Assembly: GCF_041296385.1 (NCBI RefSeq)
Contig: NC_091014.1
Coordinates: 9,089,578 to 9,153,577 of the forward strand
Source: Aphelocoma coerulescens
Taxonomy: Eukaryota > Chordata > Aves > Passeriformes > Corvidae
Reading direction: 5' to 3'
Length of the DNA: 64,000 bases
Shown piece by piece: positions 1-64,000 of the stretch (its first letter is position 1; the number at the start of each line of letters is the position of its first letter). Position numbers and translations under genes: made by a program. The notes under the pieces were generated by a model. It searched no databases. It had not been told where the DNA came from and was given only the letters and a program-made list of their open reading frames with translations.

Positions 1-357
1 CTCAACATTTTAGAAGCTTCGTAGTTAGGGATCGGTGTGCCCCCGAGCCCAAGGTCCTCTCCAGAACACATTCTGTAAACCAAGATAGAACCATCCAGTG
101 GAAGGATCCTTGGGGAGGGGGGCTCACTTGAGCCTCTCATTGGGGAATCTTGGATAGATATGCTAATTAGTAAAACCTATAATGTTATACCTAATGTTGG
201 GGACACAAACACACACACACACTCGGTGGGGCGCATCTCGATGCATATGACCTGGACGTGTGCACCTAAGGATCCTTAAAATAAATACCAAGGTAAAATC
301 CCTTTCCCCCTTCTAACCATGTATGACTCTTAATTTTAAGACCAGGAAAAGGCATCA
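1..357 (+). mobile_element. Solo-type LTR, 5'-truncated by the window edge
   Basis: This stretch is the reverse complement of the right-hand part of the LTR at 3412-3883, with a few differences (for example near 328-337). It ends in GGCATCA at 351-357, the same 3' terminus as the array LTRs, so its sense strand is plus. An AATAAA (in AAAATAAATACC, about 278-290) lies near the 3' end as expected for an LTR. The 5' end lies outside the window, so solo or proviral status and the target duplication cannot be judged. No retroviral gene follows it in the next 3 kb, so it is not the 5' LTR of a complete provirus. Confidence 0.8.
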
Positions 358-3300
358 GAGGAATGGACTTCCAAATGTCCCACTCACTCAGCTGTATGGA
401 AATTTAGCTCACAGATGTCTACTTCGTAGAAAAACCTTACAGAATTTAATGGAATTAAAATTTTAGATGATGGTGTTGAGGGTAGACTGTGCCCTTGGTT
501 ATTAGAAACTGCAGTTATTTTAGTTTTAACTAAAAAAATTATTAGGCTCAACCTTTAAATGTGCAATAAAGATTCATTTGGTTTCTCTTGGAGATTCAGG
601 TTAGCTGTAAACTCAAGGATTAGAATTAAACAAAATAATTAGTTAAACACAGACAGGCTAATATAAATTATCTTCCTATTCTTACTTGTTCTTTCATTTT
701 CCTTTGTATGTGTGTAATTCAGCTCAGATATAATTTCTGTAGCTTTTAAGTGGAATTGAATGATTGGAGAAAACAGTACAAATAGTAAATACTTTGTTTA
801 AAAATGTACCTATCTGGAGGGGGAGCTTTGGTGAAAATGAGTAGATAAGTATGGGTAGCAATAAATATCATGAGGTAAATATTAACTTAAAACAGCACCC
901 TTTGTGTATTTATTGCCTAAAGAAGGCACATCAAGAGATAAAGCTAAATATTCCTTTAGGCTGTAGATAAAGAGTACCATAAAAGATTGAGTATGTTCCT
1001 TGCAATCAAATGCCTTAGAGAGGTTCAGCAAGGCTGCCAAATAAATTCCCTGATCTTACCCTGACTTGCTATTTTTTTTTTTTTTTCACTTGAATTTGCC
1101 TTTACATTGGTTTGAATAATTGCTGAATCCAAAGCCAGGCTAATTTTGGCAAGAAATTCCAGAAAAACTGAAAGGACTAATATATAGGGTGATAGAATCA
1201 TAACTCAGCTGACAGATGGAACCAATTCTGGTATGCTGGTCTGTGCTTGTCCACTACAAAATCATCCCTGGCTCAAAAAAGTAATTCAAATCATGGAGTA
1301 CTTTTCAACTGGCACATAACACAAGACCATGTGTTCTTACCTTGAAGAGCAATGAAAATTTAGTTTAAATGTCTGGAAGTTGCTGTTGAGTTACAAGTTA
1401 GGTTCAGCCTACTCCTAGTGATGCAGTTGCAAATCCATGATGACAGAATAACTGATGGTATGTCACACACTGATGAGATAATGTCATTACTGATCTACAT
1501 TGTAATAACACAACAAACACTATGATCACTTCTCTACTGGTGACCTAATCTCCCACTTCTGAAAGAGCAATAAATATCTTGCCTTAGAGGATAAAACACA
1601 CACAAAAGTAAACCATTTCAAGGGAATTTGAAGCCATAGTTTCCAAGTTTTATGTTATGCAAACTTTTGTTATGGTATCAACAGTCATCAGTTTTCCTAA
1701 TTGGTAGAAATATAGCAATGTTTGCAGTACAGCAGAAAACTGGTTATTTGATTTTATAACCTTAAAAGAAGATTTTACTAGATATTAAAAGCTCCTTTGC
1801 AGATGAGATCAGAATACTAATACAGATGTATTATTATACTTAAAAAGACCCAAAATCAAAAAGTCTCTTCAGTGGGAAAATCCAGTACTTCAGGAGAAGT
1901 TTTATTCTAAATCTGAACAAAGCTCAGAAAGTTTGAAGTTTCTTCTGGAAAACAAAATTCCTAAAAGTTTTACCAAAGATTCTGGCATTAGAGGTTTAGC
2001 TGCTGCCCTGACTCAGGAAGATCCTCATAGTGCTGAAGGAAGTAAGCATTGGTAGCATGAGGAAGAAAGGTTTCCCTGCATCTGGATAAGAAGCCCAGAA
2101 GATTAAGACAGACAGAGAGCTCTCCCCCAGTTACAGATCTATGACAGACCTGGAAAGTTTTCCATTTATCTGCACAGCAAGATAGTTGCAGAGTATAAGG
2201 TCTTGTGAGCCCAAGAAATGCCTGAGCAAGTAGTCTTAGGACCAGGAAAATATTCTACTGGTAAATTATCAGGCAAGTTATATTATGATCAGGTTTTAGA
2301 TCATCTATCCTTCTGATCCAAGTACTCTGTGACCAAAGAAAAAATATATAGAGATAGATAGACTCATATTATATGAGTAAACATTCATAGAAATCAGTAT
2401 GATCTCCTGGAAAGAAAAAGGCTCTGCAGGAATCCAAATGGAAAAGTTCTACTGCAGGTTTTCTTTTTCAGACCTTTCCTCTTCTTTTGTTTCCTTGATT
2501 CTTCCTAGCTAAGAACAAAAGTTAAGAACTGAAGTTATGAATTTTTAATTTTTCTCTCTGCTGATGAAAAGAAATAATTTTTTTTTACTTTAGTATCACA
2601 CGGAATGTATACAAAAACAGGACAAAAATTATTCAAAGGCTTCTTACTTGCTCAGGTGCTATTAAGAAGGGCTTTTATGCCCTTTTTAATGCTTTTCATA
2701 CTGATTTTTACAATGTGTTTGTCTAAAGGATGATAAATGTTTTTCTGGATATTTGTACTAATGAGCTGGAGATCTCTACGTCTGATAAAGTTCGCCTCTC
2801 CCTTGTGTGAATAAGTAGTGCTGTAAATATATATATATATATATATATTTATTATTATTATTTTTTTCAATTTATAAAAAATGGAATTTTATATTAATGT
2901 GTTTTTAACTCCTGGGGTTTCTTTCACTAGGGACAACTAAGTGTCCAGAGAGGACAATTATCACTACAACTCACTGAATGCTTTATCTATATTGTTTGTG
3001 GATTAGGAACCTGAATTAACCATTGACTCTTTCCGATCCAGTCTGCATTCCCTTCTCCTGGAGAAAAGGAAACATTTTTTTTCTGAAAACCCCTGTACAA
3101 TCAAAAATATTTTTCAGGTCACTTTAGAGGTTTGTCCAATTATTAAAAAGAGTATCAAGAAAAGGTAATACATAGAGGCTAAGGAGCCAAAGTTAGAAGA
3201 CAAGAGGAACAGCTTTGGTAGAGATGGTAATAGATCTGTCATTCTTGGCTCTGCTGGGTGATTTCATTACTGAGAAATTAACACCCTCCTAAAGTTTAGC

Positions 3301-3368
3301 CTGAAAATACATGTAAAAACGAAAACCTAAATATACTGTGGCCTTACTGTGACTTTTGGCATTGTGAA
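358..3368. other. AT-rich intergenic flank, no gene recognised
   Basis: I see no credible coding sequence here: open frames are short, AT-rich and unlike known proteins. Low-complexity tracts include a T run near 1071-1086 and an (AT)n tract near 2826-2849. The left edge is the LTR at 1-357. The right edge is the sharp junction at 3369 where similarity to the internal units of the array begins. Confidence 0.7.
2826..2849. repeat. (AT)n microsatellite
   Basis: About 24 bases of alternating A and T, followed by an AT-rich ATT-repeat tail. A simple sequence repeat with no visible gene association. Confidence 0.85.
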
Positions 3369-3411
3369 TCTCCTCCTTCCACAAGCTGGGCCAAAGGGGC
3401 TGTGGTGGGAG

Positions 3412-3883
3412 TGATGCCTTTTCCTGGTCTTAAAATCAAGAATCATACCCGGTTAGAAGGGGAAAAGGGATTTTACCTTGGTATTTATTTTAAGGATCCT
3501 TAGGTGCACACGTCCAGGTCATATGCATCGAGATGCGCCCCACCGAGTGTGTGTGTGTGTTTGTGTCCCCAACATTAGGTATAACATTATAGGTTTTACT
3601 AATTAGCATATCTATCCAAGATTCCCCAATGAGAGGCTCAAGTGAGCCCCCCTCCCCAAGGATCCTTCCACTGGATGGTTCTATCTTGGTTTACAGAATG
3701 TGTTCTGGAGAGGACCTTGGGGTCTGGGGCACACCGATCCCTAACTACGAAGCTTCTAAAATGTTGAGTCTCTTAGCTTGACAAACAAGTCCAAGAATGT
3801 AGGCAAAACCCACTAAGAATACAGAAGTTGTAAAAGGTATAATAGGGGTATAAAAGAAAAGGCAAAAAATCTTCATGGCATCA
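3412..3883 (-). mobile_element. Solo LTR of an endogenous retrovirus, unit 1
   Basis: A 472-bp element read on the minus strand begins TGATGCC and ends GGCATCA, a perfect 7-base terminal inverted repeat with the canonical TG...CA ends. It is flanked by the direct repeat GGAG (3408-3411 and 3884-3887). Unit 6 has the same flanks fused with a single GGAG at 45751-45754, which is the empty site, so the boundaries are firm. An AATAAA lies close to the 3' end. A 4-bp duplication fits class I (gammaretrovirus-like) elements better than ERVK (6 bp) or ERVL (5 bp); this class call is inference. It contains a short GT-rich tract. It lies on the same strand as the gene, about 1.1 kb beyond its stop codon. 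Confidence 0.9.
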
Positions 3884-4373
3884 GGAGCAGTGCCTGCCCA
3901 GCAGAGGAAGCAAAAGGCAGGGAGCTCAGCGAGCACAGTTCCCTCTCAGTGGAACAGCGAGTTCTGCTGTTGGCAGCGATCCTCCTCTGGGAGGTCCCTG
4001 CCTGCTCTCCTCACTCTTGCCTGCTTGTTCCTGGCCCCTCAGAGGACTTCCCTCTCTGACGTGGGCCACAGCAGCTTTCTTTCCCATGCTCTCAATGAGG
4101 AGGGGCAGGTTTTAAGCAGCACTGGGAGGATTAATTAATATTTGAGCTGTTTCAACCATCATGACTTCTGGTTGCATTCATGAGACAAAATTAATAGCCT
4201 GGCTCTAGAGTGTTGCAGAAATGCAATACCGAGATGTGACTGCTGGACACAATCACCGCTTGAGTCACTTTGTCATTTTTTCAGGTAGCTGCAATGGATG
4301 GACATTCTCTAAGAACCATTGGGTTAAATACAAAGAAGGACACTTTTCAGGCAATTTGAGAAACTTCTCTCCT

Positions 4374-4379
4374 TTTATT
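4374..4379 (-). terminator. Candidate poly(A) signal of the ITPRIPL1-like gene
   Basis: AATAAA on the minus strand about 620 bases beyond the stop codon. It is the first exact hexamer I found downstream of the CDS. It is retained in all six units (also near 12820, 21266, 29712, 38298 and 46237) although the bases around it differ between units 1-4 and 5-6. A 3' UTR of about 0.6 kb is plausible, but no transcript supports it here. Confidence 0.4.
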
Positions 4380-4996
4380 ATTTCTTCAAACATACATATG
4401 TAGATATTACTGAAGGGCAGCTATACCAGAGTAGCTCAACTGCCTAAACTAAGGGTAACTGGGCAATAATCTCACACTAACAATCCTAAAGGACCTCTTG
4501 ACGCGATGATGATGAAACTAGTTCCTATTAGGAAAACTTGGACTACCTATTCTCCTATGGTAAAGTGAGTTAAAACTATTATCTTCACTTCCACAGACTG
4601 AGATGAACTACATCTTTACAAAACCATTATAAAGTACATACAGGTCACTGAAAAAACTACACTAATTTTCTAACAGGCTCGGTTTTGGTCTTCCAGGTGT
4701 GCCAGGCAACCTCTCAGCATCAGTGTCTTCCGTGAGGATGTGCAGGTGGAGCCAGTTTCTGCCTTACAGACTTTGGGCAATATTGCAACAGCACCGTCAT
4801 GACTGGAAGGTGAAGGGCAAGGCAACGCAGAGATGTGTGTCTGCACGGTGAATCCATGTGCCGCAGCATCTTCCATCCATGGGAGCAGGAAAGCAGCTTC
4901 AGGATTGCCAGTGAAAAAAGCAAGAATGATGCCGTGCTCACGTGGCTGCCATCGGGTGTGAGCCCCCCCAGCACAGCTCTGTGCAGGGAATTCCTC

Positions 4997-7528
4997 TCAG
5001 AGGCTGGAGAGCAGCGTCCAGAGGCGGAATCGCAGCTGACCATAAGCTTGCATCGCCTCCGCGTGGGCGGCCGGATCTCGGGCCAGGTGCTCAAAGAGGT
5101 TGAGCGGCTCGACCGTTCGCATTGCCGGCGGCAAGCTGATCTCCGCAGGAAGCCTCTTGTTGCCCAGGACAAAGTGCTCCAGGCGTTTCAACTGCAGGCA
5201 GCGGCGCAGGTATGCCATGATGTCCCACAGCCGCCGCTCAAATTCCCTCCTGCGCCACTTGGACAGCGGTACGGTGGTCAGCACGTGCATGACCACAGTC
5301 TTCCAGGTCGAGCTGGAAAAACCTGTGCCCCTCAGGATGTAGGTGAAGAGCTGCAGGCATTTCAGGTGCAAGCTCTCACACGGCACCTGCCTGGCCACGT
5401 GCTGGAAGAATTTTGCCTCTGCCACAGCGTACGTCTCAGGCCACGCTGTGCTTGCGATGGACTCGGCCTTGGCGGGCCGGCTGCTCACAGAGCTGCTGGA
5501 GCCGCCTTTCTGGGCCTCTGTGGGCTGGCTGACCACAAAGATGTCGGAGTCCCCGTGGCGCACCCCAAACAGCATCTCCACCATCAGGCTCTCCTTGCCT
5601 TTGCTCAGCCGGAATTGGCAGGACCGGCTGCAGGGCTGAAACACCAAGTGCCACGAGTACGACTGAGGCAAATGCAGCCACGAGCATCTCACCAGCTGGT
5701 AGAACCAGTGGGAGGTTTTCTCCACGTCCAGGTAGGAGCCAGTGCAGAGTGTCTCTAGGAGGCTGGGCTTCTGCTTCCGCCGCAGCTCCTTCTGCGAGTG
5801 GTGCAGGAAGCACAACAGCTTCTCGCCCAGCTGCTCCCTCTCGCACGTGCACACCAGCTCCACACGGACGCAGAAGGTCCTTGCTGCCATCTGCCCGGCA
5901 CTGTTCAGCTCCAGGTGGAAGGCGTGTCCCGGCGGGGGATTCAGTGGGACCAGCATGCGGTACACCACATCCTGCTCACGGGGACTCCAACCCTCAAAGG
6001 CACTGCCCACCCCGATGGCTTCTTGAGGCACCGGGTAGAAACTATTGCTCACGCTGTCAGTAAAGACACGCGTGAAGCTCTCCATCAGCTCCGCTGCCAC
6101 TGAGCGACCTCTCTCCACGTCCTCGACAGGACACTGTATGCGATCCACTAAAAGGATCCCTCGCTTATTCCCAACGTCCCGGGTGTCTTCTTCCTCTTCA
6201 GTTCCACCACGGCTGCCTTTGTCCTTGCCATCACCGCGGCCTTCTTTTTCACTGGCAGCCACATTTCCACCTTCTTCTTCTTTTCCATCTTCATTCTTCT
6301 TGCCTTTCACATTCGCATCCCTGTTTTCCTGATCCTTCCCATTCCGATCACTGGTTCTGTGTTCACTGGAATGCCTGTCTTCCTTCACCTTCACATTGTT
6401 GCTGTCTCCTTCACTTGCTTTATCAGCACCTTCTTCAGTTGAAGCAACATTGCCGTGCTCCTCTCCATTTCCATCTTCATTTTTTTCTCCCTTCATATCG
6501 GCAGCACTGCCTTTCTCATCTTTGTCTCCATCATTGCCTTCTTCGTTTCCAACGTCATTCTTTTCTTCCTCAGTTGCAGCAAAACCACAATGGTCTACTG
6601 CATTCCCACCATCACTGCTGTCTTCCTGTCCTGTCCAATCACTGCTTCTTTGCTCACCGGCATCACTGCTTTCCTCCACCTTCAGATCCGCATTTTCTCC
6701 CTTTCCATCTCCCTCGTATTGACCTTCTTTTACATCATCATTGTTGCCGGCCTTCGTATTTGCATCAATGGTTTTTTCTTCATTTCCATCTCCTCCTTCT
6801 TTCTTTTCAGCATCATGGTCTGGTTCCACCTGCACATCCTTGTTTTCTCCTTCATTTGCTTCAGCATGGCCTTCTTTATCTCGAGCAACATTGCCAGGTT
6901 CTTCTTCATTTCCTTCAGCAGTGTTGCCTCCTGGCACATTCCCACCACTCCGTCCTTCATCTTTCTTTAAGTCACAGGCATCTTCATTCTTCACATTTTG
7001 GTCTTCCTTCACCTTCACATCTTCATTTCCTTCACTGGCATCATCTTCCTCTCCTTCATCTGCAGCCACAGGACTGCCTTCTCCTTCATTTTCATTACCG
7101 CTGTCATCTGCCTCCACGGTCATATTATGGTTTTCTCCATCTTCCTTTGAATCAATAGTGTCTTCTTGCTGTTCTTTTCCTCTCTCCTCTCCTAGGGTCT
7201 TGCAGGAGCTCTGGTCCTTGCCGCTGCTGTTGGCTTCGCGGCTCTTTCTCCTGCAGCTAAACCACAGGCCCAAGAGGAGCAGGAGTCCAGCAAGAGCCCA
7301 GAATGGCCACTGCTGCAGGGCACCAAAGAGCAGGGCTCCCCAGCCCTCGTCCTGCTGCTCCGGGGGCCCTTGCTCCAGCTCCTGCAGCAGCCGAGCCATC
7401 TCGCGGTCGAGCAGCTCCTCCCGCTCCTGCATTCGCCGGTGCGTGGCCTCATCCAGCCCATCCCCAGCTGGCTGGGGGTACTGGATCAGGCTTTGCACGA
7501 GCACGAAGAGCAATGACAATAAAGCCAT
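4997..7528 (-). CDS. ITPRIPL1-like: ITPRIP-like 1 protein, type A (copy 1, 843 aa)
   Basis: A single-exon coding sequence for a type I membrane protein of the ITPRIP family; family members are linked to IP3-receptor regulation, and human ITPRIPL1 has been reported as a CD3-epsilon ligand. Visible parts are: hydrophobic N-terminus (1-20, MALLSLLFVLVQSL, probable signal peptide); charged, heptad-like segment (25-60); membrane helix (about 74-90) followed by CRRK; very acidic linker rich in E, D, G, N and K (about 95-455); Mab-21-like nucleotidyltransferase-fold domain (about 456-843). The domain keeps GSAFEGW (508-514) and E518-x-D520, resembling the GS...ExD pattern of cGAS-type enzymes. The ATG at 7528 is chosen because a splice acceptor (CTCTTGCAG) lies just upstream and the family begins this way; the frame stays open upstream to 7990 only because intron and 5' UTR lack stops. 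The linker is far longer than in ordinary ITPRIPL1 proteins, which I recall as about 550 aa. Confidence 0.88.
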   Translation of the reverse strand: MALLSLLFVLVQSLIQYPQPAGDGLDEATHRRMQEREELLDREMARLLQELEQGPPEQQDEGWGALLFGALQQWPFWALAGLLLLLGLWFSCRRKSREANSSGKDQSSCKTLGEERGKEQQEDTIDSKEDGENHNMTVEADDSGNENEGEGSPVAADEGEEDDASEGNEDVKVKEDQNVKNEDACDLKKDEGRSGGNVPGGNTAEGNEEEPGNVARDKEGHAEANEGENKDVQVEPDHDAEKKEGGDGNEEKTIDANTKAGNNDDVKEGQYEGDGKGENADLKVEESSDAGEQRSSDWTGQEDSSDGGNAVDHCGFAATEEEKNDVGNEEGNDGDKDEKGSAADMKGEKNEDGNGEEHGNVASTEEGADKASEGDSNNVKVKEDRHSSEHRTSDRNGKDQENRDANVKGKKNEDGKEEEGGNVAASEKEGRGDGKDKGSRGGTEEEEDTRDVGNKRGILLVDRIQCPVEDVERGRSVAAELMESFTRVFTDSVSNSFYPVPQEAIGVGSAFEGWSPREQDVVYRMLVPLNPPPGHAFHLELNSAGQMAARTFCVRVELVCTCEREQLGEKLLCFLHHSQKELRRKQKPSLLETLCTGSYLDVEKTSHWFYQLVRCSWLHLPQSYSWHLVFQPCSRSCQFRLSKGKESLMVEMLFGVRHGDSDIFVVSQPTEAQKGGSSSSVSSRPAKAESIASTAWPETYAVAEAKFFQHVARQVPCESLHLKCLQLFTYILRGTGFSSSTWKTVVMHVLTTVPLSKWRRREFERRLWDIMAYLRRCLQLKRLEHFVLGNKRLPAEISLPPAMRTVEPLNLFEHLARDPAAHAEAMQAYGQLRFRLWTLLSSL

Positions 7529-7531
7529 GGT

Positions 7532-7809
7532 CTGCAAGAGGACACACAGAAGGGGTTCAGTAGGGCCGGAATGGAGGCAGCCGGTGCGGGGCAGGAGCCA
7601 CAGGGATGTGGCAGCAGGAAGGAGAGGGCCCCCGGCAGCTGGCAGGAGGCAAGGCCTGCACCGCTGCCCCAGCGAGCACCGAGCCGGAGCAAGGCGCTCC
7701 CGCCAGGGGCTGGGCCCTGCATGCAGGGACAGAACACACGCCCCGGCTGCCGGCGCTTCTGCCCCAGCCCTCCCCCAGCCCGGCCTCCCCACCACCTGTG
7801 TGCACTCAC
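7532..7809 (-). other. Intron in the 5' UTR, copy 1
   Basis: The minus-strand donor is GCG|GTGAGTGC at 7809 and the acceptor is a pyrimidine-rich CCTCTTGCAG ending at 7532, three bases before the ATG. The 278-bp intron is conserved in all six copies. This explains why the long frame continues upstream of the start codon without being protein. Equivalent introns are 15978-16255, 24424-24701, 32870-33147, 41281-41558 and 49220-49497. In copy 4 the second-last exon base before the donor is changed, leaving GTGAGT intact. Confidence 0.7.
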
Positions 7810-7897
7810 CGCTTGCCCAGGCTCTACTGGGGGCAACGGCAACCAACGGGGCCTTTTCTAGCTGCCCCCATTGTGACACGGCCCCTGTGGTGTCACA
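7810..7897 (-). promoter_or_regulatory. Non-coding first exon and proximal promoter with palindrome, copy 1
   Basis: Sequence upstream of the donor should hold the short non-coding first exon and the core promoter; it is GC-rich and has no clear TATA box. An 8-base inverted repeat TGTGACAC (7872-7879) and GTGTCACA (7890-7897), separated by 10 bases, is present unchanged in every copy: 16318-16343, 24764-24789, 33210-33235, 41621-41646 and 49560-49585. It could be a dimeric transcription-factor site, but no factor can be named from the sequence alone. The transcription start is not determined. Confidence 0.4.
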
Positions 7898-9815
7898 GGC
7901 CCCAGAGCGCATCACAGGCCAGCCCCACCCGCCATCCCCAGCCCGGGAACTCATCATGGCCCTGGGCACCCAGAGCCTCAACAGACACAAAGTGCAGACC
8001 CATCAGTCGTGAACCTGGGAACCCCAGGGCTTCCCTGTACAAAGCAGGCACAAGCACCCTCCCACACAAACCCTTGTCAAATACAAATATGGGTGACAGG
8101 ACCCCGATACGCTCTCTATATAGGTGCAGGCTTTTACTGATGATTGCAGGCAGATGTTCTTTACTATTAACAATAATATTTATTACTTTGGCCACAGCCT
8201 GTCATACAATACAGGCTAATTTTTAGTTACAGGTTTAGTGAGAAAGCAAGAATTAGAAGCTGCTTGAATGATGCACAGGAAGTTTAAACGTCATCCAATG
8301 TTAAGGCCTACCCTTCTTTTACACCAGCACTGTCCTGCCTCACACATCTTTTGTGAGATAAACCCTTTTGGGAGGGTTTCTCTCCTGAATTTAGGAACAC
8401 TTTCAAAGATCTGTTTATTGTTTGACAAAAGATCACCTACATCCAACTGATGGTTTGCACAGTAGCACAAAAAACCATCCAAACTACTTCTTACGCTAGA
8501 TGTGGCTGATCAATAGCCTGGCTGAGAAATGGACAAGCCACTGTAACAAGAAATACAAGTTTGGAAAAGGAAAAAGAAAAGTCCTCAAAACACAGAACTC
8601 CTGAAGCTTAGCTCGCTCCACTCTAATGTGCTCTCCCTCAATGCCACATAAAGATGTGCTCCTCCTGACACTTGCAGCAACTGGCTTCTCTCTTGCCATT
8701 CCGAGAGGAACTCTATTTTGTATAGGGATGTAGATGTGTCTGCATTTAGACGCCATCCTCAGTACAAACCTCCTCCCTTGCTTTTTTCTGACTGGAGATC
8801 CTTGCTACTGGATACGATGTTGCTGTTTATTGGGAAGAGTTTCTCTGATGCTGATCACAGCACAGCACAGCAGGAGCTCCCTTTTTGCTCTCTTGAGCTA
8901 CTCAAATTCCTCTTGGGTGATCTCTGAAATACTCTTTATCAGCTGAGGGCTGACAAAACACAGAATATCTGATTAATCACCCTTCTCTTCTCCAGCCATG
9001 ACACAAGAGCCGGGTGCACTCAGAAAACAGTTTTCTGAACCATCCTATATAATAACAATCAATTCCTTATAATTTCTGCCATCTAGATGAGGTCGCCATT
9101 GAACAGCTCCATGTCCCAAGTGGTACCCAGCAGGGAGGGAAGCAGAGGAAGACAGGATCACAGCAGCCACTGATCAGTCATTCACAGGCATCATCACAAA
9201 GAAAGACGAGAGAATCAGGAATTTCACAGGCTACTGTGTTTCAGCAGCGCATATCATCCTCCTCTTTTTAAATCTCTACTGATCACTACCTTCCAGTCCC
9301 TTCACAGTGCTCTCCTAATCCACAGGAGTAACTAAGATGCAGAATGTAAGGAAAAATTTCTTCTGACCTCCAGTCACCTGAGAATCAAGCAGGTAAGAGA
9401 AAATCTCCACGCTACTCTAAGGAAGATGTTTTATCAACTCACCTGTAGCTAAAGCTATTCAGAAAGCCCACACTACCAGACCCAGAGTGGTAAAGAGCCT
9501 ATTCATTTGCTGACCCTGGAGAAAAGGCAGCTTTAAACAAACTCTGCCACTCCCACTCTCTCTCCCTAGAACTTCAGGTTGAGACGCCTAGGACCAACTA
9601 AAGAAAAAAGCCATTTCATTCATGCCCTGCTCAAGCATTTCACACCCTCTTGTCCCTCCCAATCTACCAGCCAGTCAAACACAGAAAAAGCAAGAGACCC
9701 GTGGTAGGCTTCCAGTGGAAATACTGGCAAAATCTTCTTGGACTGCATTATTTGAAGGACCTGAGGTCAACTCACTGACCGTGAATGACTTTTACTGCTC
9801 CACTTAGCCTACCAG

Positions 9816-9850
9816 CTCAGCTCAGCTCAGCTCAGCTCAGCTCAGCTCAG
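9816..9850. repeat. (CTCAG)7 minisatellite, unit 1
   Basis: Seven perfect CTCAG pentamers in a non-coding part of the unit. The same site in the other units has 7, 7, 7, 9 and 6 repeats, so it mutates faster than its surroundings. Confidence 0.95.
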
Positions 9851-10808
9851 CAGCCTCCCAGCTACCTTTAGCTGCATAAGCACATGACCTGCAATCAGAA
9901 AGGCGTGAATCTTCCTTAGGAAGGAAACAGTCACGGGGAATGAAGAGTGGAGATTAGTCCACGCTCTGAGGAACAGGCAACAGCAACCAAACACTCTGGC
10001 AATAGCTTGTGTCTAGAAGCTCTCTACCTTCCAATCCACCTCAAGGCTTTGGGACTTGTGCTGACTTGCACAAAGGAACCCACTCCACCCTGCAGCAGTG
10101 GGCTCCTTCTTTCCAGCCTGGATGGAGGCATGTCCTGTATTTTGCAAGCATGTCCAGGTATTCAGAATGGAACATGCTGATCATGATTAGCACCTTAAGG
10201 CACGCAGCTCTTCCCTTCTCAAAGAATGCTTTGTGAAATGATAGGCAGTGCTATCCCCACCTTTCCAAACAAATTACCCTCCTTCTATTGCACTTGCCTT
10301 CAAAATACTGCCACTTCTTCATTTCAGACTATGCTTCCCTCAGAAGGATGCACAAAAGGTTAGAGTAGTTGCAAGCACCCGCACCTGCAATTTTCAACTA
10401 ACTGCGTCTTCAGAAAGGCTTCTGACAACAGGCCATTCTCTGGACATGAACACGGCAACGCTGAGGCAAGATAAATGACTTTGCTACATCTTACAGCCCA
10501 GATGTCTATGGCCAGAGAAGACACCAGCAGGTTGTCCTGATACTTCTGCTCATCCTCTCTGGTAGCAGCTGTACAGAGAACAACACAGTTTTAAATTCTA
10601 ACTCAGTTTGTGCTCCACTGATGAACGGAAACAGAAGTAAGGGAAAGGGACTTTTCTTCGGAGCAAATGTGAGTTTTCTGTGGATTTCAGTGTCCAGGAT
10701 TTAAACCGCTAAGGGGTCTTCTTCAGTAAATCCAAAGGACAATTGGCTACAGAAACCTGTATCTGATACTACTGATAAGCGCTGACAGTTCTCTGGCTGT
10801 GACTCATT

Positions 10809-11183
10809 TCATTCAAACCTGCTTTCTCCGAATGCACATCTGACAGCAGGACTTGCTCCATTCAGCCTGCAGCAGTTCCACAGGAAAGATGTTGTGAAAT
10901 TGGCCACACATCTTCGCAACACTTCCACTTCAACGTTTTTCCCACTATGTTCAAATGTATTTCTCAGCTTCCTAAGGAGTGCAGTGTCCGTAACAAAGGA
11001 GGCGAGAGTTTCATGCAGAAATGGAGAGACCTTGAACCGCAGTGGCCGGAACAACTCTGGTGTAATACCAGTGCCAGATGGCATGGGCATGAAAAGCACA
11101 CTCACATCAATACGAACAGGCTTAGGAGAGACACAGAGCCCGCAGGGTGAGGTATTCCCAAAGAAGGGGAATTGACAGTGCAA
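10809..11183 (-). pseudogene. Conserved 124-codon open frame, possible exon relic (unit 1)
   Basis: An open minus-strand frame with protein-like composition (it includes PKPVRIDVSVLFMPMPSG and FVTDTALLRKLRNTFE). The frame stays open upstream of its first ATG to about 11231, where an AAACAG could be a splice acceptor. It is intact at 19255-19629, 27701-28075, 36290-36664 and 44707-45081; the array ends before this position in unit 6. I do not recognise the family. Between units I see at least five amino-acid changes (R to S, R to L, N to I, V to F, T to M) and only one silent change, which argues against present purifying selection. It may be a duplicated exon of a neighbouring gene, or chance. 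Confidence 0.22.
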
Positions 11184-11857
11184 AGGAGAGTTAATACCAA
11201 CCAGGTGCTCAGTTACTTTATCAGAGCTCCCCTGTTTTCAAGGCCTGAAAGAACAGCTCAGTGCCAGAAAGACATCCAGATCATTTGGCCATGCTTGCTC
11301 TTATGGAACACTGTTTTCAATTTCCATCCTAGTGGGGTTGCATACTACTGACCAGTTAAAACCAGCACCTGAGCTACACAACAGTGTTTCAGTGGCAACA
11401 CTGGACAGCTGTAGGTTCTGCCCTTCCCCTCTCCCAGCATGCTCCTCAGACACACAGCACACTTGCACATGCACCAAAACTCACAGCCACACCCACAGTT
11501 TGACCACCTGCAATAGTTTTGGCCCTGGCCAATCTAGCCCTGGGTGGATTGTGCAACAAGAAGCCATGGGGGCCGTGCTTCTCCCCGAATCCAAGCATCG
11601 CCCCAGAGGCCACACAAGCTGTGCGGTCAGGCCGTAAGGCTCAATGGCACACAGAGATCAAGTCCTACCCACTGAGAGCACACGTCCTTGTGGAAGGGAC
11701 TGATGAGAGACTGGAGCTGGGGCAAGGGACAGGGCAGGTCTCTGCAGCTGGGGGCAGAGGAGAGGGGAACAGAGTGGGTGGGTGTGTTTGGGGAGAAGGG
11801 AGCAAGGAGGGTGTTCTCCTCCTTCCACAAGCTGGGCCAAAGGGGCTGTGGTGGGAG

Positions 11858-12329
11858 TGATGCCTTTTCCTGGTCTTAAAATCAAGAATCATACCCGGTT
11901 AGAAGGGGAAAAGGGATTTTACCTTGGTATTTATTTTAAGGATCCTTAGGTGCACACGTCCAGGTCATATGCATCGAGATGCGCCCCACCGAGTGTGTGT
12001 GTGTGTTTGTGTCCCCAACATTAGGTATAACATTATAGGTTTTACTAATTAGCATATCTATCCAAGATTCCCCAATGAGAGGCTCAAGTGAGCCCCCCTC
12101 CCCAAGGATCCTTCCACTGGATGGTTCTATCTTGGTTTACAGAATGTGTTCTGGAGAGGACCTTGGGGTCTGGGGCACACCGATCCCTAACTACGAAGCT
12201 TCTAAAATGTTGAGTCTCTTAGCTTGACAAACAAGTCCAAGAATGTAGGCAAAACCCACTAAGAATACAGAAGTTGTAAAAGGTATAATAGGGGTATAAA
12301 AGAAAAGGCAAAAAATCTTCATGGCATCA
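11858..12329 (-). mobile_element. Solo LTR, unit 2
   Basis: The same 472-bp TGATGCC...GGCATCA element in the same place and orientation as in unit 1, with GGAG on both sides. It was copied along with the unit rather than inserted independently. Confidence 0.9.
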
Positions 12330-13442
12330 GGAGCAGTGCCTGCCCAGCAGAGGAAGCAAAAGGCAGGGAGCTCAGCGAGCACAGTTCCCTCTCAGTGGAA
12401 CAGCGAGTTCTGCTGTTGGCAGCGATCCTCCTCTGGGAGGTCCCTGCCTGCTCTCCTCACTCTTGCCTGCTTGTTCCTGGCCCCTCAGAGGACTTCCCTC
12501 TCTGACGTGGGCCACAGCAGCTTTCTTTCCCATGCTCTCAATGAGGAGGGGCAGGTTTTAAGCAGCACTGGGAGGATTAATTAATATTTGAGCTGTTTCA
12601 ACCATCATGACTTCTGGTTGCATTCATGAGACAAAATTAATAGCCTGGCTCTAGAGTGTTGCAGAAATGCAATACCGAGATGTGACTGCTGGACACAATC
12701 ACCGCTTGAGTCACTTTGTCATTTTTTCAGGTAGCTGCAATGGATGGACATTCTCTAAGAACCATTGGGTTAAATACAAAGAAGGACACTTTTCAGGCAA
12801 TTTGAGAAACTTCTCTCCTTTTATTATTTCTTCAAACATACATATGTAGATATTACTGAAGGGCAGCTATACCAGAGTAGCTCAACTGCCTAAACTAAGG
12901 GTAACTGGGCAATAATCTCACACTAACAATCCTAAAGGACCTCTTGACGCGATGATGATGAAACTAGTTCCTATTAGGAAAACTTGGACTACCTATTCTC
13001 CTATGGTAAAGTGAGTTAAAACTATTATCTTCACTTCCACAGACTGAGATGAACTACATCTTTACAAAACCATTATAAAGTACATACAGGTCACTGAAAA
13101 AACTACACTAATTTTCTAACAGGCTCGGTTTTGGTCTTCCAGGTGTGCCAGGCAACCTCTCAGCATCAGTGTCTTCCGTGAGGATGTGCAGGTGGAGCCA
13201 GTTTCTGCCTTACAGACTTTGGGCAATATTGCAACAGCACCGTCATGACTGGAAGGTGAAGGGCAAGGCAACGCAGAGATGTGTGTCTGCACGGTGAATC
13301 CATGTGCCGCAGCATCTTCCATCCATGGGAGCAGGAAAGCAGCTTCAGGATTGCCAGTGAAAAAAGCAAGAATGATGCCGTGCTCACGTGGCTGCCATCG
13401 GGTGTGAGCCCCCCCAGCACAGCTCTGTGCAGGGAATTCCTC

Positions 13443-15974
13443 TCAGAGGCTGGAGAGCAGCGTCCAGAGGCGGAATCGCAGCTGACCATAAGCTTGCATC
13501 GCCTCCGCGTGGGCGGCCGGATCTCGGGCCAGGTGCTCAAAGAGGTTGAGCGGCTCGACCGTTCGCATTGCCGGCGGCAAGCTGATCTCCGCAGGAAGCC
13601 TCTTGTTGCCCAGGACAAAGTGCTCCAGGCGTTTCAACTGCAGGCAGCGGCGCAGGTATGCCATGATGTCCCACAGCCGCCGCTCAAATTCCCTCCTGCG
13701 CCACTTGGACAGCGGTACGGTGGTCAGCACGTGCATGACCACAGTCTTCCAGGTCGAGCTGGAAAAACCTGTGCCCCTCAGGATGTAGGTGAAGAGCTGC
13801 AGGCATTTCAGGTGCAAGCTCTCACACGGCACCTGCCTGGCCACGTGCTGGAAGAATTTTGCCTCTGCCACAGCGTACGTCTCAGGCCACGCTGTGCTTG
13901 CGATGGACTCGGCCTTGGCGGGCCGGCTGCTCACAGAGCTGCTGGAGCCGCCTTTCTGGGCCTCTGTGGGCTGGCTGACCACAAAGATGTCGGAGTCCCC
14001 GTGGCGCACCCCAAACAGCATCTCCACCATCAGGCTCTCCTTGCCTTTGCTCAGCCGGAATTGGCAGGACCGGCTGCAGGGCTGAAACACCAAGTGCCAC
14101 GAGTACGACTGAGGCAAATGCAGCCACGAGCATCTCACCAGCTGGTAGAACCAGTGGGAGGTTTTCTCCACGTCCAGGTAGGAGCCAGTGCAGAGTGTCT
14201 CTAGGAGGCTGGGCTTCTGCTTCCGCCGCAGCTCCTTCTGCGAGTGGTGCAGGAAGCACAACAGCTTCTCGCCCAGCTGCTCCCTCTCGCACGTGCACAC
14301 CAGCTCCACACGGACGCAGAAGGTCCTTGCTGCCATCTGCCCGGCACTGTTCAGCTCCAGGTGGAAGGCGTGTCCCGGCGGGGGATTCAGTGGGACCAGC
14401 ATGCGGTACACCACATCCTGCTCACGGGGACTCCAACCCTCAAAGGCACTGCCCACCCCGATGGCTTCTTGAGGCACCGGGTAGAAACTATTGCTCACGC
14501 TGTCAGTAAAGACACGCGTGAAGCTCTCCATCAGCTCCGCTGCCACTGAGCGACCTCTCTCCACGTCCTCGACAGGACACTGTATGCGATCCACTAAAAG
14601 GATCCCTCGCTTATTCCCAACGTCCCGGGTGTCTTCTTCCTCTTCAGTTCCACCACGGCTGCCTTTGTCCTTGCCATCACCGCGGCCTTCTTTTTCACTG
14701 GCAGCCACATTTCCACCTTCTTCTTCTTTTCCATCTTCATTCTTCTTGCCTTTCACATTCGCATCCCTGTTTTCCTGATCCTTCCCATTCCGATCACTGG
14801 TTCTGTGTTCACTGGAATGCCTGTCTTCCTTCACCTTCACATTGTTGCTGTCTCCTTCACTTGCTTTATCAGCACCTTCTTCAGTTGAAGCAACATTGCC
14901 GTGCTCCTCTCCATTTCCATCTTCATTTTTTTCTCCCTTCATATCGGCAGCACTGCCTTTCTCATCTTTGTCTCCATCATTGCCTTCTTCGTTTCCAACG
15001 TCATTCTTTTCTTCCTCAGTTGCAGCAAAACCACAATGGTCTACTGCATTCCCACCATCACTGCTGTCTTCCTGTCCTGTCCAATCACTGCTTCTTTGCT
15101 CACCGGCATCACTGCTTTCCTCCACCTTCAGATCCGCATTTTCTCCCTTTCCATCTCCCTCGTATTGACCTTCTTTTACATCATCATTGTTGCCGGCCTT
15201 CGTATTTGCATCAATGGTTTTTTCTTCATTTCCATCTCCTCCTTCTTTCTTTTCAGCATCATGGTCTGGTTCCACCTGCACATCCTTGTTTTCTCCTTCA
15301 TTTGCTTCAGCATGGCCTTCTTTATCTCGAGCAACATTGCCAGGTTCTTCTTCATTTCCTTCAGCAGTGTTGCCTCCTGGCACATTCCCACCACTCCGTC
15401 CTTCATCTTTCTTTAAGTCACAGGCATCTTCATTCTTCACATTTTGGTCTTCCTTCACCTTCACATCTTCATTTCCTTCACTGGCATCATCTTCCTCTCC
15501 TTCATCTGCAGCCACAGGACTGCCTTCTCCTTCATTTTCATTACCGCTGTCATCTGCCTCCACGGTCATATTATGGTTTTCTCCATCTTCCTTTGAATCA
15601 ATAGTGTCTTCTTGCTGTTCTTTTCCTCTCTCCTCTCCTAGGGTCTTGCAGGAGCTCTGGTCCTTGCCGCTGCTGTTGGCTTCGCGGCTCTTTCTCCTGC
15701 AGCTAAACCACAGGCCCAAGAGGAGCAGGAGTCCAGCAAGAGCCCAGAATGGCCACTGCTGCAGGGCACCAAAGAGCAGGGCTCCCCAGCCCTCGTCCTG
15801 CTGCTCCGGGGGCCCTTGCTCCAGCTCCTGCAGCAGCCGAGCCATCTCGCGGTCGAGCAGCTCCTCCCGCTCCTGCATTCGCCGGTGCGTGGCCTCATCC
15901 AGCCCATCCCCAGCTGGCTGGGGGTACTGGATCAGGCTTTGCACGAGCACGAAGAGCAATGACAATAAAGCCAT
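13443..15974 (-). CDS. ITPRIPL1-like: ITPRIP-like 1 protein, type A (copy 2, 843 aa)
   Basis: An intact gene whose predicted protein is identical to copy 1: signal peptide, membrane helix at 74-90, long acidic linker with two copies of the roughly 62-residue module, and Mab-21-like domain ending LLSSL. The start is the ATG directly behind the conserved splice acceptor. The one base change near the gene (16277) lies upstream of the coding sequence, in the non-coding exon. No frameshift or premature stop is present. Confidence 0.88.
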   Translation of the reverse strand: MALLSLLFVLVQSLIQYPQPAGDGLDEATHRRMQEREELLDREMARLLQELEQGPPEQQDEGWGALLFGALQQWPFWALAGLLLLLGLWFSCRRKSREANSSGKDQSSCKTLGEERGKEQQEDTIDSKEDGENHNMTVEADDSGNENEGEGSPVAADEGEEDDASEGNEDVKVKEDQNVKNEDACDLKKDEGRSGGNVPGGNTAEGNEEEPGNVARDKEGHAEANEGENKDVQVEPDHDAEKKEGGDGNEEKTIDANTKAGNNDDVKEGQYEGDGKGENADLKVEESSDAGEQRSSDWTGQEDSSDGGNAVDHCGFAATEEEKNDVGNEEGNDGDKDEKGSAADMKGEKNEDGNGEEHGNVASTEEGADKASEGDSNNVKVKEDRHSSEHRTSDRNGKDQENRDANVKGKKNEDGKEEEGGNVAASEKEGRGDGKDKGSRGGTEEEEDTRDVGNKRGILLVDRIQCPVEDVERGRSVAAELMESFTRVFTDSVSNSFYPVPQEAIGVGSAFEGWSPREQDVVYRMLVPLNPPPGHAFHLELNSAGQMAARTFCVRVELVCTCEREQLGEKLLCFLHHSQKELRRKQKPSLLETLCTGSYLDVEKTSHWFYQLVRCSWLHLPQSYSWHLVFQPCSRSCQFRLSKGKESLMVEMLFGVRHGDSDIFVVSQPTEAQKGGSSSSVSSRPAKAESIASTAWPETYAVAEAKFFQHVARQVPCESLHLKCLQLFTYILRGTGFSSSTWKTVVMHVLTTVPLSKWRRREFERRLWDIMAYLRRCLQLKRLEHFVLGNKRLPAEISLPPAMRTVEPLNLFEHLARDPAAHAEAMQAYGQLRFRLWTLLSSL

Positions 15975-18261
15975 GGTCTGCAAGAGGACACACAGAAGGG
16001 GTTCAGTAGGGCCGGAATGGAGGCAGCCGGTGCGGGGCAGGAGCCACAGGGATGTGGCAGCAGGAAGGAGAGGGCCCCCGGCAGCTGGCAGGAGGCAAGG
16101 CCTGCACCGCTGCCCCAGCGAGCACCGAGCCGGAGCAAGGCGCTCCCGCCAGGGGCTGGGCCCTGCATGCAGGGACAGAACACACGCCCCGGCTGCCGGC
16201 GCTTCTGCCCCAGCCCTCCCCCAGCCCGGCCTCCCCACCACCTGTGTGCACTCACCGCTTGCCCAGGCTCTACTGGCGGCAACGGCAACCAACGGGGCCT
16301 TTTCTAGCTGCCCCCATTGTGACACGGCCCCTGTGGTGTCACAGGCCCCAGAGCGCATCACAGGCCAGCCCCACCCGCCATCCCCAGCCCGGGAACTCAT
16401 CATGGCCCTGGGCACCCAGAGCCTCAACAGACACAAAGTGCAGACCCATCAGTCGTGAACCTGGGAACCCCAGGGCTTCCCTGTACAAAGCAGGCACAAG
16501 CACCCTCCCACACAAACCCTTGTCAAATACAAATATGGGTGACAGGACCCCGATACGCTCTCTATATAGGTGCAGGCTTTTACTGATGATTGCAGGCAGA
16601 TGTTCTTTACTATTAACAATAATATTTATTACTTTGGCCACAGCCTGTCATACAATACAGGCTAATTTTTAGTTACAGGTTTAGTGAGAAAGCAAGAATT
16701 AGAAGCTGCTTGAATGATGCACAGGAAGTTTAAACGTCATCCAATGTTAAGGCCTACCCTTCTTTTACACCAGCACTGTCCTGCCTCACACATCTTTTGT
16801 GAGATAAACCCTTTTGGGAGGGTTTCTCTCCTGAATTTAGGAACACTTTCAAAGATCTGTTTATTGTTTGACAAAAGATCACCTACATCCAACTGATGGT
16901 TTGCACAGTAGCACAAAAAACCATCCAAACTACTTCTTACGCTAGATGTGGCTGATCAATAGCCTGGCTGAGAAATGGACAAGCCACTGTAACAAGAAAT
17001 ACAAGTTTGGAAAAGGAAAAAGAAAAGTCCTCAAAACACAGAACTCCTGAAGCTTAGCTCGCTCCACTCTAATGTGCTCTCCCTCAATGCCACATAAAGA
17101 TGTGCTCCTCCTGACACTTGCAGCAACTGGCTTCTCTCTTGCCATTCCGAGAGGAACTCTATTTTGTATAGGGATGTAGATGTGTCTGCATTTAGACGCC
17201 ATCCTCAGTACAAACCTCCTCCCTTGCTTTTTTCTGACTGGAGATCCTTGCTACTGGATACGATGTTGCTGTTTATTGGGAAGAGTTTCTCTGATGCTGA
17301 TCACAGCACAGCACAGCAGGAGCTCCCTTTTTGCTCTCTTGAGCTACTCAAATTCCTCTTGGGTGATCTCTGAAATACTCTTTATCAGCTGAGGGCTGAC
17401 AAAACACAGAATATCTGATTAATCACCCTTCTCTTCTCCAGCCATGACACAAGAGCCGGGTGCACTCAGAAAACAGTTTTCTGAACCATCCTATATAATA
17501 ACAATCAATTCCTTATAATTTCTGCCATCTAGATGAGGTCGCCATTGAACAGCTCCATGTCCCAAGTGGTACCCAGCAGGGAGGGAAGCAGAGGAAGACA
17601 GGATCACAGCAGCCACTGATCAGTCATTCACAGGCATCATCACAAAGAAAGACGAGAGAATCAGGAATTTCACAGGCTACTGTGTTTCAGCAGCGCATAT
17701 CATCCTCCTCTTTTTAAATCTCTACTGATCACTACCTTCCAGTCCCTTCACAGTGCTCTCCTAATCCACAGGAGTAACTAAGATGCAGAATGTAAGGAAA
17801 AATTTCTTCTGACCTCCAGTCACCTGAGAATCAAGCAGGTAAGAGAAAATCTCCACGCTACTCTAAGGAAGATGTTTTATCAACTCACCTGTAGCTAAAG
17901 CTATTCAGAAAGCCCACACTACCAGACCCAGAGTGGTAAAGAGCCTATTCATTTGCTGACCCTGGAGAAAAGGCAGCTTTAAACAAACTCTGCCACTCCC
18001 ACTCTCTCTCCCTAGAACTTCAGGTTGAGACGCCTAGGACCAACTAAAGAAAAAAGCCATTTCATTCATGCCCTGCTCAAGCATTTCACACCCTCTTGTC
18101 CCTCCCAATCTACCAGCCAGTCAAACACAGAAAAAGCAAGAGACCCGTGGTAGGCTTCCAGTGGAAATACTGGCAAAATCTTCTTGGACTGCATTATTTG
18201 AAGGACCTGAGGTCAACTCACTGACCGTGAATGACTTTTACTGCTCCACTTAGCCTACCAG

Positions 18262-18296
18262 CTCAGCTCAGCTCAGCTCAGCTCAGCTCAGCTCAG
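18262..18296. repeat. (CTCAG)7 minisatellite, unit 2
   Basis: Seven CTCAG pentamers at the position equivalent to 9816-9850. Confidence 0.95.
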
Positions 18297-20303
18297 CAGC
18301 CTCCCAGCTACCTTTAGCTGCATAAGCACATGACCTGCAATCAGAAAGGCGTGAATCTTCCTTAGGAAGGAAATAGTCACGGGGAATGAAGAGTGGAGAT
18401 TAGTCCACGCTCTGAGGAACAGGCAACAGCAACCAAACACTCTGGCAATAGCTTGTGTCTAGAAGCTCTCTACCTTCCAATCCACCTCAAGGCTTTGGGA
18501 CTTGTGCTGACTTGCACAAAGGAACCCACTCCACCCTGCAGCAGTGGGCTCCTTCTTTCCAGCCTGGATGGAGGCATGTCCTGTATTTTGCAAGCATGTC
18601 CAGGTATTCAGAATGGAACATGCTGATCATGATTAGCACCTTAAGGCACGCAGCTCTTCCCTTCTCAAAGAATGCTTTGTGAAATGATAGGCAGTGCTAT
18701 CCCCACCTTTCCAAACAAATTACCCTCCTTCTATTGCACTTGCCTTCAAAATACTGCCACTTCTTCATTTCAGACTATGCTTCCCTCAGAAGGATGCACA
18801 AAAGGTTAGAGTAGTTGCAAGCACCCGCACCTGCAATTTTCAACTAACTGCGTCTTCAGAAAGGCTTCTGACAACAGGCCATTCTCTGGACATGAACACG
18901 GCAACGCTGAGGCAAGATAAATGACTTTGCTACATCTTACAGCCCAGATGTCTATGGCCAGAGAAGACACCAGCAGGTTGTCCTGATACTTCTGCTCATC
19001 CTCTCTGGTAGCAGCTGTACAGAGAACAACACAGTTTTAAATTCTAACTCAGTTTGTGCTCCACTGATGAACGGAAACAGAAGTAAGGGAAAGGGACTTT
19101 TCTTCGGAGCAAATGTGAGTTTTCTGTGGATTTCAGTGTCCAGGATTTAAACCGCTAAGGGGTCTTCTTCAGTAAATCCAAAGGACAATTGGCTACAGAA
19201 ACCTGTATCTGATACTACTGATAAGCGCTGACAGTTCTCTGGCTGTGACTCATTTCATTCAAACCTGCTTTCTCCGAATGCACATCTGACAGCAGGACTT
19301 GCTCCATTCAGCCTGCAGCAGTTCCACAGGAAAGATGTTGTGAAATTGGCCACACATCTTCGCAACACTTCCACTTCAACGTTTTTCCCACTATGTTCAA
19401 ATGTATTTCTCAGCTTCCTAAGGAGTGCAGTGTCCGTAACAAAGGAGGCGAGAGTTTCATGCAGAAATGGAGAGACCTTGAACCGCAGTGGCCGGAACAA
19501 CTCTGGTGTAATACCAGTGCCAGATGGCATGGGCATGAAAAGCACACTCACATCAATACGAACAGGCTTAGGAGAGACACAGAGCCCGCAGGGTGAGGTA
19601 TTCCCAAAGAAGGGGAATTGACAGTGCAAAGGAGAGTTAATACCAACCAGGTGCTCAGTTACTTTATCAGAGCTCCCCTGTTTTCAAGGCCTGAAAGAAC
19701 AGCTCAGTGCCAGAAAGACATCCAGATCATTTGGCCATGCTTGCTCTTATGGAACACTGTTTTCAATTTCCATCCTAGTGGGGTTGCATACTACTGACCA
19801 GTTAAAACCAGCACCTGAGCTACACAACAGTGTTTCAGTGGCAACACTGGACAGCTGTAGGTTCTGCCCTTCCCCTCTCCCAGCATGCTCCTCAGACACA
19901 CAGCACACTTGCACATGCACCAAAACTCACAGCCACACCCACAGTTTGACCACCTGCAATAGTTTTGGCCCTGGCCAATCTAGCCCTGGGTGGATTGTGC
20001 AACAAGAAGCCATGGGGGCCGTGCTTCTCCCCGAATCCAAGCATCGCCCCAGAGGCCACACAAGCTGTGCGGTCAGGCCGTAAGGCTCAATGGCACACAG
20101 AGATCAAGTCCTACCCACTGAGAGCACACGTCCTTGTGGAAGGGACTGATGAGAGACTGGAGCTGGGGCAAGGGACAGGGCAGGTCTCTGCAGCTGGGGG
20201 CAGAGGAGAGGGGAACAGAGTGGGTGGGTGTGTTTGGGGAGAAGGGAGCAAGGAGGGTGTTCTCCTCCTTCCACAAGCTGGGCCAAAGGGGCTGTGGTGG
20301 GAG

Positions 20304-20775
20304 TGATGCCTTTTCCTGGTCTTAAAATCAAGAATCATACCCGGTTAGAAGGGGAAAAGGGATTTTACCTTGGTATTTATTTTAAGGATCCTTAGGTGCA
20401 CACGTCCAGGTCATATGCATCGAGATGCGCCCCACCGAGTGTGTGTGTGTGTTTGTGTCCCCAACATTAGGTATAACATTATAGGTTTTACTAATTAGCA
20501 TATCTATCCAAGATTCCCCAATGAGAGGCTCAAGTGAGCCCCCCTCCCCAAGGATCCTTCCACTGGATGGTTCTATCTTGGTTTACAGAATGTGTTCTGG
20601 AGAGGACCTTGGGGTCTGGGGCACACCGATCCCTAACTACGAAGCTTCTAAAATGTTGAGTCTCTTAGCTTGACAAACAAGTCCAAGAATGTAGGCAAAA
20701 CCCACTAAGAATACAGAAGTTGTAAAAGGTATAATAGGGGTATAAAAGAAAAGGCAAAAAATCTTCATGGCATCA
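20304..20775 (-). mobile_element. Solo LTR, unit 3
   Basis: Equivalent to the LTR at 3412-3883, with the same ends and the same GGAG flanks. Confidence 0.9.
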
Positions 20776-21888
20776 GGAGCAGTGCCTGCCCAGCAGAGGA
20801 AGCAAAAGGCAGGGAGCTCAGCGAGCACAGTTCCCTCTCAGTGGAACAGCGAGTTCTGCTGTTGGCAGCGATCCTCCTCTGGGAGGTCCCTGCCTGCTCT
20901 CCTCACTCTTGCCTGCTTGTTCCTGGCCCCTCAGAGGACTTCCCTCTCTGACGTGGGCCACAGCAGCTTTCTTTCCCATGCTCTCAATGAGGAGGGGCAG
21001 GTTTTAAGCAGCACTGGGAGGATTAATTAATATTTGAGCTGTTTCAACCATCATGACTTCTGGTTGCATTCATGAGACAAAATTAATAGCCTGGCTCTAG
21101 AGTGTTGCAGAAATGCAATACCAAGATGTGACTGCTGGACACAATCACCGCTTGAGTCACTTTGTCATTTTTTCAGGTAGCTGCAATGGATGGACATTCT
21201 CTAAGAACCATTGGGTTAAATACAAAGAAGGACACTTTTCAGGCAATTTGAGAAACTTCTCTCCTTTTATTATTTCTTCAAACATACATATGTAGATATT
21301 ACTGAAGGGCAGCTATACCAGAGTAGCTCAACTGCCTAAACTAAGGGTAACTGGGCAATAATCTCACACTAACAATCCTAAAGGACCTCTTGACGCGATG
21401 ATGATGAAACTAGTTCCTATTAGGAAAACTTGGACTACCTATTCTCCTATGGTAAAGTGAGTTAAAACTATTATCTTCACTTCCACAGACTGAGATGAAC
21501 TACATCTTTACAAAACCATTATAAAGTACATACAGGTCACTGAAAAAACTACACTAATTTTCTAACAGGCTCGGTTTTGGTCTTCCAGGTGTGCCAGGCA
21601 ACCTCTCAGCATCAGTGTCTTCCGTGAGGATGTGCAGGTGGAGCCAGTTTCTGCCTTACAGACTTTGGGCAATATTGCAACAGCACCGTCATGACTGGAA
21701 GGTGAAGGGCAAGGCAACGCAGAGATGTGTGTCTGCACGGTGAATCCATGTGCCGCAGCATCTTCCATCCATGGGAGCAGGAAAGCAGCTTCAGGATTGC
21801 CAGTGAAAAAAGCAAGAATGATGCCGTGCTCACGTGGCTGCCATCGGGTGTGAGCCCCCCCAGCACAGCTCTGTGCAGGGAATTCCTC

Positions 21889-24420
21889 TCAGAGGCTGGA
21901 GAGCAGCGTCCAGAGGCGGAATCGCAGCTGACCATAAGCTTGCATCGCCTCCGCGTGGGCGGCCGGATCTCGGGCCAGGTGCTCAAAGAGGTTGAGCGGC
22001 TCGACCGTTCGCATTGCCGGCGGCAAGCTGATCTCCGCAGGAAGCCTCTTGTTGCCCAGGACAAAGTGCTCCAGGCGTTTCAACTGCAGGCAGCGGCGCA
22101 GGTATGCCATGATGTCCCACAGCCGCCGCTCAAATTCCCTCCTGCGCCACTTGGACAGCGGTACGGTGGTCAGCACGTGCATGACCACAGTCTTCCAGGT
22201 CGAGCTGGAAAAACCTGTGCCCCTCAGGATGTAGGTGAAGAGCTGCAGGCATTTCAGGTGCAAGCTCTCACACGGCACCTGCCTGGCCACGTGCTGGAAG
22301 AATTTTGCCTCTGCCACAGCGTACGTCTCAGGCCACGCTGTGCTTGCGATGGACTCGGCCTTGGCGGGCCGGCTGCTCACAGAGCTGCTGGAGCCGCCTT
22401 TCTGGGCCTCTGTGGGCTGGCTGACCACAAAGATGTCGGAGTCCCCGTGGCGCACCCCAAACAGCATCTCCACCATCAGGCTCTCCTTGCCTTTGCTCAG
22501 CCGGAATTGGCAGGACCGGCTGCAGGGCTGAAACACCAAGTGCCACGAGTACGACTGAGGCAAATGCAGCCACGAGCATCTCACCAGCTGGTAGAACCAG
22601 TGGGAGGTTTTCTCCACGTCCAGGTAGGAGCCAGTGCAGAGTGTCTCTAGGAGGCTGGGCTTCTGCTTCCGCCGCAGCTCCTTCTGCGAGTGGTGCAGGA
22701 AGCACAACAGCTTCTCGCCCAGCTGCTCCCTCTCGCACGTGCACACCAGCTCCACACGGACGCAGAAGGTCCTTGCTGCCATCTGCCCGGCACTGTTCAG
22801 CTCCAGGTGGAAGGCGTGTCCCGGCGGGGGATTCAGTGGGACCAGCATGCGGTACACCACATCCTGCTCACGGGGACTCCAACCCTCAAAGGCACTGCCC
22901 ACCCCGATGGCTTCTTGAGGCACCGGGTAGAAACTATTGCTCACGCTGTCAGTAAAGACACGCGTGAAGCTCTCCATCAGCTCCGCTGCCACTGAGCGAC
23001 CTCTCTCCACGTCCTCGACAGGACACTGTATGCGATCCACTAAAAGGATCCCTCGCTTATTCCCAACGTCCCGGGTGTCTTCTTCCTCTTCAGTTCCACC
23101 ACGGCTGCCTTTGTCCTTGCCATCACCGCGGCCTTCTTTTTCACTGGCAGCCACATTTCCACCTTCTTCTTCTTTTCCATCTTCATTCTTCTTGCCTTTC
23201 ACATTCGCATCCCTGTTTTCCTGATCCTTCCCATTCCGATCACTGGTTCTGTGTTCACTGGAATGCCTGTCTTCCTTCACCTTCACATTGTTGCTGTCTC
23301 CTTCACTTGCTTTATCAGCACCTTCTTCAGTTGAAGCAACATTGCCGTGCTCCTCTCCATTTCCATCTTCATTTTTTTCTCCCTTCATATCGGCAGCACT
23401 GCCTTTCTCATCTTTGTCTCCATCATTGCCTTCTTCGTTTCCAACGTCATTCTTTTCTTCCTCAGTTGCAGCAAAACCACAATGGTCTACTGCATTCCCA
23501 CCATCACTGCTGTCTTCCTGTCCTGTCCAATCACTGCTTCTTTGCTCACCGGCATCACTGCTTTCCTCCACCTTCAGATCCGCATTTTCTCCCTTTCCAT
23601 CTCCCTCGTATTGACCTTCTTTTACATCATCATTGTTGCCGGCCTTCGTATTTGCATCAATGGTTTTTTCTTCATTTCCATCTCCTCCTTCTTTCTTTTC
23701 AGCATCATGGTCTGGTTCCACCTGCACATCCTTGTTTTCTCCTTCATTTGCTTCAGCATGGCCTTCTTTATCTCGAGCAACATTGCCAGGTTCTTCTTCA
23801 TTTCCTTCAGCAGTGTTGCCTCCTGGCACATTCCCACCACTCCGTCCTTCATCTTTCTTTAAGTCACAGGCATCTTCATTCTTCACATTTTGGTCTTCCT
23901 TCACCTTCACATCTTCATTTCCTTCACTGGCATCATCTTCCTCTCCTTCATCTGCAGCCACAGGACTGCCTTCTCCTTCATTTTCATTACCGCTGTCATC
24001 TGCCTCCACGGTCATATTATGGTTTTCTCCATCTTCCTTTGAATCAATAGTGTCTTCTTGCTGTTCTTTTCCTCTCTCCTCTCCTAGGGTCTTGCAGGAG
24101 CTCTGGTCCTTGCCGCTGCTGTTGGCTTCGCGGCTCTTTCTCCTGCAGCTAAACCACAGGCCCAAGAGGAGCAGGAGTCCAGCAAGAGCCCAGAATGGCC
24201 ACTGCTGCAGGGCACCAAAGAGCAGGGCTCCCCAGCCCTCGTCCTGCTGCTCCGGGGGCCCTTGCTCCAGCTCCTGCAGCAGCCGAGCCATCTCGCGGTC
24301 GAGCAGCTCCTCCCGCTCCTGCATTCGCCGGTGCGTGGCCTCATCCAGCCCATCCCCAGCTGGCTGGGGGTACTGGATCAGGCTTTGCACGAGCACGAAG
24401 AGCAATGACAATAAAGCCAT
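21889..24420 (-). CDS. ITPRIPL1-like: ITPRIP-like 1 protein, type A (copy 3, 843 aa)
   Basis: An intact type A gene whose predicted protein is identical to copies 1 and 2. Domain order is as in copy 1: N-terminal hydrophobic segment, membrane helix, acidic linker, Mab-21-like domain with GSAFEGW and E-x-D. The start is set by the splice acceptor just upstream. Three perfectly matching proteins from three units suggest very recent amplification, strong homogenisation, or both. Confidence 0.88.
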   Translation of the reverse strand: MALLSLLFVLVQSLIQYPQPAGDGLDEATHRRMQEREELLDREMARLLQELEQGPPEQQDEGWGALLFGALQQWPFWALAGLLLLLGLWFSCRRKSREANSSGKDQSSCKTLGEERGKEQQEDTIDSKEDGENHNMTVEADDSGNENEGEGSPVAADEGEEDDASEGNEDVKVKEDQNVKNEDACDLKKDEGRSGGNVPGGNTAEGNEEEPGNVARDKEGHAEANEGENKDVQVEPDHDAEKKEGGDGNEEKTIDANTKAGNNDDVKEGQYEGDGKGENADLKVEESSDAGEQRSSDWTGQEDSSDGGNAVDHCGFAATEEEKNDVGNEEGNDGDKDEKGSAADMKGEKNEDGNGEEHGNVASTEEGADKASEGDSNNVKVKEDRHSSEHRTSDRNGKDQENRDANVKGKKNEDGKEEEGGNVAASEKEGRGDGKDKGSRGGTEEEEDTRDVGNKRGILLVDRIQCPVEDVERGRSVAAELMESFTRVFTDSVSNSFYPVPQEAIGVGSAFEGWSPREQDVVYRMLVPLNPPPGHAFHLELNSAGQMAARTFCVRVELVCTCEREQLGEKLLCFLHHSQKELRRKQKPSLLETLCTGSYLDVEKTSHWFYQLVRCSWLHLPQSYSWHLVFQPCSRSCQFRLSKGKESLMVEMLFGVRHGDSDIFVVSQPTEAQKGGSSSSVSSRPAKAESIASTAWPETYAVAEAKFFQHVARQVPCESLHLKCLQLFTYILRGTGFSSSTWKTVVMHVLTTVPLSKWRRREFERRLWDIMAYLRRCLQLKRLEHFVLGNKRLPAEISLPPAMRTVEPLNLFEHLARDPAAHAEAMQAYGQLRFRLWTLLSSL

Positions 24421-26707
24421 GGTCTGCAAGAGGACACACAGAAGGGGTTCAGTAGGGCCGGAATGGAGGCAGCCGGTGCGGGGCAGGAGCCACAGGGATG
24501 TGGCAGCAGGAAGGAGAGGGCCCCCGGCAGCTGGCAGGAGGCAAGGCCTGCACCGCTGCCCCAGCGAGCACCGAGCCGGAGCAAGGCGCTCCCGCCAGGG
24601 GCTGGGCCCTGCATGCAGGGACAGAACACACGCCCCGGCTGCCGGCGCTTCTGCCCCAGCCCTCCCCCAGCCCGGCCTCCCCACCACCTGTGTGCACTCA
24701 CCGCTTGCCCAGGCTCTACTGGCGGCAACGGCAACCAACGGGGCCTTTTCTAGCTGCCCCCATTGTGACACGGCCCCTGTGGTGTCACAGGCCCCAGAGC
24801 GCATCACAGGCCAGCCCCACCCGCCATCCCCAGCCCGGGAACTCATCATGGCCCTGGGCACCCAGAGCCTCAACAGACACAAAGTGCAGACCCATCAGTC
24901 GTGAACCTGGGAACCCCAGGGCTTCCCTGTACAAAGCAGGCACAAGCACCCTCCCACACAAACCCTTGTCAAATACAAATATGGGTGACAGGACCCCGAT
25001 ACGCTCTCTATATAGGTGCAGGCTTTTACTGATGATTGCAGGCAGATGTTCTTTACTATTAACAATAATATTTATTACTTTGGCCACAGCCTGTCATACA
25101 ATACAGGCTAATTTTTAGTTACAGGTTTAGTGAGAAAGCAAGAATTAGAAGCTGCTTGAATGATGCACAGGAAGTTTAAACGTCATCCAATGTTAAGGCC
25201 TACCCTTCTTTTACACCAGCACTGTCCTGCCTCACACATCTTTTGTGAGATAAACCCTTTTGGGAGGGTTTCTCTCCTGAATTTAGGAACACTTTCAAAG
25301 ATCTGTTTATTGTTTGACAAAAGATCACCTACATCCAACTGATGGTTTGCACAGTAGCACAAAAAACCATCCAAACTACTTCTTACGCTAGATGTGGCTG
25401 ATCAATAGCCTGGCTGAGAAATGGACAAGCCACTGTAACAAGAAATACAAGTTTGGAAAAGGAAAAAGAAAAGTCCTCAAAACACAGAACTCCTGAAGCT
25501 TAGCTCGCTCCACTCTAATGTGCTCTCCCTCAATGCCACATAAAGATGTGCTCCTCCTGACACTTGCAGCAACTGGCTTCTCTCTTGCCATTCCGAGAGG
25601 AACTCTATTTTGTATAGGGATGTAGATGTGTCTGCATTTAGACGCCATCCTCAGTACAAACCTCCTCCCTTGCTTTTTTCTGACTGGAGATCCTTGCTAC
25701 TGGATACGATGTTGCTGTTTATTGGGAAGAGTTTCTCTGATGCTGATCACAGCACAGCACAGCAGGAGCTCCCTTTTTGCTCTCTTGAGCTACTCAAATT
25801 CCTCTTGGGTGATCTCTGAAATACTCTTTATCAGCTGAGGGCTGACAAAACACAGAATATCTGATTAATCACCCTTCTCTTCTCCAGCCATGACACAAGA
25901 GCCGGGTGCACTCAGAAAACAGTTTTCTGAACCATCCTATATAATAACAATCAATTCCTTATAATTTCTGCCATCTAGATGAGGTCGCCATTGAACAGCT
26001 CCATGTCCCAAGTGGTACCCAGCAGGGAGGGAAGCAGAGGAAGACAGGATCACAGCAGCCACTGATCAGTCATTCACAGGCATCATCACAAAGAAAGACG
26101 AGAGAATCAGGAATTTCACAGGCTACTGTGTTTCAGCAGCGCATATCATCCTCCTCTTTTTAAATCTCTACTGATCACTACCTTCCAGTCCCTTCACAGT
26201 GCTCTCCTAATCCACAGGAGTAACTAAGATGCAGAATGTAAGGAAAAATTTCTTCTGACCTCCAGTCACCTGAGAATCAAGCAGGTAAGAGAAAATCTCC
26301 ACGCTACTCTAAGGAAGATGTTTTATCAACTCACCTGTAGCTAAAGCTATTCAGAAAGCCCACACTACCAGACCCAGAGTGGTAAAGAGCCTATTCATTT
26401 GCTGACCCTGGAGAAAAGGCAGCTTTAAACAAACTCTGCCACTCCCACTCTCTCTCCCTAGAACTTCAGGTTGAGACGCCTAGGACCAACTAAAGAAAAA
26501 AGCCATTTCATTCATGCCCTGCTCAAGCATTTCACACCCTCTTGTCCCTCCCAATCTACCAGCCAGTCAAACACAGAAAAAGCAAGAGACCCGTGGTAGG
26601 CTTCCAGTGGAAATACTGGCAAAATCTTCTTGGACTGCATTATTTGAAGGACCTGAGGTCAACTCACTGACCGTGAATGACTTTTACTGCTCCACTTAGC
26701 CTACCAG

Positions 26708-26742
26708 CTCAGCTCAGCTCAGCTCAGCTCAGCTCAGCTCAG
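26708..26742. repeat. (CTCAG)7 minisatellite, unit 3
   Basis: Seven CTCAG pentamers at the equivalent site. Confidence 0.95.
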
Positions 26743-28749
26743 CAGCCTCCCAGCTACCTTTAGCTGCATAAGCACATGACCTGCAATCAGAAAGGCGTGA
26801 ATCTTCCTTAGGAAGGAAACAGTCACGGGGAATGAAGAGTGGAGATTAGTCCACGCTCTGAGGAACAGGCAACAGCAACCAAACACTCTGGCAATAGCTT
26901 GTGTCTAGAAGCTCTCTACCTTCCAATCCACCTCAAGGCTTTGGGACTTGTGCTGACTTGCACAAAGGAACCCACTCCACCCTGCAGCAGTGGGCTCCTT
27001 CTTTCCAGCCTGGATGGAGGCATGTCCTGTATTTTGCAAGCATGTCCAGGTATTCAGAATGGAACATGCTGATCATGATTAGCACCTTAAGGCACGCAGC
27101 TCTTCCCTTCTCAAAGAATGCTTTGTGAAATGATAGGCAGTGCTATCCCCACCTTTCCAAACAAATTACCCTCCTTCTATTGCACTTGCCTTCAAAATAC
27201 TGCCACTTCTTCATTTCAGACTATGCTTCCCTCAGAAGGATGCACAAAAGGTTAGAGTAGTTGCAAGCACCCGCACCTGCAATTTTCAACTAACTGCGTC
27301 TTCAGAAAGGCTTCTGACAACAGGCCATTCTCTGGACATGAACACGGCAACGCTGAGGCAAGATAAATGACTTTGCTACATCTTACAGCCCAGATGTCTA
27401 TGGCCAGAGAAGACACCAGCAGGTTGTCCTGATACTTCTGCTCATCCTCTCTGGTAGCAGCTGTACAGAGAACAACACAGTTTTAAATTCTAACTCAGTT
27501 TGTGCTCCACTGATGAACGGAAACAGAAGTAAGGGAAAGGGACTTTTCTTCGGAGCAAATGTGAGTTTTCTGTGGATTTCAGTGTCCAGGATTTAAACCG
27601 CTAAGGGGTCTTCTTCAGTAAATCCAAAGGACAATTGGCTACAGAAACCTGTATCTGATACTACTGATAAGCGCTGACAGTTCTCTGGCTGTGACTCATT
27701 TCATTCAAACCTGCTTTCTCCGAATGCACATCTGACAGCAGGACTTGCTCCATTCAGCCTGCAGCAGTTCCACAGGAAAGATGTTGTGAAATTGGCCACA
27801 CATCTTCGCAACACTTCCACTTCAACGTTTTTCCCACTATGTTCAAATGTATTTCTCAGCTTCCTAAGGAGTGCAGTGTCCGTAACAAAGGAGGCGAGAG
27901 TTTCATGCAGAAATGGAGAGACCTTGAACCGCAGTGGCCGGAACAACTCTGGTGTAATACCAGTGCCAGATGGCATGGGCATGAAAAGCACACTCACATC
28001 AATACGAACAGGCTTAGGAGAGACACAGAGCCCGCAGGGTGAGGTATTCCCAAAGAAGGGGAATTGACAGTGCAAAGGAGAGTTAATACCAACCAGGTGC
28101 TCAGTTACTTTATCAGAGCTCCCCTGTTTTCAAGGCCTGAAAGAACAGCTCAGTGCCAGAAAGACATCCAGATCATTTGGCCATGCTTGCTCTTATGGAA
28201 CACTGTTTTCAATTTCCATCCTAGTGGGGTTGCATACTACTGACCAGTTAAAACCAGCACCTGAGCTACACAACAGTGTTTCAGTGGCAACACTGGACAG
28301 CTGTAGGTTCTGCCCTTCCCCTCTCCCAGCATGCTCCTCAGACACACAGCACACTTGCACATGCACCAAAACTCACAGCCACACCCACAGTTTGACCACC
28401 TGCAATAGTTTTGGCCCTGGCCAATCTAGCCCTGGGTGGATTGTGCAACAAGAAGCCATGGGGGCCGTGCTTCTCCCCGAATCCAAGCATCGCCCCAGAG
28501 GCCACACAAGCTGTGCGGTCAGGCCGTAAGGCTCAATGGCACACAGAGATCAAGTCCTACCCACTGAGAGCACACGTCCTTGTGGAAGGGACTGATGAGA
28601 GACTGGAGCTGGGGCAAGGGACAGGGCAGGTCTCTGCAGCTGGGGGCAGAGGAGAGGGGAACAGAGTGGGTGGGTGTGTTTGGGGAGAAGGGAGCAAGGA
28701 GGGTGTTCTCCTCCTTCCACAAGCTGGGCCAAAGGGGCTGTGGTGGGAG

Positions 28750-29221
28750 TGATGCCTTTTCCTGGTCTTAAAATCAAGAATCATACCCGGTTAGAAGGGG
28801 AAAAGGGATTTTACCTTGGTATTTATTTTAAGGATCCTTAGGTGCACACGTCCAGGTCATATGCATCGAGATGCGCCCCACCGAGTGTGTGTGTGTGTTT
28901 GTGTCCCCAACATTAGGTATAACATTATAGGTTTTACTAATTAGCATATCTATCCAAGATTCCCCAATGAGAGGCTCAAGTGAGCCCCCCTCCCCAAGGA
29001 TCCTTCCACTGGATGGTTCTATCTTGGTTTACAGAATGTGTTCTGGAGAGGACCTTGGGGTCTGGGGCACACCGATCCCTAACTACGAAGCTTCTAAAAT
29101 GTTGAGTCTCTTAGCTTGACAAACAAGTCCAAGAATGTAGGCAAAACCCACTAAGAATACAGAAGTTGTAAAAGGTATAATAGGGGTATAAAAGAAAAGG
29201 CAAAAAATCTTCATGGCATCA
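28750..29221 (-). mobile_element. Solo LTR, unit 4
   Basis: Equivalent to the LTR at 3412-3883, same termini and GGAG flanks. Confidence 0.9.
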
Positions 29222-30334
29222 GGAGCAGTGCCTGCCCAGCAGAGGAAGCAAAAGGCAGGGAGCTCAGCGAGCACAGTTCCCTCTCAGTGGAACAGCGAGT
29301 TCTGCTGTTGGCAGCGATCCTCCTCTGGGAGGTCCCTGCCTGCTCTCCTCACTCTTGCCTGCTTGTTCCTGGCCCCTCAGAGGACTTCCCTCTCTGACGT
29401 GGGCCACAGCAGCTTTCTTTCCCATGCTCTCAATGAGGAGGGGCAGGTTTTAAGCAGCACTGGGAGGATTAATTAATATTTGAGCTGTTTCAACCATCAT
29501 GACTTCTGGTTGCATTCATGAGACAAAATTAATAGCCTGGCTCTAGAGTGTTGCAGAAATGCAATACCAAGATGTGACTGCTGGACACAATCACCGCTTG
29601 AGTCACTTTGTCATTTTTTCAGGTAGCTGCAATGGATGGACATTCTCTAAGAACCATTGGGTTAAATACAAAGAAGGACACTTTTCAGGCAATTTGAGAA
29701 ACTTCTCTCCTTTTATTATTTCTTCAAACATACATATGTAGATATTACTGAAGGGCAGCTATACCAGAGTAGCTCAACTGCCTAAACTAAGGGTAACTGG
29801 GCAATAATCTCACACTAACAATCCTAAAGGACCTCTTGACGCGATGATGATGAAACTAGTTCCTATTAGGAAAACTTGGACTACCTATTCTCCTATGGTA
29901 AAGTGAGTTAAAACTATTATCTTCACTTCCACAGACTGAGATGAACTACATCTTTACAAAACCATTATAAAGTACATACAGGTCACTGAAAAAACTACAC
30001 TAATTTTCTAACAGGCTCGGTTTTGGTCTTCCAGGTGTGCCAGGCAACCTCTCAGCATCAGTGTCTTCCGTGAGGATGTGCAGGTGGAGCCAGTTTCTGC
30101 CTTACAGACTTTGGGCAATATTGCAACAGCACCGTCATGACTGGAAGGTGAAGGGCAAGGCAACGCAGAGATGTGTGTCTGCACGGTGAATCCATGTGCC
30201 GCAGCATCTTCCATCCACGGGAGCAGGAAAGCAGCTTCAGGATTGCCAGTGAAAAAAGCAAGAATGATGCCGTGCTCACGTGGCTGCCATCGGGTGTGAG
30301 CCCCCCCAGCACAGCTCTGTGCAGGGAATTCCTC

Positions 30335-32866
30335 TCAGTGGCTGGAGAGCAGCGTCCAGAGGCGGAATCGCAGCTGACCGTAAGCTTGCATCGCCTCCGC
30401 GTGGGCGGCCGGATCTCGGGCCAGGTGCTCAAAGAGGTTGAGCGGCTCGACCGTTCGCATTGCCGGCGGCAAGCTGATCTCCGCAGGAAGCCTCTTGTTG
30501 CCCAGGACAAAGTGCTCCAGGCGTTTCAACTGCAGGCAGCGGCGCAGGTATGCCATGATGTCCCACAGCCGCCGCTCAAATTCCCTCCTGCGCCACTTGG
30601 ACAGCGGTACGGTGGTCAGCACGTGCATGACCACAGTCTTCCAGGTCGAGCTGGAAAAACCTGTGCCCCTCAGGATGTAGGTGAAGAGCTGCAGGCATTT
30701 CAGGTGCAAGCTCTCACACGGCACCTGCCTGGCCACGTGCTGGAAGAATTTTGCCTCTGCCACAGCGTACGTCTCAGGCCACGCTGTGCTTGCGATGGAC
30801 TCGGCCTTGGCGGGCCGGCTGCTCACAGAGCTGCTGGAGCCGCCTTTCTGGGCCTCTGTGGGCTGGCTGACCACAAAGATGTCGGAGTCCCCGTGGCGCA
30901 CCCCAAACAGCATCTCCACCATCAGGCTCTCCTTGCCTTTGCTCAGCCGGAATTGGCAGGACCGGCTGCAGGGCTGAAACACCAAGTGCCACGAGTACGA
31001 CTGAGGCAAATGCAGCCACGAGCATCTCACCAGCTGGTAGAACCAGTGGGAGGTTTTCTCCACGTCCAGGTAGGAGCCAGTGCAGAGTGTCTCTAGGAGG
31101 CTGGGCTTCTGCTTCCGCCGCAGCTCCTTCTGCGAGTGGTGCAGGAAGCACAACAGCTTCTCGCCCAGCTGCTCCCTCTCGCACGTGCACACCAGCTCCA
31201 CACGGACGCAGAAGGTCCTTGCTGCCATCTGCCCGGCACTGTTCAGCTCCAGGTGGAAGGCGTGTCCCGGCGGGGGATTCAGTGGGACCAGCATGCGGTA
31301 CACCACATCCTGCTCACGGGGACTCCAACCCTCAAAGGCACTGCCCACCCCGATGGCTTCTTGAGGCACCGGGTAGAAACTATTGCTCACGCTGTCAGTA
31401 AAGACACGCGTGAAGCTCTCCATCAGCTCCGCTGCCACTGAGCGACCTCTCTCCACGTCCTCGACAGGACACTGTATGCGATCCACTAAAAGGATCCCTC
31501 GCTTATTCCCAACGTCCCGGGTGTCTTCTTCCTCTTCAGTTCCACCACGGCTGCCTTTGTCCTTGCCATCACCGCGGCCTTCTTTTTCACTGGCAGCCAC
31601 ATTTCCACCTTCTTCTTCTTTTCCATCTTCATTCTTCTTGCCTTTCACATTCGCATCCCTGTTTTCCTGATCCTTCCCATTCCGATCACTGGTTCTGTGT
31701 TCACTGGAATGCCTGTCTTCCTTCACCTTCACATTGTTGCTGTCTCCTTCACTTGCTTTATCAGCACCTTCTTCAGTTGAAGCAACATTGCCGTGCTCCT
31801 CTCCATTTCCATCTTCATTTTTTTCTCCCTTCATATCGGCAGCACTGCCTTTCTCATCTTTGTCTCCATCATTGCCTTCTTCGTTTCCAACGTCATTCTT
31901 TTCTTCCTCAGTTGCAGCAAAACCACAATGGTCTACTGCATTCCCACCATCACTGCTGTCTTCCTGTCCTGTCCAATCACTGCTTCTTTGCTCACCGGCA
32001 TCACTGCTTTCCTCCACCTTCAGATCCGCATTTTCTCCCTTTCCATCTCCCTCGTATTGACCTTCTTTTACATCATCATTGTTGCCGGCCTTCGTATTTG
32101 CATCAATGGTTTTTTCTTCATTTCCATCTCCTCCTTCTTTCTTTTCAGCATCATGGTCTGGTTCCACCTGCACATCCTTGTTTTCTCCTTCATTTGCTTC
32201 AGCATGGCCTTCTTTATCTCGAGCAACATTGCCAGGTTCTTCTTCATTTCCTTCAGCAGTGTTGCCTCCTGGCACATTCCCACCACTCCGTCCTTCATCT
32301 TTCTTTAAGTCACAGGCATCTTCATTCTTCACATTTTGGTCTTCCTTCACCTTCACATCTTCATTTCCTTCACTGGCATCATCTTCCTCTCCTTCATCTG
32401 CAGCCACAGGACTGCCTTCTCCTTCATTTTCATTACCGCTGTCATCTGCCTCCACGGTCATATTATGGTTTTCTCCATCTTCCTTTGAATCAATAGTGTC
32501 TTCTTGCTGTTCTTTTCCTCTCTCCTCTCCTAGGGTCTTGCAGGAGCTCTGGTCCTTGCCGCTGCTGTTGGCTTCGCGGCTCTTTCTCCTGCAGCTAAAC
32601 CACAGGCCCAAGAGGAGCAGGAGTCCAGCAAGAGCCCAGAATGGCCACTGCTGCAGGGCACCAAAGAGCAGGGCTCCCCAGCCCTCGTCCTGCTGCTCCG
32701 GGGGCCCTTGCTCCAGCTCCTGCAGCAGCCGAGCCATCTCGCGGTCGAGCAGCTCCTCCCGCTCCTGCATTCGCCGGTGCGTGGCCTCATCCAGCCCATC
32801 CCCAGCTGGCTGGGGGTACTGGATCAGGCTTTGCACGAGCACGAAGAGCAATGACAATAAAGCCAT
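30335..32866 (-). CDS. ITPRIPL1-like: ITPRIP-like 1 protein, type A (copy 4, 843 aa)
   Basis: An intact gene that differs from copies 1-3 only in its last residue: LLSSH instead of LLSSL. The H is shared with type B copies 5 and 6, as are other single-base variants just beyond the stop codon, so the 3' end of this copy seems to have been exchanged with a type B donor. The linker is fully type A. The first-exon splice donor keeps GTGAGT although the exon base two before it is changed. Confidence 0.88.
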   Translation of the reverse strand: MALLSLLFVLVQSLIQYPQPAGDGLDEATHRRMQEREELLDREMARLLQELEQGPPEQQDEGWGALLFGALQQWPFWALAGLLLLLGLWFSCRRKSREANSSGKDQSSCKTLGEERGKEQQEDTIDSKEDGENHNMTVEADDSGNENEGEGSPVAADEGEEDDASEGNEDVKVKEDQNVKNEDACDLKKDEGRSGGNVPGGNTAEGNEEEPGNVARDKEGHAEANEGENKDVQVEPDHDAEKKEGGDGNEEKTIDANTKAGNNDDVKEGQYEGDGKGENADLKVEESSDAGEQRSSDWTGQEDSSDGGNAVDHCGFAATEEEKNDVGNEEGNDGDKDEKGSAADMKGEKNEDGNGEEHGNVASTEEGADKASEGDSNNVKVKEDRHSSEHRTSDRNGKDQENRDANVKGKKNEDGKEEEGGNVAASEKEGRGDGKDKGSRGGTEEEEDTRDVGNKRGILLVDRIQCPVEDVERGRSVAAELMESFTRVFTDSVSNSFYPVPQEAIGVGSAFEGWSPREQDVVYRMLVPLNPPPGHAFHLELNSAGQMAARTFCVRVELVCTCEREQLGEKLLCFLHHSQKELRRKQKPSLLETLCTGSYLDVEKTSHWFYQLVRCSWLHLPQSYSWHLVFQPCSRSCQFRLSKGKESLMVEMLFGVRHGDSDIFVVSQPTEAQKGGSSSSVSSRPAKAESIASTAWPETYAVAEAKFFQHVARQVPCESLHLKCLQLFTYILRGTGFSSSTWKTVVMHVLTTVPLSKWRRREFERRLWDIMAYLRRCLQLKRLEHFVLGNKRLPAEISLPPAMRTVEPLNLFEHLARDPAAHAEAMQAYGQLRFRLWTLLSSH

Positions 32867-33420
32867 GGTCTGCAAGAGGACACACAGAAGGGGTTCAGTA
32901 GGGCCGGAATGGAGGCAGCCGGTGCGGGGCAGGAGCCACAGGGATGTGGCAGCAGGAAGGAGAGGGCCCCCGGCAGCTGGCAGGAGGCAAGGCCTGCACC
33001 GCTGCCCCAGCGAGCACCGAGCCGGAGCAAGGCGCTCCCGCCAGGGGCTGGGCCCTGCATGCAGGGACAGAACACACGCCCCGGCTGCCGGCGCTTCTGC
33101 CCCAGCCCTCCCCCAGCCCGGCCTCCCCACCACCTGTGTGCACTCACCACTTGCCCAGGCTCTACTGGGGGCAACGGCAACCAACGGGGCCTTTTCTAGC
33201 TGCCCCCATTGTGACACGGCCCCTGTGGTGTCACAGGCCCCAGAGCGCATCACAGGCCAGCCCCACCCGCCATCCCCAGCCCGGGAACTCATCATGGCCC
33301 TGGGCACCCAGAGCCTCAACAGACACAAAGTGCAGACCCATCAGTCGTGAACCTGGGAACCCCAGGGCTTCCCTGTACAAAGCAGGCACAAGCACCCTCC
33401 CACACAAACCCTTGTCAAAT

Positions 33421-33960
33421 ATAAATATGGGTGACATGATCCATGGATGCTCTTGGTATGCAGGTGTAGGCTTTTATTTTTTTATTCATGGTGGAACTTT
33501 TTACTACAAATATTTATATTTATTGCTGTGTTGGTACATCTCCCCTCCCCCCTCCTTTCCAGGCTGTAGTGTGATCTGAGGAACTCTTATTAAGCCTTGG
33601 CCTTGAAAACACCACCTGGGCTCAGCTCTTTCTTTTATTTGGCGATCTCAAGCACACTTGTTTGTGACATTTACTTTGGAGGCAGCACATCACATAGGCT
33701 AATATTTATTTACTGATTTAGTGAGAAATAAGGAAATTCATGCTGCTTATGTGATGCACAGGAAGTTGTAATGTCATCCAGTCTTATGGCCTACCCTTTG
33801 TTTACACCAGCACTGTCCCACCTCACACATCTTTTGTGAAGACAAGGATGTCAGGGTTTCTCTCCTGAATTAGGAACACTTTCAAAGATCTGTTTATTGT
33901 CTGACAAACGATCACACACAACCAACTTAGGCTTTGCAAAGCAGGATAAAAATACTCAGG
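33421..33960. other. Type B upstream segment, unit 4
   Basis: This non-coding block, upstream of the minus-strand gene, replaces the sequence found at 8087-8485 in unit 1. It is alignable in places but diverged, contains extra sequence (including CCCCTCCCCCCTCC near 33543) and is nearly identical to 41832-42371 in unit 5. Its edges are abrupt, as expected for an exchange tract. Confidence 0.75.
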
Positions 33961-35296
33961 CCCATCCAAACTACTTCTTACGCTAGATGTGGCTGATCAA
34001 TAGCCCGGCTGAGAAATGGACAAGCCACTGTAACAAGAAATACAAGTTTGGAAAAGGAAAAAGAAAAGTCCTCAAAACACAGAACTCCTGAAGCTTAGCT
34101 CACTCCACTCTAATGTGCTCTCCCTCAATGCCACATAAAGATGTGCTCCTCCTGACACTTGCAGCAACTGGCTTCTCTCTTGCCATTCCGAGAGGAACTC
34201 TATTTTGTATAGGGATGTAGACGTGTCTGCATTTAGACGCCATCCTCAGTACAAACCTCCTCCCTTGCTTTTTTCTGACTGGAGATCCTTGCTACTGGCT
34301 ACGATGGTGCTGTTTATTGGGAAGAGTTTCTCTGATGCTGATCACAGCACAGCACAGCAGGAGCTCCCTTTTTGCTCCCTTGAGCTACTCAAATTCCTCT
34401 TGGGTGATCTCTGAAATACTCTTTATCAGCTGAGGGCTGACAAAACACAGAATGTCTGATTAATCACCCTTCTCTTCTCCAGCCATGACACAAGAGCTGG
34501 GTGCATTCAGAAAACAGTTTTCTGAACCATCCTATATAATAACAATCAATTCCTTATAATTTCTGCCATCTAGATGAGGTCGCCATTGAACAGCTCCATG
34601 TCCCAAGTGGTACCCAGCAGGGAGGGAAGCAGAGGAAGACAGGATCACAGCAGCCACTGATCAGGCATCATCACAAAGAAAGACGAGAGAGTCAGGAATT
34701 TCACAGGCTACTGTGTTTCAGCAGCGCATATCATCCTCCTCTTTTTAAATCTCTACTGATCACTACCTTCCAGTCCCTTCACAGTGCTCTCCTAATCCAC
34801 AGGAGTAACTAAGATGCAGAATGTAAGGAAAAATTTCTTCTGACCTCCAGTCACCTGAGAATCAAGCAGGTAAGAGAAAATCTCCACGCTACTCTAAGGA
34901 AGGTGTTTCATAAACTCGCCTGTAGCGAAAGCTATTCAGAAAGCCCACACTACCAGACCCAGAGTGGTAAAGAGCCTATTCATTTGCTGACCCTGGAGAA
35001 AAGGCAGCTTTAAACAAACTCTGCCACTCCCACTCTCTCTCCCTAGAACTTCAGGTTGAGACGCCTAGGACCAACTAAAGAAAAAAGCCATTTCATTCAT
35101 GCCCTGCTCAAGCATTTCACACCCTCTTGTCCCTCCCAATCTACCAGCCAGTCAAACACAGAAAAAGCAAGAGACCCGTGGTAGGCTTCCAGTGGAAATA
35201 CTGGCAAAATCTTCTTGGACTGCATTATTTGAAGGACCTGAGGTCAACTCACTCACTGACTGTGAATGACTTTTACTGCTCCACTTAGCCTACCAG

Positions 35297-35331
35297 CTCA
35301 GCTCAGCTCAGCTCAGCTCAGCTCAGCTCAG
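35297..35331. repeat. (CTCAG)7 minisatellite, unit 4
   Basis: Seven CTCAG pentamers. Just to the left the unit has an extra CACT repeat compared with units 1-3 (CTCACTCACTGACTG). Confidence 0.95.
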
Positions 35332-37338
35332 CAGCCTCCCAGCTACCTTTAGCTGCATAAGCACATGACCTGCAATCAGAAAGGCGTGAATCTTCCTTAG
35401 GAAGGAAACAGTCACGGGGAATGAAGAGTGGAGATTAGTCCACACTCTGAGGAACAGGCAACACCAACCAAACACTCTGGCAATAGCTTGTGTCTAGAAG
35501 CTCTCTACCTTCCAATCCACCTCAAGGCTTTGGGACTTGTGCTGACTTGCACAAAGGAACCCACTCCACCCTGCAGCAGTGGGCTCCTTCTTTCCAGCCT
35601 GGATGGAGGCATGTCCTGTATTTTGCAAGCATGTCCAGGTGTTCAGAATGGAACATGCTGATCATGATTAGCACCTTAAGGCACGCAGCTCTTCCCTTCT
35701 CAAAGAATGCTTTGTGAAATGATAGGCAGTGCTATCCCCACCTTTCCAAACAAATTACCCTCCTTCTATTGCACTTGCCTTCAAAATACTGCCACTTCTT
35801 CATTTCAGACTATGCTTCCCTCAGAAGGATGCACAAAAGGTTAAAGTAGTTGCAAGCACCTGCACCTGCAATTTTCAACTAACTGCGTCTTCAGAAAGGC
35901 TTCTGACAACAGGCCATTCTCTGGACATGAACACGGCAACGCTGAGGCAAGATAAATGACTTTGCTACATCTTACAGCCCAGATGTCTATGGCCAGAGAA
36001 GACACCAGCAGGTTGTCCTGATACTTCTGCTCATCCTCTCTGGTAGCAGCTGTACAGAGAACAACACAGTTTTAAATTCTAACTCAGTTTGTGCTCCACT
36101 GATGAAGGAAAACAGAAGTAAGGGAAAGGGACTTTGCTTCGGAGCAAATGTGAGTTTTCTGTGGATTTCAGTGTCCAGGATTTAAACCGCTAAGGGGTCT
36201 TCTTCAGTAAATCCAAAGGACAATTGGCTACAGAAACCTGTATCTGATACTACTGATAAGCGCTGACAGTTCTCTGGCTGTGACTCATTTCATTCAAACC
36301 TGCTTTCTCCGAATGCACATCTGACAGCAGGACTTGCTCCATTCAGCCTGCAGCAGTTCCACAGGAAAGATGTTGTGAAATTGGCCACACATCTTCGCAA
36401 CACTTCCACTTCAAAGATTTTCCCACTATGTTCAAATGTATTTCTCAGCTTCCTAAGGAGTGCAGTGTCCGTAACAAAGGAGGCGAGAGTTTCATGCAGA
36501 AATGGAGAGACCTTGAACCGCAGTGGCAGGAACAACTCTGGTGTAATACCAGTGCCAGATGGCATGGGCATAAAAAGCACACTCACATCAATACTAACAG
36601 GCTTAGGAGAGACACAGAGCCCGCAGGGTGAGGTATTCCCAAAGAAGGGGAATTGACAGTGCAAAGGAGAGTTAATACCAACCAGGTGCTCAGTTACTTT
36701 ATCAGAGCTCCCCTGTTTTCAAGGCCTGAAAGAACAGCTCAGTGCCAGAAAGGCATCCAGATCCTTTGGCTATGCTTGCTCTTATGGAACACTGTTTTCA
36801 ATTTCCATCCTAGTGGGGTTGCATACTACCGACCAGTTAAATCCAGCACCTGAGCTACACAACAGTGTTTCAGTGGCAACACTGGACAGCTGTAGGTTCT
36901 GCCCTTCCCCTCTCCCAGCATGCTCCTCAGACACACAGCACACTTGCACATGCACCAAAACTCACAGCCACACCCACAGTTTGACCACCTGCAATAGTTT
37001 TGGCCCTGGCCAATCTAGCCCTGGGTGGATTGTGCAACAAGAAGCCATGGGGGCCGTGCTTCTCCCCGAATCCAAGCATCGCCCCAGAGGCCACACAAGC
37101 TGTGCGGTCAGGCCGTAAGGCTCAATGGCACACAGAGATCAAGTCCTACCCACTGAGAGCACACGTCCTTGTGGAAGGGACTGATGAGAGACTGGAGCTG
37201 GGGCAAGGGACAGGGCAGGTCTCTGCAGCTGGGGGCAGAGGAGAGGGGAACAGAGTGGGTGGGTGTGTTTGGGGAGAAGGGAGCAAGGAGGGTGTTCTCC
37301 TCCTTCCACAAGCTGGGCCAAAGGGGCTGTGGTGGGAG

Positions 37339-37810
37339 TGATGCCTTTTCCTGGTCTTAAAATCAAGAATCATACCCGGTTAGAAGGGGAAAAGGGATTT
37401 TACCTTGGTATTTATTTTAAGGATCCTTAGGTGCACACGTCCAGGTCATATGCATCGAGATGCGCCCCACCGAGTGTGTGTGTGTGTTTGTGTCCCCAAC
37501 ATTAGGTATAACATTATAGGTTTTACTAATTAGCATATCTATCCAAGATTCCCCAATGAGAGGCTCAAGTGAGCCCCCCTCCCCAAGGATCCTTCCACTG
37601 GATGGTTCTATCTTGGTTTACAGAATGTGTTCTGGAGAGGACCTTGGGGTCTGGGGCACACCGATCCCTAACTACGAAGCTTCTAAAATGTTGAGTCTCT
37701 TAGCTTGACAAACAAGTCCAAGAATGTAGGCAAAACCCACTAAGAATACAGAAGTTGTAAAAGGTATAATAGGGGTATAAAAGAAAAGGCAAAAAATCTT
37801 CATGGCATCA
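37339..37810 (-). mobile_element. Solo LTR, unit 5
   Basis: The same 472-bp element and GGAG flanks as in units 1-4, here joined to type B flanking sequence on its right side. Confidence 0.9.
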
Positions 37811-38928
37811 GGAGCAGTGCCTGCCCAGCAGAGGAAGCAAAAGGCAGGGAGCTCAGCGAGCACAGTTCCCTCTCAGTGGAACAGCGAGTTCTGCTGTTGG
37901 CAGCGATCCTCTGGGAGGTTCCGGCCTGCTCTCCTCACACGGAGCTGCTTGTTCCTGGCCCCTCAGAGGACTTCCCTCTCTGACGTGGGCCACAGCAGCT
38001 TTCTTTCCCATGCTCTCAATGAGGAGGGGAAACTTCTATAACGACAGTGGGAGGATTAATTAATATTTTAGCTGTTTCAACCATCATGACTTCTGGTTGA
38101 GTTCATGAGACAAAATTAATAGCCTGGCTCTAGAGTGTTGCAGAAGTGCAATACCGAGATGTGACTGCTGGACATAATCACCCTTGAGTCACTTTGTCAT
38201 TTTTTCAGGTAGCTGCAATGGATGGACATTCTCTAAGAACCATTGGGTTAAATATAAAGAAGGACACTTTTCAGGCAATTTGAGAAACTTCTCTCCTTTT
38301 ATTGTTTTTCCAAACATAGATATCTGGATATTACTGAAAAGCAGCCAAGCAACTACAGCAGTGTAGTTTAATTGCCTAAACTAAGGGTAACTTTACAAAA
38401 TAGGTTATACACTGACAATACTAAAGGGCCTCTTGAAGCATGGATAATATATCCAGTTCCCATTATGAAAAATTGGACTACCAATGGTAGTCCATGGTAG
38501 AGTGAATTAAAACTATCTGTTGTATTTTCATACACTAAGAAAAACTACATCCTTAAAAAACTACAATTAGCACAGCTTACTGAAGAACTACATTAAGTCC
38601 CTAACAGGCTTGTTTTTTGGTCTAGGAGGTGTGCCAAGAAACCTCTCTCAGTTCATAGTCTTCTGTAAGGATGTGCAGGTGGAGCCAGTTTCTGCCTCAT
38701 AGACATAGGAACATTGCAACAGCACCGTGGTAAACTGGAAGGCGAAGGGCAAGGCAACGCAGAGATGTGTGTCTGCACGGTGAATCCATGTGCCGCAGCA
38801 TCTTCCATCCACGGGAGCAGGAAAGCAGCTTCAGGATTGCCAGTGAAAAAAGCAAGAATGATGCCGTGCTCACGTGGCTGCCATCGGGTGTGAGCCCCCC
38901 CAGCACAGCTCTGTGCAGGGAATTCCTC

Positions 38929-41277
38929 TCAGTGGCTGGAGAGCAGCGTCCAGAGGCGGAATCGCAGCTGACCGTAAGCTTGCATCGCCTCCGCGTGGGC
39001 GGCCGGATCTCGGGCCAGGTGCTCAAAGAGGTTGAGCGGCTCGACCGTTCGCATTGCCGGCGGCAAGCTGATCTCCGCAGGAAGCCTCTTGTTGCCCAGG
39101 ACAAAGTGCTCCAGGCGTTTCAACTGCAGGCAGCGGCGCAGGTATGCCATGATGTCCCACAGCCGCCGCTCAAATTCCCTCCTGCGCCACTTGGACAGCG
39201 GTACGGTGGTCAGCACGTGCATGACCACAGTCTTCCAGGTCGAGCTGGAAAAACCTGTGCCCCTCAGGATGTAGGTGAAGAGCTGCAGGCATTTCAGGTG
39301 CAAGCTCTCACACGGCACCTGCCTGGCCACGTGCTGGAAGAATTTTGCCTCTGCCACAGCGTACGTCTCAGGCCACGCTGTGCTTGCGATGGACTCGGCC
39401 TTGGCGGGCCGGCTGCTGACAAAGCTGCTGGAGCCGCCTTTCTGGGCCTCTGTGGGCTGGCTGACCACAAAGATGTCGGAGTCCCCGTGGCGCACCCCAA
39501 ACAGCATCTCCACCATCAGGCTCTCCTTGCCTTTGCTCAGCCGGAATTGGCAGGACCGGCTGCAGGGCTGAAACACCAAGTGCCACGAGTACGACTGAGG
39601 CAAATGCAGCCACGAGCATCTCACCAGCTGGTAGAACCAGTGGGAGGTTTTCTCCACGTCCAGGTAGGAGCCAGTGCAGAGTGTCTCTAGGAGGCTGGGC
39701 TTCTGCTTCCGCCGCAGCTCCTTCTGCGAGTGGTGCAGGAAGCACAACAGCTTCTCGCCCAGCTGCTCCCTCTCGCACGTGCACACCAGCTCCACACGGA
39801 CGCAGAAGGTCCTTGCTGCCATCTGCCCGGCACTGTTCAGCTCCAGGTGGAAGGCGTGTCCCGGCGGGGGATTCAGTGGGACCAGCATGCGGTACACCAC
39901 ATCCTGCTCACGGGGACTCCAACCCTCAAAGGCACTGCCCACCCCGATGGCTTCTTGAGGCACCGGGTAGAAACTATTGCTCACGCTGTCAGTAAAGACA
40001 CGCGTGAAGCTCTCCATCAGCTCCGCTGCCACTGAGCGACCTCTCTCCACGTCCTCGACAGGACACTGTATGCGATCCACTAAAAGGATCCCTCGCTTAT
40101 TCCCAACGTCCCGGGTGTCTTCTTTCTCTTCAATTCCACCACGGCTGCCTTTGTCCTTGCCATCACCACGGCCTTCTTTTTCACTGGCAGCCACATTACC
40201 TTGTTCTCCTTCTTTTGCATCTTCATTCTTCTCTCCATTCGCATTCGCATCACCCTGTTTCTCATCTCTGTTTGCAACATTGGTCTCTTCATTTCCAAGG
40301 CGAGTGTTTTTTTCCTCAGATGCAGCAAACCCACTGTGGTCTACTGCATTCCCACCATCACTGTTGTCTTCCTGCCCAATCCAATCACTGCTTTGTTGTT
40401 CACTGGCATCACTGCTTTCCTTCACCTTCACATCTGCTTTTTCTTCCTTTCCATCTACCTCGTATACTCCTTCATTTACATCATCCCTGTTGCCTGCCTT
40501 CATATGCACATCATTGGCTTTTTCTTCACTTCCATCTCCTTCTTCCTTTCCAGCATCCTTGTCTGGCTCCACCTTCACATCCTTGTTTTCTCCTTCATTT
40601 ACTTCATCTAGGTCTTCCACACCTCCAGTAACATTGCCAGGTTCTTCTTCATTTGCTTCAGCAGTATTGTCTCCTGGCATATTCCCATCACTCCAGCCTT
40701 CATCTTTCTTTGCATCATGGCCATCGTCACTTTTAACATCACTTTCTTTCTTCAACTTCACATCTTCATCTTGTTCATTGGCATCATCGTCGTCTCCTTC
40801 GTTTGCAGCCACAGGACTGCCTTCTCCTTCATTTCCACTGCCACTGTCATCTGCCTCCACAGTCACATCAATGTTTTCTCCGTCTCCCTCAGAATCCAAA
40901 TTGTCTTCTTCCTCTTCTTTTTCCTTCTCCTCTCCCAAGGTCTTGCAGGAGCTCTGGTCCTTGCCGCTGCTGTTGGTTTCGCTGGCTTCAGGACTCCTCC
41001 TGCAGCTAAACCACAGGCCCAAGAGGAGCAGGAGTCCAGCAAGAGCCCAGAATGGCCACTGCTGCAGGGCACCAAAGAGCAGGGCTCCCCAGCCCTCGTC
41101 CTGCTGCTCCGGGGGCCCTTGCTCCAGCTCCTGCAGCAGCCGAGCCATCTCGCGGTCGAGCAGCTCCTCCCGCTCCTGCATTCGCCGGTGCGTGGCCTCA
41201 TCCAGCCCATCCCCAGCTGGCTGGGGGTACTGGATCAGGCTTTGCACGAGCACGAAGAGCAATGACAATAAAGCCAT
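38929..41277 (-). CDS. ITPRIPL1-like: ITPRIP-like 1 protein, type B (copy 5, 782 aa)
   Basis: An intact copy with the same architecture as copy 1 but a different acidic linker. After the membrane helix it reads CRRSPEASETNSSG instead of CRRKSREANSSG. The linker then differs at a large fraction of residues and has a net loss of 61 residues, because the KNED...GNVA module occurs once rather than twice. The N-terminal 93 residues are identical to type A. The Mab-21-like domain differs only by one S to F change (in the serine-rich loop after GGSSS) and by the final H. GSAFEGW and E-x-D are retained. The start is the ATG behind the conserved splice acceptor. Confidence 0.87.
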   Translation of the reverse strand: MALLSLLFVLVQSLIQYPQPAGDGLDEATHRRMQEREELLDREMARLLQELEQGPPEQQDEGWGALLFGALQQWPFWALAGLLLLLGLWFSCRRSPEASETNSSGKDQSSCKTLGEEKEKEEEEDNLDSEGDGENIDVTVEADDSGSGNEGEGSPVAANEGDDDDANEQDEDVKLKKESDVKSDDGHDAKKDEGWSDGNMPGDNTAEANEEEPGNVTGGVEDLDEVNEGENKDVKVEPDKDAGKEEGDGSEEKANDVHMKAGNRDDVNEGVYEVDGKEEKADVKVKESSDASEQQSSDWIGQEDNSDGGNAVDHSGFAASEEKNTRLGNEETNVANRDEKQGDANANGEKNEDAKEGEQGNVAASEKEGRGDGKDKGSRGGIEEKEDTRDVGNKRGILLVDRIQCPVEDVERGRSVAAELMESFTRVFTDSVSNSFYPVPQEAIGVGSAFEGWSPREQDVVYRMLVPLNPPPGHAFHLELNSAGQMAARTFCVRVELVCTCEREQLGEKLLCFLHHSQKELRRKQKPSLLETLCTGSYLDVEKTSHWFYQLVRCSWLHLPQSYSWHLVFQPCSRSCQFRLSKGKESLMVEMLFGVRHGDSDIFVVSQPTEAQKGGSSSFVSSRPAKAESIASTAWPETYAVAEAKFFQHVARQVPCESLHLKCLQLFTYILRGTGFSSSTWKTVVMHVLTTVPLSKWRRREFERRLWDIMAYLRRCLQLKRLEHFVLGNKRLPAEISLPPAMRTVEPLNLFEHLARDPAAHAEAMQAYGQLRFRLWTLLSSH

Positions 41278-41831
41278 GGTCTGCAAGAGGACACACAGAA
41301 GGGGTTCAGTAGGGCCGGAATGGAGGCAGCCGGTGCGGGGCAGGAGCCACAGGGATGTGGCAGCAGGAAGGAGAGGGCCCCCGGCAGCTGGCAGGAGGCA
41401 AGGCCTGCACCGCTGCCCCAGCGAGCACCGAGCCGGAGCAAGGCGCTCCCGCCAGGGGCTGGGCCCTGCATGCAGGGACAGAACACACGCCCCGGCTGCC
41501 GGCGCTTCTGCCCCAGCCCTCCCCCAGCCCGGCCTCCCCACCACCTGTGTGCACTCACCGCTTGCCCAGGCTCTACTGGGGGCAACGGCAACCAACGGGG
41601 CCTTTTCTAGCTGCCCCCATTGTGACACGGCCCCTGTGGTGTCACAGGCCCCAGAGCGCATCACAGGCCAGCCCCACCCGCCATCCCCAGCCCGGGAACT
41701 CATCATGGCCCTGGGCACCCAGAGCCTCAACAGACACAAAGTGCAGACCCATCAGTCGTGAACCTGGGAACCCCAGGGCTTCCCTGTACAAAGCAGGCAC
41801 AAGCACCCTCCCACACAAACCCTTGTCAAAT

Positions 41832-42371
41832 ATAAATATGGGTGACATGATCCATGGATGCTCTTGGTATGCAGGTGTAGGCTTTTATTTTTTTATTCAT
41901 GGTGGAACTTTTTACTACAAATATTTATATTTATTGCTGTGTTGGTACATCTCCCCTCCCCCCTCCTTTCCAGGCTGTAGTGTGATCTGAGGAACTCTTA
42001 TTAAGCCTTGGCCTTGAAAACACCACCTGGGCTCAGCTCTTTCTTTTATTTGGCGATCTCAAGCACACTTGTTTGTGACATTTACTTTGGAGGCAGCACA
42101 TCACATAGGCTAATATTTATTTACTGATTTAGTGAGAAATAAGGAAATTCATGCTGCTTATGTGATGCACAGGAAGTTGTAATGTCATCCAGTCTTATGG
42201 CCTACCCTTTGTTTACACCAGCACTGTCCCACCTCACACATCTTTTGTGAAGACAAGGATGTCAGGGTTTCTCTCCTGAATTAGGAACACTTTCAAAGAT
42301 CTGTTTATTGTCTGACAAACGATCACACACAACCAACTTAGGCTTTGCAAAGCAGGATAAAAATACTCAGG
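41832..42371. other. Type B upstream segment, unit 5
   Basis: Nearly identical to 33421-33960. Here it accompanies a type B gene, whereas in unit 4 it accompanies a type A gene. No coding sequence seen. Confidence 0.75.
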
Positions 42372-43703
42372 CCCATCCAAACTACTTCTTACGCTAGATG
42401 TGGCTGATCAATAGCCCGGCTGAGAAATGGACAAGCCACTGTAACAAGAAATACAAGTTTGGAAAAGGAAAAAGAAAAGTCCTCAAAACACAGAACTCCT
42501 GAAGCTTAGCTCACTCCACTCTAATGTGCTCTCCCTCAATGCCACATAAAGATGTGCTCCTCCTGACACTTGCAGCAACTGGCTTCTCTCTTGCCATTCC
42601 GAGAGGAACTCTATTTTGTATAGGGATGTAGACGTGTCTGCATTTAGACGCCATCCTCAGTACAAACCTCCTCCCTTGCTTTTTTCTGACTGGAGATCCT
42701 TGCTACTGGCTACGATGGTGCTGTTTATTGGGAAGAGTTTCTCTGATGCTGATCACAGCACAGCACAGCAGGAGCTCCCTTTTTGCTCCCTTGAGCTACT
42801 CAAATTCCTCTTGGGTGATCTCTGAAATACTCTTTATCAGCTGAGGGCTGACAAAACACAGAATGTCTGATTAATCACCCTTCTCTTCTCCAGCCATGAC
42901 ACAAGAGCTGGGTGCATTCAGAAAACAGTTTTCTGAACCATCCTATATAATAACAATCAATTCCTTATAATTTCTGCCATCTAGATGAGGTCGCCATTGA
43001 ACAGCTCCATGTCCCAAGTGGTACCCAGCAGGGAGGGAAGCAGAGGAAGACAGGATCACAGCAGCCACTGATCAGGCATCATCACAAAGAAAGACGAGAG
43101 AGTCAGGAATTTCACAGGCTACTGTGTTTCAGCAGCGCATATCATCCTCCTCTTTTTAAATCTCTACTGATCACTACCTTCCAGTCCCTTCACAGTGCTC
43201 TCCTAATCCACAGGAGTAACTAAGATGCAGAATGTAAGGAAAAATTTCTTCTGACCTCCAGTCACCTGAGAATCAAGCAGGTAAGAGAAAATCTCCACGC
43301 TACTCTAAGGAAGGTGTTTCATAAACTCGCCTGTAGCTAAAGCTATTCAGAAAGCCCACACTACCAGACCCAGAGTGGTAAAGAGCCTATTCATTTGCTG
43401 ACCCTGGAGAAAAGGCAGCTTTAAACAAACTCTGCCACTCCCACTCTCTCTCCCTAGAACTTCAGGTTGAGACGCCTAGGACCAACTAAAGAAAAAAGCC
43501 ATTTCATTCATGCCCTGCTCAAGCATTTCACACCCTCTTGTCCCTCCCAATCTACCAGCCAGTCAAACACAGAAAAAGCAAGAGACCCGTGGTAGGCTTC
43601 CAGTGGAAATACTGGCAAAATCTTCTTGGACTGCATTATTTGAAGGACCTGAGGTCAACTCACTGACCGTGAATGACTTTTACTGCTCCACTTAGCCTAC
43701 CAG

Positions 43704-43748
43704 CTCAGCTCAGCTCAGCTCAGCTCAGCTCAGCTCAGCTCAGCTCAG
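43704..43748. repeat. (CTCAG)9 minisatellite, unit 5
   Basis: Nine CTCAG pentamers, the longest allele in the array. Confidence 0.95.
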
Positions 43749-45750
43749 CAGCCTCCCAGCTACCTTTAGCTGCATAAGCACATGACCTGCAATCAGAAAG
43801 GCGTGAATCTTCCTTAGGAAGGAAACAGTCACGGGGAATGAAGAGTGGAGATTAGTCCACACTCTGAGGAACAGGCAACACCAACCAAACACTCTGGCAA
43901 TAGCCTGTGTCTAGAAGCTCTCTACCTTCCAATCCACCTCAAGGCTTTGGGACTTGTGCTGACTTGCACAAAGGAACCCACTCCACCCTGCAGCAGTGGG
44001 CTCCTTCTTTCCAGCCTGGATGGAGGCATGTCCTGTATTTTGCAAGCATGTCCAGGTGTTCAGAATGGAACATGCTGATCATGATTAGCACCTTAAGGCA
44101 CGCAGCTCTTCCCTTCTCAAAGAATGCTTTGTGAAATGATAGGCAGTGCTATCCCCACCTTTCCAAACAAATTACCCTCCTTCTATTGCACTTGCCTTCA
44201 AAATACTGCCACTTCTTCATTTCAGACTATGCTTCCCTCAGAAGGATGCACAAAAGGTTAAAGTAGTTGCAAGCACCTGCACCTGCAATTTTCAACTAAC
44301 TGCGTCTTCAGAAAGGCTTCTGACAACAGGCCATTCTCTGGACATGAACACGGCAACGCTGAGGCAAGATAAATGACTTTGCTACATCTTACAGCCCAGA
44401 TGTCTATGGCCAGAGAAGACACCAGCAGGTTGTCCTGATACTTCTGCTCATCCTCTCTGGTAGCAGCTGTACAGAGAACAACACAGTTTTAAATTCTAAC
44501 TCAGTTTGTGCTCCACTGATGAAGGAAAACAGAAGTAAGGGAAAGAGACTTTGCTTCGGAGCAAATGTGAGTTTTCTGTGGATTTCAGTGTCCAGGATTT
44601 AAACCGCTAAGGGGTCTTCTTCAGTAAATCCAAAGGACAATTGGCTACAGAAACCTGTACCTGATACTACTGATAAGCGCTGACAGTTCTCTGGCTGTGA
44701 CTCATTTCATTCAAACCTGCTTTCTCCGAATGCACATCTGACAGCAGGACTTGCTCCATTCAGCCTGCAGCAGTTCCACAGGAAAGATGTTGTGAAATTG
44801 GCCACACATCTTCGCAACACTTCCACTTCAAAGATTTTCCCACTATGTTCAAATGTATTTCTCAGCTTCCTAAGGAGTGCAGTGTCCATAACAAAGGAGG
44901 CGAGAGTTTCATGCAGAAATGGAGAGACCTTGAACCGCAGTGGCAGGAACAACTCTGGTGTAATACCAGTGCCAGATGGCATGGGCATAAAAAGCACACT
45001 CACATCAATACGAACAGGCTTAGGAGAGACACAGAGCCCGCAGGGTGAGGTATTCCCAAAGAAGGGGAATTGACAGTGCAAAGGAGAGTTAATACCAACC
45101 AGGTGCTCAGTTACTTTATCAGAGCTCCCCTGTTTTCAAGGCCTGAAAGAACAGCTCAGTGCCAGAAAGGCATCCAGATCCTTTGGCTATGCTTGCTCTT
45201 ATGGAACACTGTTTTCAATTTCCATCCTAGTGGGGTTGCATACTACTGACCAGTTAAAACCAGCACCTGAGCTACACAACAGTGTTTCAGTGGCAACACT
45301 GGACAGCTGTAGGTTCTGCCCTTCCCCTCTCCCAGCATGCTCCTCAGACACACAGCACACTTGCACATGCACCAAAACTCACAGCCACACCCACAGTTTG
45401 ACCACCTGCAATAGTTTTGGCCCTGGCCAATCTAGCCCTGGGTGGATTGTGCAACAAGAAGCCATGGGGGCCGTGCTTCTCCCCGAATCCAAGCATCGCT
45501 CCGGAGGCCACACAAGCTGTGCGGTCAGGCCGTAAGGCTCAATGTCACACAGAGATCAAGTCCTACCCACTGAGAGCACACGTCCTTGTGGAAGGGGCTG
45601 ATGAGCACTGGAGCTGGGGCAAGGGACAGGGCAGGTCTCTGCAGCTGGGGGCAGAGGAGAGGGGAACAAAGTAGGCGTGTGTGTTTGGGGAGAAGGGAGC
45701 AAGGAGGGTGTTCTCCTCCTTCCACAAGCTGGGCCAAAGGGGCTGTGGTG

Positions 45751-45754
45751 GGAG
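45751..45754. other. Empty LTR integration site in unit 6
   Basis: The sequence GTGGGAGCAGTGCC here equals the two flanks of the LTR in units 1-5 with a single GGAG. It fixes the LTR ends, the 4-bp target duplication and the ancestral state. Confidence 0.92.
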
Positions 45755-46867
45755 CAGTGCCTGCCCAGCAGAGGAAGCAAAAGGCAGGGAGCTCAGCGAG
45801 CATAGTTCCCTCTCAGTGGAACAGCGAGTTCTGCTGTTGGCAGCGATCCTCTGGGAGGTTCCGGCCTGCTCTCCTCACACGGAGCTGCTTGTTCCTGGCC
45901 CCTCAGAGGACTTCCCTCTCTGACGTGGGCCACAGCAGCTTTCTTTCCCATGCTCTCAATGAGGAGGGGCAGGTTTTAAGCAGCACTGGGAGGATTAATT
46001 AATATTTTAGCTGTTTCAACCATCATGACTTCTGGTTGAGTTCATGAGACAAAATTAATAGCCTGGCTCTAGAGTGTTGCAGAAATGCAATACCGAGATG
46101 TGACTGCTGGACACAATCACCCTTGAGTCACTTTGTCATTTTTTCAGGTAGCTGCAATGGATGGACATTCTCTAAGAACCATTGGGTTAAATATAAAGAA
46201 GGACACTTTTCAGGCAATTTGAGAAACTTCTCTCCTTTTATTGTTTTTCCAAACATAGATATCTGGATATTACTGAAAAGCAGCCAAGCAACTACAGCAG
46301 TGTAGTTTAATTGCCTAAACTAAGGGTAACTTTACAAAATAGGTTATACACTGACAATACTAAAGGGCCTCTTGAAGCATGGATAATATATCCAGTTCCC
46401 ATTATGAAAAATTGGACTACCAATGGTAGTCCATGGTAGAGTGAATTAAAACTATCTGTTGTATTTTCATACACTAAGAAAAACTACATCCTTAAAAAAC
46501 TACAATTAGCACAGCTTACTGAAGAACTACATTAAGTCCCTAACAGGCTTGTTTTTTGGTCTAGGAGGTGTGCCAAGAAACCTCTCTCAGTTCATAGTCT
46601 TCTGTAAGGATGTGCAGGTGGAGCCAGTTTCTGCCTCATAGACATAGGAACATTGCAACAGCACCGTGGTAAACTGGAAGGCGAAGGGCAAGGCAACGCA
46701 GAGATGTGTGTCTGCACGGTGAATCCATGTGCCGCAGCATCTTCCATCCACGGGAGCAGGAAAGCAGCTTCAGGATTGCCAGCGAAAAAAGCAAGAATGA
46801 TGCCGTGCTCACGTGGCTGCCATCGGGTGTGAGCCCCCCCAGCACAGCTCTGTGCAGGGAATTCCTC

Positions 46868-49216
46868 TCAGTGGCTGGAGAGCAGCGTCCAGAGGCGGAA
46901 TCGCAGCTGACCGTAAGCTTGCATCGCCTCCGCGTGGGCGGCCGGATCTCGGGCCAGGTGCTCAAAGAGGTTGAGCGGCTCGACCGTTCGCATTGCCGGC
47001 GGCAAGCTGATCTCCGCAGGAAGCCTCTTGTTGCCCAGGACAAAGTGCTCCAGGCGTTTCAACTGCAGGCAGCGGCGCAGGTATGCCATGATGTCCCACA
47101 GCCGCCGCTCAAATTCCCTCCTGCGCCACTTGGACAGCGGTACGGTGGTCAGCACGTGCATGACCACAGTCTTCCAGGTCGAGCTGGAAAAACCTGTGCC
47201 CCTCAGGATGTAGGTGAAGAGCTGCAGGCATTTCAGGTGCAAGCTCTCACACGGCACCTGCCTGGCCACGTGCTGGAAGAATTTTGCCTCTGCCACAGCG
47301 TACGTCTCAGGCCACGCTGTGCTTGCGATGGACTCGGCCTTGGCGGGCCGGCTGCTCACAGAGCTGCTGGAGCCGCCTTTCTGGGCCTCTGTGGGCTGGC
47401 TGACCACAAAGATGTCGGAGTCCCCGTGGCGCACCCCAAACAGCATCTCCACCATCAGGCTCTCCTTGCCTTTGCTCAGCCGGAATTGGCAGGACCGGCT
47501 GCAGGGCTGAAACACCAAGTGCCACGAGTACGACTGAGGCAAATGCAGCCACGAGCATCTCACCAGCTTGTAGAACCAGTGGGAGGTTTTCTCCACGTCC
47601 AGGTAGGAGCCAGTGCAGAGTGTCTCTAGGAGGCTGGGCTTCTGCTTCCGCCGCAGCTCCTTCTGCGAGTGGTGCAGGAAGCACAACAGCTTCTCGCCCA
47701 GCTGCTCCCTCTCGCACGTGCACACCAGCTCCACACGGACGCAGAAGGTCCTTGCTGCCATCTGCCCGGCACTGTTCAGCTCCAGGTGGAAGGCGTGTCC
47801 CGGCGGGGGATTCAGTGGGACCAGCATGCGGTACACCACATCCTGCTCACGGGGACTCCAACCCTCAAAGGCACTGCCCACCCCGATGGCTTCTTGAGGC
47901 ACCGGGTAGAAACTATTGCTCACGCTGTCAGTAAAGACACGCGTGAAGCTCTCCATCAGCTCCGCTGCCACTGAGCGACCTCTCTCCACGTCCTCGACAG
48001 GACACTGTATGCGATCCACTAAAAGGATCCCTCGCTTATTCCCAACGTCCCGGGTGTCTTCTTTCTCTTCAATTCCACCACGGCTGCCTTTGTCCTTGCC
48101 ATCACCACGGCCTTCTTTTTCACTGGCAGCCACATTACCTTGTTCTCCTTCTTTTGCATCTTCATTCTTCTCTCCATTCGCATTCGCATCACCCTGTTTC
48201 TCATCTCTGTTTGCAACATTGGTCTCTTCATTTCCAAGGCGAGTGTTTTTTTCCTCAGATGCAGCAAACCCACTGTGGTCTACTGCATTCCCACCATCAC
48301 TGTTGTCTTCCTGCCCAATCCAATCACTGCTTTGTTGTTCACTGGCATCACTGCTTTCCTTCACCTTCACATCTGCTTTTTCTTCCTTTCCATCTACCTC
48401 GTATACTCCTTCATTTACATCATCCCTGTTGCCTGCCTTCATATGCACATCATTGGCTTTTTCTTCACTTCCATCTCCTTCTTCCTTTCCAGCATCCTTG
48501 TCTGGCTCCACCTTCACATCCTTGTTTTCTCCTTCATTTACTTCATCTAGGTCTTCCACACCTCCAGTAACATTGCCAGGTTCTTCTTCATTTGCTTCAG
48601 CAGTATTGTCTCCTGGCATATTCCCATCACTCCAGCCTTCATCTTTCTTTGCATCATGGCCATCGTCACTTTTAACATCACTTTCTTTCTTCAACTTCAC
48701 ATCTTCATCTTGTTCATTGGCATCATCGTCGTCTCCTTCGTTTGCAGCCACAGGACTGCCTTCTCCTTCATTTCCGCTGCCACTGTCATCTGCCTCCACA
48801 GTCACATCAATGTTTTCTCCGTCTCCCTCAGAATCCAAATTGTCTTCTTCCTCTTCTTTTTCCTTCTCCTCTCCCAAGGTCTTGCAGGAGCTCTGGTCCT
48901 TGCCGCTGCTGTTGGTTTCGCTGGCTTCAGGACTCCTCCTGCAGCTAAACCACAGGCCCAAGAGGAGCAGGAGTCCAGCAAGAGCCCAGAATGGCCACTG
49001 CTGCAGGGCACCAAAGAGCAGGGCTCCCCAGCCCTCGTCCTGCTGCTCCGGGGGCCCTTGCTCCAGCTCCTGCAGCAGCCGAGCCATCTCGCGGTCGAGC
49101 AGCTCCTCCCGCTCCTGCATTCGCCGGTGCGTGGCCTCATCCAGCCCATCCCCAGCTGGCTGGGGGTACTGGATCAGGCTCTGCACGAGCACGAAGAGCA
49201 ATGACAATAAAGCCAT
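46868..49216 (-). CDS. ITPRIPL1-like: ITPRIP-like 1 protein, type B (copy 6, 782 aa)
   Basis: An intact type B copy. The linker appears identical to copy 5 at the protein level. It has the common S in the serine-rich loop where copy 5 has F, and a private Q to K change in the Mab-21-like domain (WFYKLVRC). The final residue is H. The start is the ATG directly behind the CTCTTGCAG acceptor. Its promoter-proximal palindrome is intact and its first-exon variant is the C form found in copies 2 and 3. Confidence 0.87.
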   Translation of the reverse strand: MALLSLLFVLVQSLIQYPQPAGDGLDEATHRRMQEREELLDREMARLLQELEQGPPEQQDEGWGALLFGALQQWPFWALAGLLLLLGLWFSCRRSPEASETNSSGKDQSSCKTLGEEKEKEEEEDNLDSEGDGENIDVTVEADDSGSGNEGEGSPVAANEGDDDDANEQDEDVKLKKESDVKSDDGHDAKKDEGWSDGNMPGDNTAEANEEEPGNVTGGVEDLDEVNEGENKDVKVEPDKDAGKEEGDGSEEKANDVHMKAGNRDDVNEGVYEVDGKEEKADVKVKESSDASEQQSSDWIGQEDNSDGGNAVDHSGFAASEEKNTRLGNEETNVANRDEKQGDANANGEKNEDAKEGEQGNVAASEKEGRGDGKDKGSRGGIEEKEDTRDVGNKRGILLVDRIQCPVEDVERGRSVAAELMESFTRVFTDSVSNSFYPVPQEAIGVGSAFEGWSPREQDVVYRMLVPLNPPPGHAFHLELNSAGQMAARTFCVRVELVCTCEREQLGEKLLCFLHHSQKELRRKQKPSLLETLCTGSYLDVEKTSHWFYKLVRCSWLHLPQSYSWHLVFQPCSRSCQFRLSKGKESLMVEMLFGVRHGDSDIFVVSQPTEAQKGGSSSSVSSRPAKAESIASTAWPETYAVAEAKFFQHVARQVPCESLHLKCLQLFTYILRGTGFSSSTWKTVVMHVLTTVPLSKWRRREFERRLWDIMAYLRRCLQLKRLEHFVLGNKRLPAEISLPPAMRTVEPLNLFEHLARDPAAHAEAMQAYGQLRFRLWTLLSSH

Positions 49217-51498
49217 GGTCTGCAAGAGGACACACAGAAGGGGTTCAGTAGGGCCGGAATGGAGGCAGCCGGTGCGGGGCAGGAGCCACAGGGATGTGGC
49301 AGCAGGAAGGAGAGGGCCCCCGGCAGCTGGCAGGAGGCAAGGCCTGCACCGCTGCCCCAGCGAGCACCGAGCCGGAGCAAGGCGCTCCCGCCAGGGGCTG
49401 GGCCCTGCGTGCAGGGACAGAACACACGCCCCGGCTGCCGGCGCTTCTGCCCCAGCCCTCCCCCAGCCCGGCCTCCCCACCACCTGTGTGCACTCACCGC
49501 TTGCCCAGGCTCTACTGGCGGCAACGGCAACCAACGGGGCCTTTTCTAGCTGCCCCCATTGTGACACGGCCCCTGTGGTGTCACAAGCCCCAGAGCGCAT
49601 CACAGGCCAGCCCCACCCGCCATCCCCAGCCCGGGAACTCATCATGGCCCTGGGCACCCAGAGCCTCAACAGACACAAAGTGCAGACCCATCAGTCGTGA
49701 ACCTGGGAACCCCAGGGCTTCCCTGTACAAAGCAGGCACAAGCACCCTCCCACACAAACCCTTGTCAAATATAAATGTGGGTGACAGGACCCCGATACGC
49801 TCTCTATAAAGGTGCAGGCTTTTACTGATGATTGCAGGCAGATGTTCTTTACTATTAACAATAATATTTATTACTTTGGCCACAGCCTGTCATACAGGCT
49901 AATTTTTAGTTACAGGTTTAGTGAGAAAGCAAGAATTAGAGGCTGCTTGAATGATGCACAGGAAGTTTAAACGTCATCCAATGTTAAGGCCTACCCTTCT
50001 TTTACACCAGCACTGTCCTGCCTCACACATCTTTTGTGAGATAAACCCTTTTGGGAGGGTTTCTCTCCTGAATTTAGGAACACTTTCAAAGATCTGTTTA
50101 TTGTTTGACAAAAGATCACCTACATCCAACTGATGGTTTGCACAGTAGCACAAAAAACCATCCAAACTACTTCTTACGCTAGATGTGGCTGATCAATAGC
50201 CTGGCTGAGAAATGGACAAGCCACTGTAACAAGAAATACAAGTTTGGAAAAGGAAAAAGAAAAGTCCTCAAAACACAGAACTCCTGAAGCTTAGATCACT
50301 CCACTCTAATGTGCTCTCCCTCAATGCCACATAAAGATGTGCTCCTCCTGACACTTGCAGCAACTGGCTTCTCTCTTGCCATTCCAAGAGGAACTCTATT
50401 TTGTATAGGGATGTAGATGTGTCTGCATTTAGACGCCATCCTCAGTACAAACCTCCTCCCTTGCTTTTTTCTGACTGGAGATCCTTGCTACTGGCTACGA
50501 TGGTGCTGTTTATTGGGAAGAGTTTCTCTGATGCTGATCACAGCACAGCACAGCAGGAGCTCCCTTTTTGCTCTCTTGAGCTACTCAAATTCCTCTTGGG
50601 TGATCTCTGAAATACTCTTTATCAGCTGAGGGCTGACAAAACACAGAATATCTGATTAATCACCCTTCTCTTCTCCAGCCATGACACAAGAGCCGGGTGC
50701 ACTCAGAAAACAGTTTTCTGAACCATCCTATATAATAACAATCAATTCCTTATAATTTCTGCCATCTAGATGAGGTCGCCATTGAACAGCTCCATGTCCC
50801 AAGTGGTACCCAGCAGGGAGGGAAGCAGAGGAAGACAGGATCACAGCAGCCACTGATCAGTCATTCACAGGCAGCGCCACAAAGAAAGACGAGAGAGTCA
50901 GGAATTTCACAGGCTACTCTGTTTCAGCAGCCTATGTCACCCTGCTCCTTTTAAATGTCTTCTGATGACAAGCTTCATGTCCAAGCACAGTGCTCTCCTA
51001 ATCCACAGGAGTAACTAAGATGCAGAATGTAAGGAAAAATTTCTTCTGACCTCCAGTCACCTGAGAATCAAGCAGGTAAGAGAAAATCTCCACGCTACTC
51101 TAAGGAAGATGTTTTATCAACTCACCTGTAGCTAAAGCTATTCAGAAAGCCCACACTACCAGACCCAGAGTGGTAAAGAGCCTATTCATTTGCTGACCCT
51201 GGAGAAAAGGCAGCTTTAAACAAACTCTGCCACTCCCACTCTCTCTCCCTAGAACTTCAGGTTGAGATGCCTAGGACCAACTAAAGAAAAAAGCCATTTC
51301 ATTCATGCCCTGCTCAAGCATTTCACACCCTCTTGTCCCTCCCAATCTACCAGCCAGTCAAACACAGAAAAAGCAAGAGACCCGTGGTAGGCTTCCAGTG
51401 GAAATACTGGCAAAATCTTCTTGGACTGCATTATTTGAAGGACCTGAGGTCAACTCACTGACCGTGAATGACTTTTACTGCTCCACTTAGCCTACCAG

Positions 51499-51528
51499 CT
51501 CAGCTCAGCTCAGCTCAGCTCAGCTCAG
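51499..51528. repeat. (CTCAG)6 minisatellite, unit 6
   Basis: Six CTCAG pentamers, the shortest allele in the array. Confidence 0.95.
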
Positions 51529-52192
51529 CAGCCTCCCAGCTACCTTTAGCTGCATAAGCACACGACCTGCAATCAGAAAGGCGTGAATCTTCCTTAGGAA
51601 GGAAACAGTCACGGGGAATGAAGAGTGGAGATTAGTCCACACTCTGAGGAACAGGCAACACCAACCAAACACTCTGGCAATAGCTTGTGTCTAGAAACTC
51701 TCTACCTTCCAATCCACCTCAAGGCTTTGGGACTTGTGCTGACTTGCACAAAGGAACCCACTCCACCCTGCAGCAGTGGGCTCCTTCTTTCCAGCCTGGA
51801 TGGAGGCATGTCCTGTATTTTGCAAGCATGTCCAGGTGTTCAGAATGGAACATGCTGATCATGATTAGCACCTTAAGGCACGCAGCTCTTCCCTTCTCAA
51901 AGAATGCTTTGTGAAATGATAGGCAGTGCTATCCCCACCTTTCCAAACAAATTACCCTCCTTCTATTGCACTTGCCTTCAAAATACTGCCACTTCTTCAT
52001 TTCAGACTATGCTTCCCTCAGAAGGATGCACAAAAGGTTAGAGTAGTTGCAAGCACCCGCACCTGCAATTTTCAACTAACTGCGTCTTCAGAAAGGCTTC
52101 TGACAACAGGCCATTCTCTGGACATGAACACGGCAACGCTGAGTCAAGATAAATGACTTTGCTACATCTTACAGCCCAGATGTCTATGGCCA

Positions 52193-55100
52193 CAGACACA
52201 GCCCTTGATATAAAACGAAAAAAAAATTCAGAAAATGTATTTTTACCAAATGAAAATTAAATCTCTATGGGCTCTCATTCCATTTAAGAGCAGAGTTGTG
52301 TATATCTGAAAAACAGGTTTGTAAAGGAAAGGCTTCCAGACACCACTTTATAAGAATGATAACAGGCACTACTATTTTGAGGGCACAGATAACCGTCCAA
52401 TTAAGGACGGTTTTTTTCGTTGTAGTCACATGCAATTTAAACCAGCTCCTTACTTTCTTTCTCATGTCAGATTCATTGTCAATTTTTCCTTCTAGGAAAA
52501 TGTAAATTACTGTTTTATATTTATGTTTCTCATGAATCTGCAGTTACTTTGTAGCCATTGTTACTCTCAATTTAGATTCCTCAGCCATAGGAAAGATAAA
52601 GGACAGCATGGTCTTGGCTGACCAGAGTGATGTTAAAAATCAAAAAGCATGGATTTTTTTTTTTCTATCCATATCTATTGCTTTTTGGCAAACTCATTTT
52701 ATTGTGATTTGACTCGTACCTATGTATTTTATTGGTCAGCATATTAATACTTTTTTTCTTTGGTTCTGCCAAGAATCCTACTCATTCTAATTCTTAATGA
52801 CAGCACCTTTCATCTTCATTTATATCTTGTATGTTACGCGCCGAAAACAAATGGTCAGTGAAAAATCTTACCTTACCATTCTGTTCTCCCCCCTTTCTCT
52901 CCTCCTCAGCACAACTGAAACAGTTCATTTAGTTCAGTAGTCCTGGAAATAAAGATAAAAATTGTCTTAACAATTCTGATGGCTATCAGTTGTTCAGCAG
53001 ACATTACAAGACTGTCTTATCTCCTAATTACTCAGGAAAGCACAAGTTGCACTTTCAGGGCTTTCCTGAAATGCAGTGAATTTCTATTCTATTTTAGTGG
53101 TAAATCCATCTTTTGATTCTAGAGAAGCATGAAGATGGTAGAAAAGTCTTCCATGGAAACCACTATGCAGCTTCCTGACCAACAGTTTTTGAAGTCTCTG
53201 ATCCTGAAATCTGATTTCATTAAGGGTAAATACAAGCAGCTAAGAGCTGCAATGAAGCCAGTGAAGGTCTCCTTGAGTCTGTACATTGTGATAGATGATG
53301 GTAATGGGAGAGCTAAAATAAAGCGCTTGGAAATCCACAATATAAAATCAGCATATGAAAGGAAAAGACCTGGAAGATTTAAGAGTCTGTAGGAGGAAAA
53401 CCTCATGGCAAGTTTGTTTCATCACTCTCAAAACCTATAGTAAAATTTTAAAAATTGTTCTCATGAGGTGATAGGAAGGTGAAGGTTTAAATGTGTGAAG
53501 AGAAAGGAAGGAGGTGTTAGGGATGGTATGCGTTTGCTGTATTGAGTGATTTGGCTCCTAAGAAGCTGTGTTGAGTGATGAGAAAGGGAGAAGGAAAAAT
53601 GGGGAATTCTATTCTAGCCAATAAAACATTAAGGAGAAGCATTACATGAACAGCTCATTCTCTTGTAGCTTGATTCCTCCCTGCTGAATGTAAGGGCAAG
53701 AAATACTTCAGGGTTTTCAGGAGAGAATGCACTGAAAATTTTTGTTCCAGGAGCTGTTCCATTCTTTTATCAGTGATGTTGTGTGTTGCATGTAAACAGT
53801 TGCCAGGAAAGGTAAAGTGATAAGAAAAGGTTTAATTTACTGATGAAATAATTTCATGGTTAAAGCTTAAAGAAATTCTGGTCTGAGACATTATTTTGAA
53901 CCAATGCCAGCATGTTTCCTTCTTTGTAGTCTGAGAAGAGCCACCTTGTTCCTGTGCTCACATATTTTCAGCTTTTGGGATAGAAACCTGCTCTAACAGG
54001 ATCTAAACCAGCCTCTACTAAACCTGAATATGGTGGGCTTCTGTTCTGCTATTTCTGACCAGTGTTCAGAAATTAGTACTTAGTATTAGTATTTTCTTAT
54101 GAGGAAAAGTTCTTCTCTGAAAGGAGATCTAGAGAACTTCTGGGCCATAGTGGAGATGGGAATGAAACAAGGCTGAAGTACAATAGGGAAAAAGAAGGCA
54201 TTTGCTGTATTCTTTATGCTCAGATCTTTCTGCACAAATATCTGTGCATCCAGAAGAAGTCAAATCAACCATTTGGTCTTGCCTTCTTTTCTTCCTTCTT
54301 ACTTGGATGAAATGTACAACAGTGAGCATGAGGGAGGCCAGGAAGTGGCAGGTGTAATAGTGAGTTGCTGTCATGCTTCCTATCCCTTGCAAAAGTGTGG
54401 CATAATGGTATGTAAAGGCCTCTGTTGAGTTGAGATCTTCAACATGGCTATCTTGCCCTTATGACACTCAAAGTTATGAAGGATGGGTATCCACATAGTC
54501 ACAATGTCCCTTTTTCAGTGATTCTTCCTGCAGAGGTGCGTGGTTAAGCCAGCCTGAACATTTTTCTCAGCATTTACACCCATGAAACACAATAAAAATG
54601 GAGCAGATGCTGCCTTTATCTGTCTTTATGAGATTTGACCTATGATTCTTAAGAGGCGATCCTCACTTTCCAGTCTGCCCCTCTTCCTGAAGGCTTCCTG
54701 CTCAGATTTGATTGATCACTGAATGGTTTTTTTTATTTTATTTTCCCTCTCCCCTCTCTCTCCTCATGTCTGAAATGAAGTAATGAGGGGAAAGAAATGA
54801 ACTGTAAAAGAAGCACAAAAACAGAGATTTGCTGAAGGACTACAGCAAACTCAAGGAGCCTCAGGTAAGAATGGAGTAATTGGACAACAAAATATTTATG
54901 ATTTCAGGACATGATGTGACAAGCATTCGTATGACCTTCAGTTATACATGTTCAAATACTTCTCTGTCTTTGACCACCATTCTTCTGGGACCTCTCTCTG
55001 TACCATTTAGCTCACAGAGAAAGATGCTTTGTTCCTTTAGGCATACAGGGGTTTGTCAGAGATCCTTCAGCCTGTGTTCAGGAGGAGGGGAGGACACACG

Positions 55101-55470
55101 TTTGCAGCCTTTCCTGGTAGCATGGCAGGTCTGTGACTGGCCTCATAGCTGCTCAGTTTCCTCTTCCTCTCATGTGGTTTTTATACCTCTGTGTCCAGTC
55201 CAACTCTCCTCAGCTCACCAATCTTCCTGAACACATGCCCCCTTGGCTCCTTGACTTCCACTGCATTCCAGGAGATGGCCTTTGGTTTTAGAGTTGCTGA
55301 AGATGAATATTTATCTTCTTGCAAAAGTTTTAGGCTACCATAGCACTTCTCCAAAAATATGGACAAGTGAGGGGATTGGGAATAAGACCTAAAGAATACA
55401 TGACCAGTGTGGTACAGGAGATCTTTCCTGTATGTTGTGTATTTCTTAACCAGGAGACATAGAACCTTAG
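52193..55470. other. AT-rich intergenic flank, no gene recognised
   Basis: Single-copy-looking sequence. An 87-codon plus-strand frame at 53129-53392 starts inside otherwise ordinary AT-rich DNA; I recognise no domain and no splice context, so I do not call it a gene. No tRNA or other RNA gene was seen. Confidence 0.6.
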
Positions 55471-56640
55471 TGTAGTGGTTTGGGTCAAAATATCTATTAC
55501 TCACTTATTTTGCTTCTGTGAGATAAGAATTAGAAGAAAGCAAAGCAGGCACAAAACTTAAAAGAATATAAAGAAGTTTATTAACAGACCTAAAAGAAAG
55601 AAAGAAAAAATCAGACTAAACCTTCAGAACACTTTCCTCCCCCCCCCACCTTTCTCCCTTCTCCCACTGACAATGTAAAAAGACAACCCTTGAGATTTTC
55701 AGTTTACCACCTCTATAATAATCTTTCTCAGTTCGAGTCTCTCTTGCTCGTGCTATGGAGACATCTCCACAAGAAGCTCTCTCATGGCTTCAGTATCACA
55801 GCAAGACAGCCGCCCGGGTTGGTTCTCTGCTTGCATGTGGAAGTCCCTTCCCTCGACTTACAGCTTTCCCCACAACTGCTTTCGAGGGTCCAGTCTTGAG
55901 CTACTGGGGTACCATTTTAAGGCTGAGCTGTTCAGAAACAAAGGTTCTCTTCACCTATCTCTGGGATCATCACTTTCATCTCTAGGAATAGAGGCCTGCC
56001 TCCTCCCCTGAGAGCAAGAGTCCTCATCACTTTACAGCTGCTGTCATTTGCTTATTTCAGCACAAGTACTTCTGCTCACAATTACAGTTTGAACGCTCCA
56101 ACCCCCCATGCTTTCATGAAATTACATCGGGTACTCTGATATATCATAGTCTATCACCATAGCTTTACAACAGAATTTCAACTTCTAAGCTCGAAGCATC
56201 TCCTCTTTCTCCTCCCTCAGGGTTTCAGCTCTTCCTTCTTCACTGACTTTGGTGTCTTTATGGTGTTGACTCAGAAGAGGATTGATGTCTGCAGGCTTCA
56301 TCTGTTCTGGAGGAAACTTACAGCACTAAAAGGGTTAATCTCACCCGGGCCTTGCAGCTGGAGTTCACATATCGCTGTTGGTCAGATGATCTTTGCCAGG
56401 CAGTGGGGCAGCGGTCTCAGACGAGCCCTGGCCGCACTAAGGGCTGCCTGCATGGAGCAGGGCTGTGGGGGGCCGCGGATGGAACAGGGCCGCGCCACGG
56501 TTCACCCGGCTGGGCTGAGCAAGGCCTGGCTTGGCCCCGCTAGGCCACCTGCAGGCGCCCCCAACGCTACCTGTCTGAAAGCTGGAAGACAAGAGAGCTT
56601 TCCTGGGCTCTGTTTGTTGTGGATCACAGAGGTGTGTCAG
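55471..56640 (-). mobile_element. Probable endogenous-retrovirus LTR (minus strand)
   Basis: Read on the minus strand, the element ends GACCCAAACCACTACA at 55471, about 105 bases after an AATAAA (55577-55582), the normal layout of the R-U5 end of an LTR. The rest (pyrimidine/purine-rich patches, then GC-rich sequence near 56340-56580 with CCCGGGTGAG on the minus strand) fits a long avian LTR. The other end was not found and is set approximately; no target duplication could be identified. No gag, pol or env remnant is visible next to it. Confidence 0.55.
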
Positions 56641-56725
56641 GCTTCTTAAGTGGCTTAAAAAGTTGCCAATATTCAAACTAGCCAGTTGATAGGTTCTGTC
56701 AGGTCATAGAGGTACCTGTAAGCAC

Positions 56726-57426
56726 TGTTGGGGAAGATGAAACAGGAAAGCCTTATAAATCTGATTGCCTGACAAAAGATTTTGGGAATATGAAAACCAT
56801 AAGCGACATGGAAATGAAGGCCACCTTTGAGATACCAAGTCTTAGTTACTGAACAACTGGAAAACAATGGTATGGCCGACTGAAGGTAATCCCCTCTTGA
56901 TTGAACAATACCCTCTGCTTGCAGACAGGTCCAAGGGTCAGAGCAGACCCTACTAGCTCAGCAGAAGGGGTCCAAGGAGTAACTTTTAGGAGTTAAAAGG
57001 TAACACTCTATGGTAATGTAATAACTCTTATAGGCTGTATGTAAATGCTATAGGATTTGTATCTTGTACTAGATTGGCTAGTGAGAATTAGAATATTCAG
57101 TACAGAAGATGATTTATTGTATTGTAACGGGGACTTCAGTCTCTTTTTCTTACTCTCTCTCTCACCCTCTTTTTACTTACTCTCGCCCTCTCTCTCTCTC
57201 TCTTTTACTTACTCACTCCGCTCTCACCTTGGGCCTGCTCCGAGCTGCAGCTGGCAGCTCCAAGCAGTGCCCCTGTACCCACGCCCTTTGCAATAAACCG
57301 CGTGTTCCAAGATCTGACTTCAGAGATCTCTCGTCTCCGTCCATCCCGAACATCCAACCCACCCAAGCTCCTACAAGCACCTCCTTGCAAGAGAACCACT
57401 TCCATGGTTGATGGAGACCTCTAACA
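56726..57426 (+). mobile_element. Probable endogenous-retrovirus LTR (plus strand)
   Basis: It starts TGTTGGGGAAGATGAAACAG and ends near CCTCTAACA, so the ends are TGTT...AACA. An AATAAA at 57292-57297 sits about 130 bases before the 3' end, after a TC-rich stretch and the GC-rich AGCTGCAGCTGGCAGC region, as expected for U3-R-U5. The start resembles passerine ERV LTRs I remember. The 3' boundary is approximate and the flanks show no clear target duplication. No internal retroviral genes are adjacent, so it is probably solo or fragmentary. Confidence 0.6.
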
Positions 57427-59140
57427 AAAAACCCAAACTACACTGAACTATGACACTCTTCCTCTTTCTGAACCCTCTGTTTAGGCTGAAGGAAATCTCT
57501 CTAAAACATAGGGTTGCACCCAGTGTGAGAGTCTCAAACCTCTGTGACTAATGAAGATGCAGGGGATGGGAATTCCTTTCTAATCACAAAGTGAAATCCA
57601 CAGCTGCTTTTAAAAAAGCATTCTTTGAGCTAGGCTGATTAGTGCTGCTCTATTGTTCAGAAATGTCTGAGAAGCAGACTGTATCTAGAATATTTTAAAG
57701 TGTGTTACTCTTTTAAACTGTATGGAGTATCCAAAATGTGTTTTGTATATGTGTAATTACATATAACACCAAATATGAGATGCATCATGTGAGTATCTCT
57801 ACACTGGGTCAGTCACATAGGACATTAATTTTCTTAATGTTTCTTTTTTTCTGAAGAAGATTTTATTTTACATACCTTTATAGAGCCTGTAAGTATTAGG
57901 TATAATATTTCTTTTTTTTTTAATTATATTTACAGACATCTCCTGACATACATACATCATGTCACATAAATCAAATTTGAATACACATCTAAAAACAAGT
58001 TTTGTCCAGATGTAGCTAATATGGTGTAATTATGACAATTCTTCAGTGTCTCCAGGAAGGAGAAACCTCCACCATTTATTCAAAACTACAGAATTTAATT
58101 CCTTTTTCTGAGCACCACATGCCATTAGTAAACTTAAAATATCCACTGGAAGTGCCTACCTCTGGGCTATATTGCTGTGTCCCTGTGCTGTCTCTGAACA
58201 TTGAAAGTGAGCTGGAGTCCTTTTAAGGTTTATACAGAGTACAGCTGTAAAGACTTTAAATCAATGAAATTTGCAGCCACTTGAGCAAACTGCATCCCTT
58301 CTTTCAGTGGAAGAGAAAAGAGAGCCGAATGTTGTCTTGATTAGAAGAACATGAATAGGGAAGATCTGTGGGAAGTCAATAGTAGCTGTTGTCTCCTTTC
58401 CTGTGACTGAAATACCCTTAAAAGTGGTCTATTTGTATCAGATAAAACACAAAGTGTTACAGTCCTGCAGCAAAACAGAAGACACCCTGTGAACAACACT
58501 TACTTCTGCACCAACACCATGTATTGTTTCAACCTTTGGCACAGGGAGGCTCCTCTCCCATCCAGGACAACCTAGAATTTTTCATGCACACAGAAAGCAA
58601 GGTCTCTTCTTCCTTTGGATATCTTGCCAAAAGTCTTCTGTTGCATCACCTTTTCCCATTGCAGAATCCTCATAGTGGAGTTGAGTGCAGTATGGAATTC
58701 ACTCTGCCTCACATGCCAGCCATTGTACTTGCTTTTTTTTTTTAAACTTCTTTTTTCATACTCATCTTTCTGTGGCTTTGACTCTGACATAAATATTTAT
58801 AGGCTTTTGGATTTCTTTTTGCTGTAAGCAATTGTTTTTAATCAGTATAAGCTCCTGGGAAGTCATCGGTCCAGAAACCAAAATGTACTTTTTCCCTATG
58901 TATGATAGCAAAAGAGGAACATAGGAATCTGTTCCCACTTCTCAACTAGGAGTCATTTCCTTTGCTCTCTGTACTAATGCTTCTCAGACTGAGGCCAAGA
59001 AAGCTGTTTAAATTTTATATCTGCACTGTTGACCCCCATATGATAAGTGAATATGGACAGAGATGTTCTATGTTTTATCCTAGTGAACAGGGGATAAAGA
59101 AGAAACTAGTCACTATTATCAGAGTAGCCAGACTTTAAAA
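57427..59140. other. AT-rich intergenic DNA, no gene recognised
   Basis: Only short AT-rich open frames and poly-T or poly-A stretches are present. Nothing resembling an exon, RNA gene or further transposon was recognised. Confidence 0.6.
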
Positions 59141-59605
59141 TCACAGAATCATTGAATGCTTGGGGTTGAAAGGGACATTACAGATCATCTAGTTTCAATC
59201 CCCCTGCCACAGATAGGGACACTTTCCACTAGATCAGGTTGCTCAAAACCCCATCCATTCTGGTCTTGAACACTTCAGGGATGACATATCCACAGTTTCT
59301 CTGGCAACATGTGCCAGTGCCTAACCACCCTTACAGAAAATAATTTCTTCCTTATATCTATCTGAATCTACTCTCTTAAAGCCATTCCCCTTTTTCCTAT
59401 CTCTACATGTACTTGGAAAAAGCCCCTCTCCAGTTTTCTCATAAACCCCTTTTAGTCTCTGGAAGGGCACTATAAGATCACTTTGAAGCCTTCTTTTCTC
59501 CAGGGTGAACAATCCCCTAACCCTTTCCTCATAGGAAAGGTGTTCCACAAATCATCTTTGTGGCCTCTGGACTCCAACGTACATTTTGTCCTTCCTGTGC
59601 AGAAC
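59141..59605 (-). mobile_element. CR1 LINE, 5'-truncated 3' end
   Basis: The plus strand reads as the reverse complement of the conserved CR1 3' region: TCACAGAATCATTGAATG, then GGTTGAAAGGGACATTACAG, GATCATCTAG, CCACTAGATCAGGTTGCTCA, and further on CTTCTTTTCTCCAGG and CATCTTTGTGGCC. The element is therefore on the minus strand and truncated at its 5' end, as most avian CR1 copies are. It holds no intact reverse transcriptase frame. Several differences from the consensus as I remember it suggest an old insertion. Confidence 0.85.
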
Positions 59606-62600
59606 CCCATCACTTTCATGATGCTGGTTTACTGCTGAGCAGGAGCAGTAGCCTCTACATGCCATCCATGATCTTTTAAACCAAAGGTTTCCAAGTCCCA
59701 GGTGCCACCTCCATGCTCCATACTCTTACTGTGGTTTAGACAGTGCTGCCCCAGGCATGGCTGCCCCATCGTTGATCTGCTGGTAGCAGCATTTTGATAC
59801 TGCTTTGTTCACAGTACCAACCACAGAAATTTACAGATGGGGTATAAATACTGGATCCCCATTTTTACCCCAGAGTATTCTAGTGGAAGGTGGGAGGAGG
59901 GTATATTGTGGACAGCCACTGCTTGGGGGAAAGAGGTGATAGTATGGGAATGGAAAACCAGAGGTCATACACATGCTGCTGAGAGTTTGTCCCAGGGCCA
60001 GTACTCTGGGCTTTTCTGAAAGGGTCTCGTGGGCAGTACTAGCACAGAAAATTAAACCTGCGATCCTTTCCCTAAAACTTTTCATCTCTCAGATACATCC
60101 TCTTCCAACACATTTTTCGTTACCTCTGTCATATTCCAAGAGAGATAGGATTCATATTGATCACAGCTGTCTGTTTCAAGCTTCCAGAAGCCACACGTTC
60201 ATCTCCAAAGCAACACATCTGCCATGACATTATCATGGGGATTTTCAGGGTATTTGTACTGATCTGACAGAGGATGATAAGCCTTTTGCAGCAGGCCCTA
60301 AGTTTCTAGTGATGTTCTTGCAGCTTGGGTACACAACAGTCATTGTGATGACAGATCTTGAAAGTCTCAGAGATCTGATCTAAAAGGCAGATCTGAATTT
60401 TGCCAAATGCATGAGTATCCTCAATCACTGCAGTGATTGAACCATTTAGGCATTTGGAGAAATATCCCTGTGACAAGACTGCTCATCCTGTGTTGTATAA
60501 ACATTGCAGTGCACATGGATAAGTAGCTGTTTGAACTCATCCTTACTCCTATCTCTTGCTGCAGTTACCTCCGTAGATAATTTAATCTGCTAACTTACAA
60601 AAGGAAAAGATTTTAATGCTTCAAACACTGGTTTGTGGTGCTTTCTCCCCATCTCGTAGAAAGGTGATCATTTTGCTGTAGATAATGTGAGTGGTACAGT
60701 ATAGTAAGTATTAATGTGTAAAACTGTGTAGCTCCACCCGACCTAGATCCCTAGAATCCCTCCCCCTGCGTGTGCAAGTGCTCCTCATGCTAATGAGGAA
60801 AGCATGCTCCTTGGAGAGGAAATACACACATCATGCTTCACATCTTAAAGTACTCAAGATGTTTTTTTGACATGCCAGAGATAAATAGCAGGAGGAACAA
60901 ATACATCCAATACTTGATGAGGTACCATACTACTTGATGAGATACCATAATATACACAAATCCATTATCACTCAGCTGTCTTCCACTACACATGCTGAGA
61001 CTATCAATAATCACACTTGGTTTGGATTTCTGGGTAATATCCTGAGTTGAATTCAAATACAAGTATAACCTGGCACTAAGACTTTTTTCCTGCATTACAG
61101 GAAAAGCCGAGCTAATTCAAAAACGTGTTGGATTCACTGAGAACTTTGAAGAGTGTATCTGTAACTACTTGCTGCAACTGGGGTTTTTTTAAGTTTTACA
61201 CCCTTTTTCTTCTCTATTTTTCCAGCTTTGACTTAGGAAAGTACAAAGTAAGAAGGCAATAATTTCGTTTTCTGATATTTATGAGAAAACTTAAAAAAAA
61301 CTCAGCATAAATTGAGTATTACTTGTTTTTTTTTTTTTTTTAAAGTGGTCTGGCCTTGGTCAACCGCCTTTGAAAAACAAACCAACAGAAGCTTGATTAG
61401 ACTCAAAGGTCATGCTAGATCAAGAATCATAGTTAAAGAATTAAAATAAATGTAACAAGCCAAAAATATTATAAGCATTTTAATGAAGTAATAGAATTCA
61501 AAAGAAAATAAATTATTGACTGGCAGACTGAGCACTTGGAAACTTGCAGCTGGCAAAGAAAAGAAGCAAATGTGTTCTTTGGAGTATTTTAGATTCATAG
61601 ATTACTCCAGTAGTTTAGAAATAGGGCCTGTAATAGGACCTGTAATCCTTAGCCACTGCCTAGCTAGTACTTTTGTTTTCCACATTGCCAATGAATCAGG
61701 AAGAAAATACCTCAACAGCACTGCAAACTGCTATGGGGCTTGTACTCATGTAATTATTTTTGCAAGGTTTGACTCCTGATCTACCTGCGTGTGGAAAACT
61801 CTTATTCATGCCAATGAACACAGATGTAAGAAGAATGCTGTATTTCATCTAATTTCTGTATTGAGTAAAACAGAACAAAATTTGGTCATAAGTGGTATGA
61901 AATAATCATTGTAAGAAAACATCTCCATCTGGACGCATATACTACATTCAAAGAACAAATAATTACCTGGAAATGGACATTATTTGCAAGACAAATGGAT
62001 AATATTACAAAACCCTTTCATGGGCTGAGAGCAAAAATAATAAACCAACCTAAGTACTAAACTGCTCTGGGTTGTAGGCATGACCAGAGAGAGTAAAAGT
62101 ATGAATAACACAGTCCATGTCAAGCCCCTGCTTTGACATGTCAACAGGACTCAGAATCAGATCATTACATGCCACCTTGCACAAGTGGATTGTAATCCTA
62201 CTGCATTGTGTGAGCCTCTCTTTCCTGCAGTACAGCTGCATCCAGCAGAGCACACGATGAGCAGTATTCCATGACTGAGATTGCTGAGATTTCTTTCCAT
62301 TTGTTACCCTTCAGTATAAGACTATGCCTCATTTACTCCACACTATCTGAAGTTTCCACAGAAGAATCTTGTTTGTTGTTACTCCTCTGATTCTTACTCT
62401 GAGTTATTTGAGTATTTGAGCACATCTTCAACAAGAAAAAACTCCTCCTTAGCTCCCAGTTTGGGGCAAAATGTAGAACACACATTTGGCAGAGAAGGAA
62501 GAGATTAAGCCACTTTCTTTGTATGATATAAGGAGCAAATGCCAAGGGCTCAAAAAATATCCAGCTCTCTCAGATTGCACTCTAGTGCCCTAATCTCTTC

Positions 62601-64000
62601 TGTGCTTGGTGGTTTAAATCACTATTCCTTGTAGTCTCTTCAATGTATGTAAGAGTACTAAGACTAGCAAACATCATTGCAGCACAGTGCTGTTTGGCAC
62701 TCCCTGCTCAGCAAGGAGCTGCTGTGAGCACTGTGGAACTCAGTGGGCTCATGTAGCAAAAACCCAATGGCAGGGCTAAGATCACTTTGGGATTTAATGG
62801 CTGTTTCCCAAAGTCACTGGGACAGACTCAGAGTGGTTATGTTGAATTGTGCAGTGGTAAAGAAGAAATTCCACTTTGTAGCTCTGTTTCCTGGGTAAAT
62901 ATTGGACAGTAGTCTGTAGAAGGACAGCAGTGAAATGACAGAATTGATTCTATGATTCAATACTGAGATGGTGACAAAATAAGTGAAAGTGTCTTGTGGT
63001 GCCAGATACTGCCTTCCACAGCCAAAGGACTCTGCTCCCATTAGCCAGTCCCACATTAAGGGGGACAGATGTTTGGAAAACTGAGTTTTACCTCTTCTGG
63101 TATTTGCTGTCTCCTAGCACTGGGATAGAGCAGCTGCCCCAGCTTTTGCCCCTAATGCTGCTCCATCCTCACAGCACTCTAATGCTCCATTCCCACTACA
63201 AATTTCATTCAAAAGGGAGAATGGTAAGCCTTCTCTTCTTGCAGGTTATGCAAATTTTCTACAGGGAAATATGGTTACTTTCCTGCAGCACTGTTATGAA
63301 GAACTTCTCTGCAATGTCTGACATCCCCCAGTATGACTGATGGCTATCATTTGACCTTGACAGGCTTGAGAAATGGGCTGATGTGAAATATGTGGAGTTT
63401 GCACTTGTTTGCCAACAAGTCTCTGACCTGCCTATTATATTTCAAGTGTCTGCCATCCAAATCCTTCAGTCACGATGAGTTTGCAATTCAGTGGTAAGCC
63501 TTTTTAATAATGCAAAATGCCATCCCTTATTTTTGAAGATTGGATTTTCTAGGGAAAAAATAATTTCAGACTACTACTTGGACTGAGAAGAAACAAGCTA
63601 TTCCAGATGGAAAAATTAAAACAGAGAGGTAAATGGAACTGAAAGAGGTCTCAGAGAAATCTTTGTGTAGCTTTAGGGGCAGGAATTGCATTAAACTGAC
63701 TACAACAAACATGCATTTCATTGCAGCTTCAACTCCAGCTGACAGCCCAGCTATGTTAAGTAATAGTGAAAGGAAAATTGTATGGTAAAAACAAAATATC
63801 AGGATGGACTAGGCACTGAAATAAGCTGTTTGGTCCATTTCTCTCTCCCTTTGAACAACTACTTGTAAAATTACTGTAGTACTTGCATACCTCTTGGAGG
63901 TGATGGACTGATAAGTTGATTTCATGGAGGGCTATTTTAGGTGGAGTACAAGGTGCTGAAACATTATTTGAGACTCTGAAAAGACTATTCCCTGTCTGCC
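59606..64000. other. Intergenic flank, no gene recognised
   Basis: The open frames here are short and have no recognisable domain. There is a poly-T run near 61326-61342. I saw no further LTR or CR1 signature, although diverged repeats could be missed by eye. Confidence 0.55.

What the first reader, a model, noticed from the sequence alone, without database searches (positions are those of the whole stretch)
3369..52192. Six intact, tandem ITPRIPL1-like genes in a 49-kb array
Every unit of about 8.4-8.6 kb keeps a full-length frame for a membrane-anchored Mab-21-like protein; none has a stop or frameshift. Units 1-3 have exactly the same length and identical proteins. Ordinary genomes have one ITPRIPL1 gene per haploid set as far as I know, with multicopy forms in birds. 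A conserved, intact, amplified array suggests dosage or diversification with a function.
Basis: partly seen in the sequence, partly recalled or inferred. Interest (0 to 1): 0.75.

Follow-up and report, generated by a model that had tools for sequence, protein, structure and literature searches.

The report
Mosaic songbird ITPRIPL1-like tandem gene array
A jay-like bird genome carries six intact, side-by-side copies of an immune-checkpoint-related membrane gene whose ends are almost identical between copies while the acidic middle comes in two old versions, a recombination mosaic within a gene family already recorded as multicopy in birds.

Summary
In detail: six intact minus-strand genes lie in tandem at 3369-52196, 843 aa in units 1-4 and 782 aa in units 5-6. 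Units 1-3 are 8,446 bp each with identical proteins; unit 6 is truncated and the last spacing is 7.94 kb. The nearest proteins are from jays (Aphelocoma, Cyanocitta). Multicopy relatives are already in databases (Cyanocitta-led clusters of 39 and 42 sequences), so amplification is not unique. The membrane end and the Mab-21 domain are nearly identical in all copies, synonymous sites included; the acidic linker has types A (units 1-4) and B (5-6); the promoter side has two types that assort independently, so all four combinations occur. Linker types are shared with Cyanocitta and Corvus, while Mab-21 domains group largely by lineage. Unequal crossing-over plus gene conversion fits best. The protein should be a type I membrane protein with a cGAS/MiD51-fold cytosolic domain. 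Expression, true copy number, chromosome and function were not testable; the whole-genome search did not complete.

The parts
3369..11814 (-). unit 1 (8,446 bp): linker type A, promoter type 1
11815..20260 (-). unit 2 (8,446 bp): linker A, promoter type 1
20261..28706 (-). unit 3 (8,446 bp): linker A, promoter type 1
28707..37295 (-). unit 4: linker A, promoter type 2
37296..45711 (-). unit 5: linker B, promoter type 2 (end set by eye)
45712..52196 (-). unit 6, truncated, without the LTR-like insert: linker B, promoter type 1 (start set by eye)
4997..7528 (-). unit 1 main coding exon, 843 aa: signal-like N-terminus and short ectodomain (1-73), TM (about 74-92), acidic linker (about 94-455), Mab-21/cGAS-fold domain (about 456-843)
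13443..15974 (-). unit 2 main coding exon, 843 aa, identical to unit 1
21889..24420 (-). unit 3 main coding exon, 843 aa, identical to unit 1
30335..32866 (-). unit 4 main coding exon, 843 aa, L843H
38929..41277 (-). unit 5 main coding exon, 782 aa, linker B
46868..49216 (-). unit 6 main coding exon, 782 aa, linker B
6184..7283 (-). A/B-divergent linker block, in unit 1 coordinates
3984..4811 (-). A/B-divergent 3' flank block, in unit 1 coordinates; same unit pattern as the linker apart from 10 unit-5-only sites; AATAAA at stop+618 in units 1-4
8084..8519 (-). promoter-side block of unit 1 (type 1; units 4 and 5 carry type 2)
7929..8003 (-). candidate 5' exon of unit 1 from its ATG, donor CGG|GTGGGG, in frame with MALL through the acceptor before 7531; same arrangement in six of six units
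   Evidence: nearly the same N-terminus in Cyanocitta model P0012
3412..3883 (.). solo-LTR-like insert TGATGCC...GGCATCA with GGAG on both sides; present in units 1-5, absent from unit 6
   Evidence: ends and flanking repeat read by eye; 467 of its 472 bp identical in units 1-5

Best explanation
This is a tandem array of a songbird subfamily of ITPRIPL1-like genes in a corvid, most likely a New World jay. Shown: six intact genes; coding ends homogenised; linker and promoter-side blocks each in two types, in all four combinations; linker types shared with Cyanocitta and Corvus, hence older than the split between them. Inferred: unequal crossing-over changes copy number (units 1-3 are its newest product) and gene conversion or repeated crossovers overwrite the membrane and Mab-21 modules, while the linkers, already about 16% diverged with a 186-bp indel, escape. 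Inferred function: each copy makes a type I membrane protein with a short ectodomain and a long acidic, probably disordered tether holding a cGAS/MiD51-fold domain in the cytosol; by analogy with mammalian ITPRIPL1 (CD3L1) it is likely a cell-surface immune or testis regulator in which the tether, not the fold, varies. Extra dosage is a by-product or a weak advantage; neither is shown.
Against: No reads, depth or second assembly were available, so copy number and unit order rest on the assembly given; the mosaic could partly be an assembly chimera. Window clade support in the Mab-21 tree (92/84) is below the tool's star threshold. Cyanocitta P0012 does not group with the other Cyanocitta Mab-21 domains, so grouping by lineage is not perfect. 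The clades tested by AU were named after the trees had been seen. No expression evidence. Function is by analogy with mammals; no avian test was seen.
Confidence: 0.72

Rival explanations
1. The array is partly an assembly artefact: units 1-3 are one or two real copies expanded, or haplotypes joined in tandem, and unit 4 is a chimeric join of A and B haplotypes.
For: Units 1-3 differ at only 3 sites over the whole unit. The Florida scrub-jay paper, on the nearest named species, reports HiFi reads with a mean of 14.55 kb, not much longer than an 8.4-kb unit, and a Z/W chimeric contig made by hifiasm (PMC11631490, passages). Whether this window comes from that assembly is not known.
Against: Units 4, 5 and 6 differ clearly from each other and from units 1-3 in several blocks. 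Unit 6 alone lacks the LTR-like insert. Clusters of 39, 42 and 13 related sequences exist in other bird records.
Confidence: 0.2
2. The coding ends are identical because of strong purifying selection and the linker is simply unconstrained; no conversion is needed.
For: Linker dN/dS about 0.7; many Mab-21 columns are invariant or nearly so in 62 bird sequences.
Against: Synonymous sites in the ends are also near-identical (2/340 against 34/172). The Mab-21 tree groups the two linker types of one lineage together. The promoter type assorts independently of the linker.
Confidence: 0.05
3. Both linker types are kept by balancing or diversifying selection because tether length and charge tune the protein, as in a receptor family.
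For: Linker types persist across the window, Cyanocitta and Corvus. CDS indels are 3 of 3 in multiples of 3, against 5 of 22 in the noncoding flanks of units 1 and 5. P0008 and P0016 carry linkers that look B-like in the first part and A-like in the second.
Against: dN/dS below 1 (0.69-0.72). Divergence alone can block conversion and keep old types apart. The 3' flank and promoter-side blocks, not coding, behave in the same way.
Confidence: 0.2

Closest known systems
ITPRIPL1 (CD3L1) of mammals
   Same: [quoted passage not shown] many of the homologs found bear the name ITPRIPL1.
   Different: Here multicopy, with a 292-353 aa acidic linker. No mammalian sequence was compared. The mammalian CD3-epsilon/NRP2 ligand role (PMC13365830, abstract and passages) was not tested for birds.
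Songbird 'uncharacterized' or 'ITPRIPL1' multicopy entries (Cyanocitta, Corvus, Hirundo, Passer, Vidua, Parus and others)
   Same: Same subfamily: about 72-99% identity over the Mab-21 region and a long acidic linker in most of those measured.
   Different: Only proteins were seen, so unit order, promoters and conversion tracts could not be compared. Two sparrow members have a linker of about 61 aa.
Zebra finch chrZ cluster 8 ITPRIP-like duplicates within PAK3L ampliconic arrays (PMC13060935, passages)
   Same: Amplified ITPRIP-like genes in a songbird.
   Different: There they are embedded in PAK3L arrays. PAK3L was not searched for in this window, and whether those genes belong to the same subfamily was not tested.
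cGAS / MiD51 / cGAS-like receptor fold
   Same: Predicted fold matches MiD51 and cGAS; window copies keep GS and acidic residues E, D and E at the motif positions.
   Different: The published cGLR motif is not met in full: V instead of Q/T before GS, Q instead of a hydrophobic residue between the first two acids, and about 128 residues before the third element instead of 50-90.

Membership tests
ITPRIPL1-like (ITPRIP family) | Sequence homology to annotated ITPRIPL1 proteins over the Mab-21 region | tested here: met
   492 proteins at E<=0.001; 120 listed, many named ITPRIPL1, the rest mostly uncharacterized, every named source a bird
ITPRIPL1-like (ITPRIP family) | Mab-21 C-terminal domain | tested here: met
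   PF20266 at 25.4 and 25.6 bits, cut-off 24.1 (two proteins given, units 1 and 6)
ITPRIPL1-like (ITPRIP family) | Signal-like N-terminus and one TM helix before the cytosolic domain | tested here: inconclusive
   Hydropathy only: best 19-mer mean 1.71 from residue 74; N-terminus judged by eye; no topology program was run
ITPRIPL1-like (ITPRIP family) | Orthology to mammalian ITPRIPL1 rather than ITPRIP or ITPRIPL2 | not tested
   No mammalian sequence compared; rests on database names
cGAS-like receptor (cGLR) | h[QT]GS [X8-20] [DE]h[DE]h [X50-90] h[DE]h motif (PMC9980059 passage) | tested here: not met
   Window reads G-V-G-S, then E-Q-D-V after 8 residues, then V-E-M after about 128. In the 62-row alignment: G 60 and S 60, first acid (E/D) 49, second acid (D/E) 58, third acid 62 of 62
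cGAS-like receptor (cGLR) | cGAS-type fold | tested here: met
   [not shown]
cGAS-like receptor (cGLR) | Nucleotide second-messenger synthesis | not testable with these tools
   Needs an enzyme assay
CD3-epsilon ligand (CD3L1) | Ectodomain binds CD3-epsilon | not testable with these tools
   Known to me for mammals from abstracts and passages only

The most novel reading that the evidence does not exclude
A cassette system: concerted evolution keeps the membrane and cGAS-fold modules of an amplified immune-related gene uniform, while selection keeps several old acidic-tether cassettes and promoter cassettes that recombine freely, making a combinatorial repertoire of regulator variants in corvids.
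Probability: 0.15. Interest if true: 0.75.

Novelty: new variant of a known kind. Interest (0 to 1): 0.42.

Why it matters
Mammalian ITPRIPL1 is studied as an immune checkpoint (PMC13365830, abstract). Songbirds carry an amplified, long-linker version that my paper searches (open-licence papers only, read mostly as listings) did not show described as a subject, apart from the mention of duplicated ITPRIP-like genes in PMC13060935. Its conflicting linker and domain trees make it a tractable case of partial concerted evolution: which parts of a gene are homogenised, and whether tether variation is selected, can be tested with population long reads.

Tried and rejected
Long ATG frames (986/925 aa) as the protein: set aside because of the splice acceptor before MALL and because several homologs begin at MALL. 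Which of the two ATGs (MALL or exon 1) is used is not shown.

Flanking genes: 10 of the 38 right-flank ORFs listed were scanned and none reached a Pfam cut-off; the left-flank ORFs were listed but not scanned. Nineteen short peptide patterns recalled from memory, meant to mark semaphorin-3 exons and not checked against a real sequence, found nothing in the flanks. They were tried because a Parus major member is labelled semaphorin-3D, so a chromosome 1A location is only a recalled guess. Rfam: no match in the window at gathering thresholds or in 52000-64000 at E 0.1. Solved structures by sequence: only weak matches, best E 0.67. Dosage, copy number, species and chromosome: not testable.

My first unit boundaries put unit 6 at 45236 instead of about 45712, which misaligned about 476 bp. 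The 195 apparent unit-6-only sites at 3370-3936 come from that and the missing insert, and were dropped (403 sites kept, 3890-10515). In the trees, Corvus moneduloides P0015 was dropped because it lacks most of the linker (19 of 20 aligned rows). In one search the value 387 for P0021 is inflated, because its N-terminal extension hides the TM from the scan, and 193 for P0054 comes from a model without a clear TM. Homologs beyond the 120 listed of 492 were not seen; 61 of the 121 fetched went into the fold alignment. The fold model has low-confidence stretches (residues 1-26, 70-80, 105-110, 226-258); 70-80 covers the first two acidic motif positions, so active-site geometry was not judged.

Full report
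OBSERVATION. The window (64,000 bases, no N) holds six tandem units on the minus strand. Self-comparison aligns 3369-24990 with 11815-33436 at 99.95% (10 mismatches, no gaps), so units 1-3 are 8,446 bp each. CDS-to-CDS spacings, from the coordinates, are 8446, 8446, 8446, 8594 and 7939. All six frames are open from MALLSLL to the stop: 843 aa in units 1-4 and 782 aa in units 5-6. Units 1-3 are identical in the CDS; unit 4 differs from them by 2 nt and unit 5 from unit 6 by 5 nt. Over the whole unit, units 1-3 differ at 3 sites. The array ends at about 52196 in a truncated unit 6, which begins near 45712.

WHO HAS IT. Nearest are Aphelocoma coerulescens (99%), Cyanocitta cristata (94-98%) and Corvus (90-94%), then other songbird families (about 72-88%), then a more distant group (about 47-61%) from songbirds and other birds. 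Two clusters led by Cyanocitta proteins stand for 39 and 42 sequences and a Corvus hawaiiensis one for 13; which species make up each cluster was not seen. So multicopy members are already in databases. Linker length was measured in 32 proteins: 255-365 aa in 16 of the songbird subfamily (a 17th, P0021, reads 387 through a misplaced TM), 61 in two sparrows, 193 in one model without a clear TM, and 18-109 in 12 of the distant group. Zebra finch chrZ cluster 8 also carries duplicated ITPRIP-like genes within PAK3L arrays (PMC13060935, passages). The species and chromosome of this window were not determined.

MOSAIC. In 100-bp steps along unit 1, A and B (unit 1 against 5) differ by 0-2 per 100 over 4884-6183 and not at all over 7284-8083. 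They differ by 8-24% over 6184-7283 (linker) and 12-27% over 4384-4783 (3' flank). In the CDS of the same pair: N-terminus/TM 0 changes; linker 34 synonymous and 108 nonsynonymous (dS 0.23, dN 0.17, ratio 0.72) and 65 gap columns; Mab-21 2 and 2. The synonymous contrast has Fisher p 2e-15. The three CDS indels are 186, 3 and 6 bp; in the noncoding flanks of the same pair 5 of 22 indels are multiples of 3. A promoter-side block (8084-8519 in unit 1) has two forms: units 1-3 and 6 against units 4 and 5; its sites continue thinly to 10380. With linkers A (1-4) and B (5-6), all four combinations are present: A1 (units 1-3), A2 (4), B2 (5), B1 (6). The 335 sites of these two patterns fall into 2 runs; 10,000 shuffles never gave fewer than 106. 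The 3' flank also has 10 unit-5-only sites.

AGE AND TREES. Linker identity in its first part (residues 94-300) is 93% for window A against C. hawaiiensis, 98% for A against Cyanocitta P0006, and 67.5% for A against B within the window. For Mab-21, window A against B is 99.5-99.7% and the window against Corvus 93-95%. A and B linkers (69-72% identical) are closer to each other than to five other songbird families' members (56-64%). I infer a split older than Corvus-jay and younger than the split from those families. Trees of 19 rows agree: linker type A is one clade (100/100), and holding window A+B with Aphelocoma P0004 together is rejected (p-AU 0.0024). For Mab-21, holding type A together is rejected (p-AU 2e-73), and window A+B with P0004 group at 92/84, which is not starred. 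These groups were named after the quick trees, so the p-values are only indicative. Cyanocitta P0012 is an exception: its Mab-21 domain lies nearer Corvus (95-96%) than the other Cyanocitta copies (93%). P0008 and P0016 look B-like in the first and A-like in the second part of the linker.

LTR-LIKE INSERT. A 472-bp insert (3412-3883; TGATGCC...GGCATCA; GGAG on both sides, read by eye) is present in units 1-5, with 467 bp identical in all five, and absent from unit 6. An inverted, window-truncated relative lies at 1-357 (98%). Identity of the insert across A and B units again points to recent spread within the array.

MECHANISM AND FUNCTION. Unequal crossing-over explains units 1-3; conversion or repeated crossovers explain the shuffled blocks. 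Diverged linkers may simply resist conversion, so selection for variety is possible but not shown. For function I rely on mammals: ITPRIPL1/CD3L1 is described as highly expressed in testis and as a suppressor of TCR-CD3 signalling (PMC13365830, abstract and passages). Window copies keep GS and three acidic residues, but the cGLR motif of PMC9980059 (passage) is not met: V before GS, Q between the first two acids, and about 128 residues before the third element. Enzyme activity is therefore open. C121, C123, C134 and H137 of the domain are invariant in 62 of 62 rows, which suggests a metal site; this is inference.

LITERATURE. ITPRIPL1 with bird, chicken or passerine gave 5, 3 and 1 papers; by titles and abstract starts none concerned such arrays. 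ITPRIP with Passeriformes gave 0. The long name with birds and genome gave one, on layer breeding. The songbird comparative-genomics paper PMC4377847 has no occurrence of ITPRIP (find). Searches asked for only two of several terms and were partly filled by other words; brought PMC13060935. The library holds open-licence papers only.

Noticed in passing
3412-3883 and the same place in units 2-5; 1-357 inverted: Solo-LTR-like insert present in five units and missing in unit 6; another copy in inverted orientation is cut by the window start.
   Followed up: partly
7373-7257 (and equivalents in all six units): A 117-bp in-frame GC...AG stretch that would remove the TM segment; four of the five Cyanocitta models read (P0006, P0007, P0008, P0012) show exactly this junction, hinting at a soluble isoform or an annotation habit.
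   Followed up: partly
9813-9851, 18259-18297, 26705-26743, 35294-35332, 43701-43749, 51496-51529: CAGCT pentanucleotide repeat in each unit: 7.8 copies in units 1-4, 9.8 in unit 5, 6.8 in unit 6.
   Followed up: no
40070-41761 and 48009-49700, + strand: 563-aa antisense open frame opposite the acidic linker in B units; probably a by-product of GAN-rich codons.
   Followed up: no
unit 1 protein residues 560-576 (domain residues 121-137): CxC-x10-C-xx-H, invariant in 62 of 62 rows, lies between the second and third acidic motif positions; possible metal site.
   Followed up: partly
Cyanocitta P0012 (248,660-base contig): A B-type member whose Mab-21 domain is nearer Corvus than the other Cyanocitta copies; perhaps a separate array.
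   Followed up: no
358-3368 and 52197-64000: AT-richer flanks in which no gene was recognised; only part of their ORFs was scanned.
   Followed up: partly
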